Assembly (NCBI RefSeq): GCF_900221005.1
Contig: NZ_OBQI01000004.1
Coordinates: forward strand, 62,001-126,000
DNA from: Blastococcus aggregatus
GTDB lineage: Bacteria; Actinomycetota; Actinomycetes; Mycobacteriales; Geodermatophilaceae
Direction of reading: 5' to 3'
Length of the DNA stretch: 64,000 nucleotides
In this document: positions 1 through 64,000 of the stretch, one piece after another
Layout of the letters: the number at the start of each line of letters is the position of its first letter
Position numbering within the stretch: the stretch's first letter is position 1
Notes under the pieces: generated by a model
Database searches by the model: none
The model's input: the letters and a program-made list of their open reading frames with translations, nothing else
What the model was told of the DNA's origin: nothing
Program-made: the position numbers and the translations under genes

Positions 1-638
1 GCGTCGGCACGCGCGGTCAGCGCTCGGAAGGATTCGGGGGCGGTCCAGAACCAGGTGTAGGCGTTGACGACCGTGAACGGCTGCCCGTCCTGCAGCGTCC
101 CGGCCGGATATCGGCCCGTTGTCGGTGACGGCACAGTGAGTGTGCTGAGCGCCTGTTGCGCGAGCTGCGCTGGATCGATCGCGGGCGGAGCCGCTGGCGG
201 GCTCGCCGACCAAAAGGTGAAGTTGCTCGTACCGGGGAACGCCCCAGCGCCGGTGGAGAAGAGGCAGCTGTAGATCGCGCCGTCCGTGCGGCCACCCCAG
301 ACAGGCGAGTCCTTCGGCGGCTGTTGGGCCAGCGCCTGCACGTAGCACTGCATGTCCTGTGACCACCAGGACTGGCCGTCCTGGCAGGGGATGACGGTGC
401 CGGAGGGGCTCACAGAGCAGACAGCCGGCGACGTACCGCCTCCGGCGACGGGAGTCGTCGCGCCCGGTGGGGGCGCCATCCCCACGTCACCCTCGACCCT
501 GTCGACTTCGACCACGCAGATGCCGTGCGAGTCGTACTGCTGGCAGGTCGCCGGGTCAGCGACAGCAGTTGGCGAAGAGACCAGCAAGGCGCCGACGCCC
601 AGCAGCGCACCCGCCAAGGCGAGGACTACTCGTCGCAT
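1..638 (-). CDS. Secreted protein of unknown function, 3' end outside the window
   Basis: The frame is open from the ATG at 638 to the window edge with no stop, so the C-terminus is missing. The N-terminus (MRRVVLALAGALLGVGALLV, then an Ala-x-Ala-like site before ADPATC) is a clear Sec signal peptide. The mature part has scattered cysteines and a Trp-rich segment (QDGQSWWSQDMQCYV) and ends in the window at a conserved-looking AYTWFWTAPESF stretch. It starts 13 bp before the stop of the upstream lipoprotein gene, so the two are translationally coupled. It resembles secreted proteins found beside conjugation-like secretion genes in Streptomyces; that link is recollection only. I do not assign a function. 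Confidence 0.75.
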   Translation of the reverse strand, partial: MRRVVLALAGALLGVGALLVSSPTAVADPATCQQYDSHGICVVEVDRVEGDVGMAPPPGATTPVAGGGTSPAVCSVSPSGTVIPCQDGQSWWSQDMQCYVQALAQQPPKDSPVWGGRTDGAIYSCLFSTGAGAFPGTSNFTFWSASPPAAPPAIDPAQLAQQALSTLTVPSPTTGRYPAGTLQDGQPFTVVNAYTWFWTAPESFRALTARAD

Positions 639-1232
639 GACTGCGCCTGCTTATTCGGTGCGTCGCTGATCCGCCACGACGACGTCTCCGGGTAATTCGT
701 GTTCACGACAGTGAGTTGCTGGATGAGGTACCTCGGACGACCGGGCGGCACGATGGACGTCCCGGAAGCATCGATCGCATCCACCTCGCCCACGTCGACG
801 CAGGCGGTGACGACGACGGTCGGCAGCACGGGTGCCGGCGAAGCGGCGGGACTGTTCGAGAGGTCGGTGCTGGCGGCCGACGCAGTCACCAGCTGCGACC
901 GGCCGGTCTGCCGGTAGCCCTGGGAACGGAACTTGCCGATCGCCGTCGCCTGGGCAGTGGCTTCCGGAGCCACCGCGACCTCGTAGATCCCGTCGAGCGG
1001 GAGCGACGGGTCGAGGTACAGGTCGTCGATCGTCCGCAGGTAGTCCGGGACGAGCGCGACCGCCAGAGCCTGCGCTTCCTCGGCGAGAGTCGAAGTTTGT
1101 CGGTGAGGGGCTCGGCGTCTCGGAAGGCGCTGTCCCTGACGTCGGCGAAGTCGACGAGTCGGAATCGGACGACGAACAACCCAGGGCCGTCAGCGCCAGG
1201 AGCACCGCGGCCGCCCCCGCCATCGTCCGCAT
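626..1232 (-). pseudogene. Lipoprotein gene interrupted by a single-base frameshift
   Basis: A strong ribosome site (GGGAGGTGA, about 9 bp upstream) precedes the ATG at 1232. The N-terminus is a textbook lipoprotein signal with lipobox LTALGC followed by a Ser/Thr/Pro-rich linker (SPTSGTAPSETPSPSPTNFD). The reading frame then becomes nonsense, while a well-behaved frame one base over begins at AEEAQALAVALVPDYLRTID and runs to the TAG at 626. Removing one base near 1085 joins the halves into a protein of about 200 residues. Either the gene is inactivated or the assembly has a one-base error. It overlaps the next gene by 13 bp, which argues that the full-length product is or was real. Confidence 0.7.
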
Positions 1233-1455
1233 CACGCCTGATCACCTCCCAGCACGTCACCGTCTGTCGACCGAGGTTGCCCTCCCGGCCGAGCGGCCGT
1301 GTGACCGCCGTCTCGTTCCCACCCTTTCGGGTGACAGGTTGTCCCTGAGTCCGTCACTCGTCCTCCGCGTCTGGGTGTATCTCGAGGTCCTGACACGCTC
1401 CCGTACCGGAAGCTGGGATGGCGCAGATATCCACAGGGCTACGCAGCGAAGGGCA

Positions 1456-2127
1456 ATGACCCCTGGATTCGAGGGCGGCCGCCAGCGGATGAACGGCACG
1501 TGGATGGCGGCCTCGGTGGCGGCGGCGTTGATCGGCGCCGCAACCACCCCCTGGCTTACTTCTCGTGGGCTTGCGCAGCTCGCGCAGCTCGACGCTGCCC
1601 GTCCGGCCCTGGCGCTGGCCAGCGCCGTCGCCGGCGGTGGGGCAGGAGCCGCAGCGATCGCGACGTCTCACCGTGCGGAGACGTGGTGGCTCGTACCTGC
1701 CCTGATGGTCTGGGGATGTGCCCTGGTCGCCGCGGCCTCCTGCGATGCAGTCACGCAACGCATCCCGACACCACTTGTCCGGCAAGCCGCCGTCGCCACC
1801 GGCGTGCTGCTGACCGCCGGTTCCGCCGCGCACGGCGACTGGCGTGGCCTGCTGCTCAGCGGTCTAGCTGCTGCGGCGGCGGGAGCGGTCCTACTGTTGT
1901 GCTGGCGGTTCGCGGGGACGGGATTCGGGGACGTCCGAATGGCGGCGCTCGGCGGGCTGGGCCTTGGACACGCCACGCACCAGGGGCTCTGGTTGGCGTT
2001 CGTCGCATTCACCGTGATTACCGTGACGCAGGCCGTCATCTCGTTGATGCGGAGCGGGGACCGTCAGACCACCTTCCCCTATGGCCCTGCTCTCGCAGTG
2101 GGCTTCCTGCTGGCAGCCACTCTCTGA
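1456..2127 (+). CDS. Small prepilin peptidase (A24 aspartic protease)
   Basis: About 223 residues, nearly all transmembrane. The two catalytic aspartates of family A24 are visible: the first in CDAVTQRIPTPLV, the second in the diagnostic GxGD box GTGFGDVRMAALGGL. The N-terminal cysteine-rich methylase domain of PilD is absent, as in short TadV-type enzymes. It would cleave type IV or Flp pilin leaders at the cytoplasmic face of the membrane. No pilin or Tad ATPase is inside this window, so the substrate is unknown. The start is uncertain: ATG 1456 or ATG 1489, neither with a strong ribosome site; 1489 would begin right before the first membrane helix. Confidence 0.8.
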   Translation: MTPGFEGGRQRMNGTWMAASVAAALIGAATTPWLTSRGLAQLAQLDAARPALALASAVAGGGAGAAAIATSHRAETWWLVPALMVWGCALVAAASCDAVTQRIPTPLVRQAAVATGVLLTAGSAAHGDWRGLLLSGLAAAAAGAVLLLCWRFAGTGFGDVRMAALGGLGLGHATHQGLWLAFVAFTVITVTQAVISLMRSGDRQTTFPYGPALAVGFLLAATL

Positions 2128-2231
2128 TCCTGGCGTCCATCCGACACCGTGGCGGTGGGTCCCCGAACATCTGTGGCACAGCAGCAAGGCGCGCACGGAA
2201 CCGGAGAGCGCACTGCGGGCTGCGGGCTGCT

Positions 2232-3956
2232 TCACCCGGTTGACAGCGAAGCGGTCCTCGGCTGATCTCCAGCGGGGCCGACGCTCCTGCGCCCCGCCAC
2301 CGCCTCACCGACCGGCTGGTACTGCGGGCCCGGGTCCTCCACCGCGCGGATGACGAACAACCCGTCGGGGCTGGTGAACGAAGCGACTGCCTCGCTGCCG
2401 TCGGCGGCGGCGACAGACTCCAGTTCCGCCTGATTGCTCAGCTGCACGTTCGGAGCCCAGAACGCCAGCCCCGGCACCTGATGCTCGTGGCCGTCGAGGG
2501 TGAGGGTGAAACCGCTGTCAGGCACGCCATAGAGCGCGCCCGGCGTCCTCGTCACCGCATCGAGGAAGGAACGCACCTGTCCCGGCCGGATGGCTAGATC
2601 CAGGCCTGGGTAGCGCAGCCGCGCCCGCTGACCGCTCAAAGCGCGCGCGAGCGTCAGCAGGTCATGGGCATCCTCGTCCGAGAGCGGCTCAGCTGGGATG
2701 GGGATTAGCGCGCCGAGGTGGTCCTGCACCACCTCGAGGGCAGCGACGAGCTCCAGCAGCCCGGCCAGCCCGTCAGGCATCTCCGCGCCGGCCAGGAACG
2801 AGGCGAGGCTGACCGGCCCTCGTCGCAGCCGCAACGTATCTCCGGCGGCGCAGGCGCCCAGCAGCCGGACGGCTGGCAGCGCGTCGTGCGGGTAGCTGCC
2901 GGCCACGGGAGCCAGGTTCATCGTGAACCGCCCGTCCGCACGCTCCCCGTCGTCTTCAAACAGCAACTGCCCCTGCAGTAGTCCACTGGCGTCGGTGCCG
3001 GTCAACGTCGTGCCGTGGCTTCCCGACACCCGTTCGGTGAAGGTAAAGGGCAGCGACACCCCTTGCTGATCGTCCTGCCGCTCAAGGACAAGGGAGCAGT
3101 GCAGGGGCATTCCCGTGGCGTTCGGGATGCTTACTAGGCGCAGCTCGGCGACCTGCTGGGTCGGTTCACCGAGCAGCCGCTGGGTCGCCTCCGATGCGGC
3201 GGTGAGGCGAAGCTCGTCGATGAAGCGCCCGGGGATCTGGACGTCGCCACCCACCCGCAGCGTCTGGCGTAGACGCTCAAAGGTGGCCTGGGCTTCGGGA
3301 TCATCTGCCGGGAAGGAGAATAGTGGCGTCAGCTGAACCGGGTCCTCGGCCGGCGCTTCGGGTCGTTGAGCGGTGAAAATGTTCGCCGGTCCCCAGGGGG
3401 TGTCCCCGGAACGCCACGTCCAGTACGGAGAGATAGTCGCGCCGAGCTCCAGCAGGTCGTCCATCCGCGCGACCAGGTCGGCGCCCGAAGTGAGCGCGGC
3501 GCGCTCCATGCCGTGCTGCTTCGCCCGGCGCAGCAGCTTGTACTGCGCTCCCTCGACGTAGCTGATTAGGTCCTCGCGACCGGCGATTCGTCCATCGAGC
3601 CAGTCCTGCCCGTACCACTCCAGCGCCACGTCGGAAAATTTGGCGCGGAGTCGGTCGAACCAGGCCAGCTCTGCCGGGCTGTGGTTGAGCGGGATAACCA
3701 GCACCCACCGACGCGGCTGGTGCAGTTCGATGGCCCGCTGGCAGGAGCTAGCAATCTGCCGCTTCTGGCCACTCGTCAGGCGCCGGGTGAAAGACTTGAT
3801 TTCGAAGATGGTCAGCCCGTCAGGACCGTCTTGCCGGAGGTCTTGGGCGCCGTCACCGCCGCTGCCGTCGACGCTCGTGGCACCGCACGCATCGCGGACC
3901 AGGAGCTGCCCGACTCGCTCCACTTTTGCAGGATCTAGTCCTGCCCAGTCCAGCAC
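2232..3956 (-). CDS. Orphan PD-(D/E)XK nuclease-domain protein with large uncharacterised C-terminal region
   Basis: About 574 residues from the GTG at 3956; the frame stays open up to 4112 but that extension looks non-coding. The first 110 residues form a restriction-endonuclease-like fold: helix VERVGQLLVRDA, catalytic Asp in GGDGAQD, then E-x-K in TIFEIKSF, followed by a helix with RQIASSCQRA. This order is typical of Mrr-like and related nucleases. The remaining 400 residues match nothing I recognise and have no membrane segment. No methyltransferase, helicase or other partner sits beside it. A stand-alone defence or DNA-repair nuclease is plausible; the target is unknown. Base composition looks slightly less GC-rich than its neighbours. 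Confidence 0.65.
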   Translation of the reverse strand: MLDWAGLDPAKVERVGQLLVRDACGATSVDGSGGDGAQDLRQDGPDGLTIFEIKSFTRRLTSGQKRQIASSCQRAIELHQPRRWVLVIPLNHSPAELAWFDRLRAKFSDVALEWYGQDWLDGRIAGREDLISYVEGAQYKLLRRAKQHGMERAALTSGADLVARMDDLLELGATISPYWTWRSGDTPWGPANIFTAQRPEAPAEDPVQLTPLFSFPADDPEAQATFERLRQTLRVGGDVQIPGRFIDELRLTAASEATQRLLGEPTQQVAELRLVSIPNATGMPLHCSLVLERQDDQQGVSLPFTFTERVSGSHGTTLTGTDASGLLQGQLLFEDDGERADGRFTMNLAPVAGSYPHDALPAVRLLGACAAGDTLRLRRGPVSLASFLAGAEMPDGLAGLLELVAALEVVQDHLGALIPIPAEPLSDEDAHDLLTLARALSGQRARLRYPGLDLAIRPGQVRSFLDAVTRTPGALYGVPDSGFTLTLDGHEHQVPGLAFWAPNVQLSNQAELESVAAADGSEAVASFTSPDGLFVIRAVEDPGPQYQPVGEAVAGRRSVGPAGDQPRTASLSTG

Positions 3957-4151
3957 GGCACCATTGTCTCGCCAGGCACCGACATTGTGGCCGCTCGAAG
4001 CGGCACAAGGCGCTATGAAGTGCCTACGGAAGCCGGTGATGGGCGGGTGAGGACCGCAAGATTTCGTCACAGGCATAGTGGGGCGCGGCATCTGGCGGCG
4101 TTCGCCCGACAACCTGCGGACTTTCGCTCACCGGCCACCTGCGTCTTTGCA

Positions 4152-4259
4152 GGTCAGCACACCGATTCCCGGGTCTACACCCCGAAGATGCCCGGCGAGC
4201 CGATGCGGGTGCAGCCCAGCCGCGCCAAGCGTCCTACCAGCGAAGATACAGTTGGCTGA
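4152..4259 (+). pseudogene. C-terminal gene remnant with the MPGEPMRVQPSRA motif
   Basis: The frame reads HTDSRVYTPKMPGEPMRVQP and continues to a TGA at 4259. It is homologous to the C-terminal end of the short frame at 45295-45456 (IYPWNMPGDPVRVQPSRARQ). The DNA between 4188 and 4226 matches 45391-45429 at 36 of 39 bases. No proper start or domain precedes it, so it looks like the decayed 3' end of a gene. The parent family is not recognised. Confidence 0.45.
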
Positions 4260-4598
4260 CCCGTCAGCACTGGTAGCGCACCGCTCGCTCGCCGGATGCA
4301 GCATGTGGCTCGCGGGCAGGCTTTGTCATGGCTCCTCCGGAGAGCTGGCCCGCCGCCTCGGCCGGCGCCGGATCACCTCGAGAAGGCGCGGAACGAGCCG
4401 GGTTGGTGACAGCCGCGCGCGAGCCGCGGATCAGCGAACGCTGAAGGTCCTGGGAGCGACACTGCTCGGGCACGCCTTGCCTCCGGGGTGACATCCCGTC
4501 TCCCGAAGGTGCGACGCGGCGTGCAGGCGACGCCCCGATCGTCGGCCCCTGCCCCGTGGGCGATGCCATGCCCGCTCGGGAGTCGTACCGAGGTGCCA

Positions 4599-4614
4599 TG
4601 ACGGTCTCGTGACA
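4599..4614 (+). promoter_or_regulatory. Direct-repeat operator A (TGACG-N6-TGACA)
   Basis: Two half-sites whose starts are 11 bp apart, 101 bp before the lipoprotein start at 4715. It is one of a family of sites in this window that fit an OmpR/PhoB-type regulator. Confidence 0.5.
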
Positions 4615-4714
4615 GACGCACGATCCACCGTGCCGTTGCCGGCCAGCCGTCTGCAGAGTGGACAGGTCGACAGAGCGCGTTCCGCGCCCCCCGCGACGAC
4701 GGAGGAGGCCCGAC

Positions 4715-5230
4715 ATGGCCGATCAGCTGGGACGACCGCACACCCGGCCACTGCTGGCCGCCGCCCTGGTGCTCGCCACGTTGGGGCTGTCGGCTTGCGG
4801 AGACGAGGACGACAACGCCCTGGCGCCGTCGCTCGAGCCGGCGAGCGTGCCGGACATCCGCGGGCCAGAGGACCCCGACGATCCCTACGTCGGGCTGCTG
4901 GACGAGGCCTTCCGCGAGGACCTCGAGGCCTACTCCCAGCAGGAGGTCACGCTGCTCGCCGCGGTCGAGGAAGTGATCTCCCCGCGGGCCTTCACCGTCA
5001 CCTCCACCGCCGGTGAGGATCTCGATCCGGTCCTCGTGGTGACCACCGCGGACGTCGGGAACATCGACCCGGAGGTCGGCCAGGAGCTGGTGATCGCAGC
5101 GACACCGGTGGAGGACTTCGACGCTGATACCGCGATCGAGGAGCTGCGCCTCGACCTGGACGCGACGGAACTCGACGCCTGGGATGACGACGTCTATCTC
5201 CTCGCCACGATCCTGGAGGAGGCGCCGTGA
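4715..5230 (+). CDS. Small lipoprotein with a predicted OB-like beta domain (paralogue 1 of 3)
   Basis: 171 residues. A perfect GGAGGAGG ribosome site lies 6 bp before the ATG. The signal peptide ends in lipobox LSACG, so the protein is anchored on the outer face of the membrane. An acidic linker is followed by a beta-rich domain starting QQEVTLLAAVEEVISPRAFT, which pairs with similar segments in the lipoproteins at 16269 and 32001 (pattern: x-V-T-V-x-G-x-V-x-E-V, then a two-strand loop and a second hydrophobic strand). The pattern resembles a small OB-fold. It probably forms its own transcription unit under operator A. Function unknown. Confidence 0.8.
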   Translation: MADQLGRPHTRPLLAAALVLATLGLSACGDEDDNALAPSLEPASVPDIRGPEDPDDPYVGLLDEAFREDLEAYSQQEVTLLAAVEEVISPRAFTVTSTAGEDLDPVLVVTTADVGNIDPEVGQELVIAATPVEDFDADTAIEELRLDLDATELDAWDDDVYLLATILEEAP

Positions 5231-5284
5231 CGGATCACCGCCGCCTGCGCAGACCGTCATTGCATGCCGGCGACAGCGGCCACA

Positions 5285-5300
5285 TGACAGTTTCCTGACA
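5285..5300 (+). promoter_or_regulatory. Direct-repeat operator B (TGACA-N6-TGACA)
   Basis: Two perfect TGACA half-sites at 11-bp spacing, only 33 bp before the ATG of the dikinase-like gene at 5333. The closeness suggests a very short or absent leader. Confidence 0.6.
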
Positions 5301-5332
5301 AGACGCCCGTCGATGCCTTGGGCGCCTCCCTC

Positions 5333-7414
5333 ATGGCAACTCACGTGATCATGAAGGTTGCCCCTGCTGACGACGATTCCTCGTCTCCCCCGGAAGAAGC
5401 CGGTCCGTGCGTTGTGCGCCTCGAGGAGGAGACGGCCGCGCAGCACGAGCTCACCGGCGCCAAGGCCTCGGCGCTTGCCACCGCCCGCAGGCAGGGCCTC
5501 CCGACCGTTCCCGGCTTCGTCATCACCGTCGACGAGGTCGAGCGCATCGCGGCCGGCGGGCCGCTGGGCGAGCCCGTCCTCCAGGCCTGGCGCGAGCTGT
5601 CCGACGACGGCCGCAGAGCCCTCGTCGTCCGCAGCAGCTCCACGGTCGAGGATCTGGGTGACTCCTCGATGGCCGGGCGGTTCGAGTCGGTCGTGGGCGT
5701 GACCGGGTGGGATGCGTTCCGACGCGCCGTGGCCGTCGTCGTGGCGTCCCGGCACGACGCCGCCGCGGGGTCGGACACCCTGACCGGCCACGAGCCGCTC
5801 GCCGTCCTGGTGCAGCCGCTGCTCGACGCCCGCTGCGGCGGGGTGCTGTTCGGGATCGACCCGGTGTCGGGCCGCGAGGACCGGCTGGTCGTCGCCGCCG
5901 TCGAAGGTGGACCCGATCGCCTGGTGAGCGGCGAGGTCGACGGGGACCGCTACGAGCTGGACCCGACCGGCGAGCGCACCGAGATCAGCCGCGGAGACGG
6001 CGGCGTCCGGCTGAGCAGGGCGCAGCTGCGCGAGCTGGCCCGGCTGGCGAAGCGGACGGCGGAGGTCTTCGGGGGGCCGCAGGACGTGGAGTGGGCGTAC
6101 GACGACGCCGGGCGGCTACGGCTGCTGCAGAGCAGACCCGTGACCGCCGAGCCCCGGGGCCGGCCGACGGGACCGGTGCTCGGCCCGGGTCCGATCACCG
6201 AGACGTTCCCCGAGCCGCTCCAGCCCCTCGAGATCGACCTGTGGGTGGCGCCGCTGCGCGAGGCACTCCGGGAGGCCCTGCTGCTCGCCGGCACCGCGGA
6301 CGGAGCCTCGGTGGACGCCTCGCCGCTGGTCACCGTCCTCGGCGGCCGCGTCGCGGTCGACCTCGACCTGCTGGAACCGCGGCAGGAGACCCCCCGCGTC
6401 CTCGACCGGCTCGATCCCCGCCCGCGCGTGCGCAGGCTGCGGGCGTCCTGGCGGGTCGGCCGGCTGCGCTCGGCGCTGCCGGCGCTCGCCCGGGACGTGC
6501 TCGTGTCCGCGGACGGGGTCCTGAGCGGGGTCCCGGAGCTCCCGGAGCTCACCGACCGGCAACTCGTGGCCGTCCTGCACCGCGCCCGGCCGGCCCTGGT
6601 CTCCGTGCACGCGCACGAGGTGCTCGTCGGCATGCTCGTGGACCCCGCCGCCCCGCGGCTCACCGGCGTCAGCGCGGCGCTGCGGGTTCTGGCCCGCGCG
6701 CGACAGGCCGGCATCCCCGAGGCCGAGATCGTCGCCACCAACCCGGTCGTCCTGGCCCTCGCCGCGCCCCGCATCGCCTGCTGCCCGCAACTGCCGCCCG
6801 ACGTGGCGGCCCCGGCCGGTGGCCCTCCGGGCGACGCGGACGACGCCGGACTGCTGCGCGAGGCCCTGCGCCTCCGCGTGCGGTGGCTTCAGGAGGTCAC
6901 CGCGCGCGCGGCCTGGACGCTGGGCGAGCGGCTGGCCGCAGCGGGCCGGCTGTCCCGTCCTGAAGACGTCCGGGGTCTCCGGCTGGACGACCTCGCCGCC
7001 GCGGTCCGCGACGTCGGCTACGAGCTCCGCCCCGAGCCCGTCGAACCGGAGGACCCGCTTCCCGCCCGGTTCCGGCTGGGCTCGACCGGGCGGCCCATCC
7101 CCGTCATCGGCACCGCCGCCGGCACGGGAGCCGGTGGGGGTGCCGGCAGCGGTCCGGTGCACCACGGCGCGGACCCTCCCGCGGGGGCCGTGCTCGTGGT
7201 CCGGACGCTGGACCCCTCCCTGGCGCCGGTTCTGCCCCGGCTGGCCGGTCTGGTCGCCGAGACCGGCAGCGTCCTCGCGCACCTGGCGATCCTGGCCCGC
7301 GAGTCCGGGGTGCCCGTGGTCGTCGGCTTCTCCGGAGCAGTGGACCGGTTCGCCGAGGGGGCGACCGTCCGGGTCGACGGCGCCTCGGGTGCCGTCGAGG
7401 AGGAGACGTCGTGA
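5333..7414 (+). CDS. PEP-synthase-like dikinase: ATP-grasp domain plus swivelling His domain, no PEP-binding barrel
   Basis: 693 residues from ATG 5333 (TTG 5318 and ATG 5351 are alternatives; no ribosome site is visible). The N-terminal third is a PPDK/PpsA ATP-grasp domain: LTGAKASALATARRQGLPTVPGF, VVRSSSTVEDLGDSSMAGRF and PQDVEWAYDDAGRLRLLQSR. The C-terminus is the mobile phosphohistidine domain, with the expected His in GSVLAHLAILARESGVPVVV. The PEP/pyruvate TIM barrel of PpsA is absent; the middle 300 residues are unlike PpsA. This ATP-grasp, linker, His layout is that of rifampin phosphotransferase, so it may phosphorylate a small molecule using ATP. It heads a five-gene run with membrane proteins and a phosphoesterase, overlapping the next gene by GTGA. 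Confidence 0.8.
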   Translation: MATHVIMKVAPADDDSSSPPEEAGPCVVRLEEETAAQHELTGAKASALATARRQGLPTVPGFVITVDEVERIAAGGPLGEPVLQAWRELSDDGRRALVVRSSSTVEDLGDSSMAGRFESVVGVTGWDAFRRAVAVVVASRHDAAAGSDTLTGHEPLAVLVQPLLDARCGGVLFGIDPVSGREDRLVVAAVEGGPDRLVSGEVDGDRYELDPTGERTEISRGDGGVRLSRAQLRELARLAKRTAEVFGGPQDVEWAYDDAGRLRLLQSRPVTAEPRGRPTGPVLGPGPITETFPEPLQPLEIDLWVAPLREALREALLLAGTADGASVDASPLVTVLGGRVAVDLDLLEPRQETPRVLDRLDPRPRVRRLRASWRVGRLRSALPALARDVLVSADGVLSGVPELPELTDRQLVAVLHRARPALVSVHAHEVLVGMLVDPAAPRLTGVSAALRVLARARQAGIPEAEIVATNPVVLALAAPRIACCPQLPPDVAAPAGGPPGDADDAGLLREALRLRVRWLQEVTARAAWTLGERLAAAGRLSRPEDVRGLRLDDLAAAVRDVGYELRPEPVEPEDPLPARFRLGSTGRPIPVIGTAAGTGAGGGAGSGPVHHGADPPAGAVLVVRTLDPSLAPVLPRLAGLVAETGSVLAHLAILARESGVPVVVGFSGAVDRFAEGATVRVDGASGAVEEETS

Positions 7415-7968
7415 GGAAGCTGAGCTGGATCGTCGCTTCGGTCGCGCTGATCGCCTGTGCCGGGTACTTGTTCGTCTACATCTACCGGTGGGAGTGGCAC
7501 CGGGCCCTCCTGGTCGGGATCCTCTTCCTCGCCACGCTCGTCGGCCTGTGCACCGGCCTGGTCCTGCGCCGGCTGTCCGCCGTGGCGCATCGTGCGCCGA
7601 CCCGCGACGACCACCCGCCCGCGGCGCTCGAGCGGCTGCGGGCCGCACCGGTGGAGAGCCGGCCGTTCCCGTGGCTGCGGCCGCCGTCGCGGTCGCGGTC
7701 GCTCGACGGTGCGCACATCTTCATCCCGGTGCTGCTCGGCGGCGGCTTCCTGGTCTCGGGGATCGCGTGGGCGATCGAACGCGTCGCCGGGAGCTCCGCA
7801 CGTTCCGGGGTCGAGGAGCAGCTTGCCGCTGATCTCGAGGGCATCGCCTTTCCGACCACTCCCCTGGTACCGACGGACGCCGAACTGCTGGCGTGCGGCG
7901 ACGACTACGCCGACGACGCCGCCCTGCGCGTGCTGCTCGGACCGGCCTCCAGCGGGTCGTACCGGTGA
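7411..7968 (+). CDS. Membrane protein of unknown function in the dikinase operon
   Basis: 185 residues. The GTG start overlaps the dikinase stop (GTGA), so translation is coupled. Two membrane helices lie at the N-terminus (WIVASVALIACAGYLFVYIY and ALLVGILFLATLVGLCTGLV), followed by a cytoplasmic Arg/Pro-rich loop and a third helix (IFIPVLLGGGFLVSGIAWAI). The C-terminal 60 residues are soluble and contain a single Cys. No known domain is recognised. It probably works with the dikinase and the next small protein. Confidence 0.75.
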   Translation: MRKLSWIVASVALIACAGYLFVYIYRWEWHRALLVGILFLATLVGLCTGLVLRRLSAVAHRAPTRDDHPPAALERLRAAPVESRPFPWLRPPSRSRSLDGAHIFIPVLLGGGFLVSGIAWAIERVAGSSARSGVEEQLAADLEGIAFPTTPLVPTDAELLACGDDYADDAALRVLLGPASSGSYR

Positions 7969-8369
7969 AGCGCGCCGTCGTCGGGCTACTCGCCGCCGCG
8001 CTGGCGGTCGTCGGCGTCCTACTCCTCCGGGCGGAGCTGATGACCGTCGAGGTGCCTCAGCCCGCCGGTTCCTACACCGACGTCGTCGTGCGCGCCTCGA
8101 CGGTGCGGGAGGACCCGGCCGTCACCGAGGAGATGACCCGGGGCCTGGTGAGCACCTGCCGGCTCCTGGTCGACGCCGACGTGGTGGAGGACACCTTCCT
8201 GCCGCTGGGTGGAACCGACTTCGGCTTCCGGCTGCGGCCGGGTCTGGACGAGTTCGAGCGGCGGGAGCTGCGGGGCTGCCTCAGCGACCTGCGGGTGCAG
8301 CACCTGCTGCTCGACGTCCGCCGGCTCACGACGATCACCCCGGCGGCCGAGATCGGCCCCGACGCCTGA
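7965..8369 (+). CDS. Small membrane-anchored protein, dikinase operon
   Basis: 134 residues from a GTG that overlaps the previous stop (GTGA). One N-terminal helix (VVGLLAAALAVVGVLLL) acts as anchor or uncleaved signal; the rest (VVVRASTVREDPAVTEEMTR ... CRLLVDADVV ... RELRGCLSDLRVQHLLLDV) is soluble with two cysteines (about positions 62 and 103) that could pair outside the cell. The domain alternates strands and helices but matches no family I know. The tight overlap ties it to the dikinase operon. Confidence 0.75.
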   Translation: MKRAVVGLLAAALAVVGVLLLRAELMTVEVPQPAGSYTDVVVRASTVREDPAVTEEMTRGLVSTCRLLVDADVVEDTFLPLGGTDFGFRLRPGLDEFERRELRGCLSDLRVQHLLLDVRRLTTITPAAEIGPDA

Positions 8370-8459
8370 CGGCGGACCGGAACGCCCCGCGCCCCGCCCG
8401 TGTTGCCACTGACAGGGACGACGGGACGACGACGAGCACATCGGAGGTGGACGAGGACC

Positions 8460-9428
8460 GTGGCGGAGCTGAACCGACGGCAATTGCTCGCGGCCGCCCT
8501 GGGAGCTGCCGGAACGCTGGCGGTCGGCTCCGGGGTGACCCGCGAGCTCTGGCCGCTCCTGGGCCGGGAGGACCTGGTCCCGGGGCGCACCCCACAGGTG
8601 GCGCTCCAGGAGGGGGCCTGGACGCGGGCCGCGGACCGGCTGACGTTCGCCGCGGTCGGGGACACCGGCAGCGGGGGCCGGCAGGCCATGGCCGTGGCGA
8701 ATCGGATGGCCGAGGGATACCGCGACGCTCCCTACGGCCTCGTGACCCACCTGGGGGATCTCTGCTATTACGGCAGCGTCGAGGACCGTTTCGACGACGT
8801 GTTCACCCGGCCCATGCGTCCCCTCATCGACGCCGGCGTCCGCTTCGAGCTCGCCATCGGCAACCACGACGGCGAGCTCCACCACAGCGACGAGAGCCTC
8901 GCGGAGATCGACGCAGAGCTGCGACTGCTGGGCACCCCGGCCCGGCACTACACGAGCAGTCACGGGCCGGTCGACTTCTTCTACCTCGACTCCAGCACCC
9001 CCGGCCTGTTCGGGGACGACTCGTCCGAGCAGCTGGAGTGGCTCGACGACGCCCTGGTCAGCTCCCAGAACCAGTGGAAGGTGGTCTGCATGCACCACCC
9101 GGTCTACTCGTCCGGCGCCCACGGATCGACCCCCGGCGCCGACGAGGTGCTCGAGCCGCTGCTGGCCCGCCGGAAGGTCGACCTGGTCCTCTCCGGGCAC
9201 GACCACCACTACGAGCGCACGCGGCCGCAGGACGGGGTGACCTACGTCGTCAGTGGCGGGGGCTGCAAGACCACCCCGGTCGGTCGCAGCCGCTTCACCG
9301 CCTCTGCCGCGTCGGCGCTGCAGTACCTGCACGTCGACGTCGTCGGCGACCGGATGACCGGGCGGTCGGTCCGCGCCGACGGCCGGGTGCTCGACCGGTT
9401 CGAGCTCCGCGCCCGCGAAGGACGATGA
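8460..9428 (+). CDS. Tat-exported metallophosphoesterase
   Basis: 322 residues from GTG 8460. The N-terminus LNRRQLLAAALGAAGTLA is a twin-arginine signal. The calcineurin-like fold carries all metal motifs in order: AAVGDTGSGG (Asp), HLGDLCYY (Asp), AIGNHDGE (Asn-His), MHHPVYS (His) and SGHDHHYER (His-x-His). It should hydrolyse phosphomonoesters or diesters outside the membrane with two metal ions. It follows the dikinase and its membrane partners on the same strand and overlaps the next membrane gene by ATGA, so it is part of that operon. The in-frame extension upstream of 8460 is not needed. Confidence 0.85.
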   Translation: MAELNRRQLLAAALGAAGTLAVGSGVTRELWPLLGREDLVPGRTPQVALQEGAWTRAADRLTFAAVGDTGSGGRQAMAVANRMAEGYRDAPYGLVTHLGDLCYYGSVEDRFDDVFTRPMRPLIDAGVRFELAIGNHDGELHHSDESLAEIDAELRLLGTPARHYTSSHGPVDFFYLDSSTPGLFGDDSSEQLEWLDDALVSSQNQWKVVCMHHPVYSSGAHGSTPGADEVLEPLLARRKVDLVLSGHDHHYERTRPQDGVTYVVSGGGCKTTPVGRSRFTASAASALQYLHVDVVGDRMTGRSVRADGRVLDRFELRAREGR

Positions 9429-9856
9429 CCCTCGCGCGAGCAATCGCGGGTACCTACTCGGCGCTCGTGCTGGGTGCCGTCGTAGCCCCTGCCCTGGTCC
9501 TCGAACACGCCGGGGACCGGGGTGGGCTGGGTGCCTCGGACGGCGCGGACCTCATCGGGGCCAGCATGGCCGTCGGTGTGCCGGCCGCCGCGCTGGCCTG
9601 GCGCCGAATGCGGCCGTCCGCATGGCGGAGCGGGTCCCGGACCGACGTCGGGATCGCCGGCTTGATCTCCTTCAGCGTCCTGGCGGCCGCCGCGTCGGCC
9701 CTGCCGACCCTCGTGCTGCACGCCACCACCGGCCTCGCCGCCCTGGACGCCGACTCGGGGTGGGCGGTGCCCGTGGTCTGGGCGCTCACCCAGGCCGCCG
9801 CCGTGGTCGCCGGTGAGGCGACCCACCGGGGGGTCCTGTGCTGGCTGGGCGGGTGA
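9425..9856 (+). CDS. Four-helix membrane protein at the end of the dikinase operon
   Basis: 143 residues starting at an ATG that overlaps the phosphoesterase stop. About four hydrophobic helices are seen, including YSALVLGAVVAPALVL, VGIAGLISFSVLAAAASALP and VWALTQAAAVVAGEATHRGV. It has no recognisable domain. The overlap places it in one operon with the phosphoesterase, for which it may be a membrane partner. Confidence 0.7.
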   Translation: MTLARAIAGTYSALVLGAVVAPALVLEHAGDRGGLGASDGADLIGASMAVGVPAAALAWRRMRPSAWRSGSRTDVGIAGLISFSVLAAAASALPTLVLHATTGLAALDADSGWAVPVVWALTQAAAVVAGEATHRGVLCWLGG

Positions 9857-9869
9857 CCTCCGGTCCGGA

Positions 9870-9885
9870 TGTCACCGGACCGTAA
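9870..9885 (-). promoter_or_regulatory. Direct-repeat operator L1 (TTACG-N6-TGACA on the minus strand)
   Basis: On the plus strand this reads TGTCA-N6-CGTAA. A nearly identical block lies before the PAP2 gene (11710). A GGGTA element follows 34 bp later at 9915, resembling the -10 box of SigB/SigF promoters, ahead of the phosphatase at 9932. Confidence 0.5.
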
Positions 9886-9931
9886 GGCGGTGCACCGTTC
9901 GGGCTGCCGGCCATGGGTAGGCACGGACACC

Positions 9932-11350
9932 ATGCCCGACACGCACTTCGAACCGTTCGTCCACCTCGTCGACCTCACCTCCGACCGCGCTCTGATCGCC
10001 TGGGGCGGCTTCTGGTTCCGCTGCGACGACCCAGACGGCCGGTGGCGGGTGGTCGGGGACAGCGAGCTGCATGAAGTCGACGCCGGCCGGAACGGCAGCA
10101 TGGGCGCTCGCTCCCAGACGTACGGCGAGGCACTCGTGGAGGTCCTGGACCCGGCGGGCCGGTTGGTCGCCGACAGCAGGACCGACACGGCCAACCACGT
10201 CTGGGTCGATGGCCTGGAGCCCGACACGGAGTACCGGTACCGCATCACGGTGGACGGCCGTCCCTGGGCGGAGGGGCCGAGGATGGACTGGGGCCCGGTC
10301 CCTCGTGGTGGGCTCGACCTGCGCCCGGGTGGGCGGTCCTACTCGATGAAGTTCCGGACCCACCCGCCGGCCGATGTTGCGGCACCGTTGGCCTTCGCGG
10401 TGCTGGGTGACTACGGCATCGGCATCCTGGCCGACGTCGAGAGCAGCCGTCGGCAGCGCCGGGTCGCCGACGTCCTCGACCGGCTCACCGAGAATCCGGG
10501 CATCCGGTTGGTGATCGCCACGGGGGACAACGTCTACGCCAGCGCCGGGAGGCGCGGGCCGGAGGGAAGCGGCGACCACGACGCGGACTGGTACGGCAGC
10601 TTCTACCAGCCCTACCGCTACGCCCTCGCCCGCCTGCCGGTCTACCCCGCGGTCGGCAACCACGACACCAGCGACGAGGAGTCGAGCGATCATCGCGATC
10701 AGATCCGGGACAACTTCCACACCGACGCGCGCTTCTCCCCCGAGGTCGCCGGCGCACGGGCCTCGGTGGACCCCGGGTTGTTCTACCGGTTCGCCTTCGG
10801 TGCCGACGTCGAGTTCGTCTGCATCGACACCTCACTGGCCGACTCGCTGCCGACGAAGCACTTCTTCGAGCACCGCCGGCACAGCGCCTTCCTCGACGAG
10901 GCCTTCCCAGAGGGGCCGGGCCCGCGGTGGCGGATCCCCTTCTCGCACCATCCCGTCTACTGCGCGGGACCGCACCACCCCAACACCGGCTCGATGATCG
11001 ACCACCTGGTGCCGCTCTTCGCCCGCTCCGGGGTGCGCACGGCCTTCGCCGGGCACGAGCACAATTTCCAGCTCTCCCAGGTCGGAGGCATCCACTACTT
11101 CCTGACCGGCGCCGGTGGGCAGCTCCGCGAGGAGGTGCCGAACGGTTTCGCAGAGGCGATGACGACGGCGTGGGCGGCCCAGGCGCATCTCCTGCTGGCC
11201 AGCATCGACGGCGGGTCCATGACGGTCACGCCGCTGACAGCCCTGAGGCCCGACGGGGAGCCCGAGGCCATGACGCCGCAGGCTCCGGAGGGCGTCGTCG
11301 TCGAGGTCCCCTTCGTCGTCGCCGCGCCCGACCGGCCGGTCGTCCGGTGA
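9932..11350 (+). CDS. Purple-acid-phosphatase-like metallophosphoesterase
   Basis: 472 residues from ATG 9932, with no signal peptide. Residues 1-145 form a fibronectin-type/PAP N-terminal domain ending in TEYRYRITVDG. The catalytic domain follows with AVLGDYGIG (Asp), ATGDNVYAS (Asp, Asn), AVGNHDTSD (Asn-His), FSHHPVYCAG (His) and AFAGHEHNFQL (His-x-His). The Tyr of GDYG is the charge-transfer Tyr position of purple acid phosphatases. A phosphatase role is well supported; the substrate and the apparent lack of a signal peptide are open questions. It is a single-gene unit behind operator L1 and a GGGTA promoter-like box. Confidence 0.8.
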   Translation: MPDTHFEPFVHLVDLTSDRALIAWGGFWFRCDDPDGRWRVVGDSELHEVDAGRNGSMGARSQTYGEALVEVLDPAGRLVADSRTDTANHVWVDGLEPDTEYRYRITVDGRPWAEGPRMDWGPVPRGGLDLRPGGRSYSMKFRTHPPADVAAPLAFAVLGDYGIGILADVESSRRQRRVADVLDRLTENPGIRLVIATGDNVYASAGRRGPEGSGDHDADWYGSFYQPYRYALARLPVYPAVGNHDTSDEESSDHRDQIRDNFHTDARFSPEVAGARASVDPGLFYRFAFGADVEFVCIDTSLADSLPTKHFFEHRRHSAFLDEAFPEGPGPRWRIPFSHHPVYCAGPHHPNTGSMIDHLVPLFARSGVRTAFAGHEHNFQLSQVGGIHYFLTGAGGQLREEVPNGFAEAMTTAWAAQAHLLLASIDGGSMTVTPLTALRPDGEPEAMTPQAPEGVVVEVPFVVAAPDRPVVR

Positions 11351-11356
11351 GTGCGG

Positions 11357-11530
11357 TCAGGACACGACCTCGACCTCGGTGACCGCGTAGCCGGAAGCGC
11401 CGTCGGGGCGACGGGGGTGCGCTCGGCGGTCTGCACCTCGCCGAGACCGTCGGCGGCGCGTGCGGCGATCACGTGCCGCCCCGGCGTCGGGTCCCACGGC
11501 AGGTACCACGGCTCTGGACGAACTGGCCCG
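11357..11530 (-). pseudogene. Remnant of a sulfite-oxidase-type molybdopterin enzyme (C-terminal end)
   Basis: Read on the minus strand, the segment WYLPWDPTPGRHVIAARAAD followed by GLGEVQTAERTPVAP resembles the end of the Ig-like dimerisation domain of sulfite-oxidase-family enzymes. One base is missing after VAP: the expected DGASGYAVTEVEVVS and stop at 11357 lie in the adjacent frame. Nothing upstream continues the gene. It is therefore a truncated, frameshifted relic. It lies between two phosphatase genes, with no functional link. Confidence 0.55.
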
Positions 11531-11762
11531 CGTTCTGCGGACGACGCACGGACAGATGGCGGATCCGGTCGCCGTCGACCGGGCGTACGAGGCGGTGGGG
11601 ATGCTCATCGCCCTGGTACGTCGCACACCGGCGACGACGGACGCCGACCACTTCGTCGTGAGCAGCGTCGTGGCGGACATCCGACGGGCGTTCCGCACCC
11701 TGCATCCGATGTCACGGGACCGTAAGGTGTGCGGCGTTCGCGGCAGTGCCGGGCACGGGTAG
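11460..11762 (+). CDS. Doubtful short helical ORF
   Basis: From about residue 20 the frame has good coding bias and reads as helices (ALDELARVLRTTHGQMADPV, AYEAVGMLIALVRR, VVADIRRAFRTL). The start region overlaps the sulfite-oxidase relic on the other strand and the end runs through operator L2, which is unusual for a live gene. It may be a fragment of a larger helical protein. No family is recognised. Confidence 0.3.
   Translation: MRRSRAAPASGPTAGTTALDELARVLRTTHGQMADPVAVDRAYEAVGMLIALVRRTPATTDADHFVVSSVVADIRRAFRTLHPMSRDRKVCGVRGSAGHG
11710..11725 (-). promoter_or_regulatory. Direct-repeat operator L2 (TTACG-N6-TGACA on the minus strand)
   Basis: It matches operator L1 closely, including the shared GGACCGTAAGG core, a CGTTCG element and a GGGTAG box (11757) placed 36 bp after the second half-site. 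It stands before the double PAP2 gene at 11773. Confidence 0.5.
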
Positions 11763-11772
11763 CTCGAAGACG

Positions 11773-13266
11773 ATGCGATCAACCCACGCTGCGAGGCCAA
11801 CCCTGGACGATCCCGCTGCCACCACCGGGATCGGCCGCTTCGAGTCACGGGCGTTCCTCGGCTGGCTGGCGGTCCTGCTCGGCGCGGTGCCGTTCCTGCT
11901 CCTGTGGTTGCTCGTCCAGCGCTCGTGGGCGCCGCTGTCGACCGTCGACGGTGACGTGGCGGCGGACCTGAACGCCACCGTGCGGGACTCCCCGGCACTG
12001 GTCGGTGTGCTCAGGGCGGTGACCTCCCTGGGCGACACGGGGACGGCGGTGCTGCTCTTCGTCCTGGCGACGCTCTTCCTGATCATCCGGCAGCAGCGAC
12101 GGCTGGCCGCTTTCACCGCCACCACGGGTGTCGGCCTGGCCGTCCTGGGGCCGCTGACCAAGGCGATCGTCGACCGGGCCCGTCCCGTGGTCGAGTCCCC
12201 GGTGGTCGAGACACCGTCGAACGCCAGCTTCCCCAGTGGCCACGCGATGACCGCGCTGGTGACCTATGGCCTGCTGCTGATGCTCGCGTTGCCCGCGGTG
12301 CGCCGGTCGCTGCGGCCCTGGCTCGTGGCCGGCACCGCGCTCGTCGTCGTCGCCGTCGGGTTCACCCGGTTGGCGCTAGGAGTGCACTTCGTGTCCGACG
12401 TGCTCGCCGGGTGGGCACTGGGCGCCGGCTGGCTGGCGGTCACCGCGGCCTCCTTCCGGGCATGGCAGCACAGCAGGGGGGTGGACCCCCGCGAGCCCCT
12501 GGACCCGCTGGACATCGACCCGGGCGCGGAGCCGCACCTGGCCGCCGAGGTGGGGTTGGACCGGCAACAGGCGCGGGCGGCCGCCCTCCGGCTGCTCGCG
12601 GTGGCGGCCGGGATCTTCGCGCTCGTCACCGCGCTCGGTCTGCTGGTCACGGTGGTCCTGGCGGACACCTGGCTGGGCCGCTTCGACCGCGCTGTCGTCG
12701 GGTGGTTCGTCGGGATCCGCAGCTCCGGGCTGACCACGGTCATGGAGTGGGTCAGCGGGCTGTCCGGTACGCCTGCCGTGATCGCCGTCGGGCTCACCGC
12801 GGCCGTGCTGGGTCTGGCTGTGACCGCCAGGTGGCAGCCTGCCGTGTTCGTGGCGGTCACCCTGGGCGGAGAGGTGGCGCTGTACTTCTTCAGCGCCCAG
12901 GTCGTCAGCCGGACCCGCCCGGCAGTGGCCGACCTGACCTCGAACCTGCCGAGCGGGGCGAGTTGGCCGTCGGGCCACGCGGCGGCGGCCGCGGCGCTGT
13001 ACGGGGCGGTCGCTGCGCTCGTCATCGCCTACCACCGCGGTCGGTGGCGGTGGGCGGTCCTCGCGCTGCCGTTGCTGCTGGCCCCGGCGATCGCGGTGTC
13101 CCGCATCTACGTCGCGGCCCACTACCCGACCGACGTGCTGGCCGGCCTGTTGCTCGGGGGGCTGTGGGTGTACTGCTGCGCACGGCTGGTCCTGCCCCGC
13201 GGAGACCACCGCGAGCAGCTGGGCACCCGGCCGGCGCCGGTGCGGCCTGGAGCGGTGCGCCGATGA
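11773..13266 (+). CDS. Tandem double PAP2 membrane phosphatase
   Basis: 497 residues containing two complete PAP2 units in one chain. Unit 1 has KAIVDRARP, SFPSGHAMT (about residue 155) and TRLALGVHFVSDVLAG. Unit 2 has SRTRPAVAD, SWPSGHAAA (about residue 400) and SRIYVAAHYPTDVLAG. All three catalytic motifs (Arg; Ser-Gly-His; Arg-x5-His-x3-Asp) are present in both, so both could be active. Each unit has about six membrane helices; an acidic linker (DPREPLDPLDIDPGAEP) joins them. The family dephosphorylates lipid phosphates, typically undecaprenyl pyrophosphate. It overlaps the hydrolase gene by ATGA in an operon of three. Confidence 0.88.
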   Translation: MRSTHAARPTLDDPAATTGIGRFESRAFLGWLAVLLGAVPFLLLWLLVQRSWAPLSTVDGDVAADLNATVRDSPALVGVLRAVTSLGDTGTAVLLFVLATLFLIIRQQRRLAAFTATTGVGLAVLGPLTKAIVDRARPVVESPVVETPSNASFPSGHAMTALVTYGLLLMLALPAVRRSLRPWLVAGTALVVVAVGFTRLALGVHFVSDVLAGWALGAGWLAVTAASFRAWQHSRGVDPREPLDPLDIDPGAEPHLAAEVGLDRQQARAAALRLLAVAAGIFALVTALGLLVTVVLADTWLGRFDRAVVGWFVGIRSSGLTTVMEWVSGLSGTPAVIAVGLTAAVLGLAVTARWQPAVFVAVTLGGEVALYFFSAQVVSRTRPAVADLTSNLPSGASWPSGHAAAAAALYGAVAALVIAYHRGRWRWAVLALPLLLAPAIAVSRIYVAAHYPTDVLAGLLLGGLWVYCCARLVLPRGDHREQLGTRPAPVRPGAVRR

Positions 13267-14267
13267 GTCGTCGCACGGTCTGGTCGGTTCCGGTGGCCGT
13301 CACCTCGATGGTCGCCCTGCGTCACCTCTGGACCCGTCGGCTGGCGGCCCGGACGACCGGCACCCCGCCCTCGGTACGCACCGATGACGGCGTGCGGCTG
13401 CACACGGAGGTCGCGGGACCCGCCGACGCCGGGACGACGGTCGTCTTCACCCACGGCTTCGCAGCCCGCGCCTCGGTGTTCGACCACCAGTGGGCCGCTC
13501 TGCGTGCATCCGTGAGGCTGGTCCGCTACGACCAGCGCGGGCACGGGGCCAGTGGGTGGGCAGGCCTCCGCTCCAGCACCGTCGAACGCCTGGGCCGCGA
13601 CCTCGGTCAGGTGGTCGACGCCCTGGGCGGAGCAGGCCGCGTCGTGGTGGTCGGTCACTCGATGGGCGGCATGGCCGTCCTGGCACTCGCCCGACTCCGG
13701 CCGGAGCTCTTCGGCCGACGGATCGCCGGAGCCGCCCTGCTGTCGACCCGTGCCACTCCACTGGCTGCGCATCTGGACAGCTCGGGGGCGGCGCTGCGGG
13801 TCCGTCTCGCCCTGGCCGCGGCCGGCGCCTGGCTGGTGTGGTTCGCCGCGCCCCTCGTGCAGGCCCTGCACCCGTTCCGCTCGCGCATTGGCCGGGGGCT
13901 CCTGCGCCGGCGACTGTTCGCCGGCGAGCCGGGCGACGCGCTCGGTCGGGCGCAGGACATGTGGGTCCAGACCCCGGTGGTGGTGCTGTCGGCCTACGCC
14001 CGCAGCCTCGCCCACTACGACGCCCGGGCCGCGGTGAGCGCACTGCGCACCGTGCCGGTGCTGGTCCTCGCCGGCAGCGACGACGCGACGATCCCCGCGC
14101 GGTCGGCGGGATGGCTCGCCGACCACATCGGCGGGCGCACCCGATTGGTCCTGGTGCCCGGCGCCGGGCACATGGTCAACGTGACCCACGCCGCCGCAGT
14201 CGACGCGGCGTTGCACGACCTGCTCGCCGACGTACGGGCGGACCCCGACGGAAGGACGACAACGTGA
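13263..14267 (+). CDS. Alpha/beta hydrolase
   Basis: 334 residues starting at an ATG that overlaps the PAP2 stop. An N-terminal hydrophobic stretch may be a membrane anchor. The fold has the oxyanion motif THGF, RYDQRGHGAS after strand 4, the nucleophile elbow GHSMGG (Ser), a catalytic Asp in LAGSDDATIP and the catalytic His in VPGAGHMVN. It is probably a lipase or esterase. Its position between a lipid-phosphate phosphatase and a membrane phosphoesterase suggests a lipid-related substrate. It overlaps the next gene by GTGA. Confidence 0.85.
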   Translation: MSRRTVWSVPVAVTSMVALRHLWTRRLAARTTGTPPSVRTDDGVRLHTEVAGPADAGTTVVFTHGFAARASVFDHQWAALRASVRLVRYDQRGHGASGWAGLRSSTVERLGRDLGQVVDALGGAGRVVVVGHSMGGMAVLALARLRPELFGRRIAGAALLSTRATPLAAHLDSSGAALRVRLALAAAGAWLVWFAAPLVQALHPFRSRIGRGLLRRRLFAGEPGDALGRAQDMWVQTPVVVLSAYARSLAHYDARAAVSALRTVPVLVLAGSDDATIPARSAGWLADHIGGRTRLVLVPGAGHMVNVTHAAAVDAALHDLLADVRADPDGRTTT

Positions 14268-15145
14268 GGCGCCTGCTGCTCCGCATCGGTCTGGCGCTGG
14301 GGACGCTCCTCGCCCTGCTGCTGGCCTACGGCGTGTTGATCGAGCCGCGGCTGATCCTCGACGAGGTGCACGCCGAGGTCTCCCTGCCGCACCTGGGCGA
14401 GGAACTGGGCGGAACGGAGATCGCCGTCCTCTCCGACGTGCAGCTGGGCATGTGGTTCGCCAACCGCGGGATGGTCGAGCGCGCGGTGGAGACGACCGTG
14501 GAAGCCGAACCGGACGTCGTCCTGCTCGGCGGGGACTTCGTCTACAGCACCGACCCGACCATCGAGACGCAGATCGACACGCTCCTGGACCTCCTCGAGC
14601 CGCTCATCGAGTCCGGGATCCCCACCTACGCCGTGCTCGGCAACCACGACTACAAGGTGGATGCAGCCGACGAGCTGACCAGCGCGCTGGAGGGTGCCGG
14701 CATCCCGGTGCTGCGGAACGCCGCCGCCCCGGTGCCCGGACCGGTCGACGACCCGGCCGCTCAGCTCTACGTCGTGGGCATCGGTCCAGACCTCCCCAAC
14801 CGTGTCGATGTGGACGCCGCCCTGGCCGACGTCCCGGACGACGCGCCGCGGGTGGTGCTCATGCACAACCCCACCGTCTTCGACCGGCTGCCGGCCGGCA
14901 GCGCTCCGCTCACGGTGGCCGGACACACGCACTGCGGACAGGTAGCCCTGCCCGGCACACCGGACTGGGCCTACCTGGCACTGACGAGCGAGGAGCGGAT
15001 CGTCGCGGACGGCTGGGCCCCGGAGGACCACGGCGCCGAGGGGAACCGGATGTTCGTCACCTGCGGGATCGGCTTCAGCGTCGTCCCCCTCCGGATCAAC
15101 GCCCCTCCCCAGGTCGCCTTCTTCACACTGCAGCCGGAGGAGTGA
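14264..15145 (+). CDS. Membrane-anchored metallophosphoesterase (YkuE-like)
   Basis: 293 residues from GTG 14264, with GGAAGGAC as ribosome site. One N-terminal helix (LALGTLLALLLAYGVLIEP) anchors the catalytic domain outside. Motifs: AVLSDVQLGM, LLGGDFVY, AVLGNHDYK, LMHNPTVFD and AGHTHCGQV. The first motif is D-x-Q rather than the usual D-x-H, a variation I also associate with actinobacterial relatives; it changes one metal ligand. YkuE-type enzymes act on UDP- or lipid-linked phosphoesters. Third gene of the PAP2, hydrolase, phosphoesterase operon. Confidence 0.85.
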   Translation: MRRLLLRIGLALGTLLALLLAYGVLIEPRLILDEVHAEVSLPHLGEELGGTEIAVLSDVQLGMWFANRGMVERAVETTVEAEPDVVLLGGDFVYSTDPTIETQIDTLLDLLEPLIESGIPTYAVLGNHDYKVDAADELTSALEGAGIPVLRNAAAPVPGPVDDPAAQLYVVGIGPDLPNRVDVDAALADVPDDAPRVVLMHNPTVFDRLPAGSAPLTVAGHTHCGQVALPGTPDWAYLALTSEERIVADGWAPEDHGAEGNRMFVTCGIGFSVVPLRINAPPQVAFFTLQPEE

Positions 15146-15175
15146 GGCATGTCCCGGTCCCCCGATCAGCGCGCA

Positions 15176-15191
15176 TGACGTTTCCCTGACA
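15176..15191 (+). promoter_or_regulatory. Direct-repeat operator C (TGACG-N6-TGACA)
   Basis: 11-bp spaced half-sites, 57 bp before the hydrolase start at 15233. The spacer TTTCCC resembles that of operator B (GTTTCC). Confidence 0.55.
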
Positions 15192-15232
15192 GAGCCGCCG
15201 TCCGCACTCATGAGGCTCCGCGGGGGTGACCA

Positions 15233-16138
15233 ATGCGCATGACCGACGTGACCTCCTTCGACGGGACCCGCCTGGCACTCAGCTCGTGGGGACAGCCCGA
15301 CGGACCCGCGCTGCTGCTCGTGCACGGACTCGGTCTGTCGGCGGAGTCCTGGGGGACGGTTCCGGAGCGGCTGTCCGACCGGTACCGCGTCCTCGCCTAC
15401 GACCTCCGGGGCCACGCCCAGAGCGGTGACGCACGCTCGGGCGGCTACGCGCTGGACGCGCACGCGCGAGCCCTGGACGCCGTGCTGTCCCGCGTGGCGC
15501 CCGACGACGGCCCGGTCGTGGTGGCGGTGCACAGCCTCGGCGGCGGGATACTCCTGACCCACCTCGCCGCCGGCCCCGACGACCGGATCATCGGCGCGGT
15601 GTTCGTGGGCTCCGGGGGCTCGGGCGTCACCGCCCCGGGGCTGTCGGCGCGGCATCTGCCGACGTGGCTGCAGCAGTGGCTGCGGTGGGGCTGGTGGAAC
15701 GCGCTGCGCGGCGGCGTGTGGATCGGCCGGCTGGTGAAGCCCCTGCAGGCGCTGTCCGACCGGATGGTCCGCCGAGCCGCCTTCGCACGCGGCGAGCCCG
15801 AGGAACTCGTGGCCCAGGTCCGGGACAGTTTCCTGGGCAGCCGGCCCCGGGCCCTCGCAGGGACGACGATGGCCAGCCTGAGCCACGATGGCGTGGCACT
15901 CGGGCCGGCGCTACGTGCGCCGACGCTGCTGCTCCACGGCAGCGCCGACCCGGAGGTCCCGCAGGACGAGATCCGGGAGCTGCTGTCGGTCCTTCCGGAC
16001 GGCGAGCTCGTCACGGTGCCCGACGCAGGGCACATGCTGCCGCTCACCCATCCGGACGTCGTCGTCGCAGAGCCGCACCGGTGGATGGTCCGCGTCGCGC
16101 AGGCCGGTTCGGCGGCCGTGACCTCGCCTGACCTGTGA
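15233..16138 (+). CDS. Alpha/beta hydrolase
   Basis: 301 residues from the first of two closely spaced ATGs, with GGGGGTGA upstream. Motifs: VHGLGLSAESW (oxyanion hole), AYDLRGHAQSG, AVHSLGGG (nucleophile Ser), HGSADPEVP (Asp) and DAGHMLPLTHP (His). The cap region between strands 6 and 7 is Trp-rich (LPTWLQQWLRWGWWNALRGG). No signal peptide is present. Small-molecule esterase, lactonase or haloperoxidase-like activities are all possible. It is a single gene behind operator C and ends at the next operator. Confidence 0.82.
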   Translation: MRMTDVTSFDGTRLALSSWGQPDGPALLLVHGLGLSAESWGTVPERLSDRYRVLAYDLRGHAQSGDARSGGYALDAHARALDAVLSRVAPDDGPVVVAVHSLGGGILLTHLAAGPDDRIIGAVFVGSGGSGVTAPGLSARHLPTWLQQWLRWGWWNALRGGVWIGRLVKPLQALSDRMVRRAAFARGEPEELVAQVRDSFLGSRPRALAGTTMASLSHDGVALGPALRAPTLLLHGSADPEVPQDEIRELLSVLPDGELVTVPDAGHMLPLTHPDVVVAEPHRWMVRVAQAGSAAVTSPDL

Positions 16139-16162
16139 CAGCCCGCTGTCGAACGTGTGTCA
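16136..16162 (+). promoter_or_regulatory. Operator M: three half-sites at 11-bp steps
   Basis: TGACA (16136), TGTCG (16147) and TGTCA (16158) start exactly 11 bp apart. The first overlaps the hydrolase stop codon. The lipoprotein start is at 16269. Confidence 0.4.
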
Positions 16163-16268
16163 CAACTGCCATCAACGGCATCCCCCGACGGCTGACGGGC
16201 ACCGCAGTCCTCGTCCAGAAACCGCCGCGCACAGCCGTGTGCGGCCATCCCACGCATCGGAGGACGAC

Positions 16269-16880
16269 ATGACCAGCAACGCCGGACGCATGAGCCGCAG
16301 CAGGAAGCTCCGTGCCGGGCGCACGGCCACCGCGCTGGCGGCGGCCGTCGTGGGCATGGGCGGCCTGGCCGCCTGCAGCGACGACTCGGCGGGTCCCGAG
16401 GCCGGCGGCGTCACCGCGGAGGACCTGCAGCAGTTCGAGGATCAGTTGACCGGCCTCGAGGAGCGCGTCGGGGTCCTCGAGGGCGGGCTCGGCGAAGACG
16501 ACGAACTGGCCGGTGAGGAGGACAACGCCCTCTACGACGACACCCAGTCCTACGTCGGCCAGGAGGTGACCGTGAGCGGAGAGGTGTCGGAGATGGTGAC
16601 GACGACCGACGTCGGGAGCTCCATCCGGATCGCCGGCGAGTCCGGCGACCCGATCGCGGTCGTCTCCGCCATGCCGTCGGCAGAACTCGACGCCAACGAC
16701 GTCGTCCGGGTCACCGGAACTGTCGTGGAGGTCCAGCGGGACACCTTCGAGGAGGACTTCGGGGTCGCCGCCGACGAGCTCTTCGAGGACGCCGACGCAT
16801 GGTTCGAGGAGGAGGAGGGTGCCATCGCCATCTCCGCCGAGCGCATGGAGATCCTGCAGGCCCAGGGCCAGAACGACTGA
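16269..16880 (+). CDS. Small lipoprotein with a predicted OB-like domain (paralogue 2 of 3)
   Basis: 203 residues, with GGAGGACGAC before the ATG. The signal ends in lipobox LAACS. A predicted short coiled coil follows (DLQQFEDQLTGLEERVGVLE), then the beta domain YVGQEVTVSGEVSEMVTTTD ... RVTGTVVEVQRDTF and an acidic tail. The beta domain matches those of the lipoproteins at 4715 and 32001. This copy is the most OB-like of the three. A surface binding or sensing role is possible but unproven. It has its own operator upstream and a hairpin downstream. Confidence 0.82.
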   Translation: MTSNAGRMSRSRKLRAGRTATALAAAVVGMGGLAACSDDSAGPEAGGVTAEDLQQFEDQLTGLEERVGVLEGGLGEDDELAGEEDNALYDDTQSYVGQEVTVSGEVSEMVTTTDVGSSIRIAGESGDPIAVVSAMPSAELDANDVVRVTGTVVEVQRDTFEEDFGVAADELFEDADAWFEEEEGAIAISAERMEILQAQGQND

Positions 16881-16890
16881 CCCGTCCCAT

Positions 16891-16932
16891 CTGCGCGGGG
16901 GCGACGTCGCCGAGGCGGCGTCGTCCCCGCAG
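16891..16932 (+). terminator. Hairpin after the lipoprotein gene
   Basis: The arms CTGCGCGGGGGCGACG and CGTCGTCCCCGCAG pair with a few mismatches, 11 bp after the stop. No T-tract follows, as is common in high-GC actinobacteria. Confidence 0.5.
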
Positions 16933-17002
16933 TGCGTCAGCCGCCGAGCACGGTCGAGCGGCCGGTAGCCGGTCCCCGTGGCCGGGAGAGGAGGCAGGAG
17001 CC

Positions 17003-18244
17003 GTGAATGCGCGAGCACCACGTGCCGACGACATGACCGACGCCCTCGACCCGACCGGACAGGAGGGGAGCGGGAACGGGCCGGCGACGACATCCGTCGT
17101 CCCGGGTCGCCGGAGATCGGGGCGTCCGGCTGTTCCTGCCTGGACGCTTCGGGTGATGGCGACCAGCGGCGCCGTCCTGGGCCTCGCCGCGGTGGGCTGG
17201 CTGGCGTTCTGGCTGCTGCTCCGGATCCCGCTGGTCACCTTCACCCTCGCGCTGGCACTGCTCGTGGCCGCGTTGATGGCGCCGTTCACCGGCGCGCTGC
17301 GACGGACCGGCCTGCCGGCGGCCCCGTCCGCGCTCCTGGCGGTGCTGTCGCTGGCAGCCGTCCTCGGGGGCATCGGTTTTCTCTTCGGCTTCCGCGCCGC
17401 CTCGACGATGCGGGACCTGACCCGGCCACTGACGGCCGGCATCGACCGGATCCGCGTCTGGGCGATCGAGGGACCACTGGGCCTCGACCCCCAGCAGGTC
17501 GCCGACATCCGCAACGAGATCGTCAGCTGGATCTACCAGGCCGCGCCCAGCCCTACGGCCGGTGCCCGCATGGCCGTCTCCGTACTGGGCGCCCTCGTCC
17601 TCGTCGCCTTCCTCGTCTTCTTCCTGCTCAAGGACGGGGACGCCATGTGGTCGTGGCTGCTCGAGCGGGTGCCCGGGAGGCGACTCGACCAGGTCGACGG
17701 CGCCGGGCGCGCCGCGTGGGACACGCTCGCCCACTACGTGCGGGGCGCCGTCCTGGTCGCGCTCATCGACGCCGTCGGCATCGGCGCGGGGCTGCTCGTC
17801 CTCGGCGTCCCGCTGTGGCTCTCGCTCACGATGCTCACGTTCGTGGGCGCCTTCATCCCGCTGCTGGGGGCCACGTTCAGCGGCGCGGTGGCGGTGCTGG
17901 TCACCCTCGTCACCAACGACCTGACCGACGCGGTCATCGTCCTTGTCATCGTCCTGGTCGTGCAGCAGGTCGAGGGCAACCTGCTGCAGCCGCTGATCAT
18001 GGGCCGAGTGCTGCACCTCCATCCCGCGGTCATCCTCGTCGCGGTGACGACGGGAGGTCTGCTGTTCGGCATCCCCGGGGCCCTGCTCGCCGTCCCGGTC
18101 CTCGCGGTGACCTACCGCGTCCTGGAGTACGTCCGGCTGCATCCGCTGGACCCCGTGGGCACTGGCCCCGGGACACGGGAAGCCACCGCCCCGCCACTGC
18201 AGGGGGTCCTGGACCGCGGTGCAGCAGCCGAGGTCGGCCACTGA
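17003..18244 (+). CDS. AI-2E family transporter
   Basis: 413 residues from GTG 17003, preceded by GAGGAGGCAGGAG. The family layout is seen: an N-terminal helix pair, a soluble domain, then a block of about five helices ending in the typical GRVLHLHPAVILVAVTTGGL and GIPGALLAVPVLAV. The segment VQQVEGNLLQPLIMG is the family signature. Members export autoinducer-2 or act as cation/proton antiporters; the substrate cannot be told from sequence. It follows the terminator of the lipoprotein gene and converges with the HtrA protease gene. Confidence 0.85.
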   Translation: MNARAPRADDMTDALDPTGQEGSGNGPATTSVVPGRRRSGRPAVPAWTLRVMATSGAVLGLAAVGWLAFWLLLRIPLVTFTLALALLVAALMAPFTGALRRTGLPAAPSALLAVLSLAAVLGGIGFLFGFRAASTMRDLTRPLTAGIDRIRVWAIEGPLGLDPQQVADIRNEIVSWIYQAAPSPTAGARMAVSVLGALVLVAFLVFFLLKDGDAMWSWLLERVPGRRLDQVDGAGRAAWDTLAHYVRGAVLVALIDAVGIGAGLLVLGVPLWLSLTMLTFVGAFIPLLGATFSGAVAVLVTLVTNDLTDAVIVLVIVLVVQQVEGNLLQPLIMGRVLHLHPAVILVAVTTGGLLFGIPGALLAVPVLAVTYRVLEYVRLHPLDPVGTGPGTREATAPPLQGVLDRGAAAEVGH

Positions 18245-18295
18245 CCACGTGCGACGGACGGCGCCGGACCAGGACGCCGGTGCAGGAGGCCGAGA

Positions 18296-19540
<1,245 letters not shown>

Positions 19541-19715
19541 GATCGTCCTCTCCCTCGTGCGCCCCTGCCGGCCGCATCAGGGACCACCGTCCCCGCGGAC
19601 GCTGGAAGACTCCTGACCTGTCGCTGTGACTCCGCTGCACGCCGTCCCGGCCGCCGCTGGGAACGCGATGCCACAGTGACGCTGCCACCGATCACGGGCC
19701 GGGCCGCCGCTGACG

Positions 19716-20504
19716 TCACCCACCGGCGCCACCGCTCTTCACCTGAGCCGTGTGCGTGAAAGTCATGAGCAGCAACCCGCCCAGGATGTTGCCGATCGTG
19801 GACAGCACCACGTTGGTGGCGAGGGCCCCGTAGCTCGCGGCGCCGTCCAGCCAGATGCCGAACAGCAGGTGCAACGCGGACACCACGACGTGGTCGAAGG
19901 GGCCCAGCGCCAGGAAGAAGCCGACCAAGTAGGCCACGAGGATCCGTGCCGTGACGGTGTCGACCGCATCGAGCATGTACGAGAGCAGCGTGATGAGCGC
20001 GCCCGCCAGGACGGCGCGCACCAGCGTGGCCGCCCACCCCTTGCTGGCGAGCTCCTCCGCGAGCCGGGACAACGTGTCGGCCGCTCCCGCGGGCAGGGCC
20101 CCGTCCACGGTCAGCAGCGCGACCAGCAAGGCGCCGCCGACGAGGTTGAGCGGCAGGGTGATTCCCCACAGCCGCAGGAGCCGCCGCCAGGGTCCGCGGT
20201 CACGGTGCTGGACGGCGGCGGCGACGGGATCGAAGAAGTTCTCCGTGAACAGCTCCGACCGGCCCACGACGAGGAACACCACGCCGATGGAGAACGCCGA
20301 CGCACCGGCCAGGCTCCCGACGCCAGCGCCGAACCGCGGCGCGACCATGGCATCGACGACGCCGAGGGCGACGAGACCGAAGATGATGGTCACCCCTGCG
20401 ATGAACCCGGTGGAGGCCTGCTCGAGGGCCGAGCTGGACAACCGACGCTCGCCCTCGGCGGTGGCGCGCTCGTAGATCTGCTGGGGGGTGGGGGCGACAC
20501 CCAT
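19716..20504 (-). CDS. Formate/nitrite transporter (FNT) family channel
   Basis: 262 residues. GGGAGGAACGAC precedes the ATG at 20504. Six membrane helices are present with FNT-type features: VGRSELFTENFFDPVA, a second-half helix WAATLVRAVLAGALITLLSY and the final NVVLSTIGNILGGLLL. The family passes formate, nitrite or small anions through a pentameric channel. Actinobacterial members of this kind are often only generally annotated, so the substrate is open. Operator K lies 224 bp upstream. Confidence 0.85.
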   Translation of the reverse strand: MGVAPTPQQIYERATAEGERRLSSSALEQASTGFIAGVTIIFGLVALGVVDAMVAPRFGAGVGSLAGASAFSIGVVFLVVGRSELFTENFFDPVAAAVQHRDRGPWRRLLRLWGITLPLNLVGGALLVALLTVDGALPAGAADTLSRLAEELASKGWAATLVRAVLAGALITLLSYMLDAVDTVTARILVAYLVGFFLALGPFDHVVVSALHLLFGIWLDGAASYGALATNVVLSTIGNILGGLLLMTFTHTAQVKSGGAGG

Positions 20505-20727
20505 GTCGTTCCTCCCTCGGGGGCGGGCCGGCGACACCGTCCGTCGGCCTCCGTCCACGCCCTTCAGCCGGCGGTCAGTCCGGGTGGACGGCGCGACCAC
20601 GTCCGCGAACGTCGTCGGCCAGACCTCGAGGGCCGTGTCCTGCAGCCAGGCGCACTGCCTCCCGCTGGGCGATCAGGTCCCCGACCCGCTGCCCCCGGCG
20701 TCGCCCGACAAGCACGCCGCCGGGCAA

Positions 20728-20743
20728 TGTCATCTCCTTGACA
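20728..20743 (-). promoter_or_regulatory. Operator K (TGTCA-N6-TGACA)
   Basis: The 11-bp spaced half-sites are inverted, so the site reads the same on both strands. It overlaps the stop codon of the YihY gene and sits upstream of the FNT gene on the same strand. Confidence 0.45.
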
Positions 20744-21803
20744 CACAGCCGGCCAGCGCCGTGTCAGGTCCGTCAGCGCCGTCCGGATCACGGACGGAGA
20801 GAAGAGCTGTCCGTCGGTCGGCTCCTGGCCGTGCCGGAACCCCGGCCAGATCGGCGGATGCCCGATCCGGAACCGCCCCGAGGTCGATGCCGGCGTGCCG
20901 CGCCTCCAGCTGTGCGGTCACCGCGAACCCGAAGAGGACGGCCACGGAGGTCAGCTGCGTCCAGAGCAGAAGTGCCACCACCCCGGTCAGCGGTCCGTAG
21001 ACGACACCGAAGGACGCCGAGAGCTGCACGTACGCCGCGAGCAGGCCGGTGAACGCCATCCACAGGGACACCGCGACCACGGTGCCGAGAGCCAGCCACG
21101 ACCACCCGGGCTGGCGACGGCGAGGGGCGAGCCGCAGCATGGCCAGCACCGCGCAGAGCACCAGGAGGACGGCCAGCGGCAGCGCCGCCCCCATGACCAC
21201 GTCGTCGTCCCAGCCGTAGACGCCCTCCACTGCGTCACCGAAGGCTGCGCCGGCCAGCAGCACACCGGACCCGGCCATCCCCGGGAGGCCGGCGGCGAAC
21301 GTCATCCCCAGCGCCCGGCCGTACTTCTGCCTGCTCGGCCTGTCCCGGGGTATCCCGTAGACGCGGTTGGCCCCGCGCTCCACCTGCCCCATGGCCGTGG
21401 TCAGGGTGGCGAGCGCGAAGGTGAGCCCGATCCACAGCGCCGCCGCGGACCCCTCTCCCTCCTCCAGGGTCGTCCGGATGAGATCACCCGACCCGCCGGG
21501 GCTCACGCTGAGGAGAGTCGACCGGAGCACCCGCCCCAGGTCCTCCGTGGCAAGAGCCCCGCTGAGACCGACCGCAGCGATCACCAGCGGAATGAAGGAC
21601 AGGGACAGCTGCAGTGCGAGGGCGCGGGCGTGGGAGAACCCGTCGCCGTAGCGGAACCGTGCGAACGCCTGCGTCCAGAACGACCACCGCGCGGCACGGA
21701 CGGCGCGGAGCGCGTCTCCCGCCGTCAGCGCGCCGCCGAACCGCCCGTCCCCCTCGGGCACGGCGGGGACCGGGTCCGCCTCCAGGTCCTGCGGCTGGTC
21801 CAT
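20730..21803 (-). CDS. YihY/BrkB-family membrane protein (copy 1)
   Basis: 357 residues from ATG 21803; the longer open frame has no coding look. The YihY core is clear: GDGFSHARALALQLSLSFIP near the first helix, VERGANRVYGIPRDRPSRQK, and the last pair of helices around FGVVYGPLTGVVALLLWTQL. About six membrane helices and a soluble tail. The family is widespread and poorly understood; it was once called ribonuclease BN in error. A second copy lies at 41852. Confidence 0.85.
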   Translation of the reverse strand: MDQPQDLEADPVPAVPEGDGRFGGALTAGDALRAVRAARWSFWTQAFARFRYGDGFSHARALALQLSLSFIPLVIAAVGLSGALATEDLGRVLRSTLLSVSPGGSGDLIRTTLEEGEGSAAALWIGLTFALATLTTAMGQVERGANRVYGIPRDRPSRQKYGRALGMTFAAGLPGMAGSGVLLAGAAFGDAVEGVYGWDDDVVMGAALPLAVLLVLCAVLAMLRLAPRRRQPGWSWLALGTVVAVSLWMAFTGLLAAYVQLSASFGVVYGPLTGVVALLLWTQLTSVAVLFGFAVTAQLEARHAGIDLGAVPDRASADLAGVPARPGADRRTALLSVRDPDGADGPDTALAGCVSRR

Positions 21804-22035
21804 GACCGGATTGCAGCACGACGCGGCGGTGACCGCTGCGCCACCGCCGCGGGCGAACGCCGCCCGGTCGCAGCGGCATCTCCCGCCCGACCGGTGCGCC
21901 GGACGCAGGATGGGCTGGAGCCGGGAGTGTGACCGGCCCGTGTTCTTCCTGTTGCAGCTCCGCGCTCTCCGGACTGCACCCGCCCAGAGGGGGCACGTCC
22001 TCCGTGCCCACGACGCAGCGCGACGAGGAGGCAGC

Positions 22036-22458
22036 ATGACTACGACCGAGGTGCCAGGCCGCCTGGTGTGGCTGGGCGACACCTATCGCACGGTGGCGGA
22101 TCCGGAGGCCGACGTCCGGGGGCGCACGGCCATCGACAGCAACGGCGCCGAGCTCGGCACGGTGGACGATCTGCTGGTCGACGAGGAAGAGGACCGGGTG
22201 CGCTTCCTGCGCATCGGCTCGGGCGGGATCCTCGGCCTGGGCAGACACCGGTTCCTCGTACCCGTCGACGCGGTCACCGTGGTCGGACGAGAGCTCGTGC
22301 TCGTCAGCCGGGACCGGTCCCGGCTCCACGACGCACCCGGCTACGACCCCGAACTGACCGGTGACCGGCAGTACTTTGACCGCCTCTACGCCTGGTGGGG
22401 CTACCCGCCCTACTGGGCACCGGGCTACGCCTACCCGCCTTATCCCTACGGCCTCTGA
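22036..22458 (+). CDS. PRC-barrel protein with aromatic C-terminal tail (copy 1)
   Basis: 140 residues; GAGGAGGCAGC precedes the ATG. The PRC-barrel core runs from DVRGRTAIDSNGAELGTVDD through EEEDRVRFLRIG to the LVPVDAV strand. The tail is rich in Tyr/Trp/Pro (LYAWWGYPPYWAPGYAYPPY). The copy at 44815 shares the order core, PGYDPEL, Tyr-x-Trp-Trp-Gly-x-Pro-Pro-Tyr-Trp. PRC barrels occur in RNA-processing, photosynthetic and stress proteins. The function is unknown; the shared tail suggests a lineage-specific family. Confidence 0.85.
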   Translation: MTTTEVPGRLVWLGDTYRTVADPEADVRGRTAIDSNGAELGTVDDLLVDEEEDRVRFLRIGSGGILGLGRHRFLVPVDAVTVVGRELVLVSRDRSRLHDAPGYDPELTGDRQYFDRLYAWWGYPPYWAPGYAYPPYPYGL

Positions 22459-22544
22459 GTCGCCGCGACCCCGGTGGACGGCGGCTGCCCGACCGGGAAA
22501 CGGTCACCTGCCTGTCATGTCACCCCGCGGAGCGGCGCCAATTG

Positions 22545-22560
22545 TGACGCCTCTCTGACA
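22545..22560 (+). promoter_or_regulatory. Direct-repeat operator D (TGACG-N6-TGACA)
   Basis: 11-bp spaced half-sites 162 bp before the ABC-type binding lipoprotein. The TGACATCCGGCC end recurs in similar form at operator I. Confidence 0.55.
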
Positions 22561-22721
22561 TCCGGCCGGGCAGCGGTTCCAGGCCCCGGGTCCGGCCACC
22601 CAGTGAGTGCCGGCCCGGTGCGATCCCTCGCCCTGACCCGGCAGCAGAGCCGACCGGGGTGTGTGCGATGACTCTCCCGGCACCGTCCCTGCCTACATGC
22701 GACGAGCCAAGGAGTGATCAC

Positions 22722-24392
22722 ATGCGAGGACATCGGCGACCCACACGAGGCCCGTGGAGGCGAACGCTCGCCTCCGTGGGACTCGTGGGTGCCCTGCTCG
22801 GCACCGCCGCCTGCGGTGGCGGCGACGGCGGCGGCACGCCGCAGGCCGTCGGGGAGGACGACTTCTCCGAGCAGGGTGACCCGATCACCGGCGGCACCAT
22901 CGAGGTGGGCCTGGAGGCGGAGACCAACAGCTGGCTGCCCGGCGAGGGCACCTTCGGCAACCCGGGCACCTCGGTGGCGTACGCGATCTACGACCCGTTG
23001 GTCAAGCGGACCGAGGAGGGCGATCTCAAGCCCTACCTGGCGGAGTCGCTCGAGCCCAACGAGGACTTCACCCAGTGGACGCTGAAGCTGCGGCCCGACG
23101 TCCAGTTCCACGACGGCACCCCGCTGAACGCCCAGGCGCTCAAGACGATCTGGGACGAGTACCTCACCGTTCCGACGTCGAACGTGGCGGCGTCGCTGTC
23201 CGACGTGACCTCGATGGAGGTCGTGGACGACCTGACGGTGCAGTACAACCTGGCCGACACCAACGCGGCATTCCCCGACGTGCTGACGCAGTCGCCCGGA
23301 TGGCCGTTCTCGCCGACGGCGGCGGCAGCGGCCGGTGAGGATGCCGGGGCCAACCCGGTGGGCACCGGTCCGTTCGAGTTCGTCAGCTGGCAGCGTGACA
23401 GCGACCTCGTGGTCGAGCGGAACGAGAACTACTGGCAGGACGGCCTGCCCTACCTGGACGGGATCACCTTCCGGCCGATCCCCGACGAGGACACCCGGCT
23501 GGCCAGCCTGCAGAGCGGTGACATCCAGGCCATGCAGTCCCTGCGGCAGAGCACCATCGCCCGGGCCCGCGACCTGGAGGGCGTGGACAACTACGAGTAT
23601 CTGGGCAACAACAGCGGTGGCTCGCTGATCAACACGACCCGCCCGCCGTTCGACGACCGCCGAGTGCGGCAGGCACTCGGGCACGCCATCAATCAGGAAG
23701 CCCTCATCGAGGTCCTCGGCGGCACGGGACTGACCCCGGAGGCCACCCAGTACTTCAGCCCGGACAGCCCCTTCTACTCCGAGGACGCTGCGGAAGCCTT
23801 CCCGGACTACGACCCGGAGCGGGCGCAGGAGCTCTACGACGAGTACATCAACGACCCGCAGCGCTCCGACGGGCAGCCGGTCGGCTCCCCGATCTCCTTC
23901 ACCTACGCCTGCCCGCCCGACCCGAGCCTCAACGAGCTGTCCCAGCTCTACCAGTCCTTCTGGAGCGGCCTGGGCATGGACGTCGAGCTCACCACCGTCG
24001 AGCAGGCCGCCCACATCCAGAACGCGCTCGCCCGGGACTACGACGTGCAGTGTTTCCGGTTCAGCTCCGAGGAGGACCCGTACTACATCCTCAAGGACGC
24101 GTTCACCCCGGGCGCACTCAACTTCACCGGCTACACCAGTGCAGTGATCGACGAGAACCTGGAGATCCTGCGTTCCACGACGGACCTCGAGGAGCGCCAG
24201 GCCGCGGTCGAGGCGATCAGCCTCGACGTGTCGGAGAACGTGCCGAACCTCTTCACCGGCTACACCCTCACCGACATCGCCGTGCAGGACGAGGTGAAGA
24301 ACGTAGGCGGCTGGGAGTTCCCGGACGGCACACCGGGCAACGGTGTGCCGGGTGCGACCGCCATGTGGGGCCACGTCTGGGTGACCGACTAG
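22722..24392 (+). CDS. Orphan ABC solute-binding lipoprotein (family 5, peptide/nickel type)
   Basis: 556 residues; AAGGAGTGATC precedes the ATG. The signal peptide ends in lipobox GTAACG. The family-5 fold is clear: YAIYDPLVKRTEEGDLKPYL, the signature LRPDVQFHDGTPLNAQ, NPVGTGPFEFVSWQRDSDLV and the RRVRQALGHAIN-type helix (DDRRVRQALGHAINQEALIE). It would capture oligopeptides or similar ligands outside the cell. No permease or ATPase gene adjoins it: it is flanked by a PRC-barrel gene and a terminator, so it must share a transporter or serve as a sensor. Confidence 0.88.
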   Translation: MRGHRRPTRGPWRRTLASVGLVGALLGTAACGGGDGGGTPQAVGEDDFSEQGDPITGGTIEVGLEAETNSWLPGEGTFGNPGTSVAYAIYDPLVKRTEEGDLKPYLAESLEPNEDFTQWTLKLRPDVQFHDGTPLNAQALKTIWDEYLTVPTSNVAASLSDVTSMEVVDDLTVQYNLADTNAAFPDVLTQSPGWPFSPTAAAAAGEDAGANPVGTGPFEFVSWQRDSDLVVERNENYWQDGLPYLDGITFRPIPDEDTRLASLQSGDIQAMQSLRQSTIARARDLEGVDNYEYLGNNSGGSLINTTRPPFDDRRVRQALGHAINQEALIEVLGGTGLTPEATQYFSPDSPFYSEDAAEAFPDYDPERAQELYDEYINDPQRSDGQPVGSPISFTYACPPDPSLNELSQLYQSFWSGLGMDVELTTVEQAAHIQNALARDYDVQCFRFSSEEDPYYILKDAFTPGALNFTGYTSAVIDENLEILRSTTDLEERQAAVEAISLDVSENVPNLFTGYTLTDIAVQDEVKNVGGWEFPDGTPGNGVPGATAMWGHVWVTD

Positions 24393-24405
24393 GCACCCCG
24401 TGAAC

Positions 24406-24443
24406 CACGGCGGTCCAGGCGGAACACCGCCTGGACCGCCGTG
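24406..24443 (+). terminator. Strong hairpin terminator after the binding-protein gene
   Basis: A perfect 17-bp stem (left arm CACGGCGGTCCAGGCGG) with loop AACA, 13 bp after the stop. No T-tract. Confidence 0.75.
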
Positions 24444-24526
24444 TGGCGTACCCGCTCGCGGTCGTGGGGATCACGCGGATCCGCCTGCCCCGGGGCACCG
24501 GGGGCCGCGCATGTTGGGCGGGAAGG

Positions 24527-24542
24527 TGACAGCTTCGCGACA
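24527..24542 (+). promoter_or_regulatory. Direct-repeat operator E (TGACA-N6-CGACA)
   Basis: 11-bp spacing, 94 bp before the three-gene MMPL operon. Confidence 0.5.
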
Positions 24543-24635
24543 AGGGCGTCACGTCGAGCTCCGTCGACCTGGCCGTGGGCACCACGGACGTGACCGCGGT
24601 GATGTCCGCGGCCGTGGTTCCAGCGAGGAGCGACG

Positions 24636-24932
24636 ATGAGCACGACCATTCTCCGGGCGCAGAGTCCGGCGGCTGCACCGCACAGTCCCGTGGCTGCCGG
24701 CGGCGACACCTTCGGCGACATCCTGTCCGAGGCCTACCGGCCGGACGCCGCCCCGCCGGTTGCCGTACACGTCCGCCCCGAGCTGTGGCAGTGCCTGTTC
24801 CACCAGCTCGGCGCCACCCTGTCGGCGCCACCACTTGTCTTCATCGTCGACGACGAGCTGCCCACCGCACCCGGGTACGAGATCCACCGCGCCGCGCCGG
24901 AGGCCACCTGCTCGAGAGGGGTGGCGCGGTGA
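24636..24932 (+). CDS. Hypothetical protein, first gene of the MMPL operon
   Basis: 98 residues; GAGGAGCGACG lies directly before the ATG. It is soluble and contains VAVHVRPELWQCLFHQLGAT and PLVFIVDDELPTAPGYEIHR, with two cysteines. The LVFIVDDELP string resembles an alpha/beta fold edge but is too short for a receiver domain. Its stop overlaps the GTG start of the next gene. Unknown function. Confidence 0.7.
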   Translation: MSTTILRAQSPAAAPHSPVAAGGDTFGDILSEAYRPDAAPPVAVHVRPELWQCLFHQLGATLSAPPLVFIVDDELPTAPGYEIHRAAPEATCSRGVAR

Positions 24933-25378
24933 GGGTCGCGGAGCACTCGTCGTCCGCTCGCCGCGGAAGGGTGCGGACCGGCTGGCTCGTCGCCGCGACG
25001 TTCGCTCTCGGAGCGGTCACTGGCGGGTTGGCCGTGTCCACGATCGACGACGGTGCAGAGGTCGCCGCCGTCGCCGAGCCGCCCACCGCAGCGCGTCCCT
25101 CGTCGGAACGTCCACCCCCTGCCGAGGGCGTCGTGGGGAGGCTCGACGACGCGTGTCTGCGCGCCGTGACCGCTGCGGAACAGGTCTACGCCGCACTCGA
25201 GGACGCCGGCAGCGCGATAGCGGCGCTGGACGCCCGCCGGCTGGACGAGGTCCTCCACGAGGTCCGGCCGCTGCGCGACCAACTGAGAGCGGGAACGGCA
25301 GCCTGCGATGTCGACGTCCGGCGACCCGACCGCGCCATAGGCACCGGCGTTCCGGCATCGCCGCCGGCCGGCCCGTGA
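24929..25378 (+). CDS. Membrane-anchored hypothetical protein of the MMPL operon
   Basis: 149 residues from a GTG overlapping the previous stop. A single N-terminal helix (GWLVAATFALGAVTGGLAVS) anchors it outside. The external part holds a helical pair (DDACLRAVTAAEQVYAALED, LDEVLHEVRPLRDQLRAGTA) with two cysteines that may form a disulfide. It may be an accessory to the MMPL transporter that follows 19 bp later. Confidence 0.7.
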   Translation: MRVAEHSSSARRGRVRTGWLVAATFALGAVTGGLAVSTIDDGAEVAAVAEPPTAARPSSERPPPAEGVVGRLDDACLRAVTAAEQVYAALEDAGSAIAALDARRLDEVLHEVRPLRDQLRAGTAACDVDVRRPDRAIGTGVPASPPAGP

Positions 25379-25397
25379 CGGTCGTGCGCAGGCCGAC

Positions 25398-27674
25398 GTG
25401 ACGGCGCCGCCAGGGGGCGGGCCACCGGAGCAGGGACGCATGCTCCGTGCGCCGGGTCGTCTCCTGCGCACCGCCGTCGTGTCGGGACGGTGGCTGGTCA
25501 TCGGCGCATGGGTGGCCGCCGCCTTCGTCACCACCTTCGCACTCCCGGGCGACGGTGCAGGGGGGGCCGGCGACATCGGCAGCCTCCTCCCCTCCGACAG
25601 CGACGCGGTCGCAGTGCTCGAGCGCTCTCTCGAGGACTTCCGCATCCCCGCGCTGTCGGAGACCGCCGTGGTCGTGCACGACCCGGACGGCCTGGATGTC
25701 CTCACCCGCGCCGACATGGTGGTGCAGGCCCTGGCGACGATGCAGGCGGCCAAGCGCACCCCTGGAGATCCAGGGGACGGTCGCGTCGAGGCGGCCATCC
25801 CCGTCCCCATGATGACGTCGGACACCGCCGTCACCTTTCTCTACACAACTGAGGGCATCGCGCTCGCCGAGCGGATGGGCTTGGCGCAGCGGTACGCGAC
25901 CCACTTCGAGACCGACCCGTCCGTGCAGACCTTCGTGACCGGTGTGGTTCCGGCCCAGGTGAGCCAGGCCGCCCACCTGCAGGCCCGGCTGCACACCTTC
26001 GAGATCGCCACCCTCGTGCTCATCGCCCTGGTCGTCGCCGTGACGTTCCGATCGGTCGTCGCACCGGTGGTGGTGCTGTTCGCCGCCGGCATCGGGTACC
26101 TCGTGTCCCTGCGAGTGCTGGAGTTCCTCGCCGGGATCCTCGGGTTCGCCCTGCCCGGTCAGCTCCGCCCACTCACCGCTGCACTCCTCATCGGCGTCGT
26201 CACCGACTACTGTGTGCTGTTCATCTCCGGTTTCCGCCGTCAGCTCGAGGGCGGACTGCACCGCCATGAGGCGGCCCGGCGCACCCTGCTGTCGGAGGGA
26301 CCGATCGTGGCCGTCGCCGGCCTCACGGTGGCAGGGGGGACGGCGGCGCTGCTTGCGGCGGATTTCCAGCTCTTCCGCGCCTTCGGACCGGCCCTGTCGC
26401 TCACCGTGGTCATCGGTCTGCTGGTATCGCTCACGCTGGTCCCCGCGACTCTGGCCGTGCTCGGACGAGCACTGTTCTTTCCCAGGCGGGTGTCGACGGA
26501 GGGCGGCGGCTCGCGCGCGTCCGCCCGCCCGGCTACCCCCGGCAGAGTCGTCACCCTCGTCACCCGCCGCAAGGGAGCCGCCCTGGTCACCGCTGCCACG
26601 GTCACGGTGCTGACGCTGGCCGCGCTACCCCTCCTCCACATGCGACTGGACGTCTCCTTCGCCGCCGGCCTGCCGGACGACGATCCGGTCCGTCGAGGAG
26701 CGGAGGTGCTCGACGACGCCGGGCTCCGGGGGATGGTCGCGCCGACCGAGATCCTCGTGGAAGGGGACGGGGTGGCCGAGCAGCGGGCGGCCCTCGCGGA
26801 ACTGCAGCGGTCGGTCGCGTCCCAGCCCGGGGTGGCCGCGGTGCTCGGGCCGGCGCAGCACCCTTTCCGCGACGAGTACGGCGTCCTGTTCGCGGAGGAC
26901 GGCGACGCCGCTCGGCTGCTCGTGTTCTTCGACAGCGACCCGCTCGCCGCACCTGCCATCGCCGACCTCGACGTCCTGCAGGGGAAGCTCGACCGGTTGC
27001 TGCAGGACGCAGACGTGGACGACGCCACGGTCGCGGTCTCCGGTCAGACGGCGATCGCGGCGGAACTCGTGGAGCTGACCCGCCACAACCTGTGGCTCAC
27101 GTTGCTGGCAGCCTTCGCAGTCGAGCTCGTGATCCTGGTGCTCTACCTCAGAGCGCTCGTGGCGCCGGTTCTCCTGTTGGCGTGCAGCGCCCTCGGTGTG
27201 GCGGCCGCGCTCGGACTGGCCGTCCTCGTCTTCCAGGATCTCGGCGGCGACCCCGGACTGCTGTTCTTCGTCCCGTTCACCACAGCCGTCCTGCTTCTCG
27301 CGCTGGGCTCCGACTACAACGTCTTCGCCGTGGGGTCGATCTGGAAGGAGGCCGCCCGCTGTCCGCTGCACCAGGCCATCGCCCGCGCCCTGCCCAGCAC
27401 AGGGCGCGCCATCAGCGCTGCCGGACTCATCCTCGCCGTCACCTTCGCGATGGTTGCCATCATCCCCCTGGACAGCTTTCGGCAGCTCGCCTTCGTCATG
27501 GCCGTGGGTCTGCTCCTCGACACATTCCTCATCCGGCCCCTCCTCACCCCAGCTCTGCTGACCCGCCTCGGGCGCGCCGCAAGCTGGCCCAGCCGCCGGA
27601 TCCTCACCGCCGGCCACCCTCGCCCGGCCCGCGAAGCCCGTCCGCGGTCCTGGCCCCGCGGGCCTGACCCGTGA
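25398..27674 (+). CDS. MMPL-family RND transporter
   Basis: 758 residues from GTG 25398 (ATG 25440 is an alternative with a weak ribosome site). Two repeats each give an N-terminal helix, a large outer domain and five helices. The proton-relay D-Y pairs are present in GVVTDYCVLFISGFRRQLEG and LGSDYNVFAVGSIWKEA. The size is close to that of short actinobacterial MmpL proteins, which export lipids or drugs by proton motive force. With the two small genes before it, it forms a three-gene operon under operator E, ending just before the regulator cassette. Confidence 0.88.
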   Translation: MTAPPGGGPPEQGRMLRAPGRLLRTAVVSGRWLVIGAWVAAAFVTTFALPGDGAGGAGDIGSLLPSDSDAVAVLERSLEDFRIPALSETAVVVHDPDGLDVLTRADMVVQALATMQAAKRTPGDPGDGRVEAAIPVPMMTSDTAVTFLYTTEGIALAERMGLAQRYATHFETDPSVQTFVTGVVPAQVSQAAHLQARLHTFEIATLVLIALVVAVTFRSVVAPVVVLFAAGIGYLVSLRVLEFLAGILGFALPGQLRPLTAALLIGVVTDYCVLFISGFRRQLEGGLHRHEAARRTLLSEGPIVAVAGLTVAGGTAALLAADFQLFRAFGPALSLTVVIGLLVSLTLVPATLAVLGRALFFPRRVSTEGGGSRASARPATPGRVVTLVTRRKGAALVTAATVTVLTLAALPLLHMRLDVSFAAGLPDDDPVRRGAEVLDDAGLRGMVAPTEILVEGDGVAEQRAALAELQRSVASQPGVAAVLGPAQHPFRDEYGVLFAEDGDAARLLVFFDSDPLAAPAIADLDVLQGKLDRLLQDADVDDATVAVSGQTAIAAELVELTRHNLWLTLLAAFAVELVILVLYLRALVAPVLLLACSALGVAAALGLAVLVFQDLGGDPGLLFFVPFTTAVLLLALGSDYNVFAVGSIWKEAARCPLHQAIARALPSTGRAISAAGLILAVTFAMVAIIPLDSFRQLAFVMAVGLLLDTFLIRPLLTPALLTRLGRAASWPSRRILTAGHPRPAREARPRSWPRGPDP

Positions 27675-27739
27675 GCGGCGTGACAGCGGCACGGAAGTAA
27701 CAGAACTGTCACACGCAAGCAGGCGCACGCGAGACCAGG

Positions 27740-27755
27740 TGACAGCTCCGGGACA
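27740..27755 (+). promoter_or_regulatory. Direct-repeat operator F (TGACA-N6-GGACA), likely autoregulatory
   Basis: 11-bp spaced half-sites 129 bp before the response regulator gene. Further TGACA/TAACA/TGTCA copies lie at 27681, 27698 and 27707, so several dimers may bind. This is what autoregulation would look like. Confidence 0.55.
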
Positions 27756-27868
27756 CGTCCGTGCGGCGGGGGGTGAGGCCGGCTGGCGCACGTCATTCTC
27801 AGCGCAGTTCGAGGTGGCGACGGCTGGTGCCGCCTCGAGGGCCTGGGCGGTGGTGCGGAGAGGGTGAG

Positions 27869-28564
27869 ATGGGCAGCCTCGACGACGTGCCTCGCGCCGT
27901 GCTCATCATCGAAGACGACCCTCGGATCCGCCGGATCCTGCAGATGACGCTGCAGCGCGAGGGGCTCGAGGTCGCCGAGGCCGAGAGCGGCGAGGCGGGG
28001 CTCGAGCACTTGGGTGAACGCGACTTCGACGTCGTCCTGCTGGATCTCATGCTCCCCGGCAAGGACGGCTTCGAGGTGTGCCGGGAGATTCGCCGCACCT
28101 CCAACGTGCCCATCATCATGGTGACCGCGCGGGGCGACAGCCACGACGTCGTGGCCGGGCTGGAGGCGGGTGCGGACGACTACGTCTCCAAACCCTTCGT
28201 GGCCAAGGAGCTGTCGGCGCGGATCCGAGCGCTGGCCCGCCGTACCCGCTCTCCGGAGCCGCGCGTCCGGATCTCGGTCGGCGAGCTGGAGATCGCGCCC
28301 CACGACGGCACCGTCACGCGCAACGGAGAGCTCGTCAACCTGACCCGCACCGAGTTCCGACTCCTGTGCGAGCTGGCTGAGGAGCCCGGCCGCGTCCTCA
28401 GCCGGGAGGACCTGTTGCAGCGGGTCTGGGGCTATGACTACTTCGGCGACTCCCGCCTGGTCGACGTGCACGTGCGGAGGTTGCGGAAGAAGGTCGAAGA
28501 GGATCCGGGCCAGCCCACCGTGGTCACGACCGTGCGCGGCATGGGCTACCGCATCCCCCCGTGA
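27869..28564 (+). CDS. OmpR-family response regulator, MtrA-like
   Basis: 231 residues; GGAGAGGGTGAG precedes the ATG. Receiver: acidic pocket IIEDDPRI, phosphorylated Asp59 in VVLLDLMLPGKDG, Thr in IIMVTARGDS and Lys in YVSKPF. The winged-helix output domain has LVNLTRTEFRLLCELAEEPG, the recognition helix SRLVDVHVRRLRKKVE and the end VVTTVRGMGYRIPP. This output domain is close to MtrA. The overlap with the kinase gene (GTGA) and the GerMN lipoprotein after it repeat the mtrA-mtrB-lpqB order. It is the best candidate reader of the 11-bp repeats across the window. Confidence 0.9.
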   Translation: MGSLDDVPRAVLIIEDDPRIRRILQMTLQREGLEVAEAESGEAGLEHLGERDFDVVLLDLMLPGKDGFEVCREIRRTSNVPIIMVTARGDSHDVVAGLEAGADDYVSKPFVAKELSARIRALARRTRSPEPRVRISVGELEIAPHDGTVTRNGELVNLTRTEFRLLCELAEEPGRVLSREDLLQRVWGYDYFGDSRLVDVHVRRLRKKVEEDPGQPTVVTTVRGMGYRIPP

Positions 28565-30030
28565 CGGCGACCCGGTCCCGCCCCGCGCCAGAGCACCCCG
28601 TCGAGCCTCCACGGGTGGACGGAGACTCTGCCGAGCTCGGGGGCGGGAGGACCAACCCGCTACGAACTCTCCGGGGGCGGGCAACCCTTGCCTTCACGGT
28701 GGTCACCACGGTGCTCTGCAGCCTTCTCGCAACCGCCGTCTGGGTAGCGGTCTCCCAGTACCTGCTCGTGCAACGGGAGAGGACGACGCTCATCCAGGCC
28801 GCGGACAACGCCACGCAGGTCCAGCGGGCCCTGGGCACGGAGCGACTGACCGTCCCCCAAGTACTCGCCCAGCTGCCGCGCGAGAGCGGGTCCATCTCTC
28901 TCTACGTCGACGATGGCGAGTGGGTGACGACGTCCCTGCTCGTGGGCCGCGACGCCATCCCGGACAGCCTGGCCGGACCGGTCCTCGAGGGAAGCCCCGC
29001 GCGGCAGCGGATCGAGACGCGGGACGGCACGCTGATGGCCGTCGGCATCCCGCTGGCCGGATTGAACGAGGCCTACTTCGAGGTCTTTCCCCTCGACGAG
29101 CTGGACCGGACGTATCGCGTTCTCGCCGCGGGCCTGGGGATCTCGGTCGTCGGGCTGGTGCCGCTCCTGCTCACCATGGGGTGGTGGGTCACCGGGCCGG
29201 CTCTACGTCCGCTGAGCCGCGTGGCCTCGGCCGCCGGCGCCATAGCCGAGGGCGACCTGTCCACACGCATCGACCCTCGCGGGGATCCGGCTCTGGCCGC
29301 CATCGCGTCCTCGTTCAACCGGACCGCCGCCTCCCTCGAGGCCCGCGTACGGACGGACGCTCGGTTCGCCGCTGACGTCAGTCACGAGTTGCGCAGCCCC
29401 CTGACCGCCATGCTCGGGGCGATCGACCTGGTGGAGGACTCCGCGGCGGAGCTCCCCGCCGAGGGGCGGGAGGGCGTGTCGGTCCTCCGTTCGGAAGTCC
29501 ACCGCTTCGAGCGCCTCGTCGCCGACCTTCTGGAGATGTCGCGGTCCGATGCCGGCAACGCGGACCTCGTCCTGGAGCACGTCCGCCTGGCCGCTCTCGT
29601 GGAGGAGACACTCGCCCGACGTCGCCTCACGGGGAGGGACACCGCTGAGCTGCGCGTGGACGCCGCGGCGACCGACGTGGTCATCCGTGCCGACAAGCGA
29701 CGCCTCGAGCGCGTCTTGGGCAATCTCATGGACAACGCCGACAAGCATGGCGGCGGTCTGAGCGGTGTCACGGTCACCTGCAGCGACACCACCGCCCGTG
29801 TGGCGGTGGACGACGACGGGCCGGGTATTCCCGAGGATGAACGGCTGCGCATCTTCGACCGGTTCGCCCGGGGAACCGGCAGCAGCCGCACCCGTACTGA
29901 CGGGGCCGGACTGGGTCTGGCACTGGTCGCCCGGCACGTCCAGGCGATGGGGGGCACCGTGACCGTGACCGAGAGCCCGTCGGGGGGAGCGCGGTTCGTC
30001 GTCCAGCTGCCGATGGGTGCCGTCTCATGA
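28561..30030 (+). CDS. Sensor histidine kinase, MtrB-like
   Basis: 489 residues from a GTG overlapping the regulator stop. Helix 1 is at about 41-66, an outer sensor domain of about 115 residues follows, helix 2 is at about 187-208, then HAMP (GPALRPLSRVASAAGAIAEG). Phosphoacceptor His275 sits in AADVSHELRSPLTAML. ATP-binding boxes: N in NLMDNADKHG, DDGPGIPEDE, and G2 GAGLGLALVARHV. It should phosphorylate the adjacent regulator in response to an envelope signal. It overlaps the next gene by ATGA. Confidence 0.9.
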   Translation: MTATRSRPAPEHPVEPPRVDGDSAELGGGRTNPLRTLRGRATLAFTVVTTVLCSLLATAVWVAVSQYLLVQRERTTLIQAADNATQVQRALGTERLTVPQVLAQLPRESGSISLYVDDGEWVTTSLLVGRDAIPDSLAGPVLEGSPARQRIETRDGTLMAVGIPLAGLNEAYFEVFPLDELDRTYRVLAAGLGISVVGLVPLLLTMGWWVTGPALRPLSRVASAAGAIAEGDLSTRIDPRGDPALAAIASSFNRTAASLEARVRTDARFAADVSHELRSPLTAMLGAIDLVEDSAAELPAEGREGVSVLRSEVHRFERLVADLLEMSRSDAGNADLVLEHVRLAALVEETLARRRLTGRDTAELRVDAAATDVVIRADKRRLERVLGNLMDNADKHGGGLSGVTVTCSDTTARVAVDDDGPGIPEDERLRIFDRFARGTGSSRTRTDGAGLGLALVARHVQAMGGTVTVTESPSGGARFVVQLPMGAVS

Positions 30031-30674
30031 GGAGCGGCGCTGCCAAGCGAAGCCTCCTGGCCCTGCTCGCGGCACTGCTCGTGGCACTCGTGAGCAGCTG
30101 CGGGGTTCGTGCTCAGGATGCCGCTGAGGCTGCGCCGACCGGGGCACCGCCGGCCGCGGAGATGGGGAGACCGGATCAGTCCTCGGGTCCGCGGCTGACC
30201 GTCTTCTTCGTGCGCGGCGCCGACCTGGCCCCCGTGGACCGTCGTATCGGCGCTTCCTCGCCTGCCGCAGCACTGGCTCAAGTCGTGGACGGCCCCACCC
30301 GCTCCGAGGCTGCGGACGGCATCCGTACCGCATTGGCCCCAGAGGTGGTGGGCGTCGAGGCCGTGGGGCCAGACGGAACCGCGACGGTGGCCGTGAGCCG
30401 AGGCTTCGCCGGGATCACCGGCGGCAACCAGTTGCTCGCAGTGGCGCAGATCGTCTGGACCCTCACGGCCCTGCCGACGGTCGAGGATGTCCAGTTCACC
30501 GTGGAAGGGATCCCGGTCGAGGTGCCCACCGATGCCGGTCTCTCGTCGGGCCCTGTCGACCGCGGGGACTTCCGCTCCGTCGCACCGGCAGAATCGACAG
30601 CCGCTCCGCCCACGACGAGCCCCCCTCCGGGCGCGACCAGCAGCTCGACCGAAGGCAGCCCTGCTCCGCGTTGA
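30027..30674 (+). CDS. GerMN-domain lipoprotein, short LpqB-like third member of the cassette
   Basis: 215 residues; the ATG overlaps the kinase stop. The signal peptide ends at LVSSCG. The GerMN domain covers about residues 55-160: RLTVFFVRGADLAPVDRRI, AALAQVVDGPTRSEAADGI, TATVAVSRGFAGITGGNQLL and LAVAQIVWTLTALPTVEDVQ. LpqB, the partner of MtrAB, has such a domain plus a large beta-propeller; here the propeller is missing. By analogy it may tune the kinase from outside. The tail is Thr/Pro/Ser-rich. Confidence 0.85.
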   Translation: MRSGAAKRSLLALLAALLVALVSSCGVRAQDAAEAAPTGAPPAAEMGRPDQSSGPRLTVFFVRGADLAPVDRRIGASSPAAALAQVVDGPTRSEAADGIRTALAPEVVGVEAVGPDGTATVAVSRGFAGITGGNQLLAVAQIVWTLTALPTVEDVQFTVEGIPVEVPTDAGLSSGPVDRGDFRSVAPAESTAAPPTTSPPPGATSSSTEGSPAPR

Positions 30675-30740
30675 CGGACCGCCCCTGGTCACCTGAGCGT
30701 CATCTACTGCGCTCGCCGCGCAGGTGGTGACACGCCCTTC

Positions 30741-30756
30741 GGACAGCTCCATGACA
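30741..30756 (+). promoter_or_regulatory. Direct-repeat operator G (GGACA-N6-TGACA)
   Basis: 11-bp spacing, 100 bp before the STAS gene. The spacer GCTCCA nearly equals that of operator F (GCTCCG). A third TGACA is at 30728. Confidence 0.5.
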
Positions 30757-30855
30757 GAACCGCAGGATCGGTAGGCCCCCGGCCCGAGCGGTGCCACGGT
30801 TGACGCAGGCAGGGTGATCCGCCCGCCATCACGCGCCGACAGTCCGGAGGACGAC

Positions 30856-31203
30856 ATGGAGACGAAGCACGAGGCCGTCATGAACGACCCGCGCCCCCTC
30901 CCGCTCCGCGATTCCGCCACGGTCTTCAGCCAGGTCATCAACACACACGGGTGTGTCCGGGCACGGGGCGATCTGACCCGCCGCACCGCCGACCAGCTCC
31001 GGGGGACCGTGGAGGCCCTCCGCCACGGCGGGTTCTCCCACGTCGTGGTCGACCTTCGGGAGCTGCGGTCGACCGACGAATTCGGGTTGAGCTCGCTGAA
31101 GGCGACCCGGACGGCGGTCGAAGCGGCCGGCGATCGTCTCACCGTGCTGGCTCCTCGAGACGCGGCAGGGACTTTCGACGGGTTCACGCCTCCAGGGCAG
31201 TGA
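30856..31203 (+). CDS. STAS-domain protein (anti-sigma-factor-antagonist-like)
   Basis: 115 residues; GGAGGACGAC precedes the ATG. The STAS fold is visible: RARGDLTRRTADQLRGTVEA, VVVDLRELRSTDEFGLSSLK, RLTVLAPRDAAGTFD. In SpoIIAA-type antagonists the phosphorylated Ser sits in D-S-S-G-L; here the string is T-D-E-F-G-L, an acidic residue at or next to that place, so normal kinase switching may be lost. Two more STAS proteins lie at 43712 and 44362. The 3' end overlaps the converging gene by 20 bp. Confidence 0.8.
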   Translation: METKHEAVMNDPRPLPLRDSATVFSQVINTHGCVRARGDLTRRTADQLRGTVEALRHGGFSHVVVDLRELRSTDEFGLSSLKATRTAVEAAGDRLTVLAPRDAAGTFDGFTPPGQ

Positions 31204-31981
31204 CCGACGCCAGAAGCTCGGCATAGAGCACCAAGCCGGTGAGGAACCACGGGTAGCTGGACCGCCCGGACGCCGGGAGCTCCTCCTTGAAGACGTTCAG
31301 CAGGATCGACCCGCCGAGCAGCGCCGTGAGCACCGCGACCAGCAGGGTGCTGGTCGGTGCGAGCAACGCGTCCAGCAGCCAGCCGGCGAGCAAGGCGGCC
31401 GAGAGGAGCAACCGTCCGCTGCGGGGAAACCTGTGCGGGTAGTGCGCCTCCAGCGATCTGTCGGTCAGCACGAAGTGCAGACCCATCGCCACGGTGAACA
31501 GCAGCATGAACGCCAGGCCGGTCTGCAGTCGCAACGCCATCGTGTAGGTGATGAGCGCGTTGTAGACCATGAACGCGCCCAGGTGGAGCGAGTAGACCCC
31601 GACCGGTTCGAGGGCCGACGGCCTCTGGCCGGGGCCCTTCCGGGCGGGGTCGGGCGAGTGCCGATCAGCCAGCCGCTGCAAGCCGTAGAAGGCGGCGAAG
31701 CCGGCGAGGGTGACGACGAAGATGCCGAGGTCCACGACGGGCGTCGGTTCCACGACGTCGTCGAGCGCGCGCCCGATCGCCTCCTCGCCGTCCGCCAGTT
31801 CCGGAAGCAGGCGAAGGAAGACGTAGGCGACGGACAGCCCACCCGCGAAGGAGGCGGTGGCGCGTTCGGGAACGAGCGGCAACCGGCGGATCCGCGGCGC
31901 GGCCAGATGCAGCCCCGCCAGGAGGGCAGCCAGGGCCAGCGCACCGATCAGGCTCTGCGCCGTGGTGAGCGAGACGTGCAC
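31184..31981 (-). CDS. Polytopic membrane protein
   Basis: 265 residues from GTG 31981, placed 19 bp after the stop of the lipoprotein gene, so the two form an operon. About eight membrane helices are seen: the first SLIGALALAALLAGLHLAAP, then ATASFAGGLSVAYVFLRLLP and LLLSAALLAGWLLDALLAPT. The His/Glu-bearing helices are loosely reminiscent of ZIP transporters, but no full ZIP signature is present. No function assigned. Confidence 0.75.
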   Translation of the reverse strand: MHVSLTTAQSLIGALALAALLAGLHLAAPRIRRLPLVPERATASFAGGLSVAYVFLRLLPELADGEEAIGRALDDVVEPTPVVDLGIFVVTLAGFAAFYGLQRLADRHSPDPARKGPGQRPSALEPVGVYSLHLGAFMVYNALITYTMALRLQTGLAFMLLFTVAMGLHFVLTDRSLEAHYPHRFPRSGRLLLSAALLAGWLLDALLAPTSTLLVAVLTALLGGSILLNVFKEELPASGRSSYPWFLTGLVLYAELLASVTALEA

Positions 31982-32000
31982 GAGTCCGGCCCCGGCGACG

Positions 32001-32534
32001 TCAGTCCTCGTCGAGAAGGTTGACGTCGACGGCGGCGATGTAGGGACCATCCTCGAACACCGCGTAGCCCTCGTCGTCCAGGTCCTGGCCGAGGTCTTCC
32101 TCCACCTCCGGCAGGAGGAACGTGCCGACATCACCGGTGACCTGGGCGATGTACCCCGGGAGGAGGGTCACCCCGTCCGGGGTCGGCCGCGTCACCAGGG
32201 TTGCCATGTCACCCTCGCCGATGACGAATGCCTGCGGGCTCAGGACCTCCACGATCTTCCCGCGGACGGTGACCGGCTCAGCGGTGAAGGACTCCGGGTC
32301 GTCGAAGAACGCGGTGCTGTCGTCGTCGTTGGGTGCCTCCGCGATGTCCGCCTCCGTGGCGTCGTCCTGGAGATCGTCGAGATCTCCCTGGTCCTCGACA
32401 CCTTCCTCGTTGATGTCCTCGAGCGTCGTTCCTCGATCCGGTTCGTCACCGCAGGCGACGAGACCCAATCCGGTGGAAGCGGCAATGGCAGTGGCGGCGA
32501 ACAGCCGCCCGGTGCGAGAGCGGATGGCGGTCAC
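32001..32534 (-). CDS. Small lipoprotein with a predicted OB-like domain (paralogue 3 of 3)
   Basis: 177 residues from GTG 32534; CCAGGAGGAGATC gives the ribosome site. The lipobox is LVACG. A strongly acidic linker (DLDDLQDDATEADIAEAPND) is followed by the beta domain FTAEPVTVRGKIVEVLSPQA, IAQVTGDVGTFLLPEVEEDL and EGYAVFEDGPYIAAVDV. The strand pattern matches the lipoproteins at 4715 and 16269. It is the first gene of an operon with the membrane protein behind it; operator L4 lies 111 bp upstream. Confidence 0.82.
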   Translation of the reverse strand: MTAIRSRTGRLFAATAIAASTGLGLVACGDEPDRGTTLEDINEEGVEDQGDLDDLQDDATEADIAEAPNDDDSTAFFDDPESFTAEPVTVRGKIVEVLSPQAFVIGEGDMATLVTRPTPDGVTLLPGYIAQVTGDVGTFLLPEVEEDLGQDLDDEGYAVFEDGPYIAAVDVNLLDED

Positions 32535-32644
32535 GGCAGATCTCCTCCTGGGGAACGGCAGCGCCGGGACGACGCCGCCGGGATGCTTCTCGGGCTCCCT
32601 GGGGCTGCCCCCGTCAGGCGCTTCGCTCCCGCCAGCTCGCGACT

Positions 32645-32660
32645 TGTCACGCGTCCGCAA
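32645..32660 (-). promoter_or_regulatory. Direct-repeat operator L4 (TTGCG-N6-TGACA on the minus strand)
   Basis: On the plus strand it reads TGTCA-N6-CGCAA. It lies between the divergent lipoprotein (minus) and phospholipase D (plus) genes. Confidence 0.45.
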
Positions 32661-32801
32661 CGGCGCTGCGCTGATGAGTGACGGCTCCGTGTCGTTGTTC
32701 GACTCCAGTCGGCCGGCACCCGGTCCGTGGGCATGGTGTGGCGGCCGACGCCGGTGCGCACGCCGCTACGCCACTTCGATCGGCCGATGCCAGGAGGATC
32801 G

Positions 32802-34178
32802 ATGTTCGCTGCCCGCCATTGCGATGACTTCATGTCCCTGGCACCGGACCGCACACCACGCCGCCGGATCCTGGAGAGCTTCCTGGGGGTGCCCTTCACC
32901 GACGGCAATCAGGTGGACGTCCTCCGGAACGGCGAGGAGATGTTCCCAGCTCTGCTGGAGGGGATCGCAGCGTCCACACGGAGCATCGACCTGCTGTGGT
33001 TCGCCTGGCGCAGCGGGGCCGTCGACGGCCGGCTGACCGATGCCCTCGCCAGCCGGGCGGCAGCAGGTGTGCAGGTTCGAGTCCTGCTCGATGCCTACGG
33101 CGGCCGGAGAATCTCCTCCGACCGCCTCTCGTCTCTGCGCCGCGCCGGCTGCCATGTCCTGTCCTATCGCCCGCTTCCCAGTGCACGACCGACGGTGTGG
33201 AACCTGCGCACGCACCGCCGTGTCCTCGTATGCGACGAGGCGCTGGCCTTCACCGGCGGAACCGGCATCGCCGACGAATGGGACGGCGACGGGCACCATC
33301 CGGGAAGCTGGCGTGACACCGGCGTACGGGTCGCGGGGCCAGCCGTGGCAGGCCTGCGTGCGGCCTTCGCCGGCCCGTGGTTCCAGACCCAGGCCCGGTG
33401 GGCGGGAGGCACTCCTCTCACCCCCGCGGACCGCTGTCCCCCACTGTGCGGCGAGGGTACGAGCGCCGTCCAGGTGCTGCGTTCCTCGTCGGCGCCCGGC
33501 TGGAATGACGCGGCCCTGGCCGTCGCCGCGCTGCTCCAGACGGCGAGCACACGGGTGAGGGCGTGCACGCCCTACGCCCGGCTGCCTCACTGGCTGCTCA
33601 CGCTGGTCGCCGACACCGCCCGGCGTGGAGTGACCGTGCAGCTTCTGGTCTCCGGCCCACACGTGGACCGCCCGTCGGTCCACCTGCAGGCCGAGCGGCA
33701 GTTCCAGCAGTTGCTGGACGCGGGCGTGGAGATCTGGCGCTACCAGCCGAGCCTGATGCACGGGAAGGTCCTCACGGTCGATCGCCAGTTGTCGATGGTG
33801 GGCACCACGAACCTGGACGTCCGGTCGCTGACCCTGAACGAGCAGGTGTGCCTCCTCGTGGACGACCCTTCCGTCACGGCGGTGCTCGACAGCGACTTCG
33901 ACGAGGACCTGCGCGCTAGCGAGCGCGTCACCGACGCCGGATGGAAGATTCGGCCAGTCAGGCGTCGGGTGCTCGAGATGGCCGCTGACGCCCTCGGCCG
34001 GCCGCTGCGCGGCTGGGGTGGTGCCGGCCTGGCGGGCCCGCGGCCGCACCTCGTGCGGTCTGAGGACAAGCACCCGTCCCCGCAGCGGGGTTCGCGGCAT
34101 GGGCCTTCCGAGGAGGGTCACGGCCGCGCCGGCCCACGCATCACCGTCGCCGGAGAGCATCCTCCGTCGGCGCCATGA
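32802..34178 (+). CDS. Phospholipase D / cardiolipin-synthase-like protein
   Basis: 458 residues; AGGAGGATCG precedes the ATG. Two PLD half-domains are present. The C-terminal HKD motif is canonical (LMHGKVLTVDRQLSMVGTTN). The N-terminal one reads THRRVLVCDEALAFTGGTGI, with Arg in place of Lys in H-x-K. Cardiolipin synthases need both, so activity may be altered, although Arg keeps the positive charge. There are no N-terminal membrane helices, unlike ClsA, so it is closer to the ClsB type. It acts on phosphatidyl groups. The last 60 residues are a low-complexity tail. Confidence 0.8.
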   Translation: MFAARHCDDFMSLAPDRTPRRRILESFLGVPFTDGNQVDVLRNGEEMFPALLEGIAASTRSIDLLWFAWRSGAVDGRLTDALASRAAAGVQVRVLLDAYGGRRISSDRLSSLRRAGCHVLSYRPLPSARPTVWNLRTHRRVLVCDEALAFTGGTGIADEWDGDGHHPGSWRDTGVRVAGPAVAGLRAAFAGPWFQTQARWAGGTPLTPADRCPPLCGEGTSAVQVLRSSSAPGWNDAALAVAALLQTASTRVRACTPYARLPHWLLTLVADTARRGVTVQLLVSGPHVDRPSVHLQAERQFQQLLDAGVEIWRYQPSLMHGKVLTVDRQLSMVGTTNLDVRSLTLNEQVCLLVDDPSVTAVLDSDFDEDLRASERVTDAGWKIRPVRRRVLEMAADALGRPLRGWGGAGLAGPRPHLVRSEDKHPSPQRGSRHGPSEEGHGRAGPRITVAGEHPPSAP

Positions 34179-34227
34179 CCTCATCGGAGGTGCTCGACCG
34201 GTTCCCGATCGACGACGTAGTCGTCGG

Positions 34228-34725
34228 TCATCGTGACGGTCGGGGCGGCACTGCGTCGGTCGAATCGGCCGCCGTGTCGCGACTCCTCCGTCCGGCGTCC
34301 ACCACCGGCCGACGGAGCTTCCCACCGAGGAGGCCACCGACCGCTGCGAGTGCGGCGCCTGCCAGCAGCGATGAGAAGCCGACCCAGAGTGCCGTTTCCA
34401 TGGTGAAGCCGCCCCCGGCGGTCCCCCAGGGACCTACCGAGGGAGTTCTGCACACCTGGAGGCCCGATCCGAGCCGGTCGGTGAGATCGAGCGCGCCAGG
34501 AACAACGGCCGTCACCATCAACGCGACGGCGGCCGTCGCGCCGATGAACCAGCCGAGGTCCCCGCTGACCCAGCAGGTGCCCTCACCGCCGTTCTCGCTG
34601 TAGGCGGTGGCGAACCAGAGTGCGGAACCCCTCGCCGCACCACGGTCGGACCGGAGGACCGACCGCTGACCTCCGTCACCTGCCCGCCGCGGCGAGCGCC
34701 CTCCCGCCTTGCGAAGGACTGTCAC
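34228..34725 (-). CDS. Small membrane protein, start uncertain
   Basis: At most 165 residues. Two membrane helices are clear: WFIGATAAVALMVTAVVPGA and ALWVGFSSLLAGAALAAVGG, with a Cys-bearing loop between (SGLQVCRTPSVGPWGTAGG). The only standard start is the GTG at 34725, but that GTG lies inside operator L3, and the first 30 residues look non-coding, so translation probably begins further in at a non-standard codon. Unknown function. Confidence 0.55.
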   Translation of the reverse strand: MTVLRKAGGRSPRRAGDGGQRSVLRSDRGAARGSALWFATAYSENGGEGTCWVSGDLGWFIGATAAVALMVTAVVPGALDLTDRLGSGLQVCRTPSVGPWGTAGGGFTMETALWVGFSSLLAGAALAAVGGLLGGKLRRPVVDAGRRSRDTAADSTDAVPPRPSR

Positions 34726-34735
34726 CGAGCCGCAA
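34720..34735 (-). promoter_or_regulatory. Direct-repeat operator L3 (TTGCG-N6-TGACA on the minus strand)
   Basis: It sits within a larger inverted repeat (CCGCCTTGCG ... CGCAAGGCGG, 34704-34740), which could alternatively be a terminator hairpin for the gene upstream on the same strand. Confidence 0.4.
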
Positions 34736-34764
34736 GGCGGCCGCTTCCAGCACCGCAGCGACCG

Positions 34765-35091
34765 TCAGCGGGTGCTGGAGGTGGACCCGGACACCGGTAC
34801 TGCTTCGCCGTCCGATCTGTCGGCTGACCGCAGCCCGGCCTCCGCCTGGTGAGCGGTGCCCGAGGCACGCGTGCCGCCGTCTCGTACGACTTGCAGCCGC
34901 TGGTCGAGTAGGTCATCCAGACGCCGCATTCTCACGTCGATGGCCACGACCAGGGCTGCCTCCATGTCGAACAGCTCGGCCTGGCGACGTCTCACCTCCG
35001 TGAGTTCACCCGATGCCCCCCTCATGACTTCGCGGAGAGAACGCAGCTCCGCATCGATGGCGGTCATGCGGCGAGGCGGGAACAGGGGCAT
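34765..35091 (-). CDS. Small coiled-coil protein
   Basis: 108 residues; GAGGAGATCGCC precedes the ATG. Residues 10-75 form a long amphipathic helix (MTAIDAELRSLREVMRGASG, AALVVAIDVRMRRLDDLLDQ), likely a coiled coil. The tail is Ser/Gly/Thr-rich. There are no membrane segments and no known family. It precedes the small membrane protein at 34228 on the same strand. Confidence 0.6.
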   Translation of the reverse strand: MPLFPPRRMTAIDAELRSLREVMRGASGELTEVRRRQAELFDMEAALVVAIDVRMRRLDDLLDQRLQVVRDGGTRASGTAHQAEAGLRSADRSDGEAVPVSGSTSSTR

Positions 35092-35137
35092 GGCGATCTC
35101 CTCGGTCGATGGTGCGGTGGCTGCACCCGGCTGAGGG

Positions 35138-35323
35138 TCACCGCGCCGGGTCGTCCACCCGTGATGCCCTGTTGCGCGACTCGCTTGCTGAGTTCCATGT
35201 TCCTGACACGCGAACGCAAGGCGGGCGCCACATGGCCACCACCGGCGGCACCACCAAGGTCAGCGCGACCACCGCCACGATCGTCGGCGCCCAGAGCGTC
35301 GGTTCGGCCGCGGCGGAGTCCAC
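35138..35323 (-). CDS. Possible one-helix membrane peptide
   Basis: 61 residues from GTG 35323. One strong helix (PTIVAVVALTLVVPPVVAMW). Coding bias is good over the first 30 residues but decays afterwards, suggesting a truncated gene or chance. No ribosome site. Confidence 0.3.
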   Translation of the reverse strand: MDSAAAEPTLWAPTIVAVVALTLVVPPVVAMWRPPCVRVSGTWNSASESRNRASRVDDPAR

Positions 35324-35483
35324 GCCAGTCCGCGATCAGCATCATCGCTCTGAAGTCGACACCGAAGGGCACCCCGACGACCTTGGTCACCTCAGTCACC
35401 GCTTCATCGCTGCGCTCTTCTGGCCCGGCGCGGCATCGCCCGTTCCGGACGACGTGACTACCTGGTGCCCGGTCCGTGCAGGT

Positions 35484-36026
35484 TCACGAGCCGGTGGGGT
35501 CATCGGCCGGGTCTTCGAAGTCGAAGGGCTCACTCGGTTCCTGGCCGGAGGCAGCCACCACCGCTTCGACGGTGACCTCCCCCGCCTCCTCGAACACGAA
35601 TGTGACAGGGATGGACTGGCTTGATCGGAGGGAAGTCTGCAGATCCTCGAGGACGACCGACGGTGCCCCTTCCGCGCCGACGTAGACGTTGTCGTTCTCA
35701 GGTACCGGGATCACCGCGGAGTCACCATCCACGGTGAGGGCCGCATCCGTGAAGTCCGGTCCCCGGACGTCCACCAGGTCGTCCTCCTCTGTCCCTGTGT
35801 TCGAGATGCCCAGGTACAGAGGCGCGTCCTCGCCCACCTCATACACGCCGTCGGACGGATAGGCCAGCTGCACCTGCAGCACCTTGACGTCCTCGCTCAC
35901 GGCCTCGTCGGGGCCTACGGCACCCGTGTCGTCCACATCAGGGGTCTCATCGCCGCAGCCGGCGATCGCCACCATCGCCGCGGCAAGGAGCCCTGACATC
36001 CGCGCCACTGTGCTTCGTCCGGCCAT
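35484..36026 (-). CDS. LpqE/PCu(A)C-like lipoprotein without metal ligands
   Basis: 180 residues; AGGGGAGAGGCAC precedes the ATG. The lipobox is AIAGCG. The beta-sandwich pattern of PCu(A)C copper chaperones and mycobacterial LpqE is visible: APLYLGISNTGTEEDDLVDV, FTDAALTVDGDSAVIPVPEN and SSQSIPVTFVFEEAGEVTVE. The Met/His ligands of true PCu(A)C proteins are absent, so copper binding is unlikely. A structural or adhesion role outside the membrane is possible. Operator H is 133 bp upstream. Confidence 0.72.
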   Translation of the reverse strand: MAGRSTVARMSGLLAAAMVAIAGCGDETPDVDDTGAVGPDEAVSEDVKVLQVQLAYPSDGVYEVGEDAPLYLGISNTGTEEDDLVDVRGPDFTDAALTVDGDSAVIPVPENDNVYVGAEGAPSVVLEDLQTSLRSSQSIPVTFVFEEAGEVTVEAVVAASGQEPSEPFDFEDPADDPTGS

Positions 36027-36409
36027 GTGCCTCTCCCCTTGTCCCGCCCCGCGCGACGCCGAGCCGTCTCCCCGACTGGTCGGTCGCTCGCCGGAGCGCG
36101 TGGATCCGTGGCCATGGCCTGCCCGTCACCCAACGGGACAACCCGGTCGGACGCTGACTGTCACAGGACTGACATGGACCTCGCCGCGTGGTGCCGGGTC
36201 CCTGCGGCGACAGTCGCCTTGTCGCCGGGGCGGGTCTGCCGCCGGCCTGGGAACGGTTCATCGAGTCCGCGGCGACAGGAGGGGCGATGGCGCTCGGATC
36301 GCCCCTCCGTGGCACCGTGGAACGCGGCGACCTGCCGGACGACGCTTCGCCTGATGCGCCCTCACTCCCGCTGTCGCGCTCGACCGGCCGGACTGTCGCG
36401 CCGACGGAG
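36027..36409. other. Intergenic stretch with operator H
   Basis: About 380 bp between the LpqE-like gene and the antiporter remnant. Apart from operator H at 36159 I see no gene; both strands lack an open frame with coding bias. Confidence 0.5.
36159..36174 (-). promoter_or_regulatory. Operator H (TGTCA-N6-TGACA)
   Basis: The minus strand reads TGTCA-GTCCTG-TGACA. The spacer GTCCTG is identical to that of operator I, and 11-bp geometry is kept. Confidence 0.5.
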
Positions 36410-36730
36410 TCAGCAGACGCGGTGCACGGCCGCCTGCTCGACAGCGGTCGACGACGTCTCGCGGTCGTCGACGACGGCGAGCGCCTGCTGCAGCACGCGC
36501 CCGTCGCGGAGCAGCAGGGTGGGACGCGCGGTCACCACCGTCCGCGCACGCGGTCGCCGCTGCGCCCACGGCGCGGGCAGCCGGCGCAGCAGCACGCCGA
36601 CGACCAGCGCGGGGCCGCGCCAGCCGAGGTCCGCCCAGGCCGACCACGGCAACACCACTCCGAGGCCTAGGAGCAGCGGTAGCACCGGGAACCGGCTGAC
36701 CGCCTCGTCGATCAACACGCTGGCCGCCTC
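36410..36730 (-). pseudogene. Fragment of a cation/proton-antiporter-like membrane protein
   Basis: The minus-strand frame contains FPVLPLLLGLGVVLPWSAWA followed by DLGWRGPALVVGVLLRRLPA, a pattern I associate with actinobacterial sodium/proton antiporter-like proteins. Only one or two helices remain, with no start and no transporter core on either side. It ends 14 bp before the next gene's stop. Most likely a relic. Confidence 0.45.
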
Positions 36731-36743
36731 TTCCGCGGCGCCG

Positions 36744-37409
36744 TCACAGCTGCGGGCGGACGCCCGCCTCGCCGCGGAGGTCCGAGGCAGCGATGGGTGC
36801 GTCGCCGTCCACGGCCACCCGCCCGTCCCCATGCCGGCCCACCGGCAGCACCGTCCGCTGCCGGGTTCTCTCGACTTCCAGGGCCAGGGCCGCGTAGAGA
36901 GCCACGGCGGCCAGGGCCAGCCCCACCCAGCCGGCCGCCGCCTTCCACCCTGCTGAACCGGTGAGCTCGTGGATCCCGGTGACGGCGAACCGGGTACCCG
37001 CCAGCGCCATGACTGCGGCGGGGACGATCTTGCTGCCGAGGGCGGCGGCCGCGGGGACCATCATCGCCACGCCGGCGGTGACGAGGAAGACGCCGAGGCC
37101 GTCGCTGACCCCGCCCGGCGGCGAGGTCAGCGTGGTGAACCCGACGACGGCCCACGTACCGGACAGCACCCCCATCCCGGTGGCCGCGACCGGATCCCGG
37201 GTGAGGAAGCCCATGACCGAGGCCAGCAACTGCAGGGGAACGGTGGCCGCCAGCGCTGTGAGAGCAGCGATGCGGCCCTCGGCCGGGGCGATCCACTCCA
37301 GCTGAACGGCGCTGAACAGCACGGTCGAGACGGCCAGCGCCAGGAAGCCCAGCGGCAGCGGCGTCGCGATCGGCCGGAGGACGACGCGGGTCCCCACGGG
37401 TTCGGACAT
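36744..37409 (-). CDS. Six-helix membrane protein, GPR1/FUN34/YaaH-like
   Basis: 221 residues from an ATG overlapping the previous gene's stop. Six helices are visible, the first after PLPLGFLALAVSTVLFSAVQ. The order of segments (PLGF helix, ATVPLQLLASVMGFLTRDPV, ATGMGVLSGTWAVVGF) resembles the acetate/succinate channel family, though the NPAPLG signature is only partly kept. Third gene of the molybdopterin operon; it might move formate, acetate or a similar anion. Confidence 0.55.
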   Translation of the reverse strand: MSEPVGTRVVLRPIATPLPLGFLALAVSTVLFSAVQLEWIAPAEGRIAALTALAATVPLQLLASVMGFLTRDPVAATGMGVLSGTWAVVGFTTLTSPPGGVSDGLGVFLVTAGVAMMVPAAAALGSKIVPAAVMALAGTRFAVTGIHELTGSAGWKAAAGWVGLALAAVALYAALALEVERTRQRTVLPVGRHGDGRVAVDGDAPIAASDLRGEAGVRPQL

Positions 37410-37891
37410 CAGCTCACCAGCGCCTGGGTCGCAGACTCCTTCAGCTTGGCGTTGGCCCACCGCATCTGCCGCAGGGTGTCGGGATGGCAGCGCTCGGCAA
37501 GCGCCAGCAGCTCCCGTTTCCGGGCGCCCTGTGCGGCCTGCGCGAGCAGCTCCCAGTCCAACGAGACCCCGGCCGCCTCCCGGTGGACGTGCCGCAGGTC
37601 AGCGAGCAGCAGCAGGCCGGGCTCCGGGCGGCGGCCGAACAGATCCGACGTCGCCTGCTGGATCTTCTCCAGGATCCCCGGTTCGCCCTCCGGTTCGGGA
37701 TCCAGGTCGAGGCCGAAGTCGCCGCCGACGCGGGCCAGCTCGGTCACGTGCCGCTGCGACCAGCCGGCGATGTCGCGGGCGACGTAGAACACCTCGTGGT
37801 CGGCCTTGTGCCGGTCCGAGACGGCCAGCAGCACGCGAGCGAGGTGGTTCTCCGAGCGGTGCAGTTCCTCGATGGCCAGGCCCAGCTTCAC
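37409..37891 (-). CDS. Helical hypothetical protein of the molybdopterin operon
   Basis: 160 residues; its ATG overlaps the oxidoreductase stop and its own stop overlaps the next start, so it is tightly coupled on both sides. The N-terminal half is a helical bundle with repeated His/Glu (LHRSENHLARVLLAVSDRHK, SQRHVTELARVGGDFGLDLD); ferritin-like metal binding is possible but not shown. It also contains LLLLADLRHVHREAAGVSLD. No family is recognised. Confidence 0.75.
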   Translation of the reverse strand: MKLGLAIEELHRSENHLARVLLAVSDRHKADHEVFYVARDIAGWSQRHVTELARVGGDFGLDLDPEPEGEPGILEKIQQATSDLFGRRPEPGLLLLADLRHVHREAAGVSLDWELLAQAAQGARKRELLALAERCHPDTLRQMRWANAKLKESATQALVS

Positions 37892-40344
37892 CGGGCACCT
37901 CCCTGGGCGAGCACCTCGACGGCCTCGGCAGCAGTTCCGCCCCGGGTCGGGGGCACATCGGCGGACACCGGTCGCGAGCCGGTCGTGGTGGGTGCGGCCG
38001 ACGGACCGTCGCCGGCGGCGAGCCGGGTCACCGCGGCCGCCGCCGTCTTGAAGATGGGCTGCTTGGAGCAGGGGTCCCAGTCGGTGAGCGTCAGTTCGTT
38101 GGCGGCCCGGCCATGGCCGTCCGGCCGGTCCCCACCGGGCTGGTCCCAGTAGCCGTAGTGGAACGGCAGGAAGGCGACACCGGGGCGGATCCCGCTGATC
38201 CGCAGGCGCGCCTCGACCCGGCCACGGGGTGTGCGGATCTCCAGCAGGTCACCTTCGGCCCACCCCCGGTCGCCGGCGTCGGAGGCGGCCATCTCCACCC
38301 ACACCTCCGGCGCCGCCGCCTGCAGCTGCGGCGCCCGGGCGGTCTTGGTCCGGGTGTGGAAGTGGTACAGCGTCCGGCCGGTGATCAGCTGGAACGGGAA
38401 CTCCTCGCTGACCAGCTCGTGCGGCGGCAGGTACCCGGCCGCCTTGAGCACTGCCCGGCCGCTCGGGTTGAGCGCCCGGTACTCGGTCCCGTCCAGAGGG
38501 GCGCCGGTGACCAGGTCCCGGCCGTAGCTCTCGCAGTAGGACGGTTCTGCCCAGAACTGGCCGTCGACGTAGATGTGCTCGGTGCCGTCGGGATGCTCCT
38601 CGGTGACCGGCCACTGGATGCCACTGCCGCCCCGCAGCTTGTCGTAGGACAGGCCGCTGTAGTCGCAGGGCCGGCCCTTCGAGCACTCCTTCCACCCCTC
38701 GAATGCACCTTCGGGGTCCGACCACTTCACCAGCGGTTCGCCGTCCTTGTCCCGCAGGTCCAGCCGGTGGGCGAAGTCGATCAGGATGTCCAGGTCCGGA
38801 CGGGCTTCTCCCGGCGGGTCGACGGCCTTCTCCGACAGGTGCACCGTGCGGTCGACGTTGGTGAAGGTGCCGGTCTTCTCCCCCCACGTAGCCGCGGGCA
38901 GGACGACGTCGGCCAGTTGGGCGGTCTCGGACAGGAAGATGTCCTGGACGACGAGGAACAGCCGGTCCTGCGCGAGGATCGAGCGGATCCGCGCGAGCTC
39001 TGGCAGGGACACGGCCGGATTGGTGGCCGTGACGTAGAGGAAGCGGATCGATCCTTCCTCCGCGTACCGGAACATCTGCATCGCATGGGTCGGCGGGGAG
39101 TAGTGCGGGATGTCCATGGGGTCGACGTTCCAGACCCGGGCCAGGTCCTTGATGTGGCTGTCGTTCGACCAGTTCCGGAAAGCGGGCAGATCGCCGTCGG
39201 CCCCCGCCTCGCGGGTGTTCTGCGCCGTCGGCTGGCCGTTCATCTGCAGGATGCCGCAGCCGGGCCGGCCCAGCATGCCGCGCACGACGTTGATGTTGTT
39301 GACCTGCACGGCGGCCGCGGTGGCCTGGTGGGACTGGTAGAAGCCCTGCAGAACCGTGGACAGCAGCCGCCGGGCGTGTCCGATGATGCGTGCGGCCTTC
39401 CGGATGTCCTCGACGGGGACGTCGCAGACCTCCGCCGCGACCTCGGGCGGGTAGTCCTCCACCCGCTTCGCCAGCTCGTCGAAGCCCACCGTGTGCGCGT
39501 CCACGTAGTCGCGATCGACCCAGCCGTTGCCGATGATCTCGTGCAGCAGCGCGTTCATCAGCATGACGTTGGTGCCGGGCCGAGGGGCCAGATGCACCGT
39601 CGCGGCCCGGGCCACCGGCGTCTCCCGGGGGTCGACACAGACGACCTGCGGCGGGTTGGGCCCCGCGAGCCGGTCGAGGATGCGCGTCCAGAGCACCGTC
39701 TGCGTCTCGGCCATGTTGTGCCCGTAGAGGGCGATGACGTCGGCATGGTCGATGTCGGTGTAGGAGCCGGGCTGACCGTCGCAGGCGAACGTCTCCTTCA
39801 GGGCCGCGGCCGCGGTAGCGGTGCACAGCCGGGTGTTGCCGTCGACGTGGTTGGTGCCGATCCCGCCGTGGGCGATCAGTCCGAGCGTGTAGTACTCCTC
39901 GAGGAACAGCTGCCCCGTCGTGTAGAAGGCGATCGAGCTGGGCCCCTGCTCGTCGAGCAGCTCCCGGCACCGGCCGGCGACGGCGTCCATCGCGGTGTCC
40001 CAGTCGGTCTCCACCAGTTCGCCGTCCCGGCGGATGAGCGGCTTCGTCAGCCGGTCGGGCGAGTTGTTGGCCTGCCAGCCGTAGAGGTCCTTGGGTCCGA
40101 GCCGGCCGTGGTTCACGCGGTCGACCGCCCGCCCGCGGACACCGACGATTCGGTCGTCCTTCACGGCGATGTCCAGGCCGTCGCCGTTGCTGTGCAGGAT
40201 CGTCGCCGACTGCGCCCAGCGGTCCACGTCGTCCTCGGTCAGCCCATCCGCCAGGTACGAGTCCACTCGCACCGGCCAGGTCTCGCCTGGCCCGTAGGGG
40301 GTTCGCGACCCCCAAGGCTCAGCGATGCGATCGATCCGGGGCAT
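37888..40344 (-). CDS. Molybdopterin oxidoreductase lacking the N-terminal [4Fe-4S] cysteines
   Basis: 818 residues; AGGAGGACCC precedes the ATG. The DMSO-reductase-family core is complete: Mo ligand Cys174 in DGNTRLCTATAAAA, ALYGHNMAETQTVLW, LGRPGCGILQMNGQPTAQNT, VVLPAATWGEKTGTFTNVDR and the MGD-binding C-terminal domain (LITGRTLYHFHTRTKTARAP, FHYGYWDQ). The usual C-x2-C-x3-C near the start is replaced by ILHSNGDGLDIAV, and the fourth cluster Cys region reads NHGRLGPKD, so no cluster can be bound. Sequence is nearest to assimilatory nitrate reductase/formate dehydrogenase types. It leads an operon of three. Confidence 0.87.
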   Translation of the reverse strand: MPRIDRIAEPWGSRTPYGPGETWPVRVDSYLADGLTEDDVDRWAQSATILHSNGDGLDIAVKDDRIVGVRGRAVDRVNHGRLGPKDLYGWQANNSPDRLTKPLIRRDGELVETDWDTAMDAVAGRCRELLDEQGPSSIAFYTTGQLFLEEYYTLGLIAHGGIGTNHVDGNTRLCTATAAAALKETFACDGQPGSYTDIDHADVIALYGHNMAETQTVLWTRILDRLAGPNPPQVVCVDPRETPVARAATVHLAPRPGTNVMLMNALLHEIIGNGWVDRDYVDAHTVGFDELAKRVEDYPPEVAAEVCDVPVEDIRKAARIIGHARRLLSTVLQGFYQSHQATAAAVQVNNINVVRGMLGRPGCGILQMNGQPTAQNTREAGADGDLPAFRNWSNDSHIKDLARVWNVDPMDIPHYSPPTHAMQMFRYAEEGSIRFLYVTATNPAVSLPELARIRSILAQDRLFLVVQDIFLSETAQLADVVLPAATWGEKTGTFTNVDRTVHLSEKAVDPPGEARPDLDILIDFAHRLDLRDKDGEPLVKWSDPEGAFEGWKECSKGRPCDYSGLSYDKLRGGSGIQWPVTEEHPDGTEHIYVDGQFWAEPSYCESYGRDLVTGAPLDGTEYRALNPSGRAVLKAAGYLPPHELVSEEFPFQLITGRTLYHFHTRTKTARAPQLQAAAPEVWVEMAASDAGDRGWAEGDLLEIRTPRGRVEARLRISGIRPGVAFLPFHYGYWDQPGGDRPDGHGRAANELTLTDWDPCSKQPIFKTAAAAVTRLAAGDGPSAAPTTTGSRPVSADVPPTRGGTAAEAVEVLAQGGAR

Positions 40345-40427
40345 GGGTCCTCCTCCGCTTCCGTGACGCCGTCTCGTCGACGCTGGTCGCCCATACCCAG
40401 CCGGTACAGGAGGACCGACTGGACATG

Positions 40428-40443
40428 TGACAGTCCTGTGACA
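40428..40443 (+). promoter_or_regulatory. Direct-repeat operator I (TGACA-N6-TGACA)
   Basis: Two perfect half-sites at 11-bp spacing in the divergent promoter region of the molybdopterin operon (84 bp) and the copper-storage gene (87 bp). Confidence 0.6.
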
Positions 40444-40529
40444 TCCCGCCGGTCATCCGCCCTCTGGCGGTAGGCCATGGCTCGTCAGCGGTATTGACCC
40501 GCTGTCCTTTCCCCGGCCAAGGAGGAACC

Positions 40530-40937
40530 GTGACCGTTGTCGACCAGATGCTCGAGACCTATCCGGAGGACCTTGGGGACGTCGACCGCGACAAGCTGCG
40601 GGCCTGCATCGAGGCCTGCATCGAGTGCGCCCAGGCGTGCACCGCCTGCGCCGACGCCTGCCTGTCCGAGGACTCCGTCACCGAGCTCACCACGTGCATC
40701 CGCACCAACGTCGACTGCGCCGATGTCTGCGACGCCACCGGACGGGTGCTCTCCCGCCACACCGGCTACGACGCACACCTCACTCGCGCGCTGCTCGAGG
40801 CCTGTGCCGCAGCCTGCAAGGCATGCGGCGACGAGTGCGGGGGACACGCGTCGATGCACGAGCACTGCCGCCTCTGCGCCGAGGCGTGCCGGCGCTGCGA
40901 GCAGGCGTGCCGCGACCTCATCAGCTCGCTCGGCTGA
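40530..40937 (+). CDS. Four-helix-bundle copper-storage protein (Csp, DUF326)
   Basis: 135 residues from GTG 40530 with AAGGAGGAACC upstream. About 18 cysteines are spaced on four helices in C-x3-C / C-x2-C patterns (CIEACIECAQACTACADACL, CAAACKACGDECGG, HCRLCAEACRRCEQAC). In Csp3 such cysteines line the bundle and hold many Cu(I) ions. There is no signal peptide, so storage is cytosolic. The DUF305 membrane protein follows, which supports a metal-handling module. Confidence 0.9.
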   Translation: MTVVDQMLETYPEDLGDVDRDKLRACIEACIECAQACTACADACLSEDSVTELTTCIRTNVDCADVCDATGRVLSRHTGYDAHLTRALLEACAAACKACGDECGGHASMHEHCRLCAEACRRCEQACRDLISSLG

Positions 40938-41065
40938 CCGAATCCCCGAGCCGACCAGCGATCAGCCCGGCGCACCAACACCCCGCGCGCGCCAGGACAT
41001 CGGCGGCGCAGGACCACCAGCAGGCCGCCCGCGGAGGCCGGCGGCGAGAGAACGGAGCATGACCC

Positions 41066-41692
41066 ATGGCAGCAAAGAGCAGCAACGAGGACCGCCGGCG
41101 TGGGCACCGCGGTGAGGAGTCCGGTCACCACGACGACTCCAGCCACGGCGCGATGCAGAAGAAGATGTACCTGCGCTTCGCGGCCATGATCACCACGTCC
41201 ATGGTGGTCATGTACTGGACCATGTTCGCCGGCACCTGGGAGTGGAGCCACGTCCGGTTCAGCGAGAGCCGCGTCTTCATGGCACTCACCATGGGCGGCA
41301 CCATGGGGCTGATCATGCTCGCCTGGATGCTCAACATGTACAAGAACATGAAGGGCAACATCGCGATCGTGGCCGTGAGCCTGCTGCTGCTGGGCGGGGG
41401 CATCGCCCTGGACCGCAGCCAGGCCACGGTCGACGACCGGAACTGGATGAGCGCCATGATCCCGCACCACTCGCTGGCCATCACCCGCTCGGAGCGCGCC
41501 GACATCGACGACGTCCGCGTGTGTCAGCTGGCCGTCGAGATCATCCGGGCCCAGGAGCGCGAGATCGCCGAGATGGAGTGGCTGATCCAGGACATCGAGG
41601 AGAACGGGGAGGCCGAGACCGTCGAGGACGCCCAGGCCCGGCCCGTGCCGGAGTTCGAGGGCTCGGCGCTGCGCGACTGCCCGAACGGCTGA
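41066..41692 (+). CDS. DUF305 membrane protein, probable copper-related
   Basis: 208 residues from ATG 41066. A His-rich N-terminus (GHRGEESGHHDDSSHGAMQK) is followed by three membrane helices (MITTSMVVMYWTMFAGTWEW, MALTMGGTMGLIMLAWMLNM, IAIVAVSLLLLGGGIAL), many with Met. The DUF305 signature is WMSAMIPHHSLAITRSERAD with a long helix REIAEMEWLIQDI. DUF305 proteins often accompany copper resistance genes. It lies 128 bp after the copper-storage gene on the same strand. Confidence 0.82.
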   Translation: MAAKSSNEDRRRGHRGEESGHHDDSSHGAMQKKMYLRFAAMITTSMVVMYWTMFAGTWEWSHVRFSESRVFMALTMGGTMGLIMLAWMLNMYKNMKGNIAIVAVSLLLLGGGIALDRSQATVDDRNWMSAMIPHHSLAITRSERADIDDVRVCQLAVEIIRAQEREIAEMEWLIQDIEENGEAETVEDAQARPVPEFEGSALRDCPNG

Positions 41693-41789
41693 TCAGCGCA
41701 GGGGCCGCGCGCCCGGCGTACCGATGGCCGTGTCCGGTATCGCGGAACAAGCGGGTCGCAGGCAGCGCACTCCACGAGACACGATCCGA

Positions 41790-41805
41790 CGTCACGCAAC
41801 TGCAA
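41790..41805 (-). promoter_or_regulatory. Direct-repeat operator O (TTGCA-N6-TGACG on the minus strand)
   Basis: A variant site of the L type. A GGGTA box follows at 41836 on the plus strand, shortly before the YihY gene start. Confidence 0.35.
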
Positions 41806-41851
41806 AGGCGTTGCGGCCTTCGCGGCGCCGCCGCCGGGTACGTGGTCTCCG

Positions 41852-42781
41852 GTGCGGATGGAAGGAACGTGCCCGGGGGTCTGGCGGAGGAGTGTGGCCC
41901 GATGCCGGCGGTTTCTGGCGGTCTACGTCGCCGAGGTCAATCGCGACCGGCTGCTCGGGCTGGCGGCGGAAGCCGCCTTCTTCGCGGTGCTCAGTCTCTT
42001 CCCGAGTGTGCTCGTTGCGGCGAGCATCCTCGGCCTCCTGGACGTCCTCGTCGGCGCTGACGTGGCGGGGCGGGTGCAGGAGGACGTCGTCTCCGCCCTC
42101 GACGCGGTCTTCACCGATTCGGCGTCTGGCGCCGTGCAGTCCGTCGAGAGCCTGTTCGACCGAGCCGGCGGCGAGTTGTTCACCGTCGCCGTGGCGGGCG
42201 CCCTGGTGACCATCTCCGGCGCCTTCGCCGTCGTCATCAACGCGCTGAACATCGCCTACGACACCGTCGAGCGGCGCACCTGGATCCGCCGGCGGCTCCT
42301 CGGCCTCGGGATGGGCGTCGCCACGACGGTGGTCGCTGCGCTGGCACTCACCGTGCTGGTGGTCGGGCCATTCCTCGGCCGGGGACCGGCCTTGGCGGAC
42401 GCGGTGGGGCTCGGGGCCGCCTTCGCGTTCACCTGGGACGTCCTGCGGTACCCGCTGCTCATAGGCGGTCTCGTCGTGTGGGCGGCCACCCTGTTTCACT
42501 ACGCCCCCAACCGTCGCACTCCCTGGCGCGAGGCCTTGCCGGGTGGGCTGCTGACCACGGCTCTCTGGTTGCTGGCCACGGCCGGCTTTCACTTCTATCT
42601 GCGGATCGCGGCGGCGGGGAACCCCGTCTTGGGCGCCTTCGGTGGGGGCGTGATCGTCATGATGTGGACCTACCTCCTCAGTCTCGCCCTCATGCTGGGC
42701 GGTGAGCTCAATGCGACGCTCCACCCGCGACACGCCCCCGACCGTCGTTCACGCCCGACACAGGAGCACGTGCAGGCGTAG
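41852..42781 (+). CDS. YihY/BrkB-family membrane protein (copy 2)
   Basis: 309 residues from GTG 41852; the ATG at 41858 is equally possible. The family order is seen: EVNRDRLLGLAAEAAFFAVL SLFPS at the first helix, VVINALNIAYDTVERRTWIR, LFHYAPNRRTPWREALPGGL and the last pair FGGGVIVMMWTYLLSLALML with GGELNA. The sequence is distinct from copy 1 at 20730, so this is not a recent duplication. Function not established. Confidence 0.85.
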   Translation: MRMEGTCPGVWRRSVARCRRFLAVYVAEVNRDRLLGLAAEAAFFAVLSLFPSVLVAASILGLLDVLVGADVAGRVQEDVVSALDAVFTDSASGAVQSVESLFDRAGGELFTVAVAGALVTISGAFAVVINALNIAYDTVERRTWIRRRLLGLGMGVATTVVAALALTVLVVGPFLGRGPALADAVGLGAAFAFTWDVLRYPLLIGGLVVWAATLFHYAPNRRTPWREALPGGLLTTALWLLATAGFHFYLRIAAAGNPVLGAFGGGVIVMMWTYLLSLALMLGGELNATLHPRHAPDRRSRPTQEHVQA

Positions 42782-42999
42782 CAGGGGCCGCTGCGCCGCC
42801 CGACTGCCGCGGGCCGCTGGTGGGACCTTCACGTCCTGTGCACGGCCATGAGGACTGTGTGCCCCGCGTTCCGCTCTCGTCGACACCGTCTGCGGCGCCA
42901 GGTCTGGGGGTCGGAGCAGGGGGCGAATCGGATCTGCGGCATGGACCGTGACCGCCCGCCGCAGGCGGCGTACGGGGAGCGCTGGTCATGGGGTGGCGC

Positions 43000-43299
43000 T
43001 CACGTCCAGCGCCTGACCCGGGCTCGGCGGGTGAGTGCGACCGTGAGCACAGGCAGTGCGACGGTCGCCGAGGCGCCGGAGAAGGCACCGATCTGCTCGG
43101 TGGGCGTCCCGCCAGCACCGAGCAGGGCTCCGCCGACCGCTGCCAGGGCGACCGAGGCGGCCAGCAAGCCGAACCCGGCGATCGCGTGCCGCACCCCCAC
43201 TTCCTCGGTCGCGCCGGCCCGTTGCCCGAGGGTCACCACAGCACCGGCCGTTGCCAGCCCCGTTGCGCCCACCAGCAGGACGAGGACCGGCCACGTCAT
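43000..43299 (-). CDS. Small three-helix membrane protein
   Basis: 99 residues. Three hydrophobic segments: VLVLLVGATGLATAGAVVTL, AIAGFGLLAASVALAAVGGA and ASATVALPVLTVAL, ending in a basic tail (TRRARVRRW). Its ATG overlaps the stop of a 34-codon ORF upstream. No family recognised. Confidence 0.65.
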   Translation of the reverse strand: MTWPVLVLLVGATGLATAGAVVTLGQRAGATEEVGVRHAIAGFGLLAASVALAAVGGALLGAGGTPTEQIGAFSGASATVALPVLTVALTRRARVRRWT

Positions 43300-43400
43300 G
43301 GCTGCCGCCTCATCTCTCGGTTTCCGTGTGTCGTCGAGCGGGCTGGGCCGCCCACGGCGAGGCCGGCCGCCTCGGTTGTGTCGCGGCTCGTGATCTCCAT
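43296..43400 (-). CDS. Possible 34-residue coupled peptide
   Basis: A good ribosome site (GGGAGAGGTGGAC) leads into MEITSRDTTEAAGLAVGG and the frame ends in ATGA shared with the membrane protein start. This placement suggests translational coupling. Too short to classify. Confidence 0.4.
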   Translation of the reverse strand: MEITSRDTTEAAGLAVGGPARSTTHGNREMRRQP

Positions 43401-43711
43401 GTCCACCTCTCCCCTGCCTGCCCGGGACGACGGGCGCGACGGCTCTGTCCGTACCCGGAGACGCCCACCGTGCCCGGCTCAGCCCGAGTCGTCACCGGAC
43501 TGTCATGGCCGGCAGGGACGCTCCGTGGCGCCGCTGCCCGAAGCTCGCCGCAGCGCAGCGCAGCGCGCAGCGCGGGATCGTCGCCAGCCACTCGTGGACG
43601 GTGCGATCTCGTGACGTCGGACCGGACACCCGTCTGCAGTCCGACGTGCAGCCGGTGACGTAGCGGCCCCAGCCCGCTCGAACGGGGCCGGGTGCCCGCA
43701 TGCCGTGAGCA
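43401..43711. other. Intergenic stretch with operator J
   Basis: About 310 bp between the membrane-protein unit and the STAS gene, both on the minus strand. It holds operator J and a minus-strand GGGTA box (43456). I see no gene. Confidence 0.5.
43490..43505 (-). promoter_or_regulatory. Direct-repeat operator J (TGACA-N6-TGACG on the minus strand)
   Basis: 11-bp spacing with spacer GTCCGG, equal to that of operator L1. A GGGTA box lies 38 bp further on the minus strand. Confidence 0.5.
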
Positions 43712-44131
43712 CTACGCCCAGAGGGGGCGACGGAGATTCGCCCCCGTCGTCCCGGTGTCACGGGTGCCGCCGCCGCGCTGATCGCGTTTCTCGCCACCCC
43801 CGACTGGACCGCCCTGGAGGTGCAGCACCCGGGACAGGCCCGTCCGGCGGACCATGTCGCGCGTCCGCCGATCCGCGCCGCGCAGCACCACGGCTCCCCC
43901 GCGGGCGCGACAGACGCGGTGCGCGGACAGGAACGTGGCCAGCGCGGGGCTGCCGACGGAATGCACCCTGCTCAGGTCCACCACGATCCACCGGGCTCCC
44001 GCGAGCACGGCGTCGCGCATCAGCCAGCGGGCATCCGCCAGGCCGTCCGCCAGCACGGCCTCGTCGAGCCGGACGACGACCTCGTCTTCCGGATTCTGCG
44101 AAGTCCGCATAGCGGCTGGAGCGCTGGCCAT
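43712..44131 (-). CDS. STAS-domain protein
   Basis: 139 residues; GGGAGGGAACC precedes the ATG at 44131, and the longer frame upstream looks non-coding. STAS elements: VVVRLDEAVLADGLADARWL, WIVVDLSRVHSVGSPALATF and RGGAVVLRGADRRTRDMVRR. The phospho-site region reads S-V-G-S-P-A-L instead of D-S-S-G-L, so a Ser remains nearby. It diverges from the STAS gene at 44362. It is likely part of a SigB-like partner-switching network, but no RsbW-type kinase is in the window. Confidence 0.78.
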   Translation of the reverse strand: MASAPAAMRTSQNPEDEVVVRLDEAVLADGLADARWLMRDAVLAGARWIVVDLSRVHSVGSPALATFLSAHRVCRARGGAVVLRGADRRTRDMVRRTGLSRVLHLQGGPVGGGEKRDQRGGGTRDTGTTGANLRRPLWA

Positions 44132-44361
44132 GGTTCCCTCCCCGGTTCGCGGCCGTTCGGCCAGTGGTGTCGGCCCCCACGCTGGCGCGACGACATTGCG
44201 ATCGCCGGAACCGAACCCCTGCGATCGCATGACGGTGCCCCGGGGCGCGTTCCCGGCGCAGCGCGATCCGCTGAACGCACATGCCAGGCCCCGGTTCGCA
44301 GTCCCGAGACGACGGCTCGCGTCGCGGGCCCAGGGCAGTCGGCCGATGCCAGCCTGGTGAC

Positions 44362-44649
44362 ATGGACACCGCACCGACTGGCCGTTACGAGCGCAGCCCT
44401 GCCCTGACCGAGGTGGTCGACCCTCTCCGCGGCGCCGTCCGTGTCAGTGGGCACCTCACCGTCCAGGGCGCCGACCTGCTGCGCGGCACCGTCGAGTGCC
44501 TGCGCCGCAGTGGCCACGACCGCGTGCTCCTCGACCTCGGCGACGTGCGCAGCGCCGAGTCCGCCGGCTTGCACGACCTGCGCGATCTGGAGCAGTCGAT
44601 GGCTGACGAGGGGGGCGAGTTGTTGCTCCTGGCCACTCCTGTGCCCTGA
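44362..44649 (+). CDS. Short STAS-domain protein
   Basis: 95 residues from ATG 44362 with only a weak ribosome site. STAS pattern: VRVSGHLTVQGADLLRGTVE, VLLDLGDVRSAESAGLHDLR and DEGGELLLLATPVP. The phospho-site region reads S-A-E-S-A-G-L, keeping one Ser. It resembles the STAS protein at 30856 in its N-terminal half (G-x-L-T-x-x-x-A-D-x-L-R-G-T-V-E). It ends 75 bp before operator N. Confidence 0.75.
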   Translation: MDTAPTGRYERSPALTEVVDPLRGAVRVSGHLTVQGADLLRGTVECLRRSGHDRVLLDLGDVRSAESAGLHDLRDLEQSMADEGGELLLLATPVP

Positions 44650-44724
44650 CCTGAGCTCGCGCGGAGGAAAGGCCCAGGGGTGGGTGGTCTCCGGCTCCGC
44701 GACCGGCGAGCGCATGCAGGCGCG

Positions 44725-44740
44725 TTGCGGTTGCGTGACG
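44725..44740 (+). promoter_or_regulatory. Direct-repeat operator N (TTGCG-N6-TGACG)
   Basis: An L-type site on the plus strand, 75 bp before the second PRC-barrel gene, with a GGGTA box 38 bp after the second half-site. Confidence 0.45.
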
Positions 44741-44814
44741 AGACGCCGGCCGACGATCCCCCGGGAGCCGAACGGGTACCCGAAAAGGCATCAGCGATCG
44801 AGAGGAGAAACGCC

Positions 44815-45207
44815 ATGTCCTCCGAGATCACCGGCACCCTCCACGAACTCGGTGACACCGATCAGACCGTGGCAGATCCGGACGACGACGTCCGTGGCCG
44901 TGTCGTGGTGGACAGGGACGACCAGGAGGTCGGTCGCGTCGACGGCCTCCTGATCGACGACGGTCGGCGTGTCCGGTTCCTGCGCGTGGCCGAGGGGGGC
45001 CTTCTCGGCTTCCTGGCCACCCACTACCTGGTTCCGGTGGAGGCCGTCGTCGCCGTCGACCCCGACTGCGTGCGGATCGACACGCAGCGCAGCGGCATGA
45101 CCGATGTTCCCGGCTACGACCCGGAGCTGGCCACCCTGCCGACCTACTACGGCACCGTCTACGGCTGGTGGGGCGTCCCGCCCTACTGGGGCGTGTACCC
45201 CCGCTGA
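44815..45207 (+). CDS. PRC-barrel protein with aromatic C-terminal tail (copy 2)
   Basis: 130 residues; GAGAGGAGAAACGCC precedes the ATG. The core DVRGRVVVDRDDQEVGRVDG, RRVRFLRVAEGGLLGFLATH, YLVPVEAVVAVD is followed by DVPGYDPEL and the tail TVYGWWGVPPYWGVYPR. It is clearly paralogous to 22036 from end to end. The matching tails suggest an aromatic membrane-surface or assembly motif. It closes the operator-bearing region. Confidence 0.85.
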   Translation: MSSEITGTLHELGDTDQTVADPDDDVRGRVVVDRDDQEVGRVDGLLIDDGRRVRFLRVAEGGLLGFLATHYLVPVEAVVAVDPDCVRIDTQRSGMTDVPGYDPELATLPTYYGTVYGWWGVPPYWGVYPR

Positions 45208-45294
45208 GGAGGATCGGACCCTCTTCGACGCCGACGGTCGGCGCCGGTCCTCCGCCGGCCGTCAACCACGAGTCGGCTGACGGCCGCGGGGGAC

Positions 45295-45456
45295 GTGGTG
45301 TTCGGATCGCGATCCACCCATCCGGGCGTGCAGGCGGCCTGGCAGTACCTGAGCGCCAGTGCTCGCGTCGCCGCGATCTACCCGTGGAACATGCCCGGCG
45401 ATCCGGTGCGGGTGCAGCCCAGCCGCGCGAGGCAGCCGGCCGTCAAGAAGGACTGA
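45295..45456 (+). pseudogene. C-terminal gene remnant with the MPGDPVRVQPSRA motif
   Basis: A 53-codon frame (VQAAWQYLSASARVAAIYPW, then NMPGDPVRVQPSRARQPAVK) with no ribosome site or upstream continuation. Its end is homologous to the remnant at 4152-4259 on the same strand (36 of 39 bases from 45391). It may be the severed 3' end of a gene, or a small protein. Confidence 0.45.
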
Positions 45457-45460
45457 GCGG

Positions 45461-46111
45461 TCACCGCGCGCGGGCGCGCTCCTCGCGCAGCGCCTGGAAG
45501 ACCCGCTTGCGCAGCACGTCCTCGTCGCGCTCGTGGATGCCGGCGAAGCTCAGGGACACCAGCCAGCGCGCACCCGAGGTCCGGTGCCAGACGACCCGGC
45601 CGCGCAGGCGGACGACGTCGTCCTCGACCGTGATGCTCACGTCCAGGGCCGTGCCGGGCTGCGGCGGGAGGCCCCAGCCGTCGACCAGGACGAGCGCCCC
45701 CGACTCGCTCAGGTCGACGGTCTCACCGACCAGCTGACCGTCGGACCAGGGCAGGTGGACCGGCAGGGCCACCCGGCCGCGCACCGCCTTGCGCCGCCGG
45801 CTCTCCTGGGCCGGGCCGGTGGCCGCCAGGTGCCAGCGCGGCTCGTTTCCCGCCTCGACCTGGACGATCCGGGCCGGCATCGTGCGCTCGCCGTCCCGGC
45901 TGCGCCAGTACAGCTCCACGTCGTCGCCCGGCGTCACCGCGGTCTTCCAGCCGGCCCCCACGCCGACGGGCCGCACGACGATGCCGAACTCCGTGGAGAC
46001 CTCGACGCCGGCGTCGACGGTGACGCCGCGGCCCACCAGCGTGACGTCGGCGCGGGTGTCCTCCGGTGGCCGGGCTGCCGCCGGATCGGGGATGTCGTTG
46101 CCGTCGGACAC
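45461..46111 (-). CDS. PilZ-domain c-di-GMP-binding protein
   Basis: 216 residues. The PilZ domain (about 100-205) begins with the c-di-GMP box RRRKAVRGRV and has the second element VDLSESGALV, close to D/N-x-S-x-x-G. The N-terminal half (TEFGIVVRPVGVGAGWKTAV, DDVELYWRSRDGERTMPARI) resembles a YcgR-N beta barrel. It should report c-di-GMP levels to a motility, secretion or cell-envelope target. It starts 3 bp after the stop of the small gene at 46115, so they are co-transcribed. Confidence 0.88.
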   Translation of the reverse strand: MSDGNDIPDPAAARPPEDTRADVTLVGRGVTVDAGVEVSTEFGIVVRPVGVGAGWKTAVTPGDDVELYWRSRDGERTMPARIVQVEAGNEPRWHLAATGPAQESRRRKAVRGRVALPVHLPWSDGQLVGETVDLSESGALVLVDGWGLPPQPGTALDVSITVEDDVVRLRGRVVWHRTSGARWLVSLSFAGIHERDEDVLRKRVFQALREERARAR

Positions 46112-46114
46112 GGG

Positions 46115-46288
46115 TTACAGGCGCTGCGCGATGGAGTTCACGACGGCGCGCAGGGCGACGGCGGACTCGGCGAGCCGGTCGGCGAGGAGCAGGTCCAGAT
46201 CGGCGTCGTGCAGGTCGTCGACGCAGGACAGCGGGACGAGGCCCTCCGCGACGGAGGGGTGGGCGGGCGGGGCGACGAGCGGGGGCAT
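46115..46288 (-). CDS. Small protein upstream of the PilZ gene
   Basis: 57 residues from ATG 46288. Two helices are likely (VDDLHDADLDLLLADRLAES, AVALRAVVNSIAQRL) with one Cys. Strong coding bias and the 3-bp gap to the PilZ start support it, though the ribosome site is weak. No family known. Confidence 0.5.
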   Translation of the reverse strand: MPPLVAPPAHPSVAEGLVPLSCVDDLHDADLDLLLADRLAESAVALRAVVNSIAQRL

Positions 46289-46534
46289 GGCGGGCTCTTC
46301 CGGACGGGGTGGCGTGCCGGTTCGCCGGCAGATCCGACCCTCCGCGCCGCACCGCAGGCGACGGGGCAGGGATCCGCAGGAAAGGCGCAAGACCGGCCGA
46401 CGGCGCCGATCCGTCCCCCCTCGGGGTGAGGAGCGGCCCCGAACCCGGCTGCCCCGCACGAGTTCGGGCAAGGCTGGTCGAAGCCAGGACGTCGGACCCA
46501 TCGGACCGGCGCGCGACCAGCGGAGGGGGGCGGG

Positions 46535-47023
46535 ATGAAGCACGCACTCGTGGCGTACGGCGTCGTCCTCGTCGTGCTCCTCATGCTCGCCCGTCAGTAC
46601 GAGGCGGCCGGCTGGACCGGCGTCGACGCGCTCGACGTCGCCACCGCCCTGGTGAACGCCCTGCTGGTCGTCGCCGTGGCCGCCGGTCTGCTGCTCGCGG
46701 GGCGGCTCTCGCTGGCCGCCTGGGCCCGCTCGATGCAGCGGTGGCACCGCGCCCGGTCCGCCGCCGCGGGCCGCGTCGTGCCGGACGCCCAGATCGTCGG
46801 CGTCACCTCCTGGCGCGCCGGTGCCCACCCCTCCCCCGCGCCGCCCGCGCTCCCCGCGCCTCCCGGCCCCGTGCCCGGCCCCGCACCCGACCCTGCACGG
46901 CCCGGCCGCGCGCCGCTGCCGGCACAGACCTCGCCGGCGGGCTTCACCTACGTCGGCCCCTCCTACGCCCACGAGGCGCCGGCGGCTCCGCCGTTCCCCG
47001 AGCGCCGCGGCCACCGGATCTGA
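46535..47023 (+). CDS. Membrane protein with proline-rich cytoplasmic tail
   Basis: 162 residues; AGCGGAGGGGGGCGGG precedes the ATG. Two membrane helices (YGVVLVVLLMLARQY and VNALLVVAVAAGLLLAGRLS) are followed by a tail with a long Pro/Ala run (SPAPPALPAPPGPVPGPAPD). Pro-rich tails often carry partner-binding sites. Function unknown. Confidence 0.7.
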   Translation: MKHALVAYGVVLVVLLMLARQYEAAGWTGVDALDVATALVNALLVVAVAAGLLLAGRLSLAAWARSMQRWHRARSAAAGRVVPDAQIVGVTSWRAGAHPSPAPPALPAPPGPVPGPAPDPARPGRAPLPAQTSPAGFTYVGPSYAHEAPAAPPFPERRGHRI

Positions 47024-47139
47024 TCCTCGCGGTGTCGCATCCCTGGTCGCATCGGCCGATCAGCCGCTAGGCTTTCTCCGTCGGGAAGGCCCTGCGCTAT
47101 GGCAGGACCCCGATGCACCACCTCAGCAAGGAGCGAGCA

Positions 47140-47343
47140 ATGCCCGAAGGAACTGTCAAGTGGTTCAACGCCGAGAAGGGGTTCGGCTTCGCCACCCCCG
47201 ACGGCGGCGGACCTGATGTGTTCGTCCACTACTCCGCCATCCAGTCCAGCGGGTACCGCTCGCTCGATGAAGGCCAGCGGATCGCGTTCGACATCGAGCA
47301 GGGCCAGAAGGGCCCGCAGGCTGCGAACGTCACCCCGCTCTGA
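47140..47343 (+). CDS. Cold-shock protein, CspA family
   Basis: 67 residues; AAGGAGCGAGCA precedes the ATG. RNP1 (KGFGFATPD) and RNP2 (DVFVHYSAI) are intact, and the start [17 protein letters not shown] is typical of actinobacterial CspA. It is a single-stranded nucleic-acid-binding RNA chaperone. The leader is about 100 bases long and a strong terminator follows. Confidence 0.95.
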
Positions 47344-47359
47344 TCTCCTGATCAGCACG

Positions 47360-47396
47360 CAGCGCCCCCGCCCGGTTCGTCCGGGCGGGGGCGCTG
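47360..47396 (+). terminator. Strong hairpin terminator after cspA
   Basis: A perfect 16-bp stem (left arm CAGCGCCCCCGCCCGG) with loop TTCGT, 17 bp after the stop; a short TCGTTCCT stretch follows. Confidence 0.8.
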
Positions 47397-47414
47397 TCGT
47401 TCCTGCTGTCGTTC

Positions 47415-47870
47415 CTAGGAGGTGCGGGGCACGTACCCGCCGACGAGCGCCTGCATGAGCAGCGCCCCGGCCTCCGGCCCGACGGCGGTCGCGGCGTCGG
47501 CGAACGCGCGCCAGCGCTGCCGCTCGACCTCGGTCGGGGCGTTCTCCGCCCGCGCGACCAGCTGTTCGAGCAACCGGTCCCACTCCCCCTGCGGGGTCGG
47601 CCACAGCCCGGCCAGCCGCCGCGCCTCCGCCGAGATCGCGGTGACCCGCACGATGTCGCCGGCGTGGTTGGTCAGCGGCTCGATGTAGCCGGCCGACGCC
47701 AGCGCCTTCGCGGCCACGGTCACCTCGGCCTTGGGCAGGCCGCTGGCCGGCACCACCGCGCCCAGCAGGTAGGGCGAACCGCCGTGATCGGGGGTGTCCA
47801 CGAGCCGGGCGATGGCCCGCAGCACGGGCAGGTCGCGGGTGAACCAGGTGTCGGGCAACGGGGAGGTCAC
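47415..47870 (-). CDS. Small helical protein, winged-helix-like
   Basis: 151 residues from GTG 47870. The first 80 residues have a helix-turn-helix look: LPVLRAIARLVDTPDHGGSP, GLPKAEVTVAAKALASAGYI, then a wing-like EPLTNHAGDIVRVTAISAEA. The C-terminal half is helical (EWDRLLEQLVARAENAPTEV). It could be a DNA-binding regulator, but no family is certain. Confidence 0.6.
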   Translation of the reverse strand: MTSPLPDTWFTRDLPVLRAIARLVDTPDHGGSPYLLGAVVPASGLPKAEVTVAAKALASAGYIEPLTNHAGDIVRVTAISAEARRLAGLWPTPQGEWDRLLEQLVARAENAPTEVERQRWRAFADAATAVGPEAGALLMQALVGGYVPRTS

Positions 47871-47967
47871 CGGGCCATCCTCCCCGCCCCGCCGCACGAG
47901 GCGGCGCCCCGCCCCGGGGACAGGGGGGCGGAGCGCCGGCCGAGGAGCCCTCGGCGGTCGAGTGGGC

Positions 47968-48618
47968 TCAGCGGTCGCGGACGCCGGTCAGCCCCGGCCG
48001 GACGGCCAGGATCACGCCGAGCACCGTGTAGCCGGCGAGCAGGTGGGCCGCACCGACGAAGGAGCCGACCTCGGCGGCGGCGAGCGCGGAGACCGGCAGC
48101 ATGACCAGCACCCAGGTCTCCGCGACGGCCGGCCACGCCCGCGCGGCGCCGCGCCACCGGCCGGCGATCGCGATCCGGATGCCGATCGCCGCCATGCCCA
48201 GCATGGACAGCGGCCAGAAGGCGTCCAGCGCCAGGAAGACGGCGTCCTCGGAGAGGTCCGGGGCGACCATCCACTGGATCGAGGACGCGATGGCCAGGGC
48301 CAGCATGACGTGCTCGACGTGCAGGAAGCGCCGGGCCAGCCGGCCGGTGCCGGTGGCCCCGGTCCGCTTCTGGACGGCGACCAACGCGACGAGGCCGAGC
48401 TGGAACAGCAGCGAGCTGGCCTTGTAGTACAGCGGGTACTCGCCGTCGACCGGGTCGATGTCGTAGGTGAGCACGGTGCCGATCGCCCAGGCGGCCGCGC
48501 CGGTCGCCATCGCCAGCCCGCCGAGCCGGACGAAGCGGGTGGGGTCGGACGTCGGCATCGACGCGTGCGGCGCGGCGGTGTCGGTGCGGGCGGGTGCCGG
48601 GCTGGCGCTGACGGTCAT
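47968..48618 (-). CDS. Six-helix membrane protein
   Basis: 216 residues; CCGGAGGACCG precedes the ATG. Helices include LAMATGAAAWAIGTVLTY, SSLLFQLGLVALVAVQK, VMLALAIASSIQWMV, MLGMAAIGIRIAIAG, WVLVMLPVSALAAAEVGSF and LLAGYTVLGVILAV. Unknown function. It diverges from the kinase gene at 48793. Confidence 0.75.
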   Translation of the reverse strand: MTVSASPAPARTDTAAPHASMPTSDPTRFVRLGGLAMATGAAAWAIGTVLTYDIDPVDGEYPLYYKASSLLFQLGLVALVAVQKRTGATGTGRLARRFLHVEHVMLALAIASSIQWMVAPDLSEDAVFLALDAFWPLSMLGMAAIGIRIAIAGRWRGAARAWPAVAETWVLVMLPVSALAAAEVGSFVGAAHLLAGYTVLGVILAVRPGLTGVRDR

Positions 48619-48792
48619 CGGTCCTCCGGATCAGGGCGCGACGCCCCGGTGGCATCGCCAGGGACGACCGTGGCGGGAGCGCGTCCCGGGCGCCCAGGGG
48701 CGGCGCACCCGATCCCGCCCGGCCGGTGTCCCGTCCGGATCGGGACGCCGCGTCCCTGTCCACCGGGACGTCCGGCCCGACAGAATCCGCGC

Positions 48793-50901
48793 GTGCAGGT
48801 CCGGGAGCCCGTCGACGCGGTCGCGCCCGCGGTGCCCCTCCCGCGGTGGGACCGGGTGGCGCCCGCGGTCGGCTGGCTCGGGGCGGCCGCCACGCTCGCC
48901 GCCGTCGCCGGCACCGCCGTCCTGGACGCCGCCACACCGGAGGCGGCCCGGACGGCCACCGAATCGGGGCTGGGCTGGGAGATCGGGCTCTCCGGCCTCC
49001 TGCTCGCCGTCCCCGGTGCGCTGCTGCTCGGCCGGGCCCCGCGCAACGCCGTCTCCTGGGTCGTCGCCGGCACCGGCCTGTTCTGGGCGCTCGACGGGCT
49101 GGCGTCGTCCTGGCTGCTCTACGCGCTGGAGAGCGACCCGCCGCTGCCAGGCGCCTCGTTCGCGTTCTGGTTCGTGCAGCGCTTCGGCGCGTGGCTGCTG
49201 CTCGGCCTGCCGCTGCTGCTCCTGCTCTACCCCGACGGCCGGCTCCCGGCCGGACGCTGGCGCACCGTCTCCCTGGTCGCGCTCGGCTGCACCGCCCTCC
49301 TTCCGGTGCTGGTGCTGATCACACCGGCGGCGATCCTCGACCGGCGCGCGGAGCAGCCGCTCCCCGACGCCTTCCAGGGGCTCCGGCTCGACCCGACCAG
49401 CCTCCCGCTGCCCGAGAGCGTGGCCCTGCCGCTGCTCGACCTCGCCTGGCCGCTGGGGGCGGTCGGCATCCTGCTGCCGCTCGCGGTCGTCGTGCACCGG
49501 CTGCGGGCGGCGACGGGGGACGACCGGCGGCGGATGCGCTGGCTGCTCTGGGCGGGCGTCGTCGACGCGCTGGTCATGCTCGGCGCGTTGCTCTTCCCCT
49601 CCACCACCGTCAGCTACGACCTGGCCCTGGCGATCGGCCTGACCGGGCTCGCGGTCACCGTCGGCATCCTGCGGCCGCGGGCCGTCGACATCGACCGGCT
49701 GCTCGGCGGCACGCTGGTCTACGGCGGCCTCGCGGTCGGTGTCGTCGTCCTGGACCTGCTCGTCCTCGGGACCGCCGGGGTGCTCCTCGACGACCGTTTC
49801 GACGAACGGAACGCCCTGCTCGTCACGCTGCTGGTGGTCGCGGTCGGCTACGTGCCGCTGCGGGCGGCGCTCTGGCGCATCGTCCGCCGCTGGGTGCTGG
49901 GCGAGCGCGCGGACCCCTACCGCGTGGTGTCCGGCCTGGCGGAGCGGCTGGAGCGCAGCGACGACGCCGACCAGCAGCTCATGGCCGTCGCGGCGGCGGT
50001 GGCCGAGGCCTTCCGGTCGCCCTACGTCGGCGTCGAGGTCGCCTCCGTCGGCGGTGGCCGGCTGCTGGCCGAGCACGGGGACCGGCCGGCCGCGGTGCAG
50101 TCGCTGCCCATCGCCTACCGGGGCGAGGAGATCGGCCGGCTGCTCCTGCCCGAGCGGGGCGTGCGCGCGCAGCTGCTCACCCGGGACGAGCGGCTGCTCG
50201 CCGACGTCGTCCGGCAGGCCGCCGCGGCCGCGCGGGCCAGCTCGCTGGCCGCCGAGCTGCAGGCCAGCCGCGAGCAGCTCGTCGCCGCGCGGGAGGAGGA
50301 GCGCCGCCGGCTGCGCCGCGACCTGCACGACGGCCTGGGGCCCAGCCTCGGCGCGGTGGTGCTGCGCATCGACACCGCCCGCAACCTCGCCGCCGCCGGC
50401 CGCGCCGAGGAGTCCGACCAGGTGCTGCGGCAGGCCCGGGACGACGTCGCGGCCGCGCTCGCCGACGTCCGCCGGCTGGTGCACGACCTCCGCCCGCCCG
50501 CGCTCGACGACCTCGGCCTGACCGGCGCCGTCCGCCAGCAGGCCGAACGCGTGCTGCCGCCCGCGGTGGTCGCGACGGTCACCGCGGCCGACGACGGCGA
50601 GCTGCCCGCGGCGGTCGAGGTCGCCGCCTACCGGATCGCGTCGGAGGCGCTGGCCAACGTGGCCCGGCACGCGAGAGCGTCCCGGGTGGACGTCACGCTC
50701 GAGCGCGAGCACGGCGCCCTGGTGGTCACCGTCGCCGACGACGGCACCGGCATCCCGCCGGACGCCGCGGCCGGGGTCGGGCTGGTGTCGCTGCGCGAGC
50801 GGGCCGCGGAGCTGGGCGGGTCGTGCACGGTCGAGTGCCCCGCCGGTGGCGGGACGGTGGTGCGTGCGGTGCTGCCCGTGGGAGGAGCTTCAGATGGCTG
50901 A
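48793..50901 (+). CDS. NarL-type sensor histidine kinase with multi-helix membrane sensor
   Basis: 702 residues from GTG 48793. No ribosome site is seen, and CAGAAT lies 8 bp upstream, so a leaderless transcript is likely. About eight to ten membrane helices cover residues 25-350, followed by a GAF-like region (RVVSGLAERLERSDDADQQL, SLPIAYRGEEIGRLLLPERG), the HisKA_3 phosphoacceptor in RDLHDGLGPSLGAVVLRI and an ATPase domain (VADDGTGIPPDAAAGVGLVS LRERA). It phosphorylates the LuxR-type regulator that overlaps its 3' end by 8 bp. Confidence 0.9.
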   Translation: MQVREPVDAVAPAVPLPRWDRVAPAVGWLGAAATLAAVAGTAVLDAATPEAARTATESGLGWEIGLSGLLLAVPGALLLGRAPRNAVSWVVAGTGLFWALDGLASSWLLYALESDPPLPGASFAFWFVQRFGAWLLLGLPLLLLLYPDGRLPAGRWRTVSLVALGCTALLPVLVLITPAAILDRRAEQPLPDAFQGLRLDPTSLPLPESVALPLLDLAWPLGAVGILLPLAVVVHRLRAATGDDRRRMRWLLWAGVVDALVMLGALLFPSTTVSYDLALAIGLTGLAVTVGILRPRAVDIDRLLGGTLVYGGLAVGVVVLDLLVLGTAGVLLDDRFDERNALLVTLLVVAVGYVPLRAALWRIVRRWVLGERADPYRVVSGLAERLERSDDADQQLMAVAAAVAEAFRSPYVGVEVASVGGGRLLAEHGDRPAAVQSLPIAYRGEEIGRLLLPERGVRAQLLTRDERLLADVVRQAAAAARASSLAAELQASREQLVAAREEERRRLRRDLHDGLGPSLGAVVLRIDTARNLAAAGRAEESDQVLRQARDDVAAALADVRRLVHDLRPPALDDLGLTGAVRQQAERVLPPAVVATVTAADDGELPAAVEVAAYRIASEALANVARHARASRVDVTLEREHGALVVTVADDGTGIPPDAAAGVGLVSLRERAAELGGSCTVECPAGGGTVVRAVLPVGGASDG

Positions 50902-51553
50902 ACCGGACGAAGGGCCGCTGCGGGTGCTGGTCGTCGACGACCACCCGGTCTACCGCGACGGGCTGGCGATGCTGCTCGGCTCGGTGCCGGGCCTGGTCGT
51001 CGTCGGCACCGCCGCCGACGGCGCCGAGGCAGTGCGCTGCGCCCGCGAGGAGCAGCCCGACGTCGTCGTCATGGACGTGCAGATGCCGGGGATGGACGGC
51101 ATCGCGGCCACCCGGGCCATCACCTCGGAGTCGCCGTCGGTCGGCGTGGTGGTGCTGACGATGAGCGAGGACGACGGCACCGTCTTCTCCGCCGTCCGGG
51201 CCGGGGCGCGCGGCTACCTGCTCAAGGGCGCCGACCAGGAGGAGGTCGTGCGGGCGATCACCACGGTCGCCGGCGGCGGGGCGGTGTTCGGCGCGGCCCT
51301 CGCCCGCCGGATCGCGGAGTTCTTCACCGCCGGGCCGACCGGCCCGGAGACGGTGTTCCCCCAGCTCACCGCGCGGGAGCGGGAGGTGCTGGACCTCGTC
51401 GCGGCCGGGCGGTCCAACGCGCAGATCGCCGCCGCGCTGTACCTGTCGCCCAAGACAGTGCGGAACAACGTCTCCAACGTGCTGGCCAAGCTGCACGTCA
51501 CCGACCGGGCGCAGGCGATCGTCCGCGCCCGGGACGCCGGCCTGGGTCGCTGA
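50894..51553 (+). CDS. NarL/LuxR-family response regulator
   Basis: 219 residues; GGAGGAGCTTC precedes the ATG. Receiver: VLVVDDHPVYRDG, Asp61 in VVVMDVQMPGMDG, Thr/Lys in VVLTMSE and YLLKGAD. The LuxR helix-turn-helix is in LTAREREVLDLVAAGRSNAQ, LYLSPKTVRNNVSNVLAKLH. Paired with the kinase before it. The regulon is unknown; the gene belongs to the conserved part of the chromosome, outside the 11-bp operator region. Confidence 0.92.
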   Translation: MAEPDEGPLRVLVVDDHPVYRDGLAMLLGSVPGLVVVGTAADGAEAVRCAREEQPDVVVMDVQMPGMDGIAATRAITSESPSVGVVVLTMSEDDGTVFSAVRAGARGYLLKGADQEEVVRAITTVAGGGAVFGAALARRIAEFFTAGPTGPETVFPQLTAREREVLDLVAAGRSNAQIAAALYLSPKTVRNNVSNVLAKLHVTDRAQAIVRARDAGLGR

Positions 51554-51594
51554 GCCGCGGGAATGGCCGTCCGGCGGCGTCCGTTCGTCTGGAC

Positions 51595-52008
51595 ATGACG
51601 ACCTCCTCCCAGCAGCCCCAGGTGCAGAAGACCGACGAGGAGTGGCGCGCGCAGCTGTCGCCGGAGGAGTACGCGGTGCTCCGCCAGGCCGGCACCGAGC
51701 GCGCCTGGACCGGTGAGTACGTCGACACCAAGACCGTCGGCGTCTACGGGTGCCGGGCCTGCGGCGCCGAGCTGTTCACGTCCGAGACCAAGTTCGACTC
51801 GCACTGCGGCTGGCCGTCGTTCTACGAGGCGTCGGCCGACGACAACGTGATCCTCCGCGAGGACCGCAGCTACGGGATGGTCCGCACCGAGGTGCTGTGC
51901 AAGAGCTGCCACAGCCACCTCGGGCACCTCTTCGACGACGCCCCCCAGACGCCCACCGGCGACCGCTACTGCATCAACAGCGTGAGCATCAAGCTGCACG
52001 AGGCGTGA
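51595..52008 (+). CDS. msrB: Peptide-methionine (R)-S-oxide reductase MsrB
   Basis: 137 residues from ATG 51595. Four zinc cysteines in two C-x2-C pairs (GCRACG, LCKSCHSHLG), SHCGWPSF, and the catalytic Cys126 in GDRYCINSVS. It reduces methionine-R-sulfoxide in proteins with thioredoxin. It lies next to hemQ, an arrangement I recall from other actinobacteria. Confidence 0.96.
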   Translation: MTTSSQQPQVQKTDEEWRAQLSPEEYAVLRQAGTERAWTGEYVDTKTVGVYGCRACGAELFTSETKFDSHCGWPSFYEASADDNVILREDRSYGMVRTEVLCKSCHSHLGHLFDDAPQTPTGDRYCINSVSIKLHEA

Positions 52009-52117
52009 TCCCGGATCCGGCGCGGGGGCCGGAGGCCTCCCGCCGGAGACGGGAAGACACGCTCGTCGCAGCCGGGGGACGGCCACTGGCCGCGGTGTCG
52101 TCCGGAGGACGACAGTG

Positions 52118-52834
52118 TCATGCCAGGTCGTGCACGATCTCGGCGATCGACTTGCGGACGCCGGTGTAGAACGGGATCTCCTCGCGCACGTGCCGGCGGG
52201 CGCGGCTGGCGCGCAGGTCGCGCATGAGGTCGACGATGCGGTGCAGCTCGTCGGCCTCGAAGGCGAGCATCCACTCGTAGTCGCCGAGGCCGAACGAGGC
52301 GACGGTGTTGGCCCGCACGTCCGGGTAGGGCCGCGCCTGCATGCCGTGCTCCTTGAGCATGTCGCGGCGCTCCTCGTCGGGGAGCAGGTACCACTCGTAG
52401 GACCGCACGAACGGGTAGACGCAGACGTAGCGGCGCGGCTCCTCGTCGGCGAGGAACGCCGGGATGTGGCTGCGGTTGAACTCCGCCGGGCGGTGCAGCG
52501 CCATCTGCGACCAGACCGGGTCCAGGTGCCGGCCGAGCGTCGTGCGGCGGAGGCGGGTGTAGGCCTCCTGCAGCGCGTCCGGCGTCTCGGCGTGCCACCA
52601 GACCATGACGTCGGCGTCGGCGCGCAGGCCGGCGACGTCGTAGATCCCGCGGACGACGACGTCCTTGCCGGCGAGCTCGTCGATCAGCGCGGACGCCTCG
52701 TCCGCGGCGGCGGTGCGGGCGTCGTCGGCCAGCGGGCGGGCCAACCTGAACACCGACCACATCGTGTAACGGATGCTCGCGTTGAGCTCGTTCGCCCGCT
52801 TGCCGATGCTGCGTTCTTCGGTCTGCTCGGTCAT
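52118..52834 (-). CDS. hemQ: Coproheme decarboxylase (HemQ/ChdC)
   Basis: 238 residues from ATG 52834. Signature segments: [56 protein letters not shown] with the reactive Tyr region, and [33 protein letters not shown] near the axial His. It converts coproheme to heme b with peroxide, the last step of the coproporphyrin-dependent pathway. hemY and hemE lie upstream on the same strand; the ferrochelatase is not in the window. Confidence 0.95.
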
Positions 52835-52901
52835 GGCCCCATCATCCCCCCGGACGCAGACCCGCCCGCGACCCGGTGTGCGGGTCACGGGCGGGGGCGG
52901 T

Positions 52902-53051
52902 TCACCGAGCCGCGGGCCGGGCGCCGAGCAGGTCTGCGTGCGCCTCGCGGCAGTCGTCGCACGCGGCCAGCCACACGTGGTGGCGGAAGCAGCGGGCGGC
53001 GCGGCGGGGTCGAGGGGCGGTCGGGTGGGTCTGGTCGTGCTGGGTGCTCAC
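52902..53051 (-). CDS. Small cysteine/histidine protein between hemQ and the hemY cluster
   Basis: 49 residues from GTG 53051. The C-terminal half has [20 protein letters not shown] (Cys-x10-Cys-x2-Cys with nearby His), a possible zinc or heme-related binding site. The ribosome site is weak. Its position inside the heme gene run is suggestive. Confidence 0.5.
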
Positions 53052-53116
53052 GTCCGTGCAACACCGGCGGCTGCACCGGGATGCCCGCCTCCCGGTGTCC
53101 TCCGCCACGCCGGTAC

Positions 53117-54085
53117 TCAGCGCGGCACGACCACCAGGGCGGGCCGGGAGCGCCCGGGCAGGCAGGCCAGCGCGGCGAGCGCGAGGGCGGCGCCGTCCTC
53201 GATCAGCGCCGCGGTCGCCGCCGGCATGCGTCCGACCGCCCATCGCCGCCAGGCGGCACCCGCCACCGAGCTCGCGGCCGCGGCCGCCGCTCCCACCGTC
53301 GCGGGCAGCGCACCGTTGGCGCCCGCGCGCGTGGCCAGCCGGGCGCCGCCCTCCGCGCCGCCGAGCACGCGCGTGGGCAGCCCGGCGCCGCGCAGCCGCG
53401 ACGGCGCGTCCCGCCGCTTGTCGGCGAGGAACTCCGCGGACAGCGCGGCGCCCGTGGCCAGCTTGGCTCCGCGGGTCGCCCGTCCGGGGCCGGTCCCCCG
53501 CGGGGCGGTGAGGATCGGGCCGGCGAAGCCGAGGCTGCTGCGGCTGCCGGTGGCCAGCCCGAGCAGCGCCGCGCGCAGCACGACCCCGGCGTCGGCCGGC
53601 TGGCGCGGAGTGCGTCGTTCCCGGTCGGTGGGCGCGGCCTCCAGCACCGCCTGCACGGCCATCCCGTAGGCCAGGTGCGGCACGACGTCGGCGGCCCAGT
53701 CGGCGGCCGTCCAGGTGCGCGGATCGCTGATGCCCAGGGCGGCGACCGGCAGGTCGGTCGCCGCGGTGGACACGGCTCCGGTCAGCACGGCGCCGACCGG
53801 GGCGGGAAAGCGCACGCCGAACGACCGGACGGTGCTGGCCAGCACGCCCACCCCGAGCCCGTTGGCGAGGCCGGCCAGCGCTCCCAGCGCGGTCCGCCGC
53901 GACTCCCGGACCGCCCCGAGGCCCGGGACGGACCGGCCGGTGCGCTCGGCGAGGGCGTCGACGACCTGCTCGGGCACGGTGCTCGCCGGGCGGCCCCGCA
54001 GCGCCATGTCGAGGTAGGTGACGACGTTCAGTGCCGTGGCGCCGGCCGCACCTGCGGCCAGTCCACGCGGAAAGGTCCCGGTCAT
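53117..54085 (-). CDS. Alanine-rich membrane protein of unknown function
   Basis: 322 residues from ATG 54085. Several long Ala/Gly/Leu helices (GLAAGAAGATALNVVTYLDM, TALGALAGLANGLGVGVLAS, ALIEDGAALALAALACLPG) and a middle segment DWAADVVPHLAYGMAVQAVL. The pattern suggests four to six weak membrane helices. It lies between hemY and hemQ on the same strand, and may be co-transcribed. No family recognised. Confidence 0.7.
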   Translation of the reverse strand: MTGTFPRGLAAGAAGATALNVVTYLDMALRGRPASTVPEQVVDALAERTGRSVPGLGAVRESRRTALGALAGLANGLGVGVLASTVRSFGVRFPAPVGAVLTGAVSTAATDLPVAALGISDPRTWTAADWAADVVPHLAYGMAVQAVLEAAPTDRERRTPRQPADAGVVLRAALLGLATGSRSSLGFAGPILTAPRGTGPGRATRGAKLATGAALSAEFLADKRRDAPSRLRGAGLPTRVLGGAEGGARLATRAGANGALPATVGAAAAAASSVAGAAWRRWAVGRMPAATAALIEDGAALALAALACLPGRSRPALVVVPR

Positions 54086-54137
54086 GGACCCGACCCTGCT
54101 GGTGCGGGGCGGACTCGGCAACAGACGACGGCGCGGG

Positions 54138-55514
54138 TCAGCCGAGCAGGGCGGTGACCGCGCGATTCGCGTCGCGGATGCAGGCCGGCACGCCCACGCC
54201 GTCGAAGGCGGCGCCGGCGATCTCCAGCCCCGGGACCACGGCCACGGCGGCGCGCACCGCGGCGACCCGGCCGGAATGCCCGACGAGGTACTGCGGCAGC
54301 CCGCCGCCCCAGCGGACGAGCGCCGTCTCCAGCGGCTCCGGTCGTGCCAGGCCGAGCAGGTCGGCGACGTCGGCGACCACCGCGGCGGTGAGCTCGTCGT
54401 CGTCCCGCTGCAGGTCCTCCTCGGCGCGGAACCGGCCGACCGAGGACCGGACCAGCAGCGCCTCGCCGCCGTCGAGGTGCGGCCACTTGGCCGACGACAC
54501 CGTCACGCCCTTGACCAACCGGCCGGTCACCGGGGGCACGAGCAGCCCGGACCCCGCGGCGATCTCCTGCGCCGGGAAGGCCATGGCGACGACGGCCATC
54601 GACGCGTACGGGATGCCCAGCAGCGGCTCGACGGCCCCGGGCACGGCCTCGCGCAGCAGCCGGGCCGCCTTGCCCGCCGGTGCGGTCACGAGAACGTGGT
54701 CGGCGGGAAGCAGCTCGGGCTCCGCGGCGGAGCCGATCGACAGCTCGAAGCCGGTCGCCGTCCGCCGCAGGCCGTGCGCGGGCGTGCGCAGCCGGACCTG
54801 GGCGCCCGAGGCGGCGACCAGTGCGGCGGGCAGCGAGCCGATGCCGTCGGAGACGGTGACGAAGACCGGGCCGTCGGCGTCGCCGCGGCTCCGGGCACCG
54901 GCGTCGCGGGCCGCGGCCGCCGCGCCGAGGACCGACCCGGCCCGCGGCAGGTGCGCGGCGAGCGCCGGCATGGTGGCCTGCAGGGACAGCTCGTCGGCGC
55001 GGCCGGCGTAGACGCCGCCCAGCAGCGGCTCGACCAGCCGGTCGACGACCTCGTCGCCCAGCCGCTCGCGCAGCAGCGCGCCGACGGCGACGTCGCCGTC
55101 CAGTCGGACGGGGGGCAGATCGGTCTCGGCGCGCACCCGCGCGACGCCGTCGTCGGAGAGGAAGCCCTCGAGGCCGTCCGCCGAGGCGGGGACGCCGAGG
55201 ACGGTGCCCGCCGGCAGCGGGAACCGGCCGTGCGGCAGGACCACCGACGCCTGCGTGGTCGCCGGGGCGACCAGCCGGTCGCCGAGGCCCAGCGCCTCGA
55301 CCAGCGCGACCGCCTCGGGCACCCGGGCCAGCATCGCCTCGGGACCGGTGTCGTACCAGTGCCCGGCCAGCTCGACACGATGCAGCTTGCCGCCGATCCG
55401 GTCGCCGGCCTCGAGGACGACGATCTCGTCGTCGGGCCGGCGGCGCCGCCACTCGAAGGCGGCGGCCAGGCCGGTGATGCCGGCGCCGACGACGACCAGC
55501 CGGCGTGCGGTCAT
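54138..55514 (-). CDS. hemY: Coproporphyrinogen III oxidase / protoporphyrinogen oxidase (HemY/CgoX)
   Basis: 458 residues. The FAD-binding dinucleotide fold opens the protein ([43 protein letters not shown]). The middle has [20 protein letters not shown], typical of HemY, and the end has [20 protein letters not shown] with the second FAD contact. With HemQ in the same cluster it should oxidise coproporphyrinogen III to coproporphyrin III. Its start overlaps hemE's stop (ATGA). Confidence 0.95.
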
Positions 55515-56587
55515 GAGGTGGTGAGCTCGTGCACCAGCTCCGTCACGTGCGTGAGCACACCCGGATCGGTGTCGGGCAGCACGCCGTGGCCGAGGTTGAA
55601 GATGTGCCCGCGGGCCGCCTTCCCCTGCTCGACGACCCGGCGCACCTCGCGGTCGACGGTGGCGCGGTCGGCCAGCAGGACCGCGGGGTCGAGGTTGCCC
55701 TGCAGGGAGCGCTGCGGGCCGACCCGGCGGGCGGCCTCGTCCAGCGGGATCCGCCAGTCGACGCCGACGACGTCCGCGCCGGCGTCCCCGATCAGCGGCA
55801 GCAGCTCGCCGGTGCCCACGCCGAAGTGGATGCGCGGGACGTCGCGGACGCCCTGCTCCCGGTCACCCAGGCCGTCGAAGACCGAGCGGGAGAAGGGCAG
55901 CACCCGCTCGGCGTAGTCGACCGCGGAGAGGACGCCGGCCCACGAGTCGAACAGCTGCACGGCCACCGCGCCGGCGTCGACCTGGGCCCGCAGGAAGATC
56001 GCCGCCGAGACCGCCAGCTTGTCCAGCAGCCGCCCCCAGGCCTCCGGCTCGGCGTACATGAAGGCCTTGGTGCGGGCGTGCTCCTTGGAGGGGCCGCCCT
56101 CGATGAGGTAGGTGGCGAGGGTGAACGGCGCCCCGGCGAACCCGATCAGCGGGGTCGGGCCCAGCTCGGCCACCAGCTGGCGCACCGCCGTCTCCAGGAA
56201 GCCCAGCGCCTCGGGCTCCAGGGGCGGCAGCGCGTCGACGTCGGCGACGGAGCGGACCGGGTTCGCGATGACCGGGCCGATGCCCGGCTTGATCTCGACG
56301 TCCATCCCGGCGACCACCAGGGGCAGCACGATGTCGGAGAAGAGGATCGCCGCGTCCACGCCGTGCCGGCGGACCGGCTGCAGCGTGATCTCGGTGACCA
56401 TGTCCGGGTCCTGACAGGCGTCGAGCATCACCGTGCCGGCGCGCAGGCTGCGGTACTCCGGCAGCGACCGGCCCGCCTGACGCATGAACCAGACCGGGGT
56501 GCGGCTGACCGGCAGCCCTCGGGCGGCGCGGACGAGGTCGGAGTCGGCCGGTGACGTCGACGGGACCGGTGCGGGTGCGGAGCTCAC
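55511..56587 (-). CDS. hemE: Uroporphyrinogen decarboxylase
   Basis: 358 residues from GTG 56587; the frame is open to 56638 but the extra residues are not conserved-looking. Family signatures are exact: [19 protein letters not shown] and [17 protein letters not shown]; the catalytic Asp is in [11 protein letters not shown], the Tyr in TLATYL and the His in [14 protein letters not shown]. It makes coproporphyrinogen III from uroporphyrinogen III. First gene of the hemE-hemY run; the divergent DUF3000 gene starts 116 bp away. Confidence 0.96.
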
Positions 56588-56702
56588 ACCTGCCGATACT
56601 CCCAGACGGGCCCCGGCCGTGTTCCCGGAGCGTCGCACGGGAGTCGGGCACCGCTGCGGCGCGTCGGGCGCGCTGTGCTACCCGGCGCCCTACCCTGCGG
56701 AC

Positions 56703-57320
56703 GTGGAGCCGCACATCCTGGCGAATGCCGGGAACAGAGGCAAGGACGCGCGCGGGGACGTCCCCGCCGCGTTCCAGGCCGCCCTGGACGCCCTGGCGGG
56801 AGTGCGCGCCCGGCCGGAGATCGTCCTGGAGCAGATCCCGGCACCCCAGCGGCTGGCCCCCTTCGCGCACGCCCTGGGCGCGTCGGTGAGCGAGCGGGAC
56901 GGCGACGAGGACGTCGAGATCGCCAGCGCCCGGTTCATCGTGCTGTACGACCCCGAGGGCCACGAGACCTGGCACGGCACCACTAGGTGCGTCGGCTACC
57001 TCTCCGCCGAGACCGACGAGGAGCTCGTGGACGACACGATGTTCTCCGAGGTGGCGTGGAGCTGGCTCACCGACGCCCTGACCGAGTCCGGCGCCGCGCA
57101 CGCGACGGTCGGCGGCACGGTCACCCGCACGGCGTCCACGCGCTTCGGCGAGCTGGCCTCGCCCGAGCACTCGGTCGACGTCGAGATGCGTGCCTCGTGG
57201 ACCGCCGGGGACAGCGCCCTGGACAAGCACCTGCTCGCCTGGCTCCAGGTGCTGGCCAACGCGGCCGGCCTGCCGCCGCCGGGGGTCCACCTGCTGGGCC
57301 CGGGCGGGGAGAGTCGCTGA
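56703..57320 (+). CDS. DUF3000 family protein
   Basis: 205 residues from GTG 56703. TACCCT lies 7 bp upstream with no ribosome site, suggesting a leaderless transcript. The family pattern is seen: VPAAFQAALDALAGVRARPE, IASARFIVLYDPEGHETWHG, FSEVAWSWLTDALTESGA and VEMRASWTAGD. DUF3000 is actinobacteria-specific and usually lies between hemE and rnd, as here. No biochemical role is known to me. Confidence 0.9.
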   Translation: MEPHILANAGNRGKDARGDVPAAFQAALDALAGVRARPEIVLEQIPAPQRLAPFAHALGASVSERDGDEDVEIASARFIVLYDPEGHETWHGTTRCVGYLSAETDEELVDDTMFSEVAWSWLTDALTESGAAHATVGGTVTRTASTRFGELASPEHSVDVEMRASWTAGDSALDKHLLAWLQVLANAAGLPPPGVHLLGPGGESR

Positions 57321-57415
57321 CTGGTCCGCCGGCGAGACTCTCTAACATCGGTACCGGCACGCGGGCGTCCGCCCGGTGCCCGACCGACGAGCACCGGCGA
57401 GAAGGTGGACGGCAA

Positions 57416-58663
57416 CTGAGCACCGAGCCCACTCCCCGGACGGCGACGGACGACGCCGCGGTGGAGTCCACCGCCGTTCCGCTGCTCGCCCCCCGCGACG
57501 GCCTGCCCCCGGTCATCGAGAACTCCACCCAGCTGGTCGAGTACGCCCAGGCGCTGCGCGAGGGCACCGGGCCGGTCGCCGTCGACGCCGAGCGGGCGTC
57601 CGGCTACCGCTACGGCCAGCGCGCCTACCTGGTGCAGCTGCGCCGCAACGGCTCGGGCTCCGGCCTGGTCGACCCGGTGCCGCTGCCCGACCTCTCCGTC
57701 CTCCAGGACGCGATCGGCGATGCCGAGTGGGTGCTGCACGCCGCCAACCAGGACCTGCCCTGCCTCGCCGAGATCGGCCTGGCGCCCCGCCGGCTGTTCG
57801 ACACCGAGCTCGCCGCCCGCCTCGCCGGTCTCCCGCGCGTCGGCCTCGGGGCCGTGGTCGATTCGCTGCTCGGCTTCTCGCTGCAGAAGGGCCACTCCGC
57901 CGCCGACTGGAGCACCCGGCCGCTGCCCGAGGAGTGGCTGGTCTACGCCGCCCTCGACGTCGAGGTGCTGGTCGACCTGCGCGACGCCCTGGCCGCGATC
58001 CTCGACGAGCAGGGCAAGACCGAGTGGGCCCGCCAGGAGTTCGAGGCGATCCTCGCCGCCGGCCCACCGGCGGCCAAGGTCGATCCGTGGCGGCGCACCT
58101 CCGGCGTGCATGGCCTGCGCAGCCGCCGTCAGCTCGGGATGCTGCGGGCGATCTGGGAGGCCCGCGACGAGCTGGCCCGCCGCCGGGACATCGCCCCCGG
58201 CCGGGTGCTGCCCGACTCCGCGATGGTCTCCGCGGTGCAGGCCGATCCGAAGAACGAGGGCGCCCTGCTGGAGCTGCCGGTGTTCCGCGGCCGGGCCAAC
58301 CGGCGGCTGGTGGCGCACTGGTTCGAGGCGCTGGCCCGCGGCAAGGCGCTGCCCGAGGACGAGCTCCCGCCGCACAGCCGGACCGGTGACGGCCCTCCCC
58401 CGGTGAACCGGTGGGCCGACCGCGACCCCGCGGCGGCCACCCGGCTGCAGGCGGCCCGCGCGGGCCTCGCGGAGGTGTCGGAGAAGCACTCCGTGCCGGT
58501 GGAGAACGTGGTCTCCCCCGACCTCGTGCGCCGGCTCATGTGGAATCCGCCGGAGCCCCGCGAGCGCGAGGCCGTCGTCGAGGTGCTGCGGGCCGGGGGC
58601 GCGCGCGAGTGGCAGATCGGTCTCACCGCCGACCTGCTCACCGACGCGGCCACCCGCGCCTGA
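57416..58663 (+). CDS. rnd: Ribonuclease D
   Basis: About 415 residues if read from CTG 57416, which has a good ribosome site (GAGAAGGTGG); GTG 57461 is the alternative giving 400. DEDD exonuclease motifs: AVDAERASGYRYGQRAYLVQ, LHAANQDLPCL, FDTELAARL and the last Asp in YAALDVEVLVDL. The HRDC domain follows (RRQLGMLRAIWEARDELARR). It trims 3' ends of tRNA and other structured RNA. Its stop is 12 bp before the dispersed repeat. Confidence 0.9.
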   Translation: MSTEPTPRTATDDAAVESTAVPLLAPRDGLPPVIENSTQLVEYAQALREGTGPVAVDAERASGYRYGQRAYLVQLRRNGSGSGLVDPVPLPDLSVLQDAIGDAEWVLHAANQDLPCLAEIGLAPRRLFDTELAARLAGLPRVGLGAVVDSLLGFSLQKGHSAADWSTRPLPEEWLVYAALDVEVLVDLRDALAAILDEQGKTEWARQEFEAILAAGPPAAKVDPWRRTSGVHGLRSRRQLGMLRAIWEARDELARRRDIAPGRVLPDSAMVSAVQADPKNEGALLELPVFRGRANRRLVAHWFEALARGKALPEDELPPHSRTGDGPPPVNRWADRDPAAATRLQAARAGLAEVSEKHSVPVENVVSPDLVRRLMWNPPEPREREAVVEVLRAGGAREWQIGLTADLLTDAATRA

Positions 58664-58674
58664 CCCCCCACCGG

Positions 58675-58757
58675 AGCCACGATCAGGTGACCTGATCCCC
58701 GAGCGTCCTCCCTCACGGTGCACGGTGAGGGAGGACGCTCCGCCGTGAGGGAGGACG
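58675..58757 (+). repeat. 83-bp double-hairpin repeat, copy 1
   Basis: Nearly identical to 63557-63639. A small stem GATCAGG/CCTGATC is followed by a long one with arms GAGCGTCCTCCCTCAC and GTGAGGGAGGACGCTC and a third GTGAGGGAGGACG. Both copies start 8-12 bp after a stop codon, so they may act as terminators or REP-like elements. Confidence 0.8.
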
Positions 58758-58778
58758 GGTCCCCGGATCCACCCCGCA

Positions 58779-58816
58779 GCCAGTACGGCAACACGTGGGG
58801 GGTTTGGTGACACATC
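58779..58816 (+). repeat. Left 38-bp inverted repeat of the insertion
   Basis: Starts GCCAGTACGG and ends GTGACACATC; identical to the reverse complement of 60125-60162. Confidence 0.85.
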
Positions 58817-59051
58817 CTGGCTGGGCCGAGAGCGGAGCTGAGGGCCAGCAGGGCCGCCGCGGCAGGCGTCTGCGGTGAGGGTGGCCCGAGTGACCGTGAC
58901 CCTGACCGCTGAGGAGGCGCGCCGGGGCGGACGACGAAGCCGCCCGTCCGGCAAGCTCGACGAGGACGGCAACCCCGTCCCGGTCCGACGGCATCACCCG
59001 GTCGAGCCCCGCCGTGCCCGCGCGCGCGGTTCGCCGTCCGCTGACCTGCCG

Positions 59052-60032
59052 CTACTGCTGCAGGTAGGCGCCGTCCCAGCCGATCGGCGGCAGGCCCATC
59101 ACTCCGGCGCCGAACGCAACGAACGGTGCGTCGTGCACCGAGGCCAACCCGAGCCGCATCTCCTCCTCGGGCACGCGACCCCGGAGCGGAACGAAGGCAG
59201 CCTGCAGGGTCGGGTGGCCACGGAGCACCGCAACCTCCTCGGGGTCGAACACGCGCCGGGTGATGCGCAGCTGCCGAAGTGCCGGAGCGGCGGCCAGGCC
59301 GGCGAGCCCCTCGGTGATCGGGAGGTTGTCGATGCGGACGTGCGCCAGCGATGCCGCCCCGGAGAAGTCCGGCAGCGCTGCCTGGCGCAGGCTCTCCAGG
59401 TACAGCACCTCCAGCGTCCGGGACGCGGCGACCGGACGCAGATCGGCCAAGCCGCGCACCTGCCAGGCCTCGAAGAAGCGCAACGCCGGCAGCTCCGGGA
59501 ACGCGGTGAGGTCCGCCGCGCCACCGAGCTTGAGCGCCAGGCCGCGCAGCCGCGGCAACGCGGTCAGCGGCGCCACGCTCGGCAGGGCGACGCTGTGCAG
59601 CACCACGTGCTCCAGCTGGGCGGCGGACGCGATCGCGGCGGGCGCGCCCTTGACCGGGGCGGCGCCGTCCTTGCGCAGGTACAGCTGGCTCAGGTGCGGC
59701 AGCGCGCCGAGCACGTCGACCGAGACCGGGTGGCGCCCCAGCTCCAAGTGCACGCTGCGCAGGGTCGCGGCGTGCTGGGCCAACGCCGACACATCCCGAA
59801 CGCCGGAGAGGACCACCTCGAAGGCGTGCAGCGGCGGCAGGTCGGCCAGGAAGCCGAGGTCTGTGTCCTTCGCGTCGGCGAGGAACAGGCGCGCCTCCGG
59901 CCGAGACGCCAGCTTGGTGGCGGCGGCCGCCACAGCGGTCGAGGTCACCGGACCCTTGAGCCTGACCCAGCCGTCCCGGTTGTACGCACCCGTGGTGTCC
60001 CGGTAGGCCGGCACGGTCGTCGGCTCAGCCAC
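59052..60032 (-). CDS. Leucine-rich-repeat protein carried by the insertion
   Basis: 326 residues from GTG 60032, with GAGGAGTAGTACCGGC upstream. The open frame runs on through the right inverted end, but that part is not coding-like. Irregular LRR units of about 22-24 residues fill residues 40-290, e.g. LPHLSQLYLRKDG, AAQLEHVVLHSVALP, LPRLRGLALKLGG, SRTLEVLYLESLRQA and ASLAHVRIDNLPI. No membrane segment and no catalytic domain. LRR folds bind proteins; a recognition role is likely but the partner is unknown. Confidence 0.7.
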   Translation of the reverse strand: MAEPTTVPAYRDTTGAYNRDGWVRLKGPVTSTAVAAAATKLASRPEARLFLADAKDTDLGFLADLPPLHAFEVVLSGVRDVSALAQHAATLRSVHLELGRHPVSVDVLGALPHLSQLYLRKDGAAPVKGAPAAIASAAQLEHVVLHSVALPSVAPLTALPRLRGLALKLGGAADLTAFPELPALRFFEAWQVRGLADLRPVAASRTLEVLYLESLRQAALPDFSGAASLAHVRIDNLPITEGLAGLAAAPALRQLRITRRVFDPEEVAVLRGHPTLQAAFVPLRGRVPEEEMRLGLASVHDAPFVAFGAGVMGLPPIGWDGAYLQQ

Positions 60033-60124
60033 GCCGGTACTACTCCTCGCATCGTCGGGAACAACGTCAGCCACGGCGCGACCGTACGGGCAGTCCATCG
60101 CCAGTCCCGCCAACCCAGTGGACA

Positions 60125-60162
60125 GATGTGTCACCAAACCCCCCACGTGTTGCCGTACTGGC
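60125..60162 (-). repeat. Right 38-bp inverted repeat of the insertion
   Basis: Perfect inverted copy of 58779-58816, followed directly by CCCGCA. Confidence 0.85.
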
Positions 60163-60259
60163 CCCGCAGGGGGGACGGCCTCCGTGCGCCCCGGTTACCG
60201 GCGGGTAACTTAGGGGGTGCCGTGCGCCGCCGGGCGCCGGCATCGACACCGGAGGTTCC

Positions 60260-61465
60260 ATGACCCGCTCGCTGCGTGAGGTCGTCTTCGTCGACGGCGT
60301 TCGCACCCCGTTCGGCAAGGCCGGCCCCAAGGGCATCTACGCCGAGACCCGCGCCGACGACCTCGTCGTCCGCGTGATCCGCGAGCTCCTGCGCCGCAAC
60401 CCCGCCCTGCCCGCCGACCGCGTCGACGAGGTGGCCATCGCCGCCACCACGCAGATCGGCGACCAGGGCCTGACCCTCGGGCGGACGGCGGCGCTGCTGG
60501 CCGGGCTGCCGACGTCCGTGCCCGGCTACTCCATCGACCGCATGTGCGCCGGCGCCATGACCGCGGTGACCACCACCGCCAGCGGCATCGCCTTCGGCGC
60601 CTACGACGTCGCCATCGCCGGCGGGGTCGAGCACATGGGCCGCCACCCCATGGGCGAGGGCGTCGACCCGAACCCGCGGATCCTGAGCGAGAAGATCGTC
60701 GACCCGTCGGCCCTGGTCATGGGCTCGACCGCGGAGAACCTGCACGACCGCTTCCCGCACCTCACCAAGGAGCGCGCCGACGCGTTCGCGCTGGCCAGCC
60801 AGCAGAAGTACGCCGCCGCCGTCGCCGAGGGCAAGATCGGCCCGGAGCTGGTCCCCGTCGCCACCCGCTCGGCCGAGCACGGCTGGGGCATGGCCACCGT
60901 CGACGAGCCGCCACGGCCCGGCACCACGCTGGAGCAGCTCGGCACGCTGAAGACGCCGTTCCGCCCGCACGGGCACGTGACCGCCGGCAACGCCGCCGGG
61001 CTGAACGACGGCGCCACCGGCTGCCTGCTGGCCGCCGAGGACGTGGCCGAGGAGCTCGGCCTGAACGTGGGCATGCGCCTGGTCGGCTACGGCTACGTGG
61101 GCGTCGAGCCCGAGGTCATGGGCGTCGGCCCGGTGCCCTCCACCGAGCGCGCCCTGGCCCGCACCGGCCTGACCATCGAGGACATCGGGCTGTTCGAGCT
61201 CAACGAGGCCTTCGCCGTCCAGGTGCTGGCCTTCCTCGACCACTTCGGCATCGCCGACGACGACGCGCGCGTCAACCCGTGGGGCGGCGCCATCGCCGTC
61301 GGCCACCCGCTGGCCTCCTCGGGCGTCCGCCTGATGACCCAGCTGTCCCGCCAGTTCGCCGAACGCCCCGACGTCCGCTACGGCCTCACCGCCATGTGCG
61401 TGGGCCTCGGCATGGGCGCCACGGTGATCTGGGAGAACCCGAACTGGGAAGGTGCCGCCAAGTGA
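60260..61465 (+). CDS. fadA: Acetyl-CoA acyltransferase (thiolase) of fatty-acid beta-oxidation
   Basis: 401 residues; CCGGAGGTTCC precedes the ATG. Thiolase landmarks: VDGVRTPFGKAG, nucleophile Cys96 in SIDRMCAGAM, NEAFAVQVL, the catalytic His in GGAIAVGHPLASSG and the second Cys in TAMCVGLGMGATV. It cleaves 3-ketoacyl-CoA with CoA to give acetyl-CoA. Its stop overlaps the fadB start (GTGA), consistent with a two-subunit trifunctional complex. Confidence 0.95.
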   Translation: MTRSLREVVFVDGVRTPFGKAGPKGIYAETRADDLVVRVIRELLRRNPALPADRVDEVAIAATTQIGDQGLTLGRTAALLAGLPTSVPGYSIDRMCAGAMTAVTTTASGIAFGAYDVAIAGGVEHMGRHPMGEGVDPNPRILSEKIVDPSALVMGSTAENLHDRFPHLTKERADAFALASQQKYAAAVAEGKIGPELVPVATRSAEHGWGMATVDEPPRPGTTLEQLGTLKTPFRPHGHVTAGNAAGLNDGATGCLLAAEDVAEELGLNVGMRLVGYGYVGVEPEVMGVGPVPSTERALARTGLTIEDIGLFELNEAFAVQVLAFLDHFGIADDDARVNPWGGAIAVGHPLASSGVRLMTQLSRQFAERPDVRYGLTAMCVGLGMGATVIWENPNWEGAAK

Positions 61466-63549
61466 GCCACGCAGTGTTCGACGACGAGGTCGTCACGAAG
61501 GCCCTCGTCCGCTACCTGCCCTACCCGGGCCTGGCCGGCGAGATCGCCCTGATCACCCTGGACAACGGGCACGACCACACCCGCCCGTCCACCTTCGGCC
61601 CCGGCGGGCTGGCGTCGCTGGACGCCGCGCTCGACGAGATCGCGGCGCACTCCCCCGCCCCCGCGGCGATCGCCGTCACGGGCAAGCCGTTCATCTTCGC
61701 CGTAGGCGCCGACCTCTCGGGTGTCCCGTCGATCACCGACGCCACCCAGGCGCGGGAGATCGCCGAGACCGGGCACCGGGTCTTCCGGCGGCTCAAGGAC
61801 TCCGCGATCCCGACGTTCGCCTTCGTCAACGGGGCAGCGCTCGGCGGCGGCCTGGAGCTGGCGTTGCACTGCCGGTACCGGACGATCAGCGGCGGCGCCG
61901 TCGTCGCCTTCCCCGAGGTCTTCCTCGGGCTGGTCCCCGGCTGGGGCGGCACGCAGCTGCTGCCGAACCTGATCGGCATCGAGCCGGCCGTCTCGGTCGT
62001 CGTCGAGAACGCCCTGGCCCAGAACAAGGTGACGCCGGGGCCGAAGGCCGCGCAGCTCGGCATCGCCGACGCGCTGTTCGAGCCGGCCGACTTCCTGGAG
62101 CGCTCGCTCGAGTGGGCCGTGGGCGTGCTCTCCGGCGCCGTCGCCGTCGAGCGGCCGGAGATCGACCGGTCCGGCTGGGACGCCGCGATCGAGCGGGCCC
62201 GCGCCGTGGTCGCCGGCCGCACCCGCAACGCCTCCCCGGGCGCCGTGCGGGCGGTCGAGCTGCTGGACCTCGCGCGCAACGGCATCGAGGGCGAGGCGTT
62301 CACCGCCGGCACCGCCGCCGAGGACGACGCCCTCACCGAGCTGCTCATGAGCGACCCGCTGCGGGCCTCGCTCTACAGCTTCGACCTGGTGAACAAGCGG
62401 GCCAAGCGACCCGCGGGTGCGCCGGACAGGAAGCTGGCGCGGAAGGTCACCAAGGTCGGCGTCGTGGGTGCGGGCCTGATGGCCTCCCAGCTGGCGATGC
62501 TCTTCGTCCGCCAGCTCACGGTGCCGGTCGTGCTGACCGACATCGACCAGGCCCGCGTGGACAAGGGCGTGGCCTACGTGCACGGCGAGCTGGACAAGCT
62601 GGCCGCCCGCGGCCGGCTGAACCAGGACAAGCTGAACCAGCTCAAGGGCCTGGTCACCGGCTCGCTGTCCAAGGACGTCTTCGCCGACGCGGACCTCGTG
62701 ATCGAGGCCGTGTTCGAGGAGATGTCGGTGAAGCAGCAGGTGTTCGCCGAGGTCGAGGCGATCGTCTCGGCCGAGTGCGTGCTGGCGACCAACACCTCCG
62801 CGCTGTCGGTCACCGAGATGGCCTCGAAGCTGGCGCACCCGGAGCGGGTCGTCGGGCTGCACTTCTTCAACCCGGTCGCCGTCCTCCCGCTGCTGGAGGT
62901 GGTCCGCGCCGAGGAGACCGACGACGCCACGCTGGCCACCGCCTTCGCCGTCGGCAAGCAGCTGAAGAAGTCGTGCGTGCTGGTCGCGGACGCCCCGGCG
63001 TTCGTGGTCAACCGGCTGCTCACCCGCTTCCTCGGCGAGATCACCTCCGCCGTCGAGCAGGGCACCCCGGTGGGCGTGGCCGAGAAGGCGCTGGACCCGC
63101 TGGGCCTGCCGATGACGCCGTTCGAGCTGCTCTCGCTCGTCGGCCCCGCGGTGGCGCTGCACGTGGCCGAGCGCATGCACGAGGCCTTCCCCGACCGGTT
63201 CGCCGTCGGCGAGGGGCTGCGCAAGGTCGTCGAGCTGGGCAAGGCGAGCGTGCTCTCCGCGCCCGGCGTGATCGACCCGGAGCTCGCGGACGCGTTCGCG
63301 GGCGACGAACCCCTCACCGAGGAGCAGGTGCGCGCCCGCGCGCTGGGAGCGCTCGCGCAGGAGATCCGGCTGATGCTGGACGAGGGCGTCGTGCAGGCGG
63401 TGCAGGACATCGACCTGGCGATGATCCTGGGCGCCGGCTGGCCGTTCTGGCTGGGCGGCATCTCCGCCTACCTGGACCGGTCCGGTGTCTCGGAGCAGGT
63501 CACCGGTGCGCGGTTCCTGCCGAAGGGCGTGGCCTCACTGCCCACCTGA
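61462..63549 (+). CDS. fadB: Fatty-acid oxidation complex alpha subunit (enoyl-CoA hydratase / 3-hydroxyacyl-CoA dehydrogenase)
   Basis: 695 residues. The N-terminal crotonase domain has the oxyanion segments FAVGADLSGVPS and NGAALGGGLELALHCRYRTI, and the catalytic Glu region AFPEVFLGLVPGWGGTQLLP. The NAD-binding domain starts VTKVGVVGAGLMASQLAMLF; the dehydrogenase signature is VGLHFFNPVAVLPLLEVVRA with its His, and DAPAFVVNRLLTRF. Two C-terminal dimerisation domains follow. Forms the beta-oxidation complex with FadA. Confidence 0.95.
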   Translation: MSHAVFDDEVVTKALVRYLPYPGLAGEIALITLDNGHDHTRPSTFGPGGLASLDAALDEIAAHSPAPAAIAVTGKPFIFAVGADLSGVPSITDATQAREIAETGHRVFRRLKDSAIPTFAFVNGAALGGGLELALHCRYRTISGGAVVAFPEVFLGLVPGWGGTQLLPNLIGIEPAVSVVVENALAQNKVTPGPKAAQLGIADALFEPADFLERSLEWAVGVLSGAVAVERPEIDRSGWDAAIERARAVVAGRTRNASPGAVRAVELLDLARNGIEGEAFTAGTAAEDDALTELLMSDPLRASLYSFDLVNKRAKRPAGAPDRKLARKVTKVGVVGAGLMASQLAMLFVRQLTVPVVLTDIDQARVDKGVAYVHGELDKLAARGRLNQDKLNQLKGLVTGSLSKDVFADADLVIEAVFEEMSVKQQVFAEVEAIVSAECVLATNTSALSVTEMASKLAHPERVVGLHFFNPVAVLPLLEVVRAEETDDATLATAFAVGKQLKKSCVLVADAPAFVVNRLLTRFLGEITSAVEQGTPVGVAEKALDPLGLPMTPFELLSLVGPAVALHVAERMHEAFPDRFAVGEGLRKVVELGKASVLSAPGVIDPELADAFAGDEPLTEEQVRARALGALAQEIRLMLDEGVVQAVQDIDLAMILGAGWPFWLGGISAYLDRSGVSEQVTGARFLPKGVASLPT

Positions 63550-63556
63550 CCTCCGC

Positions 63557-63639
63557 GGCCACGATCAGGTTCCCTGATCCCCGAGCGTCCTCCCTCACCG
63601 TGCACCGTGAGGGAGGACGCTCTGCCGTGAGGGAGGACG
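63557..63639 (+). repeat. 83-bp double-hairpin repeat, copy 2
   Basis: Differs from copy 1 (58675-58757) at few positions, mostly in loop bases. It separates the converging fadB and protease genes, where a two-way terminator would fit. Confidence 0.8.
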
Positions 63640-63660
63640 ACGCCGCGTGCGGAACGCCGG

Positions 63661-64000
63661 TCAGGCCGCGGGGACGACCCCGAACCCGGCCAGCCACTCC
63701 TGGACCACCGGGATGTCGACCCGCTGCAGCCCGTCGAGGTAGCGGCAGTTCGACGTGTAGCCGTAGCTGGTCACCGTGACGAGGTAGTCGTCCGGCGAGA
63801 AGGCCGGCCCGCCGGAGTCGCCGAAGCAGCTGCCGCCGCCGCCGCGGGGGTCGTGCTCGTTGCCGTTGACCTGCAGGATCTGCGGCGTGAGCTTCTGACC
63901 CGGCGCCGTCGTGAACTCGCGCTGCAGCGGGTAGCTCTCCGGCGTGGGCTTCCGCGGGCCGCTCTCGGGCTTCCGCACGTGCGTCCCGTAGCCGACGATC
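63661..64000 (-). CDS. Trypsin-like serine protease, N-terminal part outside the window
   Basis: The visible 112 residues are the C-terminal end of an S1 peptidase. The catalytic Ser is in GSCFGDSGGPAF, preceded by a Cys, and a second Cys lies in SYGYTSNCRYLDG, giving the usual disulfide. The strand VTVTSYG and final helix PVVQEWLAG are as in chymotrypsin folds. His and Asp of the triad would lie beyond 64000. It is probably secreted. Confidence 0.85.
   Translation of the reverse strand, partial: IVGYGTHVRKPESGPRKPTPESYPLQREFTTAPGQKLTPQILQVNGNEHDPRGGGGSCFGDSGGPAFSPDDYLVTVTSYGYTSNCRYLDGLQRVDIPVVQEWLAGFGVVPAA

Follow-up and report, generated by a model that had tools for sequence, protein, structure and literature searches.

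Phased TGAC-type direct repeats and an MtrA-like two-component system in a variable island of Blastococcus aggregatus

A 40-kb stretch of the genome of Blastococcus aggregatus, a soil actinobacterium (4599..44740), the genes of which are largely stress- and envelope-related, raises the question of what could bring so many separate transcription units under common control. The window, that is, the whole stretch of DNA analysed here, is 64,000 nt long (GCF_900221005.1, NZ_OBQI01000004.1, 62,001-126,000, forward strand). An original prediction, made from the sequence, held that these units form one regulon, with OmpR/PhoB-type direct-repeat operators served by a regulator encoded at 27869.

Direct repeats at an 11-bp pitch

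The prediction spoke of sixteen operators in its title but listed 18 sites, and it is the list that is correct, all 18 being present in the sequence with half-site starts 11 bp apart. Seventeen lie 41-223 bp before a start codon (starts from our own gene caller), much as the proposed 30-230 bp, the exception being 34720. In the following list, a plus-strand TGTCA... is a direct repeat on the minus strand, and bit scores are those of the second matrix described below.

4599..4614 (+): operator, 26.2 bits, 100 bp before gene 4715 (lipoprotein-type signal)
5285..5300 (+): operator, 23.1 bits, 113 bp before PPDK_N/PEP-utilizer protein 5414-7414
9870..9885 (-): operator, 19.1 bits, 46 bp before phosphoesterase 9932
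11710..11725 (-): operator, 20.6 bits, 47 bp before PAP2 protein 11773
15176..15191 (+): operator, 21.0 bits, 41 bp before alpha/beta hydrolase 15233
16136..16151 (+): weakest operator candidate, 8.1 bits, 117 bp before gene 16269 (lipoprotein-type signal)
20728..20743 (-): operator, 13.7 bits, 223 bp before formate/nitrite transporter 20504-19716; overlaps the neighbouring gene's 3' end
22545..22560 (+): operator, 11.8 bits, 215 bp before solute-binding protein 22776
24527..24542 (+): operator, 15.0 bits, 147 bp before ORF 24690
27740..27755 (+): operator, 9.6 bits, 113 bp before the response regulator (putative autoregulation)
30741..30756 (+): operator, 10.0 bits, 99 bp before STAS protein 30856
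32645..32660 (-): operator, 16.1 bits, between 32001 (-, lipoprotein-type signal) and PLD protein 32802 (+)
34720..34735 (-): operator, 11.9 bits, no called start within 2 kb downstream in either direction
36159..36174 (-): operator, 25.0 bits, 183 bp before PCuAC-like protein 35975-35484
40428..40443 (+): operator, 25.4 bits, between molybdopterin oxidoreductase 37888 (-) and Csp-like (DUF326) protein 40530 (+)
41790..41805 (-): operator, 19.5 bits, 88 bp before BrkB-family protein 41894
43490..43505 (-): operator, 27.5 bits, 190 bp before small ORF 43299-43000
44725..44740 (+): operator, 18.2 bits, 74 bp before PRC-barrel protein 44815, last before the island edge

Candidates missing from the earlier list (second matrix):
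22502..22517 (-): 15.1 bits, inverted, 43 bp from 22545
27696..27711 (-): 15.8 bits, inverted, 44 bp from 27740
5260 (+)
30687 (-)
32679 (+)
43601 (+)
44347 (+)

Nine of the 18 sites match [TGACR or TTRCG]-N6-TGACA exactly, and the remainder have mismatches. Their pitch is far beyond chance. Within the window, TGACR..TGACA occurs five times at pitch 11 and six times in total over 35 other pitches (5 to 40), the corresponding counts for TTRCG..TGACA being four and two. The whole genome (4.62 Mb) holds 47 matches to TGACR-N(2-12)-TGACA, of which the seven with N6 include five in the window, as compared with two of the 40 matches at the ten other spacings; for the TTRCG type, four of five N6 matches and one of seven at other spacings are in the window. 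Around the regulator genes of 18 relatives, five of which lack any pitch-11 pair, four first-half words combined with TGACA occur 20 times at pitch 11, and eight times at 25 other pitches taken together. These counts, together with the sites at orthologous promoters discussed below, support the view that the candidate operators have the layout used by the OmpR/PhoB family, with two head-to-tail half-sites at a pitch of about 11 bp.

The enrichment was measured with two matrices. The first was built from 20 pitch-11 sites of relatives, without window sites (one of the 20 comes from a sequence present in four copies in genome G008). With a threshold of 12 bits, it finds 23 matches in 4.5-44.8 kb, none in the window's remaining 23.7 kb and two in 100 kb of flanking DNA; its top eight matches are all listed sites, and 17 of the 18 reach at least 6 bits (the exception being 16136). 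The second, made from 37 sites of relatives, is not independent of the window because these were selected via a window-trained matrix, and gives all 18 sites a score of at least 8. With this matrix, island intergenic DNA contains 16 matches of at least 12 bits versus a shuffled mean of 0.375 (maximum 2 in 200 shuffles); at 8 bits or more, 24 are observed versus a mean of 2.0 (maximum 8). Intergenic density at 12 bits or more is 2.07 per kb in the island versus 0.067 per kb in a 460-kb control sample of this genome. Neither of the two outcomes that would count against a regional regulon was seen, that is, an equal density genome-wide (pattern on the genome, matrix on 460 kb) or a similar count in shuffled intergenic DNA. 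The claim that 1-4.5 and 45-64 kb are devoid of sites holds at 10 bits or more in the second matrix, which also gives one 8.5-bit match at 661. As for the two sites thought weakest, 16136 does score lowest, but 41790 does not.

A -10 element phased with the operators

A feature that is new, and absent from the original prediction, is the fixed coupling of the operators to a SigB/SigF-type -10 element (GGGTA or GGGCA, hence GGGYA). It occurs at fixed distances from 11 of the 18 window operators (shuffled mean 0.38, maximum 3 of 300) and from 32 of 57 operators of relatives (shuffled mean 1.39).

9915..9919 (+): GGGTA, 29 nt from operator 9870
11757..11761 (+): GGGTA, 31 nt from operator 11710
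20690..20694 (-): GGGCA, 33 nt from operator 20728
24577..24581 (+): GGGCA, 34 nt from operator 24527
32606..32610 (-): GGGCA, 34 nt from operator 32645
34681..34685 (-): GGGCA, 34 nt from operator 34720
36120..36124 (-): GGGCA, 34 nt from operator 36159
40394..40398 (-): GGGTA, 29 nt from operator 40428
41836..41840 (+): GGGTA, 30 nt from operator 41790
43452..43456 (-): GGGTA, 33 nt from operator 43490
44774..44778 (+): GGGTA, 33 nt from operator 44725

Seven window operators, including the one before the regulator, lack a phased GGGYA, and the pair at 34681..34685 and 34720 possibly marks an unannotated transcript. Operators occur in both orientations, the commonest spacing being 29 nt on one side and 34 or 24 nt on the other, and a G is found at -19 in 81% of 31 same-direction cases. 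The -35 region is mostly degenerate, GTT at a 14-16 spacing being limited to 6 cases out of 31 and 3 out of 20 (about 0.02 per case expected). The genome encodes a SigB/F/G-type sigma factor (301 bits versus a cut-off of 234), with a SigB/F-type gene at C6:558107. The 90 nt that follow the operators contain no sigma-70-type TAnnnT among the 60 entries listed, for which directions were chosen by hand.

Outside the island, a profile search of the genome that served only to find further candidates (scoring covered 150 of the 1811 candidates from the first look) gave at least ten matches at E<=10, six of ten being within the window. The four strong matrix sites outside (C5:254146, C6:422651, C10:239841 and C6:358214) are doubtful members of the regulon because none has a phased GGGYA.

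Conservation in relatives and the variable island

The claim of a single regulon is strengthened by relatives, in which 37 of 142 orthologous promoter regions have a site of at least 16 bits versus 0.35 expected, these sites not being independent since the relatives share ancestry. Sites are present for 11 of 13 Csp-like, 7 of 11 molybdopterin oxidoreductase and 4 of 6 PCuAC-like orthologues, and for none of 56 presumed operon-internal genes; the single G014 orthologues of 11773, 16269 and 25440 have none of 10 bits or more. The MMPL gene at 25440, originally counted as a member, has no operator directly before it, and its only possible route into the regulon is a transcript from 24690. Counts of TGACR-N6-TGACA in this genome and 59 relatives do not clearly set the 17 genomes of the genus that have the regulator (72 matches) apart from the 5 that lack it (14 matches). 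In G008, four of ten such matches are copies of one sequence.

The true regulon might be narrower, comprising only a conserved core (regulator, Csp-like/oxidoreductase, PCuAC-like and phosphoesterase/lipoprotein genes), with the weaker window sites due to chance. Five sites (16136, 27740, 30741, 22545 and 34720) indeed score just 8-12 bits, and for many genes of the window the 18 relatives offer no orthologue close to the regulator, which puts these genes out of reach of the conservation check. We nevertheless consider this rather unlikely, given the excess over shuffled DNA already at 8 bits and the phased GGGCA at weak site 34720.

The site series ends near 45-47 kb, where conserved synteny starts. 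Genes 47113, 47415, 51595, 52118, 54138 and 55511 are beside hemE in five of five relatives, the 60 kb beside hemE in these genomes containing, at 60% identity or more, none of the window's genes to the left of 45.4 kb, except 31184 in one. Variable content thus abuts a conserved backbone at the right edge, as expected of a genomic island; the left end was not found, and the window contains no tRNA. That the region is a variable island was not part of the original prediction, nor was the kinship to MtrA.

The putative regulator and its known counterparts

MtrA-MtrB-LpqB systems are encoded in the order response regulator, histidine kinase and GerMN lipoprotein, which is also the order found at 27869-30674.

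27869..28564 (+): OmpR-family response regulator, MtrA-like paralogue, the proposed regulator (Pfam Response_reg + Trans_reg_C)
28561..30030 (+): HAMP/HisKA/HATPase sensor kinase, MtrB-like (Pfam)
30027..30674 (+): GerMN-domain protein in LpqB-like position (Pfam Germane, 58.8 bits)

The translation of the third gene reads as carrying a lipoprotein-type signal. The best-scoring solved chain for the regulator is MtrA 2gwr. Assignment as canonical MtrA (276 bits, cut-off 300), CseB (251, cut-off 350) or PhoB (230, cut-off 296) was rejected on NCBIfam scores, as was that of the kinase as canonical MtrB (233, cut-off 450). The recognition helix, GDSRLVDVH(V/I)RRLRKK, is constant in 19 orthologues including that of the window, while canonical MtrA of five genomes has ADTRLVNVHVQRLRAK.

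The role assigned to 27869 is supported by the concentration of sites in its region and by a site of at least 10 bits at its own promoter in 13 of 18 orthologues (the other five lack one). The sites could instead serve canonical MtrA or another OmpR-family regulator, 27869 being an unrelated neighbour, since MtrA and AfsQ1 bind GTnAC-type repeats of identical pitch in the published passages, and this genome encodes a canonical MtrA and gives 26 matches to the 27869 protein (itself counted). This seems improbable to us, for nothing exceeds 5.5 bits in the ~320 bp upstream of canonical mtrA in five of five genomes, whereas the orthologues of 27869 have their own sites, as do two Micromonospora homologues (56-58%), with 26.8- and 32.8-bit sites just upstream. 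The 38 loci examined, out of 80, also include homologues from Kineococcus (69%), Nocardia sp. (63%) and Saccharothrix (61%), none of which has an upstream site.

It is quite probable, in our judgement of the sequence, that the sites are operators of this two-component system and co-activate general-stress promoters. A phosphorylated regulator dimer would bind the two TGAC-type half-sites, 11 bp apart, directly upstream of GGGYA promoters and in a constant helical position (operator centre estimated at ~50-57 bp before the transcription start), and would also act on its own promoter. The sites, their pitch and enrichment, their conservation before orthologous genes and the -10 coupling can be read from the sequence, whereas we infer binding, activation rather than repression, the sigma factor and the signal; since the regulator would co-activate SigB/SigF-type promoters, the island would answer both a general-stress sigma factor and an envelope signal. 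That the same site type precedes most transcription units, often at a set distance from a stress-type promoter, suggests that one mid-stretch sensor switches the block on with the general stress response. Repression, whereby operators block these promoters until a signal arrives or orientation decides the effect, would suit the two orientations with differing spacings (29 nt versus 34 or 24) and the operators only 41-47 bp from a start codon, but is hard to credit, because phased operators are estimated to stop short of the -35 region on its upstream side, as activator sites typically do, and the counted offsets leave GGGYA uncovered (by definition). A copper-specific regulon (Csp-like, DUF305, PCuAC-like) was discarded, the PCuAC and NCBIfam Csp1 matches both being below cut-off.

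How could such a co-activated block arise? One possible, still tentative, scenario is a portable general-stress regulon formed by operator capture, in which accessory genes that already have SigB/SigF-type promoters would gain a TGAC-N7-TGAC box, placed at any of a small set of helically fixed distances. One MtrA-like sensor would thereby take control with a double key (stress sigma factor and envelope signal), and the block would vary in size and place among strains. Since smaller forms of this module are present in relatives, the evolution of the regional regulon can be put to the test.

No description of the regulon was found in the literature (open-licence PMC text, judged by titles and abstract starts). 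What emerges is a target list and an operator and promoter grammar for a Geodermatophilaceae two-component system, which suggests that a whole accessory block may be wired to the general stress response via one rigid composite promoter. The comparisons that follow draw, for operators, promoters and SigF targets, on passages from, as a set, PMC5650626, PMC13189361, PMC6265350, PMC8346170, PMC4694148, PMC6988585 and PMC5401905. The MtrA box described there is GTnACC-n5-GTnAC, with T1 and C4 of the half-site critical. The present system shares gene order and pitch-11 direct repeats with MtrA-MtrB-LpqB of Streptomyces and Mycobacterium, but scores below the NCBIfam cut-offs, differs in the residues of its recognition helix and lacks a site before canonical mtrA, and its half-sites (TGACA/TGACG/TTRCG) are concentrated in one island. 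Streptomyces AfsQ1 operators (GTnAC-n6-GTnAC, as given in a review), compared by their sequence, are alike in repeat layout, whereas here the base preceding the first TGAC is often A. Published SigB/SigF-type promoters (GTTT-N14-19-GGGTA; GTTT-N-GGGTA/GGGCA) have the same GGGTA/GGGCA elements, and the M. smegmatis SigF list, as far as the passages give it, also includes PLD, alpha/beta hydrolase, molybdopterin oxidoreductase and anti-sigma antagonist genes; here, by contrast, the -35 is mostly degenerate and an operator sits at a fixed distance upstream. The nearest parallel for the pairing of an OmpR-family regulator with a SigF-type promoter in these passages is M. smegmatis kdpFABC, where KdpE acts with SigF at a GTTC-N13-GGGCA promoter, in one operon there and, as proposed here, in many operons of one island.

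Operator pitch, density and the island's right edge

The original prediction listed 18 operators in this region, all of which are present where it placed them, with half-site starts 11 bp apart; the sixteen of its title is an undercount. Nine of the 18 match exactly TGACR or TTRCG followed by N6-TGACA. The predicted 11-bp pitch exceeds chance by spacing counts in window, genome and relatives. In the window, TGACR/TGACA pairs occur five times at pitch 11 and six times at 35 other pitches together. Genome-wide (4.62 Mb), where the window occupies C5:62001-126000, TGACR-N6-TGACA has seven matches, five of them in the window, while ten other spacings yield 40 (two in the window); for the TTRCG type, N6 gives five (four in the window) and other spacings seven (one in the window). 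In the neighbourhood of the regulator, 18 relatives together have 20 pairs of the same words at pitch 11 and eight at 25 other pitches, with at least one pitch-11 pair in 13/18 and none in 5/18.

A first matrix, built from the 20 pitch-11 sites of these neighbourhoods, has 23 matches of at least 12 bits in 4.5-44.8 kb, two in 100 kb of flanking DNA from the same genome and none in the window's remaining 23.7 kb, in agreement with the claim that sites are limited to ~4.6-44.7 kb. A second matrix (37 relative sites kept from 45, with T3 and C6 invariant), partly circular since a window-trained matrix served to select its sites, gives intergenic matches of at least 12 bits at 2.07/kb in the island (16 in 7.7 kb) versus 0.067/kb in an own-genome control (three in 44.7 kb, from 23 stretches of 20 kb, i.e. 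460 kb), and coding matches at 0.061/kb versus 0.014/kb. Four extra stretches, chosen for holding a match (one of 16-27 bits each), were excluded from this control. By the genome-wide pattern counts and the 460-kb matrix scan the motif is not equally dense everywhere, and shuffled island intergenic DNA does not give a similar count (mean 0.375, maximum 2, versus 16).

The last operator (44725) lies by the island's right edge, beyond which GC rises from 71.8% to 74.9%. A comparison with 60 kb beside hemE in five relatives shows that synteny is largely kept for the window genes between 47.1 kb and hemE (six genes in 5/5, 45461 in 3/5). Left of 45.4 kb, in the window genes plus the 60 kb before the window, minus 2 kb between the two, the sole gene found beside hemE was 31184, in one relative; no left end of the island was located in this comparison.

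Genes of the island and their orthologues

Genes were called with our own codon-usage caller and assigned to families by Pfam. Those directly 3' of an operator, with the two that follow the regulator, are:

4715, 16269, 32001: no Pfam family, lipoprotein-type signals by eye
5414: PPDK_N/PEP-utilizer protein
9932: phosphoesterase
11773: PAP2
15233: alpha/beta hydrolase
19716: formate/nitrite transporter
22776: solute-binding protein
24690: ORF
27869..28564 (+): regulator
28561-30030: HAMP kinase
30027-30674: GerMN protein
30856: STAS
32802: PLD
35484: PCuAC-like, under family cut-off
37888: molybdopterin oxidoreductase
40530: DUF326/Csp-like
41894: BrkB
43000: small ORF
44815: PRC-barrel

Phosphoesterases 8460 and 14264 and DUF305 protein 41066 are possible operon followers, as is, less surely, MMPL protein 25440. 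Another STAS match (44362) is under cut-off, and 43712 is STAS-like by eye only. The ~1.3 kb at 34178-35484 hold no well-supported gene (none of five ORFs has a Pfam match), yet contain operator 34720 with a phased GGGCA towards the - strand, possibly marking an overlooked small gene or a non-coding transcript. A 563-aa protein at 2232-3923 (-), without Pfam match, has an N-terminal part that by eye, and from sequence alone, resembles a restriction-endonuclease-type domain.

Regulator orthologues (69-91% identity) occur in 18/59 relatives, the close named records being Geodermatophilus chilensis and Blastococcus species; genus members G001, G003, G004, G009 and G020 have no match above 55%. 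With the window-trained matrix, 37/142 promoter regions examined for orthologues encoded close to the regulator score at least 16 bits versus 0.35 expected, these sites sharing ancestry and so not being independent. By gene, with a site between divergent genes counted twice, sites of at least 10 bits precede orthologues of the regulator (13/18), Csp-like (11/13), oxidoreductase (7/11), 31184 (6/6), 14264 (6/10), PCuAC-like (4/6) and 17156 (2/4) genes, none of the single orthologues of 11773, 16269 and 25440, and 0/56 of presumed operon-internal genes (28699, 30162, 36410, 36744, 37409); cold-shock-type gene 47113, outside the island, has one at 1/7. Pattern matches per genome do not clearly split carriers of the regulator (72 in 17 genomes) from non-carriers (14 in 5). 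Overall, sites, pitch, enrichment and link to the regulator are well supported.

Operator pairs in inverted orientation, 43-46 bp apart, are found at 22502/22545 and 27696/27740 in the window and again near the regulator in G006, G008, G014, G018, G021 and G022; this spacing, about four helical turns, suggests cooperative or looped binding. In the G008 genome, TGACGGAAAGTTGACA occurs four times (e.g. C1:1362885), as if inside a repeated element.

Coupling to a GGGYA element

The coupling of operators to a GGGYA element is a new observation. Counted at 20-36 nt from operator edges, GGGTA is found 27 times (at 23/75 sites) versus 0.73 in shuffles. On the side the repeat points to, GGGTA/GGGCA sits at 33-35 nt (mostly 34) or 23-24 nt, and on the opposite side at 28-32 nt (29 in 9/20 cases), against a background of 0.16-0.28 per offset elsewhere. 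Counting offsets 23, 24, 33, 34 and 28-32 as phased, 11/18 window operators (shuffled mean 0.38, maximum 3) and 32/57 relatives' sites (shuffled mean 1.39) carry the element, the shuffles understating freedom of choice, as these data also supplied the offsets. Phasing is seen in 1/8 control matches of at least 12 bits and 0/4 strong sites outside the island; the seven window operators without it include the regulator's own.

In 31 same-direction cases, G occupies -19 in 81% and T -17 in 45%, and the -35 is poorly defined. The pattern is in keeping with SigB/SigF-type promoters, described as GTTT-N14-19-GGGTA with GGGCA variants (PMC8346170, PMC4694148), and one SigB/F/G-type sigma factor in the genome is above cut-off. 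The best mechanism we infer is that the regulator would co-activate such promoters; joint action of KdpE and SigF is described for M. smegmatis kdpFABC (PMC5401905).

Likeness to MtrA

The regulator is MtrA-like, under both MtrA and CseB cut-offs, and the order regulator, HAMP kinase, GerMN protein is that known for MtrA-MtrB-LpqB. All 19 orthologues, with the one in the window among them, share the recognition region GDSRLVDVH(V/I)RRLRKK. It is unlike that of canonical MtrA in five genomes (ADTRLVNVHVQRLRAK), whose promoters have no operator site in 5/5. A strong TTACG-type site outside the island (C6:422651, L086:9651; 27.1 bits, without a phased GGGYA) possibly belongs to canonical MtrA.

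Among 38 loci examined of 80 named ones, seven have a site of at least 16 bits in the 400 bp before the regulator gene: five with regulators of 70-89% identity and two of Micromonospora (56-58%). No such site precedes the homologues of Kineococcus (69%), Nocardia sp. (63%) and Saccharothrix (61%). At L023, L024, L026 and L030, loci of other genera, TTGCG-N6-TGACG lies at the same pitch upstream of regulators of 55-58% identity, which suggests an older autoregulatory box. Published MtrA boxes share the pitch of the island operators, and their critical half-site T and C (PMC5650626, PMC13189361) parallel the invariant T3 and C6 found here.
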